DNA from: Acidimicrobiaceae bacterium
GTDB lineage: Bacteria; Actinomycetota; Acidimicrobiia; Acidimicrobiales; Bog-793
DNA: 41,055 bases
Direction: 5' to 3'
NCBI GenBank assembly: GCA_003136185.1
Contig: PLDN01000131.1
Location: 1 to 41,055, forward strand
Shown here: positions 1 through 41,055 of the stretch, one piece after another
How positions within the stretch are numbered: position 1 is the stretch's first letter
Layout of the letters: each line of letters opens with the position of its first letter
The notes under the pieces: model-generated
Seen by the model: only the letters and a program-made list of their open reading frames with translations
Told to the model about the DNA's origin: nothing
The model's database searches: none
Position numbers and translations under genes: made by a program

Positions 1-2
1 CG

Positions 3-119
3 CTCCCGTTTCTCAGTTACGGCGGATCGGCCTCCTTCGCGTTCTTCGCGGCGATCGGTCTCGTACTCAACGTAGAGATGCGTAGGCTGCCGCGGCGGGA
101 AGCGAGAGGGACCTGGTGA
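3..119 (+). CDS. FtsW/RodA/SpoVE family protein, C-terminal end (partial)
   Basis: Frame 3 is open from the window edge and encodes 38 residues ending at TGA 117-119. It opens with LPFLSYGGSASF, the conserved last-helix motif of SEDS peptidoglycan glycosyltransferases (FtsW, RodA, SpoVE), continues as a hydrophobic segment (FAFFAAIGLVLNV) and ends in a basic cytoplasmic tail (EMRRLPRREARGTW). By family these are multi-spanning membrane enzymes that polymerise lipid II. The stop overlaps the GTG start of the next gene (GTGA), suggesting one operon. The body of the protein lies outside the window, so FtsW and RodA cannot be told apart. It is too short to appear in the ORF track. Confidence 0.85.
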   Translation, partial: LPFLSYGGSASFAFFAAIGLVLNVEMRRLPRREARGTW

Positions 120-850
120 GCGAGACCGAGACCGACGACCTAGCTGGCGCCGCTGACGCTGACGCTGTATCGGCCCCAGCGTCCGGAGAAACGGACGCTG
201 GTTCCGACATCAGCATCGCGGACGACCTGAGCGCCGCGGGTGCAGGCGCGGCAGGGCAGGCGGCGGAGGAGGACTCGGCGGCGGATGATGAAAGCGGCGA
301 GGCGGAGGTGGCGCCGGAAGAGGCCTCCGTTTCTGAGGAGGCCGAAGACGACGACAGCTCGGACGACGAGTCCGAAGACGAAGACGACGAGGCCGAAGAC
401 GAAGACGACGAGTCGCCGCGGCCGGAACCTATGTCGCAGATGCTCTTCGTTGACGTGGCGCTCGTTCTGCCTTCCACGCATCCCGTGGTCATCCTGCAGG
501 AAGCGGAGATGCCATACAGGGAGCTTCGCATTCCGGTCGGTGGAGCCGAGGGGGTGGCGATCGGGTACGCCGCCAGGCAGGTGGCGACGCCACGGCCGCT
601 CACGCACGAGCTGATCTCGAAGCTGCTCGACGCCTTCGACTTGTCTCTCGACGCGGTCCACATCACCTCGGTCGAAGGAGCGAACTTCCTCGCCGAGCTC
701 GTTGTGTCCGGGCACAGCGGCGTCCGTTCCATCGACTGCCGGCCCTCGGACGGCATTGCGCTCGCGCTCCGCCGGCAGATCCCCGTGCCGATCATGGCTG
801 CTCCGCATGTGCTCGAGCTCGCCGGAGGCGGATCCCCCTCCGGCAACTAG
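116..850 (+). CDS. Bifunctional nuclease family (BFN/DUF151) protein with acidic N-terminal extension
   Basis: 244 aa from GTG 116, translationally coupled to the preceding SEDS gene by a GTGA overlap. Residues ~106-240 form the conserved domain: it begins MSQMLFVDVAL, has the Y.ELRIPVGGAEGVAIGYA core and the signature CRPSDGIALALR near the C-terminus, as in DUF151/BFN proteins. That family has reported RNase/DNase activity in plants, but the bacterial role is poorly defined. Residues 1-105 are low complexity, rich in Asp, Glu, Ser and Ala, with a run of alternating E/D/S around residues 78-100 that looks disordered. An internal ATG at 431 would give only the BFN domain, so the acidic part is either a true tail or an over-extended start; the GTGA overlap favours the long form. 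I see no signal peptide or membrane segment. Confidence 0.8.
   Translation: MSETETDDLAGAADADAVSAPASGETDAGSDISIADDLSAAGAGAAGQAAEEDSAADDESGEAEVAPEEASVSEEAEDDDSSDDESEDEDDEAEDEDDESPRPEPMSQMLFVDVALVLPSTHPVVILQEAEMPYRELRIPVGGAEGVAIGYAARQVATPRPLTHELISKLLDAFDLSLDAVHITSVEGANFLAELVVSGHSGVRSIDCRPSDGIALALRRQIPVPIMAAPHVLELAGGGSPSGN
372..412 (+). repeat. 21-bp-period tandem duplication in the acidic tail of the DUF151 gene
   Basis: The 20-mer CCGAAGACGAAGACGACGAG occurs at 372-391 and again at 393-412, giving a 21-bp period. It is in frame and encodes two successive seven-residue units (SEDEDDE, AEDEDDE). Slippage in such GA/GAC-rich DNA would change the length of the acidic tail without a frameshift. Confidence 0.85.
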
Positions 851-860
851 CGCTAGTTGC
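843..860. terminator. 18-bp perfect palindrome between convergent genes, possible bidirectional terminator
   Basis: GCAACTAGC followed directly by its reverse complement GCTAGTTGC spans the stop codon of the DUF151 gene (848-850) and lies 6 bp from the stop of the convergent RodA-like gene (867-869). It is the only obvious structure in this 16-bp convergent gap. As RNA it could form a six-pair hairpin with a six-base loop, but no T-run follows on either strand, so a terminator role is weak. It could equally be a protein-binding palindrome. Confidence 0.3.
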
Positions 861-866
861 GTAGAG

Positions 867-2264
867 CTAGGCGGATGCGGGACTGAATCCGCTCGAGGAC
901 CCCATTACCTGGGGCGGTGCGGTCTGGACGGGGTCAGCACCCTCGTTCGAGATCCGCATCAGCAGCGCAATCAGGATGAAGTTGGCGATGAGCGATGAGC
1001 CTCCGGACGACACGAACGGCAATGTGATGCCGGTGAGCGGTAGGAGCCGCGTCACGCCAGCCATGATTATGAAGGCTTGGAAGCCGATCACGACTGTGAG
1101 GCCTAGCGCTGTGAGCTTCGCGAATTCCGATCGCGCCCGCGTGGCGATCCGTATGCCGTACCCGACGATAAGCGTGAACGCGACGACGATCGCCGCTGTG
1201 CCTGCAAGCCCGAGCTCGTTGCCAATGGCGGCGAAGATGAAGTCGCTCTGGGCAACGGGGATCTGAGCTGCTCCGCCGAGCCCGAGACCAGTACCGGTCA
1301 GCCCGCCTCGGCCATCCATGACCTCGGCGATCGCTGGTTGGAAGCCGGGCGTATTGGGCCCCGTGAGGTACTTCCAAGGGTCGAGCCAGACCTCGATGCG
1401 GACGTTCAATTGGCTCAGAATGTGAGCTGCGACGAAGGTGCCGATCGCGAACGCGACAAGCCCGAGCACGATATAGATAAAGCGGCCTGTGGTGACCCAC
1501 AACATGGCGATGAAGAGGATGAACAAGATCAACGAGAAACCGATGTCGCGCTCGAGGATGATCACTCCGACTGAGGCGAACCACGCGATGGCAATGGGCC
1601 CAAAACCTCGCAGGTCGGGAAGCATGCGGTTGCCGACACGGTTGGTGGCCATCGAGAGCAGCTCGCGTTTTTCCACGAAGTAGGACGCGAAGAAGATGAC
1701 GAGGAGAAGCTTCGACAGCTCGATCGGCTGGAACGAGACCGGCCCGACCTTCACCCAGAGGTAGACGCCGGTCAGCTGCACCTCGGGAGAGTCCTTCAAC
1801 CCCGGCATGAGCGGGAGCAGGAGCAGGATGAAGGCACTCGCCGCGAGCAGGTAGCGGTAGCGCTCGAGATCTCTCGATCGACGCACGACGAGCAGCGTGC
1901 CGATATACGCCGCCAGGCCGACCGACGACCAGAGCGCTTGGTAGCCGGCGAGGTGCGGGGAGTTCGGTTCGAAGGGCGCCAGACGTTCCATCATCACGTA
2001 CCCGAGGCCGTCCAACACGAGCACGATCGGCAGGATGACAGGATCGGCTTCGGGGGCGAGGAAGCGGTTGGCGAGGTTGCCGGCGAGGCCCATCGCAACG
2101 AGGATCAGGACGAATGCGCCGAGCCCAGGCGGGAACTTGTTATAAGTTCCGAGATAGGCGAGGACGTCCGCGAAGACGACGACGACGATCCCGACGAGGA
2201 TCAGCCCGAGCTCGCTTCGCCGTCGCGGGTGCGAGCGAGAGGCAGTTTTCGCTATCGCTGCCAC
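867..2264 (-). CDS. rodA: FtsW/RodA/SpoVE family peptidoglycan glycosyltransferase (RodA-like)
   Basis: 465 aa, full length for actinobacterial RodA-type SEDS proteins. About a dozen hydrophobic segments start near residue 20. Diagnostic pieces in order are QPIELSKLLLVIFFASYF (equivalent of QPSE.aK), ILERDIGFSLILF (the ERDxG.S segment carrying the conserved catalytic-region Asp), GLTGTGLGLGG, DFIFAAIGNELGLAG (family DFIFA..gEE.G) and LPFVSSGGSSLIANF near the end. The cytoplasmic tail is Pro/Ser rich. By family it polymerises lipid II glycan strands during elongation together with a class B PBP; no PBP gene is in the window. It starts at GTG 2264 with no Shine-Dalgarno but has TACCGT six bases upstream, so I infer a leaderless mRNA. 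It is divergent from ppk1 (23 bp apart) and convergent with the DUF151 gene. Confidence 0.9.
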   Translation of the reverse strand: MAAIAKTASRSHPRRRSELGLILVGIVVVVFADVLAYLGTYNKFPPGLGAFVLILVAMGLAGNLANRFLAPEADPVILPIVLVLDGLGYVMMERLAPFEPNSPHLAGYQALWSSVGLAAYIGTLLVVRRSRDLERYRYLLAASAFILLLLPLMPGLKDSPEVQLTGVYLWVKVGPVSFQPIELSKLLLVIFFASYFVEKRELLSMATNRVGNRMLPDLRGFGPIAIAWFASVGVIILERDIGFSLILFILFIAMLWVTTGRFIYIVLGLVAFAIGTFVAAHILSQLNVRIEVWLDPWKYLTGPNTPGFQPAIAEVMDGRGGLTGTGLGLGGAAQIPVAQSDFIFAAIGNELGLAGTAAIVVAFTLIVGYGIRIATRARSEFAKLTALGLTVVIGFQAFIIMAGVTRLLPLTGITLPFVSSGGSSLIANFILIALLMRISNEGADPVQTAPPQVMGSSSGFSPASA

Positions 2265-2270
2265 GGGTTC

Positions 2271-2276
2271 ACGGTA
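2271..2276 (-). promoter_or_regulatory. Predicted -10 hexamer of rodA-like gene, leaderless
   Basis: Reading the minus strand, TACCGT is followed by six bases (GAACCC) and then the GTG start at 2264. This TAnnnT-N6-start geometry recurs at ten other genes here. There is no recognisable -35. The hexamer shares its TA/TA base pairs (2275-2276) with the opposing ppk1 hexamer. Confidence 0.6.
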
Positions 2277-2280
2277 GCGT
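2275..2280 (+). promoter_or_regulatory. Predicted -10 hexamer of ppk1, leaderless
   Basis: TAGCGT is followed by seven bases (CTGAGCC) and then the GTG start of ppk1 at 2288. There is no Shine-Dalgarno. It overlaps the divergent rodA hexamer by two bases, so RNA polymerase could probably occupy only one direction at a time. Confidence 0.6.
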
Positions 2281-2287
2281 CTGAGCC

Positions 2288-4444
2288 GTGGAAGCCGATG
2301 TCATAGCGCCGATCGAACAATCGGAAGCTGACCGATCGGCTGTCGCGACGGAGGTCATCGTTGCACCCGACAGCCAGGAGCGTTTCCTGAACAAGGAGCT
2401 GTCTTGGTGCGATTTCGCCCATCGGCTGCTAGATCTGGCGAGCGACGAGTCGGTGCCGTTGCTCGAGCGGGTGAAGTTCATGGCGATCTGCGCGAGCGGG
2501 ATGGACGAGTTCTTCCAGGTGCGGGTCGCCGGATTGAAGGACCAGATCGCAGCGGGAGTCCGCAAACGCTCGTCTGACGGGAAGACGGCTTCGCAGCAGC
2601 TCAAGCTCATCTACGAGCAGGTAACCGCGCTCAGGACCCGCCAGGACCGCATCTTCAATCACGCGCTCATCCCGCAGCTCGCCCACGAGGGTGTCGACGT
2701 TGCGCACTGGTCAGATCTGGACATGAGGGACCGCCAGATCCTGCTCGGCGTGTTCAACCGGGAGATCTTCCCGGTCCTGACGCCGCTCGCCGTTGATCCC
2801 GGCCACCCCTTCCCCTACATCTCCAACCTCTCGCTCAATCTCGGGGTGCTGGTGGCGGACGAGACCACAGGCGAGCATCGTTTCGCCCGGGTGAAAGTCC
2901 CGCCGCTGTTCCCCCGGCTCGTCCAGGTGGGAGAGGCAACTCGGTACGTCGCTCTGGAGGAGGTCATCGCCGAGAACCTCGACCGGCTCTTTCCTCAGAT
3001 GGCCATCGGGGGACACTATGCGTTCCGGGTGACGCGTAATGCCGACCTGGCGCTCGAAGACGGCGAGGCCGACGATCTCCTCGAGGCTGTCGAGGTGGAG
3101 CTGCTGCGGCGGCGGCGCTTTGGCAGGGCAGTCCGCCTCGAGGTCGGTGCCGATATGCCGGCGGAGGTACGAGAGTTGCTACTCGACGAGCTCGAGCTGA
3201 CCTCCGACGACCTCTATGACACGGCGGCTCCCCTTGACTTGAACCAGCTCTGGGAGCTTCACCAGATCGATCGCCCCGACCTCCACGACCCGCCCTGGGT
3301 ACCGATGACCCCGGGCCGCCTCACCTCGGTCGGAGACGAGCCGGTCGACCTCTTCGCGGTTCTGAGGGAGAAGGACTTGCTCGTCCACCACCCCTACGAG
3401 TCGTTCGCGAGCTCCGTCGAGGCGTTCATCAACCAGGCTGCCGACGACCCGAAGGTCCTCGCGATCAAGCAGACGCTGTACCGGACCTCCAACGACACCG
3501 AGATCGTCGATGCGCTCGTTCGGGCGGCAGAGCAGGGAAAGCAGGTCGCCGCCCTCGTGGAGCTGAAAGCACGCTTCGACGAGCAGGCGAACATCTCGTG
3601 GGCCCGCCAGCTCGAGCGGGCGGGTGTGCACGTCGTCTACGGGCTGATGGGGCTGAAGACGCATTCGAAGACGGCGCTCGTCATCCGGCGGGAGGACGAC
3701 ACGCTGCGCGGCTACTGCCATGTTGGGACCGGGAACTACAACTCAGGCACCGCCCGTGTCTACGAGGATCTCGGCCTGCTGTCAGCCGATCCTGAGCTCT
3801 GCGCCGATCTCACGGAGCTCTTCAACTACCTCACCGGCTACGGGCGCCAGTCCCGTCACCGCCGCATCATCACGTCCCCGCACGAGTTGCGCTCCTGGGT
3901 GTTGGAAGAGCTCGAGACCGAGGCACGCCAGGGTTCGCATGGCCGGGCAACCATCAAAGTCAACGGCCTGACCGACCCGGAGGTGATCGACGGTCTCTAC
4001 GCGGCCAGCCGGGCAGGGGCGAAGATCGACTTAGTGGTTCGCGGCCTGTGCAGCTTGAGGCCGGGCATCGCGGGCCTGTCAGAGTCCATCACCGTGAGAT
4101 CGATAGTGGGAAGGTTTCTAGAGCATTCGCGGATCTACCGTTTTGGCGAGCCGGGAAGCGCGCGGGGGGCGAGACACTTCATCGGCTCGGCCGACTTGAT
4201 GGAGCGCAATCTGGACCGCAGGGTGGAGGCGCTTGCTCCCGTTCTCGATCCCGACCTCCAGAGCCGCCTCGACGAGACCTTGGCGCTCAACCTCGCTGAC
4301 GACACGAATACCTGGGAGCTCCAACCCGACGGCTCGTGGTACCGGATACCTTCGCTGCACGGTGTCAGCACGCAACGACAGCTGCAGGAGCTGGCGCTCG
4401 ACCGTGCTCGGAAGCGGCGTACCACCACCGAAACCCACCTCTAG
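2288..4444 (+). CDS. ppk1: Polyphosphate kinase 1
   Basis: 718 aa, normal length for PPK1, which reversibly transfers the gamma phosphate of ATP onto polyphosphate. The N-terminal domain begins RFLNKELSWCDFAHRLLDLA (family FlnrElSWl.FN.RVL), followed by MDEFFQVRVAGLK. The catalytic phospholipase-D-like half contains IKQTLYRTSNDTEIVDALV, ELKARFDEQANI, YGLMGLKTHSKTALVIRRE with the phospho-accepting His (about residue 459), the HVGTGNYNSGTARVYEDLG segment and the second His in FLEHSRIYRFG. GTG 2288 is the only start with the predicted promoter directly before it. It sits 46 bp upstream of a Ppx/GppA gene, so synthesis and breakdown of polyphosphate are encoded together. Confidence 0.97.
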   Translation: MEADVIAPIEQSEADRSAVATEVIVAPDSQERFLNKELSWCDFAHRLLDLASDESVPLLERVKFMAICASGMDEFFQVRVAGLKDQIAAGVRKRSSDGKTASQQLKLIYEQVTALRTRQDRIFNHALIPQLAHEGVDVAHWSDLDMRDRQILLGVFNREIFPVLTPLAVDPGHPFPYISNLSLNLGVLVADETTGEHRFARVKVPPLFPRLVQVGEATRYVALEEVIAENLDRLFPQMAIGGHYAFRVTRNADLALEDGEADDLLEAVEVELLRRRRFGRAVRLEVGADMPAEVRELLLDELELTSDDLYDTAAPLDLNQLWELHQIDRPDLHDPPWVPMTPGRLTSVGDEPVDLFAVLREKDLLVHHPYESFASSVEAFINQAADDPKVLAIKQTLYRTSNDTEIVDALVRAAEQGKQVAALVELKARFDEQANISWARQLERAGVHVVYGLMGLKTHSKTALVIRREDDTLRGYCHVGTGNYNSGTARVYEDLGLLSADPELCADLTELFNYLTGYGRQSRHRRIITSPHELRSWVLEELETEARQGSHGRATIKVNGLTDPEVIDGLYAASRAGAKIDLVVRGLCSLRPGIAGLSESITVRSIVGRFLEHSRIYRFGEPGSARGARHFIGSADLMERNLDRRVEALAPVLDPDLQSRLDETLALNLADDTNTWELQPDGSWYRIPSLHGVSTQRQLQELALDRARKRRTTTETHL

Positions 4445-4490
4445 AGCCACGGGCTGATGAAGAAGAGATGACTACGAAAGTGAGCGCACG

Positions 4491-6077
4491 ATGAGGGTCG
4501 GTGCGCTTGATCTTGGTAGCAACTCCTTTCATCTCCTGATCGTCGAGACGCGTCCCGACGGAAGTTTTGTCCCGCTCGTGCGCGAGAAGGAGATGTTGCG
4601 CCTGGGCGACGTCGTCGGACGCGAGGGCTACCTCACCGAGGAGGCAGTCGAGCGCGCGATCGAGGTCGTCAGGCGGTTCCGAACCATTGCCGAGACCCAC
4701 GACGTCGAGGAGCTGGTCGCGTACGGGACGGCCGCGCTGCGTGAGGCCTCGAACGGTCCGGAGGTGACCGATCGCATCGAAGCTGAGACGGGAGTGCGGG
4801 TGCAGGTGGTGAACGGGATCCGTGAGGCACAGCTCGTCTTCGAGGCCGTCAGGGCGAGCGTGTTGATGGATCCGGCTCCGGTTCTCTGCGCCGACCTCGG
4901 TGGGGGATCTCTCGAGCTTGCCGTCGGCGACCGTCACGGGCTGCGTTATGCCACGAGCCTTCACCTCGGCGTAGGCCGCCTGACCGCCGAGCTCGTCCGG
5001 TCGGACCCGCCGACCGCAAAGGATCGCATTCGTCTGCGCAGGCGCGTCGACGCAGAGTTGAGCGATGTGCTTGCGGACCTGCTCGCGCGCGGACCTCAGC
5101 AGCTGATCGGCTCGTCTGGAACATTCTGTGCCCTCGCACGCGCATCGACGGCCTTGCGCGACGGCAGCGTGCCGATGTCGGTGAACCAGCTGACGGTGTC
5201 AGCTGCGGACCTACGTGCCTTCGGCGATCTCGTCTTTTCGCTCCCGTCGGAGGACCGCGCCCGTCTCGCGGGCGTGGATGCCCGTCGGGCCGAGTTGCTA
5301 CCTGCAGGTGTCGTCGTGGTCGAGGCACTCTTGGAATCGACGGGCCTCGACGCGCTGACGACCTCGGAGTGGGCGCTTCGCGAGGGCATGGTGCTCCGGG
5401 TGCTGAACAAGCACGACCCGGCGGACTTCAGCAGCGATCCCCGCACGATCAGGCGGGCCTCGGTGCTGTCACTCTGCCGCCGCTCGAACTGGCGCGAGCG
5501 CCACGCAAGCTCGGTCGCGCGGATGGCACTCGAGTTGTTCGATGCGACCGTAGTGCTCCATCGCGGCTCCGAGGAGGACCGCGAGCTTCTCGAGCTGGCC
5601 GCTCAACTGCACGACATCGGCGAACACGTGAGTCGTGACGGGCACGGCCGGCACACCGCTTACCTGATCGAGCATGGCGGCTTGCGGGGCTTCTCCCCAG
5701 AAGAGGTTCGCATGCTCGCTTGCATCGGGAGATATCACACCCGCGGCAAGCCAAGAGAGAGCTTCGGCTCCTTCGAAGCGCTCGCGCCAGACGACCGCGC
5801 ACGGGTGCTCTCACTCCTCGCCCTTTTGCGGATCGCGGACGGGCTCGACGTCAGTCACGCTGACATCATCGGACCTATCAGCGTCACGATTGAGGCCGAT
5901 CGGGCAGTGATCACTGCCCCGGCGAGGGGTGAGGCAGAGCTCGAACGGTGGATGTTCCAGCGCAAGCGGACGTTGTTCGAAGACGTCTTCGGCATCCCGG
6001 CGGTGCTCGAGCTCTCCCTCGCGGGTCACGACGAGTTCGAGCCAGACGCGCTAGCAGAGACGGCCGGACATGGCTGA
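4491..6077 (+). CDS. ppx: Exopolyphosphatase / guanosine pentaphosphatase (Ppx/GppA) with C-terminal HD domain
   Basis: 528 aa. The N-terminal ASKHA-fold phosphatase begins at once: VGALDLGSNSFHLLIVE (phosphate 1 loop), YGTAALREASNG, then DLGGGSLELAVGD (phosphate 2 loop) and IGSSGTFCALAR. The C-terminal third is an HD-type domain: AQLHDIGEHVSRDGHGRHTAYLIEH (HD at about 374-375), CIGRYHTRG and LLRIADGLD supply the H, HD, H and D ligands. By family it hydrolyses terminal phosphates of polyphosphate and/or pppGpp; sequence alone does not decide which. ATG 4491 fits the conserved N-terminus exactly. It follows ppk1 by 46 bp and its last 8 bases overlap the next gene. Confidence 0.93.
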   Translation: MRVGALDLGSNSFHLLIVETRPDGSFVPLVREKEMLRLGDVVGREGYLTEEAVERAIEVVRRFRTIAETHDVEELVAYGTAALREASNGPEVTDRIEAETGVRVQVVNGIREAQLVFEAVRASVLMDPAPVLCADLGGGSLELAVGDRHGLRYATSLHLGVGRLTAELVRSDPPTAKDRIRLRRRVDAELSDVLADLLARGPQQLIGSSGTFCALARASTALRDGSVPMSVNQLTVSAADLRAFGDLVFSLPSEDRARLAGVDARRAELLPAGVVVVEALLESTGLDALTTSEWALREGMVLRVLNKHDPADFSSDPRTIRRASVLSLCRRSNWRERHASSVARMALELFDATVVLHRGSEEDRELLELAAQLHDIGEHVSRDGHGRHTAYLIEHGGLRGFSPEEVRMLACIGRYHTRGKPRESFGSFEALAPDDRARVLSLLALLRIADGLDVSHADIIGPISVTIEADRAVITAPARGEAELERWMFQRKRTLFEDVFGIPAVLELSLAGHDEFEPDALAETAGHG

Positions 6078-6909
6078 GCTGCTCATCCGGACGAGCCTCG
6101 ACTCCTACGAAGTGCCCGCCGGCGATCCGGGATGGTTCGGCCCGGACTCGATCGCCTGGCAGGTGCACGCCGACTTGGCGTCGATGCTCGTTGGCGGCAT
6201 GTCCGCCTTGCTTCTTCAGACCCTGCACCCGCTCGTAATGAAGGGCGTCGCCGATCATTCGAACTACGGTACGGATCCCTTCGGGCGGCTACAGCGAACG
6301 GCCGAGTTCATCGCAGGCACCACTTACGGAGGCGACGAGCTCGCGTCGGACCTCGTGCGCCACGTGCGCTCGATTCATGCGAGGGTGAGGGGTGTGGCGG
6401 ACGCAAACCGCCCCTATCGGGCGACCGAGCCGGCTCTGCTCACCTATGTTCACGTGACCGAGGTGTGGAGCTTCCTCCGCGCTCACCAGCGCTACTCGGG
6501 CAGGCCATTGCTGACGAGCGAGAAGAATCAGTACCTGGCGGAGATGTCGGTCGTCGCCCGTCGCTTGGGAGCGCGCGACGTCCCGACGACGACCGCAGAG
6601 GTGCAGGAGTACTTGCGGCTGGTGCGACCCGTTTGTGAGATGACGGCGGAGGCGCGCGAGACGGTGGGTTTCTTGATGACGTCGCCAGTCGGGGAGAGTG
6701 TGCTCCGCCGCTCGGCGTACGCGACGATCTGCGAGGCGGCAATCGATCTGCTGCCGATGTGGGCGCGGCACCGGCTCGGCTTGTACCGGCCCTCGCCGGT
6801 GCGCCTCGCGCTCGTGCGGCCCGCCGCGACTGTTCTCACGTCTGCGTTGCGTTTCGTCGTCGGTGGCTCGCCGGTCCGAGATGCCGCCGAGAGGCGCGCG
6901 GCGAGCTGA
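6070..6909 (+). CDS. Oxygenase MpaB family protein (DUF2236)
   Basis: 279 aa. Recognised from the family pattern: a WFGPDSIAWQVHAD start, LLLQTLHPLVMKGVADHS (conserved His), DPFGRLQRTAEFIAGTTYGG, HARVRGVADANRPYRATEP and TYVHVTEVWSFLRAHQRY. Members include heme-dependent oxygenases such as fungal MpaB and the latex-clearing protein Lcp; most bacterial relatives have no known substrate. It is predicted helical and soluble. The ATG lies inside the end of ppx (8-bp overlap, different frame), so it is translationally coupled to the polyphosphate genes, though no functional link is known to me. It ends 8 bp before the convergent SRPBCC gene. Confidence 0.85.
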   Translation: MAELLIRTSLDSYEVPAGDPGWFGPDSIAWQVHADLASMLVGGMSALLLQTLHPLVMKGVADHSNYGTDPFGRLQRTAEFIAGTTYGGDELASDLVRHVRSIHARVRGVADANRPYRATEPALLTYVHVTEVWSFLRAHQRYSGRPLLTSEKNQYLAEMSVVARRLGARDVPTTTAEVQEYLRLVRPVCEMTAEARETVGFLMTSPVGESVLRRSAYATICEAAIDLLPMWARHRLGLYRPSPVRLALVRPAATVLTSALRFVVGGSPVRDAAERRAAS

Positions 6910-6917
6910 GGCGAGGC

Positions 6918-7304
6918 TTAACCCTCGAGCAGCGCCTTCAGCCCCTTGAGGCCGCTCTTGGTGGCAGGCCCGACAATCCCTGCCAAGCCGTCGGCGACAT
7001 CGGTCCCGTAGACGACGCGGCTCGCACCCTCGCCGTCCTCGAGGACGTCGATCGTGCCGAGGTGCGCTGCATCGGGCAGCCCGTCGACGATCGAGTACTG
7101 GAAGCGACGCAACTCGGCGTCGTTCGTGACGATCTTCTCGGCGAGACTGATCCCAGCCGTCAGCGTGATCGTGCGTGTGCCTTCGCCGACCTCGACGGCG
7201 TCGATGCCATCGAACCATTCGGTGATCCGAGAGGAGTCGCCCACGACAGCGAAGACCTCGTCTGGGTGTCGAGCGATCCTGATGTCGTAGCGCACCGATG
7301 CCAT
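6918..7304 (-). CDS. SRPBCC family (polyketide cyclase/dehydrase-like, START-fold) protein
   Basis: 128 aa, a typical small single-domain SRPBCC protein. The fold is suggested by the opening beta strand MASVRYDIRIARHPDEVFAVVGD, the SRITEWFDGIDAVEV segment (family hxxhxxWfpgv..ve), alternating beta strands with a TRTITL turn, and the C-terminal helix SGLKGLKALLEG. Such proteins bind hydrophobic ligands; no ligand can be assigned. The ATG at 7304 is preceded by GAAAGGACACCC, a good Shine-Dalgarno (AAGGA), so unlike many genes here it is leadered. It lies 100 bp downstream of the agmatinase gene on the same strand. Confidence 0.8.
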   Translation of the reverse strand: MASVRYDIRIARHPDEVFAVVGDSSRITEWFDGIDAVEVGEGTRTITLTAGISLAEKIVTNDAELRRFQYSIVDGLPDAAHLGTIDVLEDGEGASRVVYGTDVADGLAGIVGPATKSGLKGLKALLEG

Positions 7305-7404
7305 GGGTGTCCTTTCACGGAGTTATTGGGCGAGAGCGCAACTTAGTACCTGCGAGGAGCGTCCGGACCGGCGAGGACAAAGGCACGCGCGGCCCGTCGA
7401 GACG

Positions 7405-8478
7405 TCAGCGCGCCAGCGGGTTAACGAGGTCCGGAGCAGCCCCCCGGCGAACGGCCAGACCGGCCAGCATCTCGAGCACAGCCCGGTGTGCGTTGTTGAT
7501 CGTCAGCTCGGCCCAGTCGTAGGCCGGGGCTACCTCGACGACGTCCATCGCGACGAGCGGAGTCTCGATCGCCAGCTTGCGCACCGCCCTCAGCAGATCA
7601 GCCGGCGCGAGGCCTCCGGGCTCCGGTGTGCCTGTCCCGGGAGCAAAGCCAGGATCGAGCACATCGATGTCTAGCGACAGGTACACGCTGTCTGTTCCTT
7701 CGAGAGCTTCGGCGACGGCGTCCTCCATGACCGCCGGCAGACCGCGCTCCCAGACCTCTTGCATGAGGTGCCACCTCATGTTCTGGTCCCGCATCCACTC
7801 GAAGGTCTCCTTCGGTGGCCAGTACCCCCTCAGTCCGATTTGAACGAAGTTCGCACCTTTCACGGCGCCAGACTCGATCAGGCGCCGCATCGGCGTGCCA
7901 TGACTGGCGAGGTTGCCCTCGACGGTGTCGGCAGTATCCGCGTGTGCATCGAAGTGCACGATGCCGATCCGCCCCCAGCCGTGGGTCTCGGCGACCGCGG
8001 TCGCCGCCGGCCAGGTGATCGAGTGGTCGCCGCCGAGTATCACGGGGAAGATGCCGCGGCTCGCGACCTCGCCCACGCGGTGACGGATGTTCGCATGGCT
8101 CTGCTCGACGAGCCCGTGTGGACAGAGTGCGTCCCCGTAATCGACGACCTCCAGGCTCTCGAAGATCTCGACGCCGAGGTCGAGGTGATAGGTCCCCGGC
8201 CCGTAGGCGAGTGCCCGGAGCGCGCGGGGCCCGAAGCGAGCCCCGGGTCGGTTCGTCGTCGAGTCGTCCCAGGGCGCGCCTACGACAGCGACGTCCGGCT
8301 GCCACCGGTCGAGGTCCTCCGGCTCGGTCAAAAGGGGGCACTGGGCGAAGGTGGCAGGTCCCGTATGGGACGGTCCCGAGAGCTGCACCGCCATTCCTGG
8401 CGGCAGATGGCGGTCAGGGGCGGGGCGGTCAGCGGCAGGTTGGGCGGGCTGGGCGGGTTGTGAGCGATCGTCGGCCAC
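7405..8478 (-). CDS. speB: Agmatinase / ureohydrolase family protein
   Basis: 357 aa. All binuclear Mn-binding signatures of the arginase/agmatinase fold are present: LGGDHSITWPAA, VHFDAHADTADTVEG, GNLASHGTPMRRL and YLSLDIDVLDPGFAPGTGTPEPGG. The enzyme hydrolyses a guanidino group to release urea; agmatine, guanidinobutyrate and similar substrates share these motifs, so the substrate is unproven. The first ~25 residues are a Pro/Ala/Gln-rich disordered tail, giving a longer protein than the usual ~320 aa. Translation starts at GTG 8478; the upstream hexamer TAACAA sits at the leaderless distance but lacks the final T. It is 45 bp downstream of the flippase-like gene on the same strand. Confidence 0.9.
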   Translation of the reverse strand: MADDRSQPAQPAQPAADRPAPDRHLPPGMAVQLSGPSHTGPATFAQCPLLTEPEDLDRWQPDVAVVGAPWDDSTTNRPGARFGPRALRALAYGPGTYHLDLGVEIFESLEVVDYGDALCPHGLVEQSHANIRHRVGEVASRGIFPVILGGDHSITWPAATAVAETHGWGRIGIVHFDAHADTADTVEGNLASHGTPMRRLIESGAVKGANFVQIGLRGYWPPKETFEWMRDQNMRWHLMQEVWERGLPAVMEDAVAEALEGTDSVYLSLDIDVLDPGFAPGTGTPEPGGLAPADLLRAVRKLAIETPLVAMDVVEVAPAYDWAELTINNAHRAVLEMLAGLAVRRGAAPDLVNPLAR

Positions 8479-8523
8479 AGGGCCGTTGTTACCACAAGGT
8501 GATCGGGCGAACCGACCTCGAGC

Positions 8524-9729
8524 TCAGGGCGTGTCGTTCGGCCGGTGTTCGAACGGCGCGTGGACGATCCGGTTCTCCTCGAAGCTCTTGTCGCCGATCG
8601 GCGCCCGCGCTTCTTTGGTCAGCGTTTGCAGCATGCGCCGCTGCTCTCGAACCGAGGCGCCTCGTTGGGCACGCAACGAGACGTAACAGCCCGCTCCAAC
8701 AGGGATGGGAAGCCAGAAGTTGTAAAGGCGCCAGGCGAGCACAGCGAGGGTGGCGATGGCGGCGGGGACCCCGAAGCCACGCAACACGAGGCCAGTCGCC
8801 CACTCGACCGGCCCGAGGCCACCAGGGGTGAGCGGGATCGCTGCTAGGACGTTGCCGACGCCGTAGGCGATCAGGAGAGTGATGGGATCGAGGACGTGGT
8901 GGAAGGCCGTCAGGCAGATCCAGAGGCAGCCGGCGTCAAGGAGCCAGTTCGCCACCGCCCAGGAGATGGCGCGCAGCAATAGCGGGCGGTCGCTCCCGAG
9001 TGTTCGCAACCTCGTGCCGACACGCATGACTAGGCGCTCCATCCCCTCCTCAGTGATGAAAGGGAGGTGGCGAGCAACAGTGCGCAGGACCCGCGTCGCC
9101 CAGGCCTGGCCTTTGGTGAACGCGAGGATCAGAGCAGCCGCGAGCGAGAGCAAGACGGTCCCGACGGCCGCGACCTCGATGTAGATGTCTACCGACTCGT
9201 GATGTGAGTGACCCGAGACGAGGGCGATCGGGATCGAGATGATGAGGGAGACCCACAAGATGGCGTTCAGCACGACCGCCGATCCGATTCCCTGAGTGGC
9301 TGCCGCAAAACCGACGTCCGCGCCGGCCACGCCGTTCGAAGTCATCAACCGGTAGCCGAGTCCGGTACCACCCGCCGTCCCACCCGGGAGGATGTGGCTG
9401 ACGCCTAAGGCCGACATGTTTATCCGGAGGACCTTGGAGAAACTGAGCGCCTTCGGTGGCAGCACGACGATCGTCAGGCGGGCGTAGGCGAGTTGGGCGG
9501 CGACCTCGAGTCCGAGGCCGAGCAACAAGAGCGCGATGTTGACGTGTTCGATTGCCTGCAACGACTTACGGGCATTGACGAGTTGTGGAATTACGAGGTA
9601 CTCGAGGACGAGTATGAGGATGAAGACGGTGAGTCCGTGCCGGAGCAATTTCGGGACGCGAAAGCGGCGGCGCGGCATGCTGGCCTGGTCGGTCGCCGCG
9701 TCAGCGGCAAGCTGGGGCTCGTCGACCAT
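8524..9729 (-). CDS. Lysylphosphatidylglycerol synthase transmembrane / flippase-like domain protein (UPF0104)
   Basis: 401 aa from ATG 9729. A cytoplasmic start (MPRRRFRVPKLLRHG) leads into about eight hydrophobic helices. Family hallmarks are RINMSALGVSHILPGGTAGGTG (UPF0104/AglD-like: n.a.....PgraGe..R), ISWAVANWLLDAGCLW and VGNVLAAIPLTPGGLGPVEW (conserved p.tPGGlG..E). By family these are integral membrane proteins related to the MprF flippase half or to polyprenyl-lipid transport. The ORF track runs 152 residues further upstream to 10185, but that part is antisense to the AI-2E gene, has no membrane character and a very arginine/acid-rich shadow composition, so I reject it. ATG 9678 is an alternative start. 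Divergent from the AI-2E gene by 87 bp. Confidence 0.85.
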   Translation of the reverse strand: MVDEPQLAADAATDQASMPRRRFRVPKLLRHGLTVFILILVLEYLVIPQLVNARKSLQAIEHVNIALLLLGLGLEVAAQLAYARLTIVVLPPKALSFSKVLRINMSALGVSHILPGGTAGGTGLGYRLMTSNGVAGADVGFAAATQGIGSAVVLNAILWVSLIISIPIALVSGHSHHESVDIYIEVAAVGTVLLSLAAALILAFTKGQAWATRVLRTVARHLPFITEEGMERLVMRVGTRLRTLGSDRPLLLRAISWAVANWLLDAGCLWICLTAFHHVLDPITLLIAYGVGNVLAAIPLTPGGLGPVEWATGLVLRGFGVPAAIATLAVLAWRLYNFWLPIPVGAGCYVSLRAQRGASVREQRRMLQTLTKEARAPIGDKSFEENRIVHAPFEHRPNDTP

Positions 9730-9816
9730 CTCTCCATGGTTGCAGGAGGCGGCGCCGAACGCGGGGATCACCTTGGGGATCACCCCTTGAGCGCCCGCTT
9801 CGAGTTGACTGGAGCC

Positions 9817-11061
9817 ATGACCGAGGCGTTCCGCACGCGGCGTCCAGGCGGCGAAGACCGGTCGGTGCCGCCGCTTGCGCGCGATCCTGAGCGGGCCAGC
9901 CGGCGAGAGTTCCAGCGCCGAGTCACGAGAGCGGCGCTCACCGTGGACGCCATCGTCGTGCTCACGCTCTTGACGGCGATAGTGGCGTGGAAGCTCCGAA
10001 CCGTCATCCTGCTCGTCGCCATCTCTTTGTTCATGACTCTTCTGCTGCATCCGCTCGTGAGCTTCCTCGAACGGCGTGACATGCGGCGCAGCATTGCCAC
10101 TGCAGTCGTGTTCGTCGTCGGGATTGGTGTCGCCTCGACGCTGGCGCTCGTAATTCTCACGCCCCTCGTCCATTCGGCCGAGCACTTGTCGAACGAGCTA
10201 CCCGTGATCATCCGCCAGGCCCAGCACGGTAAGGGCACGATCGGCAAGTGGGCAACGAAGTTCCACCTCCTCAAGTACGTCACCGCCAAGAACGGCGGTG
10301 CGCAGAGCCTCATCACGAAGCTCGGCAAGCCTGCGATCAGCATCGGCAAAGGGGTCCTTTCCGGCGTGTTCAGCGTTGTGACGATCTTCTTCTTGACCTT
10401 CTTCCTCCTCATCCACGCGCCCCGCATCTACCGGGCCATCCTCGAGTGGATGCAACCCGAGCGCGCGGCGAGGGTGAGGGTCGTCGTGAGCGACGTGGAG
10501 CGGTCCGTCGTTGGCTACATCGCCGGCGACTTCGCAACGTCGCTCATCGCCGGAACCGTCATCTGGCTCACCCTGTTGATCACGGGCGTGCCTTACCCGC
10601 TCGTGATCGGGATCTGGGTGGCGATCGTCGACTTCCTCCCGCTCGTCGGCGGCCTGCTGGCAGGGGTGCCGACGGTGATCCTCGCGACCCTTCATTCGGT
10701 CCCCGCTGGGATCGCGACCCTCATCGTGTTCCTCGTGTACCAGGGGATCGAGAATCACTTGCTGTACCCGATCATCATGAGCCGAACGGTTCGGCTGAAC
10801 TCTCTCTGGGTGTTGATCTCGATTCTCATCGGCGCCGAGCTAGGAGACTTCGTCGGCTCGGTCTTCGGCGGTTTCGTGGGAGCGCTCCTCGCGGTGCCGG
10901 CGGGATCGGCGGTGCAGGTCGTCGCGCGGGATCTTTGGCACCACCGGACCGAGACGGCGGAGCCGCCGACCGATGTGGCTCGCCCGCCGAGGCGGGCGAT
11001 ACCCGCCGACGCGCCCGAGGGCTCGGCGGGAGCTTCCGGGACGGCGGCGGGCGCTGAGTAG
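9817..11061 (+). CDS. AI-2E family transporter
   Basis: 414 aa from ATG 9817, which has GGAG four bases upstream; the ORF track extends another 108 residues but that part is hydrophilic, not conserved and opposite the flippase gene. Roughly eight membrane segments start at LTVDAIVVLTLLTAIVAWKL. Family signatures are LLLHPLVSFLERR, VDFLPLVGGLLAGVPTVILA, QGIENHLLYPIIMSRTVRLN and ISILIGAELGDFVGSVFGGFVGALLAVP. The family (PF01594) includes E. coli TqsA and Na+/H+ antiporters, so the name does not imply AI-2 transport. Its TAG stop is used as the first three bases of the predicted promoter of the following mannosyltransferase gene. Confidence 0.9.
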   Translation: MTEAFRTRRPGGEDRSVPPLARDPERASRREFQRRVTRAALTVDAIVVLTLLTAIVAWKLRTVILLVAISLFMTLLLHPLVSFLERRDMRRSIATAVVFVVGIGVASTLALVILTPLVHSAEHLSNELPVIIRQAQHGKGTIGKWATKFHLLKYVTAKNGGAQSLITKLGKPAISIGKGVLSGVFSVVTIFFLTFFLLIHAPRIYRAILEWMQPERAARVRVVVSDVERSVVGYIAGDFATSLIAGTVIWLTLLITGVPYPLVIGIWVAIVDFLPLVGGLLAGVPTVILATLHSVPAGIATLIVFLVYQGIENHLLYPIIMSRTVRLNSLWVLISILIGAELGDFVGSVFGGFVGALLAVPAGSAVQVVARDLWHHRTETAEPPTDVARPPRRAIPADAPEGSAGASGTAAGAE

Positions 11062-11064
11062 TGT
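11059..11064 (+). promoter_or_regulatory. Predicted -10 hexamer of polyprenol-P-mannose synthase gene, overlapping a stop codon
   Basis: TAGTGT, whose TAG is the stop codon of the AI-2E gene, is followed by seven bases and then GTG 11072. There is no Shine-Dalgarno for the downstream gene. Same architecture as at maoC and trpC. Confidence 0.55.
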
Positions 11065-11071
11065 TCCCCCG

Positions 11072-11821
11072 GTGCGAGTGCTCGTCGTCCTGCCGACATA
11101 CAACGAGGCCGAGAACATCCCGAACATGCTCGAGCGCGTTCGGGCGGCCTTGCCGGACGCACAGGTTCTCGTCGTCGACGACAACAGCCCTGATCAGACC
11201 GCTGATCTAGCGGAGAAGTCGGCTGAGCGCCTTGGTCAGATCGAGGTCCTGCGCCGCCCGGGCAAGTCCGGTCTCGGCAGTGCGTACCGAGACGGCTTCC
11301 GGTGGGGCCTCGAGCGTGGCTACGAGGTGCTCGTCGAGATGGACTCGGACTTCTCGCACGATCCCGACGCGCTACCAGCACTGGTCGCCCCGCAGGCGCA
11401 AGGGGTCGACGTGGTGATCGGCTCGCGCTACGTGCCCGGGGGGTCCATCCCCGACTGGAGCCTCTCACGGCGGTTGATCTCTCGAGGTGGCAACCTTTTT
11501 GCAGACTGGATGCTCGGGCTTCGCGTAAAGGATTCGACTGCCGGCTTTCGTGCCTATTCCGCCGAGATCCTCGGGCGAATCAATCTCGATTCCATACGAG
11601 CTGACAGCTATGGGTTCCAGGTCGAGATGACCTACCGGACGCTGCAGGCGGGCGCGACGCTTGAGGAGGTACCTATTCGTTTCGTCGATCGCACACTCGG
11701 GACGTCGAAGATGTCCACCTACACCGTCGTCGAGGCTTTCGGGCTCGTGACGTGGTGGGGACTCCTTCGCGTGGGCCACAAGATGGCCGGGCTGACCAAG
11801 CGTGGCGCACGAGCCGTCTGA
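11072..11821 (+). CDS. Polyprenol monophosphomannose synthase (dolichol-phosphate mannosyltransferase-like GT2)
   Basis: 249 aa from GTG 11072. The track ORF extends 33 Arg/Pro-rich residues upstream inside the AI-2E gene, but the fold starts exactly at VRVLVVLPTYNEAENIPNML. GT2 features: VVDDNSPDQTADLA, PGKSGLGSAYRDGFRWGL, the metal-binding MDSDFSHDPDALP, VIGSRYVPGG, DSTAGFRAYSAE and VPIRFVDRTLGTSKM. It transfers mannose from GDP-mannose to polyprenyl phosphate, supplying mannose for cell-envelope glycans or protein O-mannosylation, like mycobacterial Ppm1 domain 2. There is no C-terminal membrane anchor, as expected for soluble/peripheral bacterial forms. The 3' end overlaps the next gene by 20 bp. 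Confidence 0.92.
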   Translation: MRVLVVLPTYNEAENIPNMLERVRAALPDAQVLVVDDNSPDQTADLAEKSAERLGQIEVLRRPGKSGLGSAYRDGFRWGLERGYEVLVEMDSDFSHDPDALPALVAPQAQGVDVVIGSRYVPGGSIPDWSLSRRLISRGGNLFADWMLGLRVKDSTAGFRAYSAEILGRINLDSIRADSYGFQVEMTYRTLQAGATLEEVPIRFVDRTLGTSKMSTYTVVEAFGLVTWWGLLRVGHKMAGLTKRGARAV

Positions 11822-12698
11822 CTCAGTCGGCGACCGCCCGGTGTCCTCGGGCGCGCCTTCCGTCCCGGTGGACGTTGGTACCGGCACACCTGTCTTGTTG
11901 ATCCACGGCCAACCGGGCTCGGGCCGGGAGTGGCACCTGGTCGCCGAGTCTCTCCGAAGCGATCATCGGGTCATCGCCCCAGACCGCCCTGGCTGGGGAT
12001 CACATCCGCGGCCACCGACGACGCTCGCCGGTAACGCCGAAGCTCTCTCGCGCATGCTGGCAGAGCGGGGAGTGAGTGCCGAGGCGGGAGATCGCGTGGT
12101 CGTCGTCGGGCACTCGCTCGGAGGAGGAATAGCTCTCGAGCTGGCGTTGACGCGGGCCGACCTGGTCGGTGCTCTTGTCCTGATCGGCTCGGTGGGCGTC
12201 GCCGGTGCCCTCACCGGGATGGACCGGCTTCTCGCACTCCCGGTCCTCGGCGATGGCGTACTGCGGGCCGGTGAAGTGGCCGTCCGGCGCGCAGCGCGGG
12301 CAGCGACTCGCCTGTCGCAGGGGAGCCGCGCGGAGTCGATCGTCCGTCGGGCCTATCGCTTCCCGGCCGTGCGGTCGCTCGTGGCCGAGGGCGATCGCCG
12401 GATGGACGGGCGCGACCGGCGGTCGTTTCTCGTCGAACAGCGAGCACTGATGGAAGAGACACCACTCATCGAGCGTCGCCTCTCGTCTCTCCGCATGCCG
12501 TGCGTCGTGCTGCACGGCTCGGCCGATCGCATCGTGGCGCCGCAAGCCGCCCGCGATCTCGCCGCTGCGATCCCAGGCGCCGAGCTCATGTTCGTCGGCA
12601 ACGCAGGGCACCGCCTGCCGTTCGAGCAACCCTCCCTCGTAGCCGCCACGGTGCGGCGTTACAGCCGTCTCATGGCCCTGCACCGAGACGAGAGCTGA
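11802..12698 (+). CDS. Alpha/beta hydrolase
   Basis: 298 aa from GTG 11802, inside the end of the mannosyltransferase gene. Classic alpha/beta hydrolase layout: PVLLIHGQPGSGREW (oxyanion HG), VIAPDRPGWG, nucleophile elbow VVVGHSLGGGIALELAL, catalytic Asp in VLHGSADRIVAP and catalytic His in FVGNAGHRLPFEQP. The cap region (about residues 145-220) is rich in Arg and Ala. Substrate cannot be read from sequence. The 20-bp overlap suggests co-translation with the mannosyltransferase. Convergent with menF, 23 bp apart. Confidence 0.88.
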   Translation: MAHEPSDSVGDRPVSSGAPSVPVDVGTGTPVLLIHGQPGSGREWHLVAESLRSDHRVIAPDRPGWGSHPRPPTTLAGNAEALSRMLAERGVSAEAGDRVVVVGHSLGGGIALELALTRADLVGALVLIGSVGVAGALTGMDRLLALPVLGDGVLRAGEVAVRRAARAATRLSQGSRAESIVRRAYRFPAVRSLVAEGDRRMDGRDRRSFLVEQRALMEETPLIERRLSSLRMPCVVLHGSADRIVAPQAARDLAAAIPGAELMFVGNAGHRLPFEQPSLVAATVRRYSRLMALHRDES

Positions 12699-12721
12699 GC
12701 GGCGGGCGCCCAGTCGCGAGG

Positions 12722-13990
12722 TCAGGGCCGGACGGCGGCTGCCAGCACGGCCTGAAGCTTCAACTGCGTCTCGCGCAACTCCATAGCGGGGTCGGAGTCA
12801 GCCACGATCCCGACGCCGGCGAATAGCCGGGCAGAGCTTCCCTCCACCACTGCTGACCGGATCCCCAGGTGGAACTCGCCGTCTCCGTCTGCCCGCATCC
12901 AGCCGACCGGACCGGCGTAGCGACCACGCTCGAGGTCCTCGCTCTTGGCCAGGTACTCAAGCGCCGTGTCGATCGGATAGCCGGAGACAGCCGGCGTCGG
13001 GTGGATGAGAGCGACTGCTTCGAGCGCGCTCGGCAGGTGCCCGGTGCCCGGTGCCCCGGCGAGCACTCCGTGGATCCGGGTGCGGAGGTGGGAGACGTTG
13101 CGCAACTCGACGATCTCGGGTCCGTCCGGCAGATCGAGGGAGGCCAATACCGGAGAGAGTCCGGCTGCAATCGAGTCCACCACCGCGCGGTGCTCCTCCC
13201 GCTCCTTCTCAGACGAGAGGAGCTCGGCTTCGATGCGCCTGTCCACTTCGGGGTCGCCGCTCCTCGCAGCCGTGCCGGCGAGTGGCTCGGAGACGAGCTT
13301 TGTCCCGGTGCGCCGGATCAACAGCTCAGGCGAGGCGCCGAGGAAGCCGTCGACGCAAAAGGTGGTGCAAGAGGGATGAAGGGACCGGAGGCGCTCGAGC
13401 AGGTCACCCTGGCGAAACGCCCGATTTGCCTCGATCACGACCTCCCGGGCGAGAACGACCTTGTCCAGCCTTCCGCTGCGAACTTCGCCGACCGCGAGAG
13501 CGACCCGGGCGAGGAAGTCCTCGTGCGACCTCGCCGAGTCGAGGCGGAAGCCGTCCGGGGGCTGTGTCTTGCCCGTTGTGCTCGTACCTCTAGCGGCGCT
13601 CGCGAGGCGCTCGAACACCGCCCCGTGTCCACCAGTGGCCGCCACCGTCACCGCTTTGATCCCGGTCGGTACCCGGGTCACGGTGACCTCGGGGACGACC
13701 AGCTCTCCCGCTCGATCCGGGAGAAACGGCAGCGCTCCCACAACCATCGCCAGCCCACTACCGCCTTCCCCCGGCGCACTGAGCGCGGCCAAGTGCTCGG
13801 TCACCTGCTCGAGCGCGGTGGGGTCTCGCAGCCCATTCGTGAGGTGGATCACTTCTGCGCGCCCGAAGGCGAGGATCGAACACCCATCTCGCTCGATGAC
13901 GGTCCCGCAGGAAAAGGCGTGTGAACGAAGATACGAGAACGTCGCCTCGTCGAGGTCGCGAGCCTCCGCCCGCACGCTCGGTGTCGTCAT
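12722..13990 (-). CDS. menF: Isochorismate synthase
   Basis: 422 aa, chorismate-utilising enzyme family. The C-terminal catalytic half carries GEVRSGRLDKVVLAREV, FLGASPELLIRR, VSEPLAGTAARSGDPEVDRR, the KEREEHRAVVDSI helix, LRNVSHLRTRIHG, IHPTPAVSGYP and ERGRYAGPVGWM, ending GVGIVADSDPAMELRET. The LAGT and HPTPAV..P segments place it with isochorismate synthases (MenF/EntC/DhbC) rather than TrpE or PabB. It converts chorismate to isochorismate. The ATG overlaps the stop of menG (ATGA), so both are one operon, and menG makes a role in menaquinone rather than siderophore synthesis likely. Confidence 0.93.
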   Translation of the reverse strand: MTTPSVRAEARDLDEATFSYLRSHAFSCGTVIERDGCSILAFGRAEVIHLTNGLRDPTALEQVTEHLAALSAPGEGGSGLAMVVGALPFLPDRAGELVVPEVTVTRVPTGIKAVTVAATGGHGAVFERLASAARGTSTTGKTQPPDGFRLDSARSHEDFLARVALAVGEVRSGRLDKVVLAREVVIEANRAFRQGDLLERLRSLHPSCTTFCVDGFLGASPELLIRRTGTKLVSEPLAGTAARSGDPEVDRRIEAELLSSEKEREEHRAVVDSIAAGLSPVLASLDLPDGPEIVELRNVSHLRTRIHGVLAGAPGTGHLPSALEAVALIHPTPAVSGYPIDTALEYLAKSEDLERGRYAGPVGWMRADGDGEFHLGIRSAVVEGSSARLFAGVGIVADSDPAMELRETQLKLQAVLAAAVRP

Positions 13991-14703
13991 CGGCGCGTTC
14001 CCGTCAGCACCTGCACGATGCCACCGGAGAGCAGGTGACGCGTCGCGTCGCCAAAGCCGGCGTCGGTCAGCATCGCGAGCATCTCCTCCGGCGCCGGAAG
14101 ATAGGCGACCGACTGCGGGAGATAGCGGTAGGCCGCCGGGTCCGAGAGCAGCTGCCCGATGCGGGGCACCACCTTGTTGAACCAGATGCGGTATCCCGCC
14201 TGCAACACCGGTTGCGCGGGCTCGCTCACCTCCAAGAGAGCGATGCGCCCGCCCGGGCGCACGACACGCGCCAGCTCCGCGAGGACTGTCGGGAGGTCAG
14301 CGAAGTTCCGGAGCGCGAAGCCGCTCACTGCCCCATCAACCGAGCAAGAGCGGACCGGCATGCAAGCCGCATCGCTCAGCACGAGCGGGGCTCGGCCGAC
14401 CTTGGCGTTCGCGAGCATGCCGGCGGACAGGTCGAGCCCGATCGGACGATGAGCTGACTTGGCGAGGACGCGCACGAAATCTCCTGTCCCACATGCGACG
14501 TCGAGCACGACCGACGGCACGGGGAGGCCGAGGAGGCCGACCGTGCGCCGCCGCCACCAGACGTCGAGGCCGAACGTCATCACCTTGTTGACGGCGTCGT
14601 AGCGGGGTGCGATCGCGTCGAACATGGCGCGGACTGCTTGACGTTTCTCGTCGCCTACGGGGAGAGGCTGCGCAGGGGCATGCGAGCGCGATGCATTCCT
14701 CAC
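13987..14703 (-). CDS. menG: Demethylmenaquinone methyltransferase (UbiE/COQ5 family)
   Basis: 238 aa. SAM-dependent methyltransferase with the UbiE signatures: MFDAIAPRYDAVNKVMTFGLDVWWRRRTV, motif I VLDVACGTGDFVRVLA, FALRNFADLPTVLAELARVVRPGGRIALLEVSEP, and RYLPQSVAYLPAPEEMLAMLTDAGF. It performs the last methylation of menaquinone. The track start (GTG 14703) has no Shine-Dalgarno but has TAGGCT seven bases upstream, fitting a leaderless mRNA. Translationally coupled to menF downstream. Confidence 0.93.
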   Translation of the reverse strand: MRNASRSHAPAQPLPVGDEKRQAVRAMFDAIAPRYDAVNKVMTFGLDVWWRRRTVGLLGLPVPSVVLDVACGTGDFVRVLAKSAHRPIGLDLSAGMLANAKVGRAPLVLSDAACMPVRSCSVDGAVSGFALRNFADLPTVLAELARVVRPGGRIALLEVSEPAQPVLQAGYRIWFNKVVPRIGQLLSDPAAYRYLPQSVAYLPAPEEMLAMLTDAGFGDATRHLLSGGIVQVLTGTRR

Positions 14704-14710
14704 GCCGGCG

Positions 14711-14716
14711 AGCCTA
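14711..14716 (-). promoter_or_regulatory. Predicted -10 hexamer of menG-menF operon, leaderless
   Basis: On the minus strand TAGGCT is followed by CGCCGGC (seven bases) and GTG 14703. It lies between the hisC stop (14734-14736) and menG, separating the histidine and menaquinone transcription units. Confidence 0.6.
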
Positions 14717-14733
14717 ACGAGGTCGACCGCGAG

Positions 14734-15783
14734 CTAATGGCCGGCTACCTCGCCGAGTACATCTCCGAGCGCCTCGAGGAAGCGTGTGTTCTCCTCGGGT
14801 GTCCCGATCGTGACTCGCAGGCAGCCCTCGAGCTTGGGGAAGCCCGAGACATCGCGGATGAGCACGGATCGGTCGACGAGTCCTTGCCATACGCGTTGCG
14901 AGTCGACGTCGCGGGGGCGGAACAGTATGAAGTTCGCGTCGGAGGGCCAGACGTCGAGGAGAAGAGCCGACAGGCCGGCGACGACTCGACCGCGTTCTTC
15001 TGCGAGGCGAGCTACGCGCTCGCGCATCGCCTGGTCGTAGCGGAGCGCCGCGATCCCTGCTTCCTGCTTGAAGGAGTCGAGGTGGTACGGCAGGACGACG
15101 CTCGAGCAGGCCTCGACCACCTTCGGGTCGGCCAGTAGATAGCCGAGTCGAAGCGCCGCGAGCGCCCAAGTCTTCGAGAACGTGCGCACGACGACGAGGT
15201 TGCCGAACGATTCGAGGAGCTCGGTCGCCGACCACGGAGAGAATTGGGCGTACGCCTCGTCCACGACCACGAGACCGGGAGCAGCCCGCGCAATCGCCTC
15301 GACCGTCGCTCGAGGCTCTGAGTTGCCCGTCGGGTTGTTGGGGGAGCAGAGAAAGACTACGTCGGGTCGATGCTCTGCGATCACCTCGAGCGCCCTGTCC
15401 TCGTCGACGGCGAAACGGTCGTCTCGCTCGCCGGTCAGCACGTCGGTGGCGGTCAGGCGGGCGATGTGCGAGTGCAGCGCATAGGTGGGCTCGAACACGA
15501 GTGCTGCCCTCCCCGCGCCGCCGAACGCGAGGAGGAGGCACTGCAGGACCTCGTTCGAGCCGTTCGCGCAGAACACCTGACCAGGGCTCACGCCGTGATG
15601 GTCTGCTAGGGCGGTGCCGAGGGCGCTCGCCTGGCGGTCCGGGTAGCGGTTCGCGTCGAGGTGCCGAGCGATCTCGGCAAGCTCCGCGAGATATTCCTCC
15701 GGCGGCGGCTCAGGGCACTCGTTCGTGTTGAGGCGAACATCCACCTCGACCTGGGGCGAGTGGTATCCCTCCCGCAGCGTCAC
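14734..15783 (-). CDS. hisC: Histidinol-phosphate aminotransferase
   Basis: 349 aa from GTG 15783 (VTLREGYHSPQVEVDVRLNTNE). Class I/II PLP aminotransferase: VRLNTNECPEPPP, NRYPDRQA, CANGSNEVLQCLL, VFLCSPNNPTGN, VVVDEAYAQFS, the PLP-lysine segment VVRTFSKTWALAALRLGY and the C-terminal substrate Arg in GCLRVTIGTPEEN. Catalyses transfer from glutamate to imidazole-acetol phosphate. The track ORF starts at 15915, deep inside hisD; the conserved family N-terminus begins near REGYHSPQ, so GTG 15783 (31 bp after the hisD stop) is preferred, with ATG 15864 as an alternative overlapping hisD by 50 bp. Second gene of a hisD-hisC pair. Confidence 0.92.
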   Translation of the reverse strand: MTLREGYHSPQVEVDVRLNTNECPEPPPEEYLAELAEIARHLDANRYPDRQASALGTALADHHGVSPGQVFCANGSNEVLQCLLLAFGGAGRAALVFEPTYALHSHIARLTATDVLTGERDDRFAVDEDRALEVIAEHRPDVVFLCSPNNPTGNSEPRATVEAIARAAPGLVVVDEAYAQFSPWSATELLESFGNLVVVRTFSKTWALAALRLGYLLADPKVVEACSSVVLPYHLDSFKQEAGIAALRYDQAMRERVARLAEERGRVVAGLSALLLDVWPSDANFILFRPRDVDSQRVWQGLVDRSVLIRDVSGFPKLEGCLRVTIGTPEENTRFLEALGDVLGEVAGH

Positions 15784-15814
15784 GTCCTGGCGTGCGAAGG
15801 GAGCCGGGCGTCGG

Positions 15815-17113
15815 TCACTCGCCGGCAGCGTCGAGCTCCTGTCGGACCCGTACCGACTCTGCATGCGCGAACAGGCCTTCGGCCTTGGCGATCGCCGAGA
15901 TGTGAGGGGCCGCATCGAGGAGGCCGTCGCGGGTCGCCTCGATCACGTGCACCCGGCGAACGAAGTCCTCCACACCAAGGACACTCGCGAAGCGCGCCGA
16001 GCCGAAGGTCGGCAGCACGTGGCTCGGCCCGGCCAGGTAGTCGCCGAGCGAGGCAGGCGACCACGGCCCGAGGAAGACAGCGCCTGCGTGACGCACCATC
16101 GATACGAGTAACGCGGGATCGGCACAACAGAGCTCGAGATGTTCCGGGGCTATTTCGTTCGCGACGGCCATCGCCTGTTCCGGGCCGTCGACGAGCACGG
16201 CGTATCCGCCCGCTGCGAGCGTCGACTCGATCTCGGCCCGCCGCGGTGCTGAGGCGACGAACTGGCCGATCAAGTCGTTGATCTCCTTCAATGCTGTCTC
16301 CGACCACGTCACGAGCCACGAGAGACCGTCGGGGCCATGCTCAGCCTGGACGATGACGTCGATCGCGGCACATGCTGCAGGGACCGTCTCGTCGGCTATG
16401 ACGACGACTTCGGAAGGCCCGGCGAATGCGGCGGGCACCCCGACAACACCCCGCACCTCTTGCTTCGCGAGCGCCACCCAACGGCTGCCCGCGCCGACGA
16501 TCACGTCGACCTTCGGAATGGTCTTCGTCCCGTACGCCATGGCAGCGATCGCCTGCGGCCCGCCCACGCGGTAGATCTCGTCGACTCCGGCGAGTGCGGC
16601 TGCCGCGAGCAGCTCGTCGGGCAGCTTCCCGTCCGGGCCGGGTGGGACGCACAGAGCGACTGCGCCGACCCCGGCGACCTTCGGCGGTATAGCGGTCATG
16701 AGTACGCTTGAGGGGTACTTGGCTCGCCCACCGGGGACGTAGACACCGGCGCGGTCGACGGGGATCTCGAGAGTGTCGACAAAGATGCCCTTACGCTCGT
16801 AGCGACCGGCTGGCTCGGGACGACCCTCGTAGAAAGCCTCGATGTTGTCGCGGGCGACGGTGAGCGCAGTTCGCAGCTCAGGAGCAACGCGCTCGAGGGC
16901 GGCGTGCGTCTCGTCGAGCGGGACGGACAGGTCGTCGAGGTCCACCCCGTCGAAACGCCGCGTGTACTCCCTCAGCGCCGAATCCCCGTGCGCCCTTACC
17001 TCGGCAATGATCGTCCGCACCTCGGCAACCGGTCCGTCACCCGCGAGATCGGGTCGCGGAAGCAGGCTGCGCAAGTCGCCGGCCGCTTGTCGGAGGTCGA
17101 GGACGTGCAGCAC
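15815..17113 (-). CDS. hisD: Histidinol dehydrogenase
   Basis: 432 aa from GTG 17113, the normal HisD length; the track ORF adds 46 unconserved residues. Motifs: VPGGRAKYPSSVLMTAIPPKVAGV, GGPQAIAAMAYGT, VDVIVGAGSRWVALAK, and the zinc ligands Gln and His in VQAEHGPDG, Asp in LGDYLAGPSHVLPT and His in GLFAHAESVRVR. Residue after the metal His is Gly (EHGP) rather than the common Asp (EHDP). Oxidises L-histidinol to histidine in two NAD-dependent steps. There is no Shine-Dalgarno; TACGCT lies six bases upstream. It is transcribed away from the hisBHAFI genes found 3.7 kb to the right. Confidence 0.94.
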   Translation of the reverse strand: MLHVLDLRQAAGDLRSLLPRPDLAGDGPVAEVRTIIAEVRAHGDSALREYTRRFDGVDLDDLSVPLDETHAALERVAPELRTALTVARDNIEAFYEGRPEPAGRYERKGIFVDTLEIPVDRAGVYVPGGRAKYPSSVLMTAIPPKVAGVGAVALCVPPGPDGKLPDELLAAAALAGVDEIYRVGGPQAIAAMAYGTKTIPKVDVIVGAGSRWVALAKQEVRGVVGVPAAFAGPSEVVVIADETVPAACAAIDVIVQAEHGPDGLSWLVTWSETALKEINDLIGQFVASAPRRAEIESTLAAGGYAVLVDGPEQAMAVANEIAPEHLELCCADPALLVSMVRHAGAVFLGPWSPASLGDYLAGPSHVLPTFGSARFASVLGVEDFVRRVHVIEATRDGLLDAAPHISAIAKAEGLFAHAESVRVRQELDAAGE

Positions 17114-17119
17114 GGCCGC

Positions 17120-17125
17120 AGCGTA
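17120..17125 (-). promoter_or_regulatory. Predicted -10 hexamer of hisD-hisC, leaderless
   Basis: On the minus strand TACGCT is followed by GCGGCC (six bases) and GTG 17113. This supports GTG 17113 over the longer ORF-track start. The 106-bp gap to the divergent small gene shows no other structure I can support. Confidence 0.55.
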
Positions 17126-17219
17126 CCTGTCACGTCTTGACTGCTCCGAATTGGCGGACTTCGAGACCATCGGCCGGATACGTGCGCCGGGACGCTCCGA
17201 TTGCCGCCAAGATGGCTCG

Positions 17220-17411
17220 ATGGCAACCGATCTCGCCGAACTGTCTTCCATCTCCTCGACCCTCGACCAGCTCGCGCGGCGAGTCGGTGGGATGGGCGAC
17301 GCCGCTCAGAGCGTCAAGGAAGAAGATGTCGCGAACGAGCTCTTCGCTGTGGAGCGGGCCCTGTCGTCGGCGCAGCGCCGGCTGGCCCGGATGATCGAGC
17401 GAGGACGGTGA
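17220..17411 (+). CDS. Small conserved-looking hypothetical protein (63 aa)
   Basis: 63 aa from ATG 17220 (MATDLAELSSISSTLDQLARRVGGMGD), ending at TGA 17409-17411. It is hidden in the ORF track inside a longer ORF that begins within hisD. The sequence is alternating hydrophobic/charged (SISSTLDQLARRVG, ELFAVERALSSAQRRLARMIERGR), predicted as two amphipathic helices, possibly a helical hairpin or coiled coil. There is no signal peptide, membrane segment or metal motif. I recall similar short helical proteins in actinobacteria but cannot name a family. It is flanked by a strong hairpin downstream, supporting it as a separate transcript. No clear ribosome-binding site. Confidence 0.6.
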   Translation: MATDLAELSSISSTLDQLARRVGGMGDAAQSVKEEDVANELFAVERALSSAQRRLARMIERGR

Positions 17412-17427
17412 TCCGGAGCTGGACGCG

Positions 17428-17455
17428 CCGACGGCGCCCCGAAGGGCGCCGTCGG
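17428..17455. terminator. Perfect 12-bp hairpin with CGAA tetraloop, terminator-like
   Basis: CCGACGGCGCCC, loop CGAA, then GGGCGCCGTCGG. All twelve pairs are perfect and GC-rich. It lies 17 bp after the 63-aa gene and about 100 bp before the stop of convergent nth, so it could stop both transcripts. No T-run follows on either strand, so it would be a tract-less (L-shaped) terminator of the kind proposed for actinobacteria. The rest of the 17412-17555 gap shows nothing I can name. Confidence 0.6.
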
Positions 17456-17555
17456 GGAGCGGGCCGGGCGGCGGATCCCGAACTCCGCTCATTTGGAACC
17501 AGGTGGCGGGAACCGGTTCCGGTATCGACAATAGCGCGTAGTGCCGCGGGTGTCA

Positions 17556-18248
17556 TCACCGGGAGGATCTCTTCCTTTTCGGTTGGAGGTCGCCGATACC
17601 CGCCGACGGGCACAGCCCGGCAAGGGCGCACTCGCCGCAATTCGGCCTCCGAGCGCTGCATATCTTCCGACCGTGCAAGATGAGACCCAGGCTGAGTGCG
17701 CCCCACTCCTCGGGCGGGAGCATCGAGCACAGTTCGGTCTCGATCTTGACGGGATCTGACGCGGCGGTGAGCCCGAGTCGCCGAGAGAGCCGTGTCACGT
17801 GGGTGTCCACCGGGAGGCCCGGCAGGCCGAGCGCCACTGAGCGCACGACGTTCGCCGTCTTGCGCCCGACCCCCGGCAGGGCCGTGAGTTCTTCCATCGT
17901 TGTGGGGAATACGCCCTCGTGGCGCTCGACGAGAGCCGCCGCGGCACCGAGGAGGTGCGAGGCCTTCGACCGGAAGAAACCAGTCGACTTGATCAACTCC
18001 TCGAGCTCGCCCCGGTCAGCGGCCGCCAGCGCGGCGGGATCCGGGTAGCGCTCGAACAGCTCCGGCGTGACCATGTTGACCCGTTCGTCGGTGCACTGAG
18101 CCGACAGGATCGTCGCCACGAGAAGTTGGAAGGGACCGTCGTGGCGGAGAGCGCAGAGCTCTGCCGCGCTCCCGGGATAAAGGCCGGCGAGGATCTTTGC
18201 GATCTCGCCCGAGCGGTTGGTGCGGGCGGCACGGGATTCTCGGGGCAC
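17556..18248 (-). CDS. nth: Endonuclease III (DNA glycosylase/AP lyase)
   Basis: 230 aa. Helix-hairpin-helix GPD family enzyme: LSAQCTDERVNMVTPELF, helix-hairpin-helix LPGVGRKTANVV with the catalytic Lys, catalytic Asp in GLPVDTHVTRLSRRLGL, and a complete 4Fe-4S loop, C-X6-C-X2-C-X5-C (CSARRPNCGECALAGLC). Removes oxidised pyrimidines. A basic tail (PKRKRSSR) ends the protein. It starts at GTG 18248 with no Shine-Dalgarno; TACGCT lies seven bases upstream. Divergent from mshD with only 38 bp between start codons. Confidence 0.95.
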   Translation of the reverse strand: MPRESRAARTNRSGEIAKILAGLYPGSAAELCALRHDGPFQLLVATILSAQCTDERVNMVTPELFERYPDPAALAAADRGELEELIKSTGFFRSKASHLLGAAAALVERHEGVFPTTMEELTALPGVGRKTANVVRSVALGLPGLPVDTHVTRLSRRLGLTAASDPVKIETELCSMLPPEEWGALSLGLILHGRKICSARRPNCGECALAGLCPSAGIGDLQPKRKRSSR

Positions 18249-18255
18249 GCCGGGC

Positions 18256-18261
18256 AGCGTA
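18256..18261 (-). promoter_or_regulatory. Predicted -10 hexamer of nth, leaderless
   Basis: On the minus strand TACGCT is followed by GCCCGGC (seven bases) and GTG 18248. It faces the mshD hexamer across a 38-bp divergent gap. Confidence 0.55.
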
Positions 18262-18273
18262 CCGACAGGCCGC

Positions 18274-18279
18274 TAGGTT
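18274..18279 (+). promoter_or_regulatory. Predicted -10 hexamer of mshD, leaderless
   Basis: TAGGTT is followed by CGGTCTG (seven bases) and GTG 18287. It sits 12 bp from the opposing nth hexamer and supports the GTG start over the longer ORF-track start. Confidence 0.55.
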
Positions 18280-18286
18280 CGGTCTG

Positions 18287-19234
18287 GTGCACGACGTCGA
18301 AGTGAAGCGCCGGATGGGTGAGGCGGATATAGCGGCCCTCTCGAAGCTCATCGAGGCGGCTTCTCATGCGGACGGGCACCGCGCCCTCGGGGAGCACAAG
18401 TGGCTCGACCTCGTGCAGGGGGGGCGGGAAGGCTTCGCCGGCTTCGTCGCCACCGAGGCTACGGGCCGCCACCGGGTCATCGGGTACGCCCAAGTGAGCC
18501 GCGGAGCCGGGAGCTGGGCGGTCGAATACGTCGTCCACCCGCATTGGCGGACCGAGCCCCAGCTGAGGGGAGATCTCGTCGCCGCCGCGCTCAGGGAGAT
18601 CGCCGAGCAGGGCGGTGGCCATGTCCACGTCTGGGTCCCGAAGCCAAGCTCGGACGACGACTCGGTCGCTGAGGCGGCCGGCCTGAAGCGCGGGCGCGAC
18701 CTGTACCAGATGCGCCGGTCGCTCCCCGTCGAGGGTCTGCAGTCGACAGTCGCGACCCGCCCCTTCCGGCCGGGAGCTGACGAGGAGGCCTGGCTGGAGG
18801 TCAACAACCGGGCCTTCCACGGACATCCCGAACAGGGCTCTTGGACCCGTCGGGAGTTGGACGAACGAGAGCGTCAGCCCTGGTTCGATCCCGACGGCTT
18901 CCTGTTGGCCGAGATCGACGGGCGCCTTGCGGCGTTCTGTTGGACAAAGGTGCAGGACGACGACCACGACGGCGGGGAGGTGGGGGAGATCTACGTAATA
19001 GCTGTCAACCCTGACTTCCAGCGCCGAGGTCTCGGACGAGAGCTCGTGCTCGCCGGTCTCGAGCATCTGCACTCAGTCGGGCTCGAAAAGGCCATGCTCT
19101 ACGTCGATCGCGACAACGAGGAGGCTCGCGGGCTCTACCGGATGCTCGGGTTCCACGACGACCACCTCGACCGCGCCTACACCGGTGACATCTCACCAGC
19201 CGGCGAGCTTCACACCTCGCCCGCGAGCACATGA
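18287..19234 (+). CDS. mshD: Mycothiol synthase (tandem GNAT acetyltransferase)
   Basis: 315 aa from GTG 18287; the track ORF adds 30 residues lying opposite nth. Two GNAT domains in tandem, as in MshD: a degenerate N-terminal copy (VIGYAQVSRGAGSWAVEYVVHPHWR, about 60-110) and an active C-terminal copy with VGEIYVIAVNPDFQRRGLGRELVLAGLEHL (acetyl-CoA loop RRGLG) and ALLYVD-like MLYVDRDNEEARGLYRMLGF. PWFDPDGFLLAE and NRAFHGHPEQGSWT are typical of MshD. It acetylates Cys-GlcN-Ins in the final step of mycothiol synthesis, a thiol confined to Actinomycetota, so it is strong taxonomic evidence. Overlaps rlmN by four bases (ATGA). Confidence 0.92.
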   Translation: MHDVEVKRRMGEADIAALSKLIEAASHADGHRALGEHKWLDLVQGGREGFAGFVATEATGRHRVIGYAQVSRGAGSWAVEYVVHPHWRTEPQLRGDLVAAALREIAEQGGGHVHVWVPKPSSDDDSVAEAAGLKRGRDLYQMRRSLPVEGLQSTVATRPFRPGADEEAWLEVNNRAFHGHPEQGSWTRRELDERERQPWFDPDGFLLAEIDGRLAAFCWTKVQDDDHDGGEVGEIYVIAVNPDFQRRGLGRELVLAGLEHLHSVGLEKAMLYVDRDNEEARGLYRMLGFHDDHLDRAYTGDISPAGELHTSPAST

Positions 19235-20322
19235 CGCTCTACGACCTGAGCCGGGCGGAGCTCTCCGAGCTCTTGGCCGGCGAGCCGGCATATCGCGCGG
19301 GCCAGTTGTGGGAAGGGCTCTATCGCGACCATCGGGAGATCGACGAGCTGACAACCTTGCCGAAGTCGCTGCGCGCACGCCTAAGCGGAGACGAACGTCT
19401 CTCGCCTGCTTGGTCGCTCGTGATCGAGTCGGCGAGCGACCGTGGAGCGACCCGTAAGTGGCTGTTCGAGGCGGGCGATGGCTCGCGCATCGAGACCGTG
19501 CTGATGCGCTACCGGGAGCGGACGACCGTCTGCGTATCGAGCCAGGCGGGTTGTGCGATGGGTTGCTCGTTCTGCGCGACCGGTCAGCTCGGCTTCGGTC
19601 GGCACCTCTCGTGCGGAGAGATCGTCGAGCAGTTCATCCGGGCGAGCCGCTGGGCAACGGCCGAAGGGTGGGGACGGATCGGGAACATGGTCCTCATGGG
19701 CATGGGAGAGCCGCTCGCCAACTACGACAACGTCTTTAGAGCGTTGCGGCGCTGCAACGATTCGGTCGGGATCGGAGCGCGCTCGATCACCGTCTCGACG
19801 GTCGGGGTCGTGCCCGGCATCGCGAAGATGGCGAGCGAGCCCTTACAGGTCAATCTCGCAGTCTCGTTGCACGCCGCCAACGACGGGCTGCGTGACCACC
19901 TCGTCCCCCTCAATCGGCGCTACCCGCTCAAGGTCCTCATGGCCGCGTGCGAGGACTACGTCGAGGTGACCCGCCGGCGCATCTCGTTCGCGTGGGCCTG
20001 CATCGGCGGTGTCAACGACCGGCCGAGCGATGCCCACGAGCTCGCGGCGCTCGCACGTCCGCTGCGGGCGCACGTCAATCTCATCCCGCTCAATCCCACG
20101 CCCGGCTACCAAGTCGCCGGGAGCACCGCCGAGACGGTCGCTTACTTCAGAGACGAGCTCCGCGACCTCGGCGTCAACGTGACCATCCGCAACACCCGAG
20201 GCCGCGACGTCGACGCCGCTTGCGGTCAGCTCGCTGCCGGAATCAGCCCTGGCGGGCTGACGCGGGGCAAGCGAAGCTCGGGAGCGCCTCGTGAGGTGGC
20301 GGTCCGGGCGCGCCTCGCGTAG
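19231..20322 (+). CDS. rlmN: 23S rRNA/tRNA (adenine-C2)-methyltransferase, radical SAM
   Basis: 363 aa. Radical-SAM cluster motif C-X3-C-X2-C in SSQAGCAMGCSFCATGQLGF (Cys about 108, 112, 115), upstream WEGLYRDHREIDELTTLPKSLR, SAM contact NMVLMGMGEPLANYDNV, SVSTVG-type ITVSTVGVVPGI, LAVSLHAANDGLRDHLVPLN and the C-terminal methyl-carrying Cys in VTIRNTRGRDVDAACGQL. Methylates A2503 of 23S rRNA and A37 of some tRNAs. It is coupled to mshD by ATGA, and its TAG stop is part of the predicted promoter of the following maoC gene. Confidence 0.95.
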   Translation: MTLYDLSRAELSELLAGEPAYRAGQLWEGLYRDHREIDELTTLPKSLRARLSGDERLSPAWSLVIESASDRGATRKWLFEAGDGSRIETVLMRYRERTTVCVSSQAGCAMGCSFCATGQLGFGRHLSCGEIVEQFIRASRWATAEGWGRIGNMVLMGMGEPLANYDNVFRALRRCNDSVGIGARSITVSTVGVVPGIAKMASEPLQVNLAVSLHAANDGLRDHLVPLNRRYPLKVLMAACEDYVEVTRRRISFAWACIGGVNDRPSDAHELAALARPLRAHVNLIPLNPTPGYQVAGSTAETVAYFRDELRDLGVNVTIRNTRGRDVDAACGQLAAGISPGGLTRGKRSSGAPREVAVRARLA

Positions 20323-20325
20323 CGT
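20320..20325 (+). promoter_or_regulatory. Predicted -10 hexamer of maoC gene, overlapping rlmN stop codon
   Basis: TAGCGT, whose TAG is the rlmN stop, is followed by CGCTGTC (seven bases) and ATG 20333. The maoC-hisBHAF genes downstream could all be read from here. Confidence 0.55.
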
Positions 20326-20332
20326 CGCTGTC

Positions 20333-20791
20333 ATGGCCACCCACTTCGACGGAATCGAGTCCATCAAGGCCAAGGTCGGTGAGCACCTCGGCTACAGCGA
20401 CTGGAACGAAGTCACTCAAGACCAGGTCAACCTCTTCGCCGACGCGACGGGGGACCACCAATGGATCCATGTCGACCCGGAACGTGCGACCAAGGAGAGC
20501 CCGTTCGGCGGCCCGATAGCGCACGGGTACCTGACGCTCTCGCTCGCCCCGGTCCTGCTCAGCCAGGTCTACTCGGTGAGTGGCGTGTCGATGGGGGTCA
20601 ACTACGGCCTCAACAAGGTGCGCTTCCCGGCGCCGGTCCCTGTCGGCAGCCGCTTGCGCCTCGGCGCCTCCCTCCTGTCGATCGAGGAGATTCCGGGCGG
20701 AGCTCAGATCGTGATGTCGATGACGTTCGAGGTGGAGGGACAGGCGAAGCCGTCGTGCGTGGCCGAGGCGGTTTACCGCTTCTACGTGTGA
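20333..20791 (+). CDS. MaoC family (NodN-like) dehydratase/hydratase
   Basis: 152 aa from ATG 20333, one hot-dog domain. The hydratase-2 motif is present: NLFADATGDHQWIHVDPERATKESPFGGPIAHGYLTLSL, with the catalytic Asp and His in GDHQWIHVD. It probably hydrates/dehydrates an enoyl-thioester, but the substrate is unknown; the closest pattern is the NodN/MaoC single-domain type. It sits directly upstream of hisB (10 bp), which is an odd neighbour for histidine synthesis. The ORF track's extra 14 residues overlap rlmN and are unlikely. Confidence 0.88.
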   Translation: MATHFDGIESIKAKVGEHLGYSDWNEVTQDQVNLFADATGDHQWIHVDPERATKESPFGGPIAHGYLTLSLAPVLLSQVYSVSGVSMGVNYGLNKVRFPAPVPVGSRLRLGASLLSIEEIPGGAQIVMSMTFEVEGQAKPSCVAEAVYRFYV

Positions 20792-20801
20792 GGCCGGCCA
20801 G

Positions 20802-21425
20802 ATGAGCACGTCGCCGGAGCAAGTCGGAGCGCCTGTGCGCGCAGCCAGCCGGTCGAGGGCCACGAAGGAGACCTCGATCGACATCTCGATCGACCTGTCG
20901 CGCGCCGCGCCGCCTGTGGTCTCGACCGGCCTGCCGTTCTTCGACCACATGCTCGAGCAGCTCGGCAAGCACGGTGGGTTCGCGCTCGACATCAAGGCAA
21001 GCGGCGACCTGCACGTCGACGCGCACCACACGGTCGAAGACGTCGGGATCCTGCTCGGAGAGACGTTCGCGGGGGCGTTGGGTGACAAGGTGGGGATCCG
21101 GCGTTTCTCGTCGATGTCGCTGCCGCTCGACGAGGCCCTCGTCGAGGTCGCCCTCGACCTGTCGGGGCGGGCGTTCCTCCACTACGACGTCGAGTTCGGC
21201 CCAGAGACCGCAGCGCTCGGCAACCCGCCGTTCGAGCCCCAGCTCGCGGAGGAGTTCTGGCGCGCGTTCGCCCACTCGGCCGCCATCACCCTTCATATAT
21301 CGCTCAAGTACGGGCGCAACCCCCATCACGTCCTCGAAGCGTCCTTCAAAGGCGTCGCCCGGGCGTTGCGGGAGGCAGTGCGCATCGAGGGCACCGAGGT
21401 CCCTTCGACTAAGGGCGTGCTATGA
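20802..21425 (+). CDS. hisB: Imidazoleglycerol-phosphate dehydratase
   Basis: 207 aa, monofunctional IGPD without the phosphatase domain. Two Mn-binding repeats: FFDHMLEQLGKHG with DAHHTVEDVGILLGE, and later GRNPHHVLEASFKGVARALREAV, ending PSTKGVL. Dehydrates IGP in step six or so of histidine synthesis. The first ~20 residues ([17 protein letters not shown]) are a variable tail. ATG 20802 follows maoC by 10 bp with GAGG in between as a weak ribosome-binding site. First of the tight hisB-hisH-hisA-hisF run. Confidence 0.95.
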   Translation: MSTSPEQVGAPVRAASRSRATKETSIDISIDLSRAAPPVVSTGLPFFDHMLEQLGKHGGFALDIKASGDLHVDAHHTVEDVGILLGETFAGALGDKVGIRRFSSMSLPLDEALVEVALDLSGRAFLHYDVEFGPETAALGNPPFEPQLAEEFWRAFAHSAAITLHISLKYGRNPHHVLEASFKGVARALREAVRIEGTEVPSTKGVL

Positions 21426-21462
21426 CGCCCGCCTCGTGAGTACGGCGCGCGCGGGTGCCGGC

Positions 21463-22077
21463 ATGATCGCGGTTCTGGACTACGGGATAGGCAACCTGCG
21501 CTCTGCTGAGAAAGCGCTGCAGTACGTGGGAGCAGATGCTCGCCTCGTCTCCGATCCCGAACAGGCGCGGCGGGCCGATGCGGTCGTCCTGCCCGGAGTG
21601 GGCGCTTTTGGGGCATGCGCCGAAGCGCTCCGGGAGAGCGGTCTCGACGAGGTGGCGCGCGAGGCGATCGCCGAGCAACGGCCGACACTCGCTGTGTGCA
21701 TAGGGATGCAGTTGCTCTTTGACGAGTCAGAGGAGAGCCCGGGCTGTCATGGTCTCGGCATCTTGCCAGGTGTCATCCGGCGGATCCCACCTGGCGTGCG
21801 CCGGCCCCAGATGCAATGGAACCTCGTCGAACCTGTCAGCCGGGACGGGCGATCGAGCGGGCTGCTCGGCGACAAGGGGGAGTGGTTCTACTTCGTGCAC
21901 GGGTACGCCGCCGAGCTGGGCTCACCGGCCGATCTTGCCGGGACGTGTCAATACGGCGCGACACTGACTGCAGCGGTGGAACGCGGCAGCTTGTTCGCCA
22001 CTCAGTTCCACCCCGAGAAATCCGGACGGGCGGGTCTCGCACTGCTCGCCCGGTTCGCCAAGGCGTGCGGAGGCTGA
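21463..22077 (+). CDS. hisH: Imidazole glycerol phosphate synthase, glutamine amidotransferase subunit
   Basis: 204 aa from ATG 21463 (MIAVLDYGIGNLRSAEKAL), the exact family N-terminus. Class I amidotransferase triad: Cys about 79 in PTLAVCIGMQLLFDESEES, and His-x-Glu in TQFHPEKSG. Oxyanion region LPGVGAFGACAEAL is intact. Supplies ammonia from glutamine to HisF. GTG 21436 (nine residues earlier) is a possible start closer to hisB; the ORF-track start inside hisB is not credible. Ends two bases before hisA. Confidence 0.94.
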   Translation: MIAVLDYGIGNLRSAEKALQYVGADARLVSDPEQARRADAVVLPGVGAFGACAEALRESGLDEVAREAIAEQRPTLAVCIGMQLLFDESEESPGCHGLGILPGVIRRIPPGVRRPQMQWNLVEPVSRDGRSSGLLGDKGEWFYFVHGYAAELGSPADLAGTCQYGATLTAAVERGSLFATQFHPEKSGRAGLALLARFAKACGG

Positions 22078-22079
22078 AG

Positions 22080-22847
22080 ATGGATTTGTGGCCGGCGATA
22101 GACATCCGGGACGGCAAGTGCGTCCGCCTGCATCAGGGCGACTTCGAGACCGTGACCGAGTACGGCGATCCCGTCGAGGTGGCGACGCAGTACCTCGACG
22201 CGGGCGCCAAGCAACTTCACGTCGTCGATCTCGACGCCGCTCGCACGGGCGACCAGTCCAACCGGGAGACGATCCTCCGGATGGTGCGCCGCACGCAACT
22301 GATGATCCAGGTCGGGGGCGGAGTACGCGACGAGGAAAGCGCCGCCGCATTGCTCGACCATGGCGTTGCGCGTGTGGTCATCGGGACGGCCGCGGTCTCG
22401 GAGGACCAGAGCTTCCTGAGCGGGTTGATGGAGCGCTGGCCGGCCCGGATCGCGGTCGGGCTCGACTACCGGGTGGGGCGGGACGCGTACGGTGGCGTTA
22501 GGCGCGAGCTGGCGGTGCGCGGCTGGACGGAGATGAGCGGCGTCTCGATCGAGCGGGCTCTCGCGAGGCTCGCGTGGCTCCCGCTCGCGGGGGTGATCGT
22601 GACCGACATCGCGCGCGACGGGACGGGCGCCGGGCCGGACCTCGTCGAGTACGCCGAACTGCTCGACGCGACGGACCTCCCGATTATCGCGTCCGGAGGG
22701 GTCAGCTCGGCCGCCGACATCGCCCGCCTTGCGCGCCTCGCGAAGGGTGAGCGGCGGCTCTCCGGCGTGATCGTCGGAAAAGCACTGCTCTCTGGCTTGC
22801 TGACGGTGGCCGACGCCAGTCGTGCCGCCCTCGAGCTGACTCGCTAG
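22080..22847 (+). CDS. hisA: Phosphoribosylformimino-5-aminoimidazole carboxamide ribotide isomerase
   Basis: 255 aa from ATG 22080 ([22 protein letters not shown]). TIM barrel with catalytic Asp in PAIDIRDGK and the second Asp in [15 protein letters not shown], phosphate loops [16 protein letters not shown] and [14 protein letters not shown]. Isomerises ProFAR to PRFAR. In many actinobacteria this gene is the bifunctional PriA; here a separate trpF lies 6.6 kb downstream, so HisA need not do both jobs. The AQLYD-like region is [13 protein letters not shown]. Two bases after hisH. Confidence 0.94.
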
Positions 22848-22878
22848 CCGGCATCGGCGCAGGCGGTCGGTCACAGCG

Positions 22879-23679
22879 ATGCAGGCGGTACGGATCATCC
22901 CGTGTCTTGACGTCGATCGTGGTCGGGTCGTCAAGGGCGTCACGTACCTCGATCTGCGCGACGCGGGGGACCCGGTGGAGCTTGCCCGGCTCTACAGCGA
23001 CGCTGGAGCCGATGAGCTCGTGGTCCTCGACATCACGGCCTCTTCGGACGGCCGCGAGACCACGATCGGCGTCGTCAGCCGGGCCGCCGAGGAGGTCTTC
23101 ATCCCTCTCACGGTCGGCGGCGGCATCCGCAGTGTCGACGACGCCCGGCGCCTCTTGCGCGCAGGTGCGGACAAGGTCTCGGTCAACACGGCGGCCGTCG
23201 AGCGGCCCTCGTTGGTCGCTGAGATCGCGACGGAGTTCGGGACCCAGTGCACAGTTCTGGCTGTCGATGTGAGGAAGACCGGGGAGGCACCCGGTCGCGC
23301 TCTCGAGCAAGTAGCGGGCTCTGGCTACGAAGTCGTCACTCACGGCGGCCGGCAACCGACCGGGCTCGACGCGATCGAGTGGGTGGTGCAAGGCGTGGAG
23401 CGCGGCGCCGGCGAGCTGCTCGTCACCTCGATGGATCGAGACGGCACTGAGGCCGGCTACGACCTCGAGCTGTTGGCGCTCATCTCCGCCGCAGTCGACG
23501 TCCCGCTTATCGCCTCGGGCGGTGTCGGCACGCTTGATCACCTGGCTGCGGGCTTCCTCGAAGGGGGAGCCGACGGCTTGCTGGCGGCGTCGATCTTCCA
23601 CTTCGGGCGCTATTCGATTGCCCAAGCAAGAGAGCATCTCGCTGCCCGGGGGGTGCCGGTGAGGCCCGTCTACGCCTGA
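22879..23679 (+). CDS. hisF: Imidazole glycerol phosphate synthase, cyclase subunit
   Basis: 266 aa. (beta/alpha)8 barrel with both catalytic aspartates: [19 protein letters not shown] (Asp about 11) and [16 protein letters not shown] (Asp about 130 equivalent). Other signatures: [45 protein letters not shown] and GVPVRPVY at the end. Forms IGP and AICAR with HisH. ATG 22879 is 31 bp after hisA; I see no ribosome-binding site of note. Followed by a 63-bp gap holding the promoter of the GroES-like gene. Confidence 0.95.
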
Positions 23680-23730
23680 GCCCGCCTCTCACCGAGCTGC
23701 CGCATTGACCGGAGGATGGCCTGGCTGGGC

Positions 23731-23736
23731 TACCGT
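23731..23736 (+). promoter_or_regulatory. Predicted -10 hexamer of GroES-like gene, leaderless
   Basis: TACCGT is followed by TCTTCG (six bases) and GTG 23743. It supports GTG 23743 rather than the ORF-track start at 23716. Likely also serves hisI-trpE downstream. Confidence 0.55.
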
Positions 23737-23742
23737 TCTTCG

Positions 23743-24087
23743 GTGCCCAATGAGACGCCCACCGCGGCCGCCGGTAAGAAACAACCGGTCACCATGCTCA
23801 ACGACCGCGTCCTCGTGAGCATGCCGAAATCAGAAGGCGAGCGACGCTCGCGTGCCGGGATCCTCATTCCGGCCACCGCGCAGGTCGCTCGGCGCCTCTC
23901 CTGGGCGGAGGTGGCTGCGGTCGGGCCGCACGTCCGGACGATCCACGCTGGCGACACCGTCTTGTTCAACCCCGAGGAGAGCTTCGAGGTCGATGTGAAG
24001 GGCGAGGATTTTCTGATTCTGCGCGAGCGAGACGTCCACGCGGTGGCTTCCGAACGAATCGACGGTGGCACAGGGTTGTACCTGTGA
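23743..24087 (+). CDS. GroES-like (Cpn10) co-chaperone family protein
   Basis: 114 aa from GTG 23743. Cpn10 fold pattern: [30 protein letters not shown] (beta strand then mobile loop with Ile-Leu-Ile, where GroES has GGIxLP), [49 protein letters not shown]. It lacks the usual short start (the ~20-residue N-terminal tail is extra) and has a C-terminal tail GGTGLYL. No groEL is adjacent. It overlaps hisI by four bases (GTGA), so it sits inside the histidine cluster. Whether it pairs with GroEL or does something else is unknown. Confidence 0.8.
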
Positions 24088-24503
24088 CTGGAGCCACGAC
24101 CTCCGAGTTCGCTCCCACCGAGATGCCGCTCGGGACGCCGGTCGCTGCCAGCCAAGCCGAGCTCGCGGCGGTCAAGTACGACGCGAACGGCCTCGTCGTC
24201 GCGATCGTGCAAGAGGCCAGTTCGAAAGATGTCCTGATGGTCGGTTGGATGGACGCCGAAGCGCTCCGGCGCACCCTCGCGACGGGCCGGACGTGGTGCT
24301 GGAGCCGAAGCCGGCAGGAGTACTGGTGCAAGGGGGAGACCTCAGGCGACCGCCAGTTCGTGCACGAGGTCCGCTACGACTGCGACGCCGACGCGCTCCT
24401 CGTGATCGTCGACCAGCAAGGCGGCGGGGCCTGCCATACGGGGGAGCACTCGTGTTTCTACCGGGCCTTCGGTCGCGGCGACGCGCTCTCGCAGGGAGCC
24501 TGA
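24084..24503 (+). CDS. hisI: Phosphoribosyl-AMP cyclohydrolase
   Basis: 139 aa, HisI-only form without a fused HisE domain. Metal-dependent cyclohydrolase signatures: [68 protein letters not shown], giving the DCDxD metal site and the conserved Cys residues. Opens PR-AMP. The first ~28 residues are variable. GTG 24084 overlaps the stop of the GroES-like gene. hisE and hisG are not in the window. Confidence 0.94.
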
Positions 24504-24504
24504 G

Positions 24505-26055
24505 CTGGCCGCCGCTGGGCGGGAGGGTGTCAGACCCGACTTCTCGGAGTTCGAGGCCCTCGCGGGGAAGCACCGCGTGGTACCGGTCTGGCGCGAGCTC
24601 GTTGCGGACACGCTCACCCCGGTCGGAGCGTTCCGGTCCGTAGTCGGCGACGGCCCTGGCTTCCTCCTCGAGAGCGTGGAGCACGGGGAGCGATGGAGCA
24701 GGTTCTCGTTTCTCGGGCGATCGCCGCTCGCGACGCTTGTATCGCGGTCGGAGCACGTGACCGTCACCGGCGACCTCCCGCTCTCGATCCCGCTCGACGA
24801 GGGGATTCTCGAGGCCCTCAGCTCGCTCGTCTCCCAGTTGCATTCGCCGCAGTTCGAGGAGCTGCCGCCGCTGCACTCGGGGATCGTCGGCTACCTCGGA
24901 TACGACGTCGTGCGCGAGATCGAGCGGCTCGGAGCACCCCCTCCCGATGACCTCGGGCTGCCGGACGCCGTCATGGCAGTCATCGGTGAGCTGGCGGCGT
25001 TCGACCACTGGCGTCAACGAGTCACGCTGATCGACAACGTCGTCCTGCCGCGAGCCGGAACGCCGGTAGACCTGGCCGCGCTCTACGAACGGGCGGTTGG
25101 CAGGCTCGACCGGCTGAAGAGCGACCTGGAGAACCCCCTCCCCGAGCCGCTCGTCCCGCCGCCCGTCCGAGGTGAGAGCCTGCCGGAAGACGCAATCCAC
25201 CGCGTCGTTCCGGCGGAAGACTTCCACCGTGCAGTCGAGGTGGCGAAGGAGCACATCCGGGACGGAGATGCGTTCCAGATCGTGCTCTCGCAGCGCTTCG
25301 ATCTCGACCTGCAGTGCGAGCCCTTTGACGTCTACCGGGTCCTTCGCCAGGTCAACCCGAGCCCGTACATGTTCTTCCTGCGCCAGGCGGGAGTGTCCGT
25401 CGTCGGCGCCTCGCCCGAGCCCATGGTCCAGCTCTTCGACGGCCGGGTTGTCATCCGACCGATCGCCGGCACTCGGCCCCGAGGTGCGACCGAGCCGGAG
25501 GACCGTCGGCTCGAAGCGGAGCTGATCGAGCACCCGAAAGAGCTCGCGGAACATGTCATGCTCGTCGATCTCGCTCGCAACGACATCGGCCGCGTCGTCG
25601 CCTTTCACACCGAGCAAGTCGACGAATTGATGACGGTCGAGCGCTACAGCCACGTCATGCACCTGACGTCGCAGGTCTCGGGTCAGATCGTCGAAGGAAA
25701 GGGCCCGATCGAGCTCTTGCGGGCCACGTTGCCAGCCGGCACCGTCTCGGGCGCACCTAAGGTCCGGGCGATGCAGATCATCGACGACCTCGAGCCGACC
25801 AAACGCGGCCCGTACGCCGGAACGGTCGGATACATCGACTTCTCGGGCAACCTCGATACCGCTATCGCGATCCGCACCATGGTGGCGCTCGACGACGGGA
25901 GGGCGTCGGTGCAGGCCGGCGCCGGCATCGTCGCTGATAGCGACCCCCTCGCCGAGGACGCGGAGTGCGCCGCCAAGGCGGCTGCCGTCTTCGCGGCGGT
26001 TGCAGGGGCAAGGAAGCTTGCGGCGGGTCGCGTTGTTGTCAGAGGGGATGGCTGA
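24505..26055 (+). CDS. trpE: Anthranilate synthase component I
   Basis: 516 aa if started at CTG 24505; the ORF track begins at GTG 24577 (492 aa). The family N-terminus (F..LA....VPVWREL) is encoded as DFSEFEALAGKHRVVPVWREL, upstream of GTG 24577, and no ATG/GTG/TTG lies in frame there, while AGGGAG precedes CTG 24505 by six bases. Feedback motif LLESVEHG is present (Trp-binding). Catalytic half: IVLSQRFDLDL, SPEPMVQLF, PIAGTRPRGATEPED, ELAEHVMLVDLARNDIGRV, MHLTSQVSGQI, LPAGTVSGAPKVRAM and GPYAGTVGYIDFSGNLDTAIAIRTM. Makes anthranilate from chorismate with a TrpG partner, which is not in the window. Its 3' end overlaps ygfZ by 8 bp. Confidence 0.93.
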   Translation: MAAAGREGVRPDFSEFEALAGKHRVVPVWRELVADTLTPVGAFRSVVGDGPGFLLESVEHGERWSRFSFLGRSPLATLVSRSEHVTVTGDLPLSIPLDEGILEALSSLVSQLHSPQFEELPPLHSGIVGYLGYDVVREIERLGAPPPDDLGLPDAVMAVIGELAAFDHWRQRVTLIDNVVLPRAGTPVDLAALYERAVGRLDRLKSDLENPLPEPLVPPPVRGESLPEDAIHRVVPAEDFHRAVEVAKEHIRDGDAFQIVLSQRFDLDLQCEPFDVYRVLRQVNPSPYMFFLRQAGVSVVGASPEPMVQLFDGRVVIRPIAGTRPRGATEPEDRRLEAELIEHPKELAEHVMLVDLARNDIGRVVAFHTEQVDELMTVERYSHVMHLTSQVSGQIVEGKGPIELLRATLPAGTVSGAPKVRAMQIIDDLEPTKRGPYAGTVGYIDFSGNLDTAIAIRTMVALDDGRASVQAGAGIVADSDPLAEDAECAAKAAAVFAAVAGARKLAAGRVVVRGDG

Positions 26056-26905
26056 CGCTCCAGTGTTCACCCGGAGGGCGCACCGCGACGGCATTGTTGT
26101 CGAGGGCCCCGACGCGCGCTCGTGGCTGCAAGGACAGATCACGCAGGACATCGAGACGCTCGCCGACGGCGAGAGCCGCCTGACGCTCGTGCTCTCGCCG
26201 CAGGGAAAGGTGGAGTCGTACTGTCGCGTGACGTCTCTCGGGGACGAGGCCTTGCTCCTCGACACCGAGACTGGCTTTGGCTCCGCCCTCGCCGAGCGGC
26301 TACGCCGCTTCAAGCTGCGGGTGAAAGTGTCGCTCGAGGAGGTGGCTGTCGTATGCGACGAGCTGGCCGGAGAGGGCTTCGAGTCGTTCGGGCCGCCCGA
26401 GATCGTGAGTGTCGATCAGGCAGGGATCGATCTGACGCCTCCGACAGAAGACGAGAGGTTCGAGGTGGCGCGTATCCTTGCTGGCGTGCCACGCCTCGGC
26501 CGTGAGCTCACCGAGAGGACCATCCCACAGGAGGCCGGCAACGAGCTGATCGACCGGACGGTGTCGTTCACGAAGGGCTGTTACACCGGGCAGGAGCTCG
26601 TCGCACGGCTGGACTCGCGCGGCTCCAACGTGCCGCGGCGGATCCAGCTCGTCCGGGGCACCGGCACCGTCGCTCGTAACGGTGTAGCCGGAGGGCTTGC
26701 GGTAGGCGACCTCATTGAAGTCGACGGGAAGGACGCAGGCCAGCTCACGAGCGTGGCTTTCGACAGCGACGGTGAAAGCTTCGTGGGCCTCGGGCTCGTG
26801 AGGCGTGCCGCCCTGTCCGATCACCCGGTCGACGCGGTCGTCATCGACAGAGACGGGAACAGGTTGCCGGCGACCATCTCGCCTCCGGCGGCCCAACAAG
26901 GCTAG
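26048..26905 (+). CDS. ygfZ: Folate-binding protein YgfZ (tRNA-modifying/Fe-S cluster repair GcvT-like)
   Basis: 285 aa from ATG 26048, preceded by AGAGGGG; the track ORF's extra 16 residues lie in trpE. GcvT-like fold with the hallmark K-G-C-Y-x-G-Q-E motif (FTKGCYTGQELVARLDSRG) at about residue 178-185. Other family parts: VVEGPDARSWLQGQITQDI, LSPQGKVESYCRV, IPQEAGNELIDRTVSF. Family members (YgfZ/IBA57) support Fe-S cluster protein maturation with folate. It overlaps trpE and precedes a DMT transporter, so it is carried inside the trp genes without an obvious link. Confidence 0.92.
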   Translation: MADAPVFTRRAHRDGIVVEGPDARSWLQGQITQDIETLADGESRLTLVLSPQGKVESYCRVTSLGDEALLLDTETGFGSALAERLRRFKLRVKVSLEEVAVVCDELAGEGFESFGPPEIVSVDQAGIDLTPPTEDERFEVARILAGVPRLGRELTERTIPQEAGNELIDRTVSFTKGCYTGQELVARLDSRGSNVPRRIQLVRGTGTVARNGVAGGLAVGDLIEVDGKDAGQLTSVAFDSDGESFVGLGLVRRAALSDHPVDAVVIDRDGNRLPATISPPAAQQG

Positions 26906-26913
26906 GGGAGCTC

Positions 26914-27834
26914 GTGGCGATAATCCTTGCTCTCGCTGCTGCGCTGTGCAACGCGCTCGCCACCATCTTCGAGCGTCTCGGGGTCCAGACGGCGCCGGCC
27001 GATTCGGCACTCAGCTGGAAGCTGATGGCCCATGTCTTGCGGCGTCCGATCTGGTTCCTCGGTCTCGGGGCGATGATCGGCGCATTCTTATTCCAGGCAG
27101 CCGCGCTCGACGAAGGCGGGCTGACCGAAGTCCAGCCGCTGCTCGTCACCGAGCTGTTGTTCCTCGTGATAATCCTGCGGGTCTGGTTCGGACTGCCGCT
27201 CGGGTGGCGCGAGTCGGCCGGCTGCCTATGCGTCGTGACCGGTCTCGGTGTGTTCCTTGCAGTCAGCAACCAGGGTGGTGGCTTGGCGCTGCCCGCCGCC
27301 ACCGACTGGGCGATGGTGATCGGCGCCTGCGTGGTCGCGATCGGATTCTCCGTCAACCTCGCACGCAGAGGATCGCGTGCCTGGAGATCGTCCTGGTTCG
27401 GTGTTGCTGCAGGCGTCGCGTTCGCGCTTTCCGCCTCGTTCATAAAGGCCGCGACCACCTTGGCCTCCCGCGGCGGCATCGCGTTCATGTTCGGCCACTT
27501 CGAGCCTTACGGCATCGCTGTCGCCGGGGGCCTCGGTCTCTTTCTCACCCAGAACGCCTTTCACGCGGGCCCCATCACTGCATCCCAGGCCACTCTGCTC
27601 ATCGTGGACCCGATCGCCAGCATTGTGATCGGCGTGGGGGTCTTCGGAGACAACCTGCGGGGTGGCGTCGGCATTCTCGCCGTCGATGCGCTCGCGCTCG
27701 CTGTGATGTCGTTCGGGTTGTTCGTGCTCTGCCACTCGCCACTCATCGTGAACACGACGGCGCGCGATCAACTGTCGCACCCGATGCGCGAGCGAGGAGC
27801 CGTCGCTTCCGGAGCGCCTGCCACCCCACAGTAG
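26914..27834 (+). CDS. DMT (EamA-like) family transporter
   Basis: 306 aa from GTG 26914, preceded by AGGGGAG overlapping the ygfZ stop region. About nine to ten hydrophobic segments; the two-repeat drug/metabolite-transporter layout is visible (MAIILALAAALCNALATIFERLG ... LFLVIILRVWF ... GLFLTQNAFHAGPITASQATLLIVDPIASIVIGVGVFGDNL, the last resembling NIPA/EamA C-terminal repeats). The C-terminal 30 residues are hydrophilic. Substrate unknown; position between trpE and trpC hints at an aromatic amino acid or metabolite exporter, but that is inference. Its TAG stop is the start of the trpC promoter hexamer. Confidence 0.85.
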   Translation: MAIILALAAALCNALATIFERLGVQTAPADSALSWKLMAHVLRRPIWFLGLGAMIGAFLFQAAALDEGGLTEVQPLLVTELLFLVIILRVWFGLPLGWRESAGCLCVVTGLGVFLAVSNQGGGLALPAATDWAMVIGACVVAIGFSVNLARRGSRAWRSSWFGVAAGVAFALSASFIKAATTLASRGGIAFMFGHFEPYGIAVAGGLGLFLTQNAFHAGPITASQATLLIVDPIASIVIGVGVFGDNLRGGVGILAVDALALAVMSFGLFVLCHSPLIVNTTARDQLSHPMRERGAVASGAPATPQ

Positions 27835-27837
27835 GCT
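27832..27837 (+). promoter_or_regulatory. Predicted -10 hexamer of trpC operon, overlapping DMT stop codon
   Basis: TAGGCT, whose TAG is the DMT stop, is followed by CCAGGA (six bases) and ATG 27844. It suggests trpCFBA has its own transcript as well as any read-through from trpE. Confidence 0.6.
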
Positions 27838-27843
27838 CCAGGA

Positions 27844-28647
27844 ATGGCGACATATCTCGACGGGATCGTCGCGTGGCATCGTGCCCGCGCGGCCGCCGAC
27901 GAGCGCGACCTCACGCAGTTGGGCGATGCGGCGCGGATGGCCCGAGGCAACGATGGCGGTCGGTCCTTCGAGGCAGCGATTCGCAGCGCACCGGGCGTGG
28001 CGGTCATCGCCGAGATCAAGCGGCGGTCGCCTTCGAAAGGTGATATCGCTGAGGCGCTTGACGCCTCGCTGACGGCGCGCGAGTACGAGGCAGGTGGCGC
28101 GGCCTGTCTGTCAGTGCTGACTGACGCCCCGCACTTCGGCGGCTCGGTTGCCGACCTCGTTGCGGCGCGCGGAGCGGTCTCGTTGCCGGTCCTGCGGAAG
28201 GACTTCACGGTGTCGGCAGCAGACATCTACGACGCCGCCATCATGGGAGCCGACGCGGTGTTGCTAATAGTCGCTGCCCTGAGCGACGACGAGCTCTCAA
28301 GGTTCGTGACCGAGACGGCGGCGCTCGGCCTGGCAGCTCTGGTCGAGGTACACGACGAGGCTGAGGTCAGCCGCGCCCTTCGGGCCGGCGCCGGCCTCAT
28401 CGGTGTCAACCAGCGGGACTTGCGGACCTTCGAGCTCGACGCCGAGCGGGCGGTGCGCGTCGGCGCTGTCCTGCCGCCCGAAGTGCTCAGTGTCGCCGAG
28501 TCCGGCATAGGAGAGGTCGGACAGATCTCCCGCCTGGCCGAGGCGGGTTTCGATGGCGTGCTGATCGGCGAGTCGCTCTTGCGCGCGCCGGATCGAGTCG
28601 CTGCGCTGCGGGCGCTCACGGCCTTGAGCGGATCGGCAGCCTCCTGA
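27844..28647 (+). CDS. trpC: Indole-3-glycerol phosphate synthase
   Basis: 267 aa, monofunctional. (beta/alpha)8 barrel signatures: VIAEIKRRSPSKGDI (catalytic Lys, Ser-Pro-Ser), LSVLTDAPHFGGS, LPVLRKDFTV, GADAVLLIVAAL, ALVEVHDEAEVSRAL, LIGVNQRDLRTF and SVAESGIGE. Closes the indole ring from CdRP. The ATG at 27844 has an AGGA directly before it, but the TAGGCT hexamer at the leaderless position is also present. The stop TGA shares a base with the trpF ATG (TGATG). Confidence 0.95.
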   Translation: MATYLDGIVAWHRARAAADERDLTQLGDAARMARGNDGGRSFEAAIRSAPGVAVIAEIKRRSPSKGDIAEALDASLTAREYEAGGAACLSVLTDAPHFGGSVADLVAARGAVSLPVLRKDFTVSAADIYDAAIMGADAVLLIVAALSDDELSRFVTETAALGLAALVEVHDEAEVSRALRAGAGLIGVNQRDLRTFELDAERAVRVGAVLPPEVLSVAESGIGEVGQISRLAEAGFDGVLIGESLLRAPDRVAALRALTALSGSAAS

Positions 28648-29345
28648 TGTGGGTGAAGATCTGTGGCATCACGAGCGAAGAAGACGCGCTGCTCGCCGTC
28701 GCGATGGGCGCAGATGCGGTTGGCTTTATTTTTGCACCGTCTCCGCGGCAGATGTCCCCTTCTGCGGTCCACGCGATCACAAGGCGCCTTCCGCCGGAGA
28801 TCCTGACGGTCGGCGTCTTCCGGGACGAGCGTCCCCAGACCGTGGTCGACGTCGTGAACCGGGCCGGGCTGAAGGCTGCCCAGCTGCACGGGAACGAGAG
28901 CCGTGAGGACTGCGGGTACGTCTCGGTCCGCGTGCCGATCGTGATCAAGGCGTTCGCGGCGGGCGATGGTCGCTTGGAGCGGGCTGCGGAGTACGGCGCC
29001 TCGATCATCCTTCTCGACGCCCCGTCGCCCGGGTCAGGCAAGGTCTTCGACTGGCGTCTCGCAGAGGGTGCGCCGCGAGGTCATCGGCTCGTGCTCGCCG
29101 GTGGGCTGGACGCGTCGAACGTGGCCGACGCGATCCGGACGATTCATCCGTGGGGAGTGGACGTCTCGACGGGAGTCGAGACATCGACGGGTCTCGAGCC
29201 AGCGCCGGGTCTCGAGCCAGCGCCGGACCGGAAGGACCCGACGAAGATCCGGGCCTTCGTGCAAGCCGCACGAGCAGCAGAACCGGAACCCTACGACCCC
29301 GGAGACGACTCACTTTTCGACTGGCAAGAGGAGACGAACCTGTGA
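28647..29345 (+). CDS. trpF: Phosphoribosylanthranilate isomerase
   Basis: 232 aa, longer than the usual ~205-215. Barrel motifs: [18 protein letters not shown] (catalytic Cys in KICGIT), [53 protein letters not shown] (catalytic Asp), [14 protein letters not shown] and GVDVSTGVE. After that last phosphate-binding loop there is an extra stretch [23 protein letters not shown] where most homologues have a short E..PG.KD; it contains a tandem repeat. A further acidic tail ends [13 protein letters not shown]. Presence of a dedicated TrpF argues against a PriA-only arrangement. GTGA overlap with trpB. Confidence 0.93.
29189..29224 (+). repeat. 18-bp in-frame tandem duplication inside trpF
   Basis: GGGTCTCGAGCCAGCGCC occurs twice back to back (29189-29206 and 29207-29224). 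It encodes GLEPAP twice, just after the conserved GVDVSTGVE phosphate-binding loop of TrpF. Preceding GACGGGAGTCGAGACATC is a more diverged relative, suggesting repeated slippage. Confidence 0.9.
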
Positions 29346-30526
29346 TTGCGCTCGGTGAGTTGATGCGGGAGCCGTCCCCGTCTGGCCGATTCGGCGAGTA
29401 CGGGGGGCGCTTCGTCCCCGAATCGCTAGTACCTGCCTGCGAGGAGCTGGACAAGGCTTTTCACGAGGCGTGGGGAGACCCACCTTTCCGAGAAGAGCTC
29501 GACTTCCTGCTTCGCACCTACAGCGGGCGGCCCACGCCGGTAACCGAGTGCCGGAGGCTCTCTGAGATGCTCGACATCAGGCTCTTGTTGAAGCGGGAAG
29601 ACCTGAACCACACCGGCTCGCACAAGCTGAACAACGTGATCGGCCAGGCATTGCTGGCGCGGCGGATGGGCAAGAGCCGTCTCGTAGCCGAGACCGGAGC
29701 TGGGCAGCACGGCGTCGCCACCGCGACAGCTGCAGCGCTGTTCGGCATGGAGTGCGCCGTGTACATGGGAGCGGTCGACGTCGAACGCCAAGCGCTAAAC
29801 GTCTTCCGGATGAAACTGCTCGGCGCGACGGTGCACACAGTCGAATCCGGGTCGCGGACTCTGAAGGATGCCATCAACGAAGCTCTGCGGGAATGGGTCG
29901 GGACCGTCGAGACCACCCACTACTGCATCGGGTCGGTCATGGGGCCACATCCGTACCCCTTTGTCGTACGCGAGCTCCAGCGAGTGGTCGGTGACGAAGC
30001 GCGCGGACAGTGCCGCGAGATCCTGAAGGGCGACCCCGACGTCGTGGTGGCCTGCGTCGGTGGCGGTTCGAACGCTGCCGGGACCTTCGCCGGCTTCGTC
30101 GACTCGGGTGCCCGGCTCATCGGCGTTGAGGCGGCGGGCGGCGCTGCAATGGGACACGGCATACCAGGCGTCGTCCACGGCATGCGTTCGAAGTTCATCC
30201 AGGACGAAGCGGGCCAGATCCTCGAGGCCCATTCCATCTCAGCCGGGCTCGACTACCCGGGCGTCGGTCCTGAGCACGCCCAGCTGGGCGATGCGGGCCG
30301 CGCCGAGTACTTCGAGGCCTCCGACGACGAGGTGCTCGCCGCCTTCAAGCTGTTGGCAGAGACCGAGGGGATCATCCCGGCGCTCGAGCCTGCTCATGGC
30401 CTTGCCTGGATCGTCCGCGAGGCCGGACGGGGCATCCCGCGAGGCTCTGCCGTCCTGCTCACGATGTCGGGCCGCGGGGACAAAGACGTTGCTCTCGTCA
30501 TGGAGAAGATGGGCGAGAACTCGTGA
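29342..30526 (+). CDS. trpB: Tryptophan synthase beta chain
   Basis: 394 aa from GTG 29342, which overlaps the trpF stop (GTGA) and has AGGAG eight bases upstream; ATG 29363 is an alternative. TrpB1-type: [35 protein letters not shown], the PLP lysine in [24 protein letters not shown] (Lys about 95), [35 protein letters not shown] and [15 protein letters not shown]. Condenses indole with serine. Forms the alpha2beta2 complex with TrpA, encoded next with a four-base overlap. Confidence 0.96.
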
Positions 30527-31320
30527 GCGCCCATGAGCCGGGGCGCCTCGAGGCGCGCCTTCGCGAGCGGCGCGATGCAGGTCGGAAGCTTCTCGTTCCC
30601 TACGTCACCGGCGGACTCGGCGACGATTGGGTCCCGGCCCTCGAGGCGATCGCTGCAGCAGGGGCGGACGCGATAGAGATCGGTCTACCGTTTTCCGACC
30701 CGATGATGGACGGCCCGACCATCCAAGAAGCTTCCGTCCGTGCCCTTGCCGCAGGCGCGACACCGCAGACGATTCTCGGGGAACTCGTCGAGGCCGATGC
30801 GGGTGGGGTGCCGCTCGTCGTCATGACGTATTACAACCTCGTTGCCCGCATGGGACATCGCCGCATGGCGAGTCTGCTCGTGGAGTCGGGGGTGTCGGGA
30901 GCGATACTGCCCGATCTGCCGATCGATGAGATCGACCCTTGGAAAACAGAGGCCGACGCGACCGGCATCGAGACGGTATTGCTCGCCGCACCGACGACGC
31001 CCGATGCGCGGTTGAGGGCGATAGTGGGGAAGGCGGAGGGTTTCTTGTATGCCGTCGGCGTGATGGGGGTGACGGGGGAGCGCTCGTCGCTCGCCGCCAG
31101 TGCCACCGCCATCGCTGCTCGGTGCAAGGCGATAACCGATCTGCCCGTGCTCGTCGGTATCGGGATAACCACTCCTGACCAAGCCGCCGAGGTCTGTCAG
31201 GTGGCCGACGGTGTCGTTATCGGGTCAGTAGTAGTGCGGCGCCTGCTCGACGGCGAAGGTCCCGATGGAGTGGCGAAACTCGTAGCGAGCTTTCGGGAAG
31301 CGCTCGACTCGCACTCCTAA
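30523..31320 (+). CDS. trpA: Tryptophan synthase alpha chain
   Basis: 265 aa from GTG 30523 (GTGA overlap with trpB). Barrel motifs: [43 protein letters not shown] with the catalytic Glu (about 52) and Asp (about 63), [47 protein letters not shown] and [11 protein letters not shown]. Cleaves indole-3-glycerol phosphate. Last gene of trpCFBA. Only 52 bp separate it from argC, filled by the arginine operator; I see no terminator hairpin between them. Confidence 0.95.
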
Positions 31321-31338
31321 GCCGCCTGGCCGTATCTA

Positions 31339-31372
31339 TGCATGAGTATGCAGATCTATGTATACTCATGCC
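31339..31372 (+). promoter_or_regulatory. Two tandem ARG-box-like operators over the leaderless argC promoter
   Basis: Box 1 TGCAT-GAGT-ATGCA (31339-31352) is a perfect 5-4-5 palindrome; box 2 TGTAT-ACTC-ATGCC (31359-31372) has the same geometry with one mismatch per half. Their starts are 20 bp apart, as for adjacent sites bound by an ArgR hexamer. In addition GCATGAGTAT (31340-31349) and ATACTCATGC (31362-31371) form a perfect 10-bp inverted repeat. The -10 hexamer TATACT (31361-31366) lies inside box 2 and is followed by six bases (CATGCC) and ATG 31373. Known ARG boxes of actinobacteria also use TGCAT half-sites. The AT-rich block stands out sharply from the GC-rich surroundings. argR is in the same cluster, so arginine-dependent autorepression is inferred. 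Confidence 0.85.
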
Positions 31373-32395
31373 ATGAAGGCGGGTGTCATCGGAGCCACCG
31401 GGTACCTCGGTGCCGAACTTCTAAGGCTCCTTGCCGACCATCCATCGATCGACGTATCGGTGGTTCAGGCCTCCTCGACGGCCGGCTCGACTATCGCTGA
31501 GCAGTACCCGGCGCTCGCGCGTGCCTATCGGGATCTCGTCATCGACGACGTGGATCCGAATGCGCTCCGCGGCCTCGACGTGGTCTTCGTTGCCGTGCCG
31601 TCTGGGACATCGCAGGAAATCGTCGCTGGCCTGCAACCGTCGGCTCGCCTCGTAGTGGACCTCGGTGCCGATTTTCGCCTGAAGGACGCCGCTTCATACC
31701 CGGAGTGGTACGGCTTCGAGCACGGACAACCCCACCTCCTCGCGCGGGCTGTCTACGGCCTTCCGGAGCTGAACCGCGACGCCCTGCTCGGTGCCAGCCT
31801 GATAGCAGCCCCCGGCTGTTACCCGACCGCGGCCTGCCTGGCGCTGGCTCCGTTCATCTTGAACGGATACGTCGAGCCGACGGGGATCGTGGTCGATGCA
31901 GCGAGTGGGACCTCGGGGGCAGGCAAGGCGCCGGGCGCAGCCATGCACCACCCGTTCGTGAACGAGAGATTCGCTCCCTACGGCGTGCTCACACACCGCC
32001 ACACGCCCGAGATGCAGCAGCTTCTCGGTGCACAGTTGCTGTTCACGCCGCACCTGGCGCCGATGACACGGGGGATCCTGGCCACCTGTTACGCGAGGCC
32101 GGCTGCGAGCGCCGGCATAACCTCCAGCGAGCAGGCGATCGACGTCTTGCGCGAGGCGTACTCGAGTGAGCCGTTCATCAACGTGACTGGGGCGCTCGTC
32201 TCGACCGCTGATGCTTACGGCTCGAACGTCGCCCACCTGACGGCGCGCTACGACGCCCGCACCGGCTGGTTGGTCGTGTTCGCCGCGATCGACAACCTCG
32301 TAAAAGGAGGCTCGGGCCAGGCAATCCAGGCGGCCAACGTCGCTCTCAAGCTTCCAGAGAGCTCCGGCCTCCCGAGGGTTGGGCTGGCGCCATGA
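31373..32395 (+). CDS. argC: N-acetyl-gamma-glutamyl-phosphate reductase
   Basis: 340 aa from ATG 31373 (MKAGVIGATGYLGAELLRLL). The track start at 31358 would put five extra residues inside the operator and promoter, so I reject it. Type 1 ArgC: Rossmann GATGYLGAEL, VVFVAVPSGTSQEIV, VDLGADFRLKD, YGLPELNR, the catalytic Cys about 149 in IAAPGCYPTAACLAL, SGTSGAGKAP, HRHTPEMQQ and FTPHLAPMTRGILATCYA. NADPH-dependent reduction in arginine synthesis. First gene of argCJBDFRGH. Confidence 0.96.
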   Translation: MKAGVIGATGYLGAELLRLLADHPSIDVSVVQASSTAGSTIAEQYPALARAYRDLVIDDVDPNALRGLDVVFVAVPSGTSQEIVAGLQPSARLVVDLGADFRLKDAASYPEWYGFEHGQPHLLARAVYGLPELNRDALLGASLIAAPGCYPTAACLALAPFILNGYVEPTGIVVDAASGTSGAGKAPGAAMHHPFVNERFAPYGVLTHRHTPEMQQLLGAQLLFTPHLAPMTRGILATCYARPAASAGITSSEQAIDVLREAYSSEPFINVTGALVSTADAYGSNVAHLTARYDARTGWLVVFAAIDNLVKGGSGQAIQAANVALKLPESSGLPRVGLAP

Positions 32396-33576
32396 CCGCG
32401 TGTCTCCCAAAGGGCTTCGCAGCCGCCTCGGTTGCGGCCGGGATCAAGGCGAGCGGCGCGCCCGACCTGGCCCTTGTTGCCACGTCTGGCGATGCGGGCG
32501 CCGTGAGCGCTGCCGCCGTCTTCACTCAGAACCTCGCCGCTGCAGCGCCGGTCCAGGTGAGCCGCCGCAACTTGGCGTCATCGGGCCGGCGCGCCGGCGC
32601 CGTCGTGATCAATAGCGGCTGTGCCAACGCCGCAACGGGTCGGGCGGGCTTGGCGACCGCGGACCGGACGGCGAGGATCGTGGCTGCCGGCCTTGGACTC
32701 GAGCGTGATCAGGTTCTCGTCTGTTCCACCGGCGTCATAGGTGCCGAACTTCCCTTCGACCCGATCGCAAGGGGCGTGCCCGCACTCCTGGCGTCGCTCG
32801 AGAGCTCAGAGGATGCGCTGCGTGCGGCGGCCCGGGCGATCATGACGACCGATACCCGAGAGAAACTCGCCGCAGCCGACCTCCCAAACGGCGCCCACGT
32901 AGGCGCGATCGCAAAAGGGGCTGCCATGGTCGCACCCAACATGGCGACCATGCTCGCGGTCATCATGACCGACGCCGACGTGCCGCCGGAGGAGCTGCAG
33001 AGCTCCCTCGCCGCAGCAGTTGCTGTCTCGTTCAATCGACTCTCGATCGACGGCTGCACCTCTACCAACGACACGGTCATCGCCCTCGCGAGCGGCGCCG
33101 GATCGGTCAGCAGACCTCTAGAGCCTGGGGAGCTGACGGCCGCCTTCACAGCGGTGTGCAAGGACCTCGCCCACCAGATGGCATCGGATGCCGAAGGCGG
33201 AACCAAGACGGTGAGAGTCGTCATCTCCGGTGCGATCGACGACGAGAGCGCCCGCATCGCCGCTCGCAAGGTGGCCGACGCGAACCTCGTGAAGTGCTCC
33301 TGGTACGGGGCTGACCCGAACTGGGGCCGCGTCGTGAGTGAGATCGGGACCGCCGGAATCGAGTTCGACCCGGATCGCGTCGAGGTCTCATACGGACCGT
33401 TCACGGTTTGTCGGGCCGGCATCGCTGCGGCTCACGACGAGGCGGCGCTCGCCGTCTACCTGAAGGGCCCGGAGATAGAGGTCCGCTGTGAGATCGGTCT
33501 CGGCAAAGGCACGGGCGAGATCCTCAGTGCTGACCTGACCCACGGGTACATCGACGAGAACATGGGCCTGTCGTGA
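32392..33576 (+). CDS. argJ: Bifunctional glutamate N-acetyltransferase / amino-acid acetyltransferase
   Basis: 394 aa, ATGA overlap with argC. ArgJ signatures: LPKGFAAASVAAGIK, VINSGCANAATGRAGL, CSTGVIGAELPFD, and the self-cleavage site KGAAMVAPNMATMLAVIMTDA with the nucleophile Thr about 186 that becomes the N-terminus of the beta subunit. Later SFNRLSIDGCTSTNDTVIALASG, EGGTKTVRVVISGA, KCSWYGADPNWGRV. Recycles acetyl from N-acetylornithine to glutamate; whether it also uses acetyl-CoA cannot be read. No argA is seen, so it may be bifunctional. Confidence 0.95.
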   Translation: MTACLPKGFAAASVAAGIKASGAPDLALVATSGDAGAVSAAAVFTQNLAAAAPVQVSRRNLASSGRRAGAVVINSGCANAATGRAGLATADRTARIVAAGLGLERDQVLVCSTGVIGAELPFDPIARGVPALLASLESSEDALRAAARAIMTTDTREKLAAADLPNGAHVGAIAKGAAMVAPNMATMLAVIMTDADVPPEELQSSLAAAVAVSFNRLSIDGCTSTNDTVIALASGAGSVSRPLEPGELTAAFTAVCKDLAHQMASDAEGGTKTVRVVISGAIDDESARIAARKVADANLVKCSWYGADPNWGRVVSEIGTAGIEFDPDRVEVSYGPFTVCRAGIAAAHDEAALAVYLKGPEIEVRCEIGLGKGTGEILSADLTHGYIDENMGLS

Positions 33577-34454
33577 GCACGACGGAGGCCTCTCTTCCAG
33601 AGACGAAGGCGGCCGTGCTGTGTGAGGCGCTGCCGTACATCCGGCGCTTTTCCGGGAGGGTCATAGTCGTGAAGTACGGCGGCAACGCCCACCCCGAGGC
33701 GCAGTCGGACGCCGAGGCGCTGGCACTCTTCGCAGAGGACATCGTGCTCTTGCGCTCTATCGGGATACTTCCGGTGGTCGTTCACGGTGGCGGGCCGCAA
33801 ATCGGAGCGCTCATGGCCCGTCTCGGAAAAGTGCCGGAGTTCCGCGACGGCCTGCGCGTGACAGACGCCGACACCCTCGACATCGCTCGGATGGTGCTCG
33901 TCGGCAAGGTGAACCGCGACATCGTCGGAGCGATCAACACTCATGGGCCCCTTGCCGTAGGTATGTCAGGCGAAGACGCCGGCCTGATCACTGCGGGCCC
34001 GCGTGATCCGGCTCTCGGCTACGTGGGAGACGTCTTGGCGGTGGACCCGTCGATCGTGATCCGTCTCGTGAAAGAGGGGCTCGTCCCCGTTATCGCGACG
34101 ATCGGCTCGGACGCGAAAGGCCAGGCCTACAACATCAACGCCGACACGGTCGCCGGCGCGGTCGCCGAGGCGCTCGGAGCGGAGAAACTCGTCTTCCTCA
34201 CAGACGTGGACGGCATCCGCTCGGATCCCGCCGACGAGAAGACGCGCCTGTCATCGGTCACGCCGAGCGAGATCGACGATCTGGTCGCGGTCGGCGTGAT
34301 CAGCACTGGCATGATCCCGAAGGCGGCGGCATGCGCCCACGCCGTCCGCCATGGAGTCGCGAGCGCTCACGTCCTCGACGGGAGGGTGGCGCACGCGGTG
34401 CTGCTGGAGCTCTTCACTCCCGAAGGAGTGGGGACAATGGTGGCCGAGCCATGA
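33573..34454 (+). CDS. argB: Acetylglutamate kinase
   Basis: 293 aa, GTGA overlap with argJ. Amino-acid kinase fold: VIVVKYGGNAHPE, LPVVVHGGGPQIGALMARLG, DTLDIARMVLVGKVNRDIV, YNINADTVAGAVAEALGAEKLVFLTDVDGI and VISTGMIPKAAACAHAV. The N-terminal helix ETKAAVLCEALPYIRRFSG matches the extra helix of hexameric, arginine-inhibited enzymes, so feedback control by arginine is likely (family knowledge). Confidence 0.96.
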   Translation: MSTTEASLPETKAAVLCEALPYIRRFSGRVIVVKYGGNAHPEAQSDAEALALFAEDIVLLRSIGILPVVVHGGGPQIGALMARLGKVPEFRDGLRVTDADTLDIARMVLVGKVNRDIVGAINTHGPLAVGMSGEDAGLITAGPRDPALGYVGDVLAVDPSIVIRLVKEGLVPVIATIGSDAKGQAYNINADTVAGAVAEALGAEKLVFLTDVDGIRSDPADEKTRLSSVTPSEIDDLVAVGVISTGMIPKAAACAHAVRHGVASAHVLDGRVAHAVLLELFTPEGVGTMVAEP

Positions 34455-35614
34455 GCGAGAGCCTGTTGATGAGCACGTACGCGCCACCGCGAGTGCGTTT
34501 TGTCGAAGGTCATGGGACGCGGCTGTTCGATGCTGCAGGTAAGTCGTATCTCGACTTCCTCTCGGGGATCGCCGTCACTTCGCTCGGTCACTCGAATCCC
34601 CGCGTCGCGGCTGCGCTGTGCGAGCAGGCCGGCAAGCTCTGGCACGTGTCGAACCTGTTCGGCAACGAGCTCGCCGAGCCGTTGGCCCACCGGATCGACA
34701 GCCTGATCGGGGACGGATCGCCCCTCGGGGGCAAGGTCTTCTTCGCCAACTCGGGCGCGGAGGCGAACGAGTGCGCCATAAAGCTCGCTCGCAAAGCCGG
34801 TGGTCGTGGCCGCTTCCACGTGCTGTCGGCCTATGGCTCGTTCCACGGGCGCACGCTCGCGACACTGCACGCCACCGGCCAGCCGGAAAAGCACGAGGCT
34901 TTCCAGCCGCTGCCAGAGGGCTTCCGTCACGTGGCCTTCGGTGATCTCGAGGCGCTCGAGCGAGCTGCCGATCCGAGCGCTGTGACGGCGATACTCCTCG
35001 AGCCGATCGAGGGCGAGGCCGGTGTAGTGCCCCCTCCGATGGGCTACCTGCAAGGCGTCCGCAAGCTCTGCGATGAGCGGGGCATCCTTCTCATCCTCGA
35101 CGAGATCCAGACTGGCCTCGGCCGGACCGGCCGCTGGTTCGCTTTTCAGGCGGCGGGGATCGTTCCTGATGTCGTCACGATCGCGAAATCGCTCGGGAAT
35201 GGCATGCCGATCGGCGCGTGCTGGGCACGGGCAGAGGTGGCGGACGTCTTCGAGCCGGGCGACCACGGCAGCACCTTCGGTGGCCAGCCGCTCGCGTGCT
35301 CTGCCGCTCTCGCAACGCTCGAGGAGTTGGAGCGCATCGATGCCCCTGCTCGTGCCCTCGCGGCCGGCGCTCACTTGCGGTCGCTCCTCGAGGACCTCCC
35401 TGCGGTGTCCGCCGTCCGCGGGAGTGGCCTGTTGCTCGGCGCAGTGCTCGAGGAGGGGGGCCTCGACGCGAAGCAGGTCGTCGCAGCCGCGCTCGATCAC
35501 GGCCTCGTAATCAACGCCCCGGCGGCGTATGTGCTGAGGTTTGCGCCGCCGCTCACTGTGTCTGGCGAAGAGATCGAAGAGGCAGTCGCGATCTTGCGAG
35601 AGGTGCTTTCATGA
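34451..35614 (+). CDS. argD: Acetylornithine aminotransferase
   Basis: 387 aa from ATG 34451 (ATGA overlap with argB). Class III PLP aminotransferase: YLDFLSGIAVTSLGHSNPRVA, FFANSGAEANECAIKLARK, YGSFHGRTLATL, LLEPIEGEAGVVPPP, LLILDEIQTGLGRTGRWFAFQ and the PLP lysine in DVVTIAKSLGNGMPIGA, then GDHGSTFGGQPLACSAAL. The track ORF extends 40 residues into argB in another frame and is wrong. Its stop overlaps the argF ATG. Confidence 0.95.
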   Translation: MSESLLMSTYAPPRVRFVEGHGTRLFDAAGKSYLDFLSGIAVTSLGHSNPRVAAALCEQAGKLWHVSNLFGNELAEPLAHRIDSLIGDGSPLGGKVFFANSGAEANECAIKLARKAGGRGRFHVLSAYGSFHGRTLATLHATGQPEKHEAFQPLPEGFRHVAFGDLEALERAADPSAVTAILLEPIEGEAGVVPPPMGYLQGVRKLCDERGILLILDEIQTGLGRTGRWFAFQAAGIVPDVVTIAKSLGNGMPIGACWARAEVADVFEPGDHGSTFGGQPLACSAALATLEELERIDAPARALAAGAHLRSLLEDLPAVSAVRGSGLLLGAVLEEGGLDAKQVVAAALDHGLVINAPAAYVLRFAPPLTVSGEEIEEAVAILREVLS

Positions 35615-36534
35615 CTCGCCATCTCCTTTCGATGGCCGACCTCAGCTCCGAAGAGCTGGACAGCGTGCTCGAGCTCGCCGGGGACACTGCACCTCCTCAC
35701 GTGCTCGCTGGCCTTGGAGTGGCTCTCGTGTTCGAACACCCGTCCGCCCGCACACGCAACGCCTGCGAGCTCGCGGTCGCCCAACTCGGCGGCCACCCCG
35801 TGTCTATCCGTGGTGAGGAAGTCGGGATCGACAAACGCGAGACCGCAGAGGACGTCGCGCGCACGCTTGGGTGCTACCACTCGATGATCGCTGCTCGGGT
35901 GGAGCGGCATGCGACGCTCGAGCGGATGGCCGGGGCACTCGATGCCGCTGGCGCCGCCGTCCCGGTGATCAACCTCCTCTCGGACAGAGAGCATCCGACT
36001 CAGGCGGTGGCTGACCTGCTCACACTCCGTCAGCACTTGGGTTCGCTCGCGGGACGGGTGCTGACCTACGTGGGCGACGCGAACAACGTCTGCCGGTCGC
36101 TCGTCGCCGGTTGTGCGCGGGCCGGAATGCATCTCAACGTCGCCTCGCCCGAGGGTTATGGCTTGAGCGCGGCAGACCTCAAGTGGGCGGAGCAGCTAGG
36201 TGGCAGCGTTCGGAGCTACTCCCAGCCCGAAGAAGCGGTCGCCGCGGCGGACGCGGTATACACCGACGTCTGGGTCTCGATGGGACAAGACGACGAGGCC
36301 TGGGCCCGCAGGCGAGCGTTTGCCGGCTTTGGCCTCGACGAGGTGCTGATGGGTCATGCTCGCCACGGTGTCCTCGTGATGCACTGCCTTCCGGCGCATC
36401 GTGGCGAGGAGATCTCCGCCGGGGTTCTCGAGGGCAAGAACAGCGTCGTCTGGCAACAGGCCGCCAACCGGATGCACGCGGCTCGGGGAATCATGAGGTT
36501 CCTACGAGAATGCGTCCTCGAGGGGCAGTCGTGA
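35611..36534 (+). CDS. argF: Ornithine carbamoyltransferase
   Basis: 307 aa from ATG 35611 (ATGA overlap with argD). Motifs: carbamoyl-phosphate loop FEHPSARTRNACELAVAQLGGHPV (SARTR instead of the textbook STRTR), GIDKRETAEDVARTLGCY, NLLSDREHPTQAVADLLTL (HPxQ), YVGDANNVCRSL, ornithine SMG loop DVWVSMGQDDEA and VMHCLPAHRGEEISAGVL (HCLP). Joins ornithine and carbamoyl phosphate to citrulline. The S-A-R-T variant is, as far as I recall, found in some other bacterial OTCases, so it need not inactivate the enzyme. Confidence 0.94.
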   Translation: MTRHLLSMADLSSEELDSVLELAGDTAPPHVLAGLGVALVFEHPSARTRNACELAVAQLGGHPVSIRGEEVGIDKRETAEDVARTLGCYHSMIAARVERHATLERMAGALDAAGAAVPVINLLSDREHPTQAVADLLTLRQHLGSLAGRVLTYVGDANNVCRSLVAGCARAGMHLNVASPEGYGLSAADLKWAEQLGGSVRSYSQPEEAVAAADAVYTDVWVSMGQDDEAWARRRAFAGFGLDEVLMGHARHGVLVMHCLPAHRGEEISAGVLEGKNSVVWQQAANRMHAARGIMRFLRECVLEGQS

Positions 36535-37019
36535 GCGACACCGGCACCGGCCGGATCTCGAAGGCACGCCGCCAACACGTGCTCGCGCGGCTGCTCGGTG
36601 ATCACGAGGTGACCAGCCAGGAGCAGCTCGTGGACCTGCTCGCGAGCGAGGGCGTCGCCGCCACACAGGCGACGGTGTCGCGGGATCTCGAGGAGGTCGG
36701 TGCCGTCAAGGTGCGGGTGCCTGGCGTCGAACGGCTCGTCTACGCGATTGCAGAGTTGCCACGAGACCAGGTGGCGCCCGCCGATCACCTCCGGCGCGTA
36801 CTGGGGGAGTGGGTCGTCGATGTGACGTGGTCGGTCAACATCGTCGTGCTGCGCACTCCGCCCGGTTCTGCCCACGTCGTCGCCTCGGCGCTCGACCGGT
36901 CGGGCCTCGAGGGGGCACTCGGGACGGTCGCGGGGGACGACACGGTGCTCGTCATCGCAGCAGAAGAGGTCGGCGGAGCGCTGTTGGGCAATCAATTAGC
37001 GGAGATCGCGGGACAGTAA
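36531..37019 (+). CDS. argR: Arginine repressor
   Basis: 162 aa from GTG 36531 (GTGA overlap with argF). N-terminal winged helix: KARRQHVLARLLGDHEVTSQEQLVDLLASEGVAATQATVSRDLEEVGAVKV (the SR-E-L-like recognition helix TQATVSRDLEE). C-terminal oligomerisation/arginine-binding domain ends GTVAGDDTVLVIAAEEVGG, matching the GTIAGDDTI motif. It binds arginine and the ARG boxes seen before argC. Being the sixth gene of that transcript, it should repress its own synthesis. The track ORF start at 36111 is inside argF in another frame. Confidence 0.95.
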   Translation: MSDTGTGRISKARRQHVLARLLGDHEVTSQEQLVDLLASEGVAATQATVSRDLEEVGAVKVRVPGVERLVYAIAELPRDQVAPADHLRRVLGEWVVDVTWSVNIVVLRTPPGSAHVVASALDRSGLEGALGTVAGDDTVLVIAAEEVGGALLGNQLAEIAGQ

Positions 37020-37034
37020 GAGGTATGGAGTGGG

Positions 37035-37040
37035 TACGCT
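37035..37040 (+). promoter_or_regulatory. Possible internal promoter upstream of argG
   Basis: The 72-bp argR-argG gap is the only real break in the arg cluster. It holds TACGCT (37035-37040), a short hairpin CTCGGC-CGCGA-GCCGAG right after it and an AAGGA ribosome-binding site before ATG 37092. If TACGCT is a -10 element, argGH would have a leader of about 45 nt. No ARG box is visible here. Confidence 0.3.
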
Positions 37041-37091
37041 CGGCCGCGAGCCGAGGGAACGGCGCTCGTCGCCGAGGAAGAAGGACGTGAC

Positions 37092-38312
37092 ATGGCAGGT
37101 CGTGTGGTGCTCGCATACTCAGGCGGGCTCGACACATCGGTGGCGGTTCACTGGATGGGAGCCGAGCTCGGGCTCGAAGTAATCGCGGTAGCCGTTGATG
37201 TCGGTCAAGAAGGTGACTTCGAGTCGATCCGCCAGCGTGCGCTCGCAGCTGGAGCGGTCGAAGCGGTCGTCGTCGACGCGAAGGACGAGTTCGCATCGGA
37301 CTTCATCGTGCCGACCCTCGCGGCGAACGCCCTCTACGAAGGCCGCTACCCGCTCGTCTCCTCGTTGTCTCGCCCGGTCATCGTGCGCCACCTCGTCACC
37401 GAGGCAAGGCGTCATGGCGCCTCGGCGGTCGCTCACGGATGCACGGGGAAAGGCAACGATCAGGTGCGTTTCGAGGTCGGGACGCGAGCCCTCGCACCGG
37501 ACCTCGAAATCGTCGCGCCAGTGCGTGTCTGGGGTATGACGAGGGAAGAGACCATCGGATACGCCGAGAAACACGATCTACCCATCACCATCTCCCGCGA
37601 CCGGATCTACTCGATCGACGAGAACCTCTGGGGCAAGGCCATCGAGTGCGGGATCCTCGAAGACCCTTGGGAGGCTCCGCCGGAGGACGTGTTCTCCCTT
37701 ACGGTGCCGACGGCCACGGCGCCGCTCGAGTTCGTGATCGGCTTCGAGGCAGGCGTACCCGTGTCGCTCGACGGCACCCGGATTGGGCTCGTCGACCTGA
37801 TCGCCCAGGTCGGAGCGCTCGCTGGGTCGACGGGGTTCGGCAGGGTGGACATGGTGGAGGGCAGGCGTGTCGGCATCAAGAGCCGGGAGGTCTACGAATG
37901 CCCGGCAGCCCTCGCCCTCATCGCGGCGCATGCAGACCTGGAAGGCCTAACGCTCGAGCGTGACTTGGCGCACGAAAAGCTCCGCCTCGAGCCGCGCTTT
38001 GCCGAGCTCGCTTACGACGGGATGTGGTTTTCACCCTTGCGAGAGGCGCTGTCGGCCTTCATGGCCTCGACCCAGCGGCATGTCACCGGCGAGGTCCGAC
38101 TGCGTTGTTCTCCTGGTGGAGGGCTCGAGGTCGTTGGTCGCCGCAGTCCCGAAGGGCTATACGACTACGGCCTGGCTACTTACGACGCGGCGGATTCGTT
38201 CCGCCACGAGGACGCCGAGGGCTTTGTTCGCGTGTTCGGCCTCGGGGTGCAAACGTGGGCGGCCAAGCAGGGCATTGGCCGTGCGAGCATCCCGGGCGGT
38301 GGCAGCGAGTGA
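37092..38312 (+). CDS. argG: Argininosuccinate synthase
   Basis: 406 aa. N-type ATP pyrophosphatase: VVLAYSGGLDTSVAVHWM (SGGxDTS P-loop), VAVDVGQEGDFESIRQRAL, YPLVSSLSRPVIVRHLV, AHGCTGKGNDQVRFE, APVRVWGMTREETIGYA, SIDENLWGKAIECG and GVPVSLDG. Couples citrulline and aspartate. ATG 37092 has GAAGAAGGA eight bases upstream, the clearest Shine-Dalgarno in the arg cluster. GTGA overlap with argH. Confidence 0.97.
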   Translation: MAGRVVLAYSGGLDTSVAVHWMGAELGLEVIAVAVDVGQEGDFESIRQRALAAGAVEAVVVDAKDEFASDFIVPTLAANALYEGRYPLVSSLSRPVIVRHLVTEARRHGASAVAHGCTGKGNDQVRFEVGTRALAPDLEIVAPVRVWGMTREETIGYAEKHDLPITISRDRIYSIDENLWGKAIECGILEDPWEAPPEDVFSLTVPTATAPLEFVIGFEAGVPVSLDGTRIGLVDLIAQVGALAGSTGFGRVDMVEGRRVGIKSREVYECPAALALIAAHADLEGLTLERDLAHEKLRLEPRFAELAYDGMWFSPLREALSAFMASTQRHVTGEVRLRCSPGGGLEVVGRRSPEGLYDYGLATYDAADSFRHEDAEGFVRVFGLGVQTWAAKQGIGRASIPGGGSE

Positions 38313-39697
38313 CTTTGTGGGCCAGCCGGATGGGCTCCCCTCCGGCGGAGGACATGATGGCGTTCAGCGCCAGCCTGTCGTTCGACAAGCGACTTGCCCC
38401 GAGCGACATCGAAGCTTCGATCGCGCATGTCCATGGGCTAGGCAAAGCGGGCATCCTGCAGCTAGAGGAAGTAGATCAGCTGGTCGAGGCGCTCAGCCGC
38501 ACGGGAGACGAACTCGCGGCGGCAGTCTTCGAGTTTCAGCCAGGCGACGAGGACATACATACAGCGATCGAGCGTCGCGTGCGCGAGCTCGCAGGTGATG
38601 TCGGTGCCAAGCTTCACACGGGCCGAAGCCGCAACGACCAGGTGGCGACGGCGCTCCGGCTGTACACCCGTGAGAACCTCTCGTTGGTGGCCGGACTCCT
38701 GATCGAGTTCCAGAGGACGCTGCAGCGCCGCGCGACGGAGGCCGGTCACACCTACCTGCCCGGCTACACCCACCTGCAGCGTGCGCAGCCGGTGCTCCTC
38801 GCGCACCACCTGCTCGCCCATGGCTGGGCCTTGGCACGCGACGTGGACCGGCTCTTCGCCACCCTTGAGCGACTGAACGTCTCGCCTCTCGGTGCGGGCG
38901 CTCTGGCAGGTAGCTCTCTGCCGCTCGTTCCCGATGAGGTGGCGGCCGAGTTGGCGATGACGTCTCGCTTCGAGAACTCGCTCGACGCAGTATCGGACCG
39001 CGACTTCGTAGCAGAGGCGCTCTTCGACATCGCGCTCATCGGCATCCACCTCTCTCGCATCGGCGAGGAGGTCGTCCTGTTCTCGACTGCGGAGTTCGGC
39101 TTCATGCGGCTAGACGACGCGTGGGCAACTGGGAGCTCGATGCTGCCGCAGAAGAAGAATCCCGACGTGGCCGAGCTGGCCCGGGGCAAGGCGGGGAGGT
39201 TGGTGGGGAACCTGGTGGGTTTCTTGACGACGTTGAAGGGCCTACCGCTTGCGTACAACCGCGACCTGCAAGAAGACAAGGAGCCGCTGTTCGACGCCAT
39301 CGACCAGGTGACCCTGGCGCTCGTCGCGATGGAAGGCCTCATGGGTACGGTCACATTCGACACCGAGCGGATGCAGCAAGCCGCCGATGGACCGTCTCTG
39401 GTTGCCGTCGACCTGGCGGAGTGGCTCGTCGCTCGCGGCGTCCCGTTCCGGGACGCTCACGGGACAGTTGCCGCATTGGTGCGGGAATCCGTCGAGCGCC
39501 ACGTACCGATCGCCGAGCTCATCGAGGCGCATCCGGCCTTCGGCGAGGAAGCCTTGACGTTGCTCGAGCCAGGCAGTGCCCTTCGCCGGCACCGGAGTGC
39601 GGGCGGGACCGGACCGGATGCCGTCGCACTGCAGATGCAGCGGTTCGTGGGCCGCGTCGAGATAGATGCTGCACGGTTGAGCTCATGGACGCGCTGA
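38309..39697 (+). CDS. argH: Argininosuccinate lyase
   Basis: 462 aa from GTG 38309 (GTGA overlap with argG), the expected length; the track ORF begins inside argG. Aspartase/fumarase superfamily: FSASLSFDKRLAPSDIEASIAH, DEDIHTAIERRVREL, KLHTGRSRNDQVATALRLY, LPGYTHLQRAQPVLLAHHLLAH (catalytic-region His), DRDFVAEALFDIALI and the signature ATGSSMLPQKKNPDVAELARGK. Releases arginine and fumarate. Last gene of the arginine pathway here. Confidence 0.96.
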   Translation: MTLWASRMGSPPAEDMMAFSASLSFDKRLAPSDIEASIAHVHGLGKAGILQLEEVDQLVEALSRTGDELAAAVFEFQPGDEDIHTAIERRVRELAGDVGAKLHTGRSRNDQVATALRLYTRENLSLVAGLLIEFQRTLQRRATEAGHTYLPGYTHLQRAQPVLLAHHLLAHGWALARDVDRLFATLERLNVSPLGAGALAGSSLPLVPDEVAAELAMTSRFENSLDAVSDRDFVAEALFDIALIGIHLSRIGEEVVLFSTAEFGFMRLDDAWATGSSMLPQKKNPDVAELARGKAGRLVGNLVGFLTTLKGLPLAYNRDLQEDKEPLFDAIDQVTLALVAMEGLMGTVTFDTERMQQAADGPSLVAVDLAEWLVARGVPFRDAHGTVAALVRESVERHVPIAELIEAHPAFGEEALTLLEPGSALRRHRSAGGTGPDAVALQMQRFVGRVEIDAARLSSWTR

Positions 39698-39713
39698 GCC
39701 CGCGGCCGGCGGC

Positions 39714-40460
39714 GTGTTTCACGAGGTTGTGGTGCGGCTGAGCTATCTGGACGAGTCATACCGGGGTGTTCTCGCGGCCGATCCGGTTGAGGTGGCTCCG
39801 CTATTGCTCGGAAAAGTCCTGGTCGCGGGAGTGGCTGCCGGTGATGACGCTGTTGCTGCGGCTGGGGTAATCGTCGAGGTCGAGGCGTACCGGGGTGAAG
39901 AGGACGCCGCCTCGCACGCGTTCCGGGGCGAGACAGCCCGCAACCGCACGATGTTCGGCCAACCAGGACTTTTGTACGTCTATTTCACCTACGGCATGCA
40001 TCACTGTTGCAACATCGTCTGCCGGCCGGAAGGAGTGGCGGGCGCGGTGCTGGTTAGGGCACTCGAGCCTCTCTCGGGGATCTCGCTGATGACCGAACGA
40101 CGGTCGGCTGGGCGGGTGACCAGCACTTCTGTTCACGATCGCGACCTCTGTTCCGGTCCGGGGAAGCTGTCCCAGGCTCTGGGGCTCGATCGGGGCACCG
40201 ATGGCGTGGATCTTCTTGGCGCTGGAAGCACCGTGAGGTTGGCGACGCTGCGGTCGGGTGTGTTGGAGCCAGCCGAGGCGGATATCGCGAGTGGTCCACG
40301 TATCGGGATAACGGCGTCGTTGGCGAGTGCTTCAGAGCCGTGGCGTTGGTGGACGAAGGGAAGTCCGTACGTCTCGCGGAGACCCGCCGGAGGGCGCCCG
40401 CGAGCCGTCCGCGAGGCGCCCCGTACGGCGCCCGAACGGGCGATCAGATCTGGCGGCTAA
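39714..40460 (+). CDS. 3-methyladenine DNA glycosylase (AAG/MPG family)
   Basis: 248 aa from GTG 39714, 16 bp after argH. MPG-fold features: APLLLGKVLVAG, the catalytic VIVEVEAYRGEEDAASHAFRGETARNRTMFGQPGLLYVYFTYGMHHCCNIVC (Glu acting on the base, Tyr for flipping), AVLVRALEPLSG, CSGPGKLSQALGLDRGTDG and GPRIGITASLASASEPWRWWTKGSPYVSR. It excises alkylated purines. The family usually ends near PYVSR; here a basic tail of ~27 residues (PAGGRPRAVREAP...) follows, encoded by DNA full of GGCGCC palindromes. Confidence 0.92.
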   Translation: MFHEVVVRLSYLDESYRGVLAADPVEVAPLLLGKVLVAGVAAGDDAVAAAGVIVEVEAYRGEEDAASHAFRGETARNRTMFGQPGLLYVYFTYGMHHCCNIVCRPEGVAGAVLVRALEPLSGISLMTERRSAGRVTSTSVHDRDLCSGPGKLSQALGLDRGTDGVDLLGAGSTVRLATLRSGVLEPAEADIASGPRIGITASLASASEPWRWWTKGSPYVSRRPAGGRPRAVREAPRTAPERAIRSGG

Positions 40461-40470
40461 CATCTTCTTT

Positions 40471-40494
40471 CCCAGCACAGCAAGCTGTTCTGGG
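40471..40494 (+). terminator. Stem-loop just after the DNA glycosylase gene
   Basis: CCCAGCACAG, loop CAAG, CTGTTCTGGG: nine pairs with one C/T mismatch, 10 bp past the mpg stop and 25 bp before the rRNA -35. It could end the arg-mpg transcript. There is no T-run after it. A second hairpin (GGGCGCC-CGCG, loop of seven, CGCG-A-GGCGCCC, 40392-40421) lies within the 3' end of mpg. Confidence 0.45.
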
Positions 40495-40519
40495 GCGCCA
40501 AACGCGCAGCGGTGGTTGT

Positions 40520-40547
40520 TTGACAACCGAAGCCGTTGTGCTAAGGT
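40520..40547 (+). promoter_or_regulatory. Predicted rRNA operon promoter P1
   Basis: Consensus -35 TTGACA (40520-40525), 16-bp spacer, -10 TAAGGT (40542-40547). This is the only near-perfect -35/-10 pair noticed in the window and lies about 360 bp upstream of 16S. The spacer carries ACAAC and GTTGT as an inverted repeat. A transcript should begin about 40553-40555. Confidence 0.75.
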
Positions 40548-40588
40548 ACAGAGCCGCTTGGGACGGGGTTGAACCCTTCTGAGCGGAA

Positions 40589-40621
40589 CCTCGGACCGGG
40601 AATCATCCCGGGAATCCGAGG
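40589..40621 (+). ncRNA. Strong hairpin early in the rRNA leader
   Basis: CCTCGGA-CCGGGA, loop ATCA, TCCCGG, GAA bulge, TCCGAGG: thirteen pairs with one three-base bulge, about 35 nt after the inferred P1 start. No T-run follows, so it is more likely a leader structure than a terminator. Leader as a whole (about 40553-40909) has no convincing ORF. Confidence 0.55.
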
Positions 40622-40709
40622 AGCATCGCAGATGTCGCCTTCGTGGCGCGCAGACTGCGGAGCGCGGTGGCACCTCCTTCCGAGAGGAAGTGTGTCCCGT
40701 CGTCGCTCC

Positions 40710-40737
40710 TTGACAACGGAGAAGGAACAGCTAAAAG
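40710..40737 (+). promoter_or_regulatory. Second TTGACAAC...GCTAA module in rRNA leader (P2 or antitermination element)
   Basis: TTGACA (40710-40715), 16 bases, then TAAAAG (40732-40737). It repeats the layout of P1 (TTGACAAC, 16-bp spacing, GCTAA) but its -10 ends in G. It may be a second rrn promoter, or a BoxA-like processing/antitermination region, which in actinobacteria also contains TTTGA.AAC-type sequence. Confidence 0.4.
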
Positions 40738-40747
40738 CCAGTGCGGG

Positions 40748-40780
40748 CGACCGACTGTGCCGTTAAGGCACGCGCGGTCG
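40748..40780 (+). ncRNA. Leader hairpin upstream of 16S
   Basis: CGACCG, ACT, GTGCC, loop GTTAA, GGCAC, GCG, CGGTCG: two stems of six and five pairs separated by a symmetric 3x3 internal loop. A further short UUCG-loop stem occurs at 40886-40901, just before 16S. These may take part in rRNA processing. Confidence 0.45.
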
Positions 40781-40909
40781 TCGAAAGTCAATGCACTTGG
40801 AAAACGGACAACAATCATTTTTCCGTTTCTGGTGCCAGTTGGTCATCGGGGTCCGTCCTCGGTGACCAGCTCTTCTGATCAAAGGCTCGGGTTCGCCCGG
40901 GTCGAGATC

Positions 40910-41055
<146 letters not shown>

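Follow-up and report, generated by a model that had tools for sequence, protein, structure and literature searches.

Leaderless genes are a published property of actinobacteria, and finding them in an actinobacterium is ordinary. Zheng et al. (2011; PMC3160421) described TA-led genes in Actinobacteria and Deinococcus-Thermus, in which the hexamer TANNNT precedes the start codon by about 12 bp, and reported over 20% of genes to be leaderless in Actinobacteria; Acidimicrobiia are not mentioned in the text of that study. In M. tuberculosis, 26% of the genes with a primary start site are leaderless, and this class is characterized by a TANNNT -10 element, no -35 motif and a purine start (Cortes et al., 2013; PMC3898074). 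Work with StartLink+ and GeneMarkS-2 likewise names Actinobacteria as rich in leaderless genes, with starts on which predictions often disagree (PMC9581028). Also relevant here are bidirectional promoters with opposed, overlapping -10 elements (Warman et al., 2021, as summarized in PMC10268837 and PMC12825309). According to PMC12825309, 23 bp is one common distance between divergent starts in E. coli bidirectional promoters, behind 18 bp.

The DNA analyzed here (the window) is a whole contig of 41,055 nucleotides (C135) from a genome of 3.81 Mb in 193 contigs that is 90% complete. Its ppk1 has its closest named relatives in Acidimicrobiia-type or "Actinomycetes" MAGs, with at most 75% identity. 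Eleven genes of the window carry TAnnnT 6 or 7 nt before the start codon. They share with the TA-led genes of PMC3160421 the TANNNT distance, the high GC content and the lack of a Shine-Dalgarno sequence: the putative -10 element lies 10-12 nt upstream, and transcription is predicted to start on the purine of an ATG or GTG codon. The present case differs from that study in concerning an uncultured Acidimicrobiia-type MAG and in adding orthologue conservation. The TANNNT -10 element, the missing -35 motif and the purine start are also those of M. tuberculosis (PMC3898074), measured by RNA-seq there and predicted here. The leaderless class of StartLink+/GeneMarkS-2 concerns the same clade, whereas the present starts come from a home-made caller.

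In the part of the literature covered, no dedicated study of leaderless genes in Acidimicrobiia was found. Here, statistics and conservation show the predicted leaderless mode for a little-studied Acidimicrobiia branch. Leaderless expression would then rank among the main modes in this uncultured lineage, where many genes predicted from ORF length probably begin too far upstream; the unit of -10 box and start codon could serve to correct such starts.

Conserved hexamers at eleven start codons of the window

The original prediction listed eleven start codons with their hexamers and spacings, and all eleven are present as described. Gene identities are backed by Pfam and NCBIfam (FtsW/RodA, PPK1, family-2 glycosyltransferase, MenG/UbiE, HisD, Nth, MshD, MaoC domain, Cpn10, TrpC and ArgC). 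Orthologues were collected by tblastn at syntenic loci of same-family genera, and the fractions below give those in which an in-frame ATG or GTG is preceded by TAnnnT at a spacing of 6-8 nt.

On the reverse strand, the FtsW/RodA-family gene (867-2264) starts with GTG at 2264, preceded by the putative -10 element TACCGT at spacing 6 (site 2262-2276; 10/10 family orthologues). Divergent from it on the forward strand, ppk1 (2288-4444) starts with GTG and has TAGCGT at spacing 7 (2275-2290; 11/11 family orthologues). The family 2 glycosyltransferase gene resembling polyprenol-P-mannose synthase (PPM-like), on the forward strand, combines TAGTGT at spacing 7 with a GTG at 11072 (11059-11074; 9/11 family orthologues). 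Three reverse-strand genes follow: menG/ubiE with TAGGCT, spacing 7 and GTG at 14703 (14701-14716; 6/10 orthologues), hisD with TACGCT, spacing 6 and GTG at 17113 (17111-17125; 8/8), and nth with TACGCT, spacing 7 and GTG at 18248 (18246-18261; 9/10). The forward-strand mshD, with TAGGTT at spacing 7 and GTG at 18287 (18274-18289; 10/10), is divergent from nth; 38 nt separate the two, and each has its own -10 box. The remaining forward-strand sites belong to the MaoC-domain gene (TAGCGT, spacing 7, ATG 20333; 20320-20335; 5/7), the Cpn10/GroES-like gene (TACCGT, spacing 6, GTG 23743; 23731-23745; 8/8), trpC (TAGGCT, spacing 6, ATG 27844; 27832-27846; 3/3) and argC (TATACT, spacing 6, ATG 31373; 31361-31375; 1/1).

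Taken together, 80 of the 89 orthologues of the eleven genes have the motif in this position, versus 1 of 117 orthologues in the same test on 18 control genes of the window. In the GroES-like gene, nth and menG, the place of the start codon in the protein sometimes shifts among species, and the motif moves along with it. By sequence comparison, this conservation is strong evidence for a functional role of the hexamers and for the corrected starts. The sites had been claimed to correct several starts of the ORF track, and 6 of the 11 do shorten the mechanical ORF, with orthologues mostly aligning from the shortened start. A codon model that uses no upstream sequence, and is thus blind to the motif, placed its best start at the site start in 10 of 11 genes, a second model with shorter word length in 8 of 11. 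The menG start at 14703 scores 2.3 nats under the motif-blind best start at 14625 and is the least certain among the eleven.

Upstream sequences inspected by eye contained no well-placed Shine-Dalgarno sequence of at least 5 nt in any of the eleven genes; trpC carries AGGA, but abutting the ATG. The operon context is mixed. Four of the genes are divergent firsts (rodA-like, ppk1, nth, mshD), three have their same-strand neighbor more than 40 nt upstream (hisD 442 nt, GroES-like 63 nt, argC 52 nt), and four start 9-30 nt past a same-strand gene (PPM-like 10 nt, menG 30 nt, maoC 10 nt, trpC 9 nt). That most of these genes lead their run, as claimed, is only partly right and was overstated. The conserved predicted leaderless promoters of 11072, 14703, 20333 and 27844 lie at, within the end of, or just past the preceding same-strand gene. 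Because the promoters of PPM-like, menG, maoC and trpC are conserved, these genes are probably transcription units of their own, and the apparent operons at the four positions probably split into separate units. About a quarter of the window's genes are apparently leaderless by this prediction.

A 13-bp inverted repeat, GCATGAGTATGCA/TGTATACTCATGC, at 31340-31371 overlaps the -10 box of argC, and argR is located at 36531-37019, at the end of the cluster. Given these two features, the repeat probably serves as an ArgR operator through which the predicted leaderless argC promoter is repressed directly. The position of the argC hexamer within a likely operator is, at the same time, a point against it as a -10 element.

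Genome-wide profile and alternative readings

A genome-wide count of TAnnnT, proposed with the original prediction as a check, was carried out on 1.75 of the 3.81 Mb with a home-made gene caller, whose 1321 start calls took no account of the motif. At spacings 6, 7, 8 and 9 the motif was found in 79, 48, 25 and 9 genes, compared with about 3 at each other distance. Spacing 6 is thus enriched about 25-fold and spacing 7 about 15-fold. Five comparison motifs (reversed or permuted) were flat or slightly raised, the control motif TnnnAT mildly so at spacing 6 (14 versus about 6). With near-equal alternative starts admitted, 223 of 1321 genes (16.9%) had the motif, versus 20-30 (about 2%) at control distances. 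E. coli sequence run through the same pipeline gave no peak (4 observed versus 5.2 expected).

Sites were most frequent at divergent genes (15.9%), less so where a same-strand gene preceded at a distance of more than 40 nt (8.2%), and least at genes at most 10 nt behind one (6.3%, 18/287); with alternative starts admitted, divergent genes reached 29% and genes at most 10 nt behind 6.6%. Genome-wide, the sites therefore tend to head transcription units, while just 4 of the 11 in the window strictly head a strand run. Shine-Dalgarno sequences of at least 5 nt precede 6.3% of the 127 genes with spacing 6 or 7, which is the background level (6.7%), and 21.7% of the other genes. TTG starts were absent from the 127 genes and present in 83 of the 1194 others (p = 3e-4). 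No -35 signal was found upstream of the spacing-6/7 genes in the 1.75 Mb set, and scanning window positions 1-20000 for the standard two hexamers of sigma-70 yielded nothing above chance. Bumps of the reverse-strand -10 pattern (ANNNTA) at spacings 5, 6, 10 and 11 were about as high as expected from base composition once the forward sites are taken into account, and were set aside.

The same TAnnnT peak was seen in pooled relatives, with 53 of 276 starts at the family loci and 30 of 207 starts in other Acidimicrobiia-type MAGs. Around ppk1 of named Actinomycetes there were 0 sites in 200, a point against the leaderless reading, but a poor and biased comparison in which one gene neighborhood is sampled repeatedly; it was set aside.

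These data are best explained by leaderless transcription that is widespread and starts from a sigma-70-type -10 box, which we consider very probable. The eleven hexamers would be -10 elements of a housekeeping-type sigma factor, with initiation on the codon's first base or within 1-2 nt of it; a last T 6 nt before the codon would put +1 on the first base. The mRNA would begin at the ATG or GTG and lack a 5' leader, so that ribosomes would load directly on the start codon at the 5' end, with no Shine-Dalgarno pairing. Where transcription starts, which sigma factor acts and that translation is leaderless are points we infer here from sequence. The original prediction of a large set of leaderless genes gains support from the genome-wide peak, its dependence on gene class, the lack of Shine-Dalgarno sequences and TTG starts, the conservation and the negative E. 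coli result. The raw, motif-blind count puts the predicted leaderless mode at no less than 9.6% of genes, and its share is probably about 15%.

Might TAnnnT-N6/7-RTG simply be common enough for eleven sites to be picked by eye? Raw counts in the window are barely above shuffles: spacing 6 has 7 matches where shuffles have 4.4, spacing 7 has 9 where they have 4.5, and the total of 16 compares with about 9 expected. The expectation that such matches should be rare was therefore overstated, and we rejected rarity of the raw pattern as an argument. The improbable part is the placement on true starts, not the raw motif frequency: 11 of the 16 matches hit true gene starts (about 41 genes), compared with about 0.2 expected from a genome background of 0.5% per gene. 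Coding-only start prediction gives the same starts, and the genome-wide peak and the orthologue conservation far exceed chance, which refutes this reading and leaves it next to no probability. In Bacteroidota, AT-rich sites act as a non-Shine-Dalgarno ribosome-recognition signal, and TAnnnT at -12 to -7 could be such a signal on leadered mRNAs, without any promoter. The motif does occupy the position of a ribosome binding site, fixed relative to the start codon, and is found at some genes close behind a same-strand gene, the 18 mentioned above. Nevertheless, we regard this as very improbable, since the motif is strongly enriched at divergent over operon-internal genes, the exclusion of TTG is what transcripts initiated on a purine would show, the overlap of opposed copies on a single TA in divergent pairs fits recognition of DNA, and TAnnnT matches the known actinobacterial -10 element (PMC3160421, PMC3898074).

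The promoters could also be real, with most transcripts having leaders of 1-5 nt, or with extra upstream promoters giving rise to leadered forms. In bacteria generally, the distance between -10 element and start varies by 1-2 nt; such variation, and the use of spacings 7, 8 and 9 in addition to 6, speaks for short leaders, whereas the mode at spacing 6 and a start base that is always a purine speak against them. This reading refines the leaderless explanation and is compatible with it; we find it rather unlikely.

Divergent pairs sharing one TA

One detail beyond the published property concerns the divergent space between the FtsW/RodA-family gene and ppk1. Its 23 nt (2265-2287) accommodate two opposed putative -10 boxes with one shared TA at 2275-2276 (junction sequence ACGGTAGCGT), so that two opposed -10 elements overlap in a fixed register, that of 23 bp. 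The same or a very similar junction is present in about ten related genera.

In the 1.75 Mb, 27 combinations had the signature on both genes of a divergent pair. In 7 of the 27, the start codons are 22-25 nt apart, in the shared-TA register, and none are closer; the predicted double-leaderless pairs less than 29 nt apart are all in this register (7/7). Pfam domains were present on both sides in five of the seven pairs, the five that were checked (C135, C4, C59, C120 and C94). These pairs, with 22-24 nt, are located at 2265-2287 of the window and, in G000, at C4:48800-48822, C59:18660-18681, C120:26021-26043 and C94:24667-24690; the products are FtsW-RodA/PPK1, SDR/MDR dehydrogenases, SDR/GNAT, GtrA/acyl-CoA thioesterase and DUF255/SDR. 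A pattern search turned up a further pair, on C129, with Pfam domains on both sides, which is not among the seven because its forward gene was not called. The shared-TA pattern outnumbered its control in the family (87 versus 51), in order members outside the family (136 versus 46, 16 genomes) and in the rest of the phylum (1154 versus 891).

Relative to the bidirectional promoters summarized in PMC10268837 and PMC12825309, the distance between starts would be 24 bp at the ppk1 junction and 23-26 bp in the seven pairs if both genes are leaderless. Unlike in those promoters, both products here are predicted leaderless coding mRNAs, which puts 22-25 nt between the start codons themselves. Since 23 bp is among the common distances already listed for E. 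coli bidirectional promoters (PMC12825309), the shared-TA pairs are a combination of known things; in the part of the literature covered, no paper was found that describes such packing for leaderless gene pairs. We lean slightly towards the view that, in this order, divergent pairs reach a hard packing limit of 22-25 nt between start codons, at which two leaderless genes share the single TA of two opposed -10 boxes, and that this recurring, conserved arrangement forces a choice of direction on the polymerase and fixes both start codons. Such pairs would be compact natural cases of two polymerases competing at one promoter with both transcripts leaderless.

The 18-bp register, reported as the commonest in bacterial bidirectional promoters, is not enriched here. 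With -7T and -11A coinciding (TANNNTA), it showed no enrichment in 39 genomes (family 33 versus 36, order 27 versus 73). The ppk1 junction, which reads ANNNTANNNT, does not have this register, and two matches checked in the own genome were not at gene starts. The search for this register also showed that several members of the order share a near-identical recurring sequence, which starts CACCGGTGGTACC(A/G)TA or is the complement (G005 C140:7666 and C296:1468, G018 C327:1276, G003 C5:835, G031 C77:1997 and G038 C23:15778).
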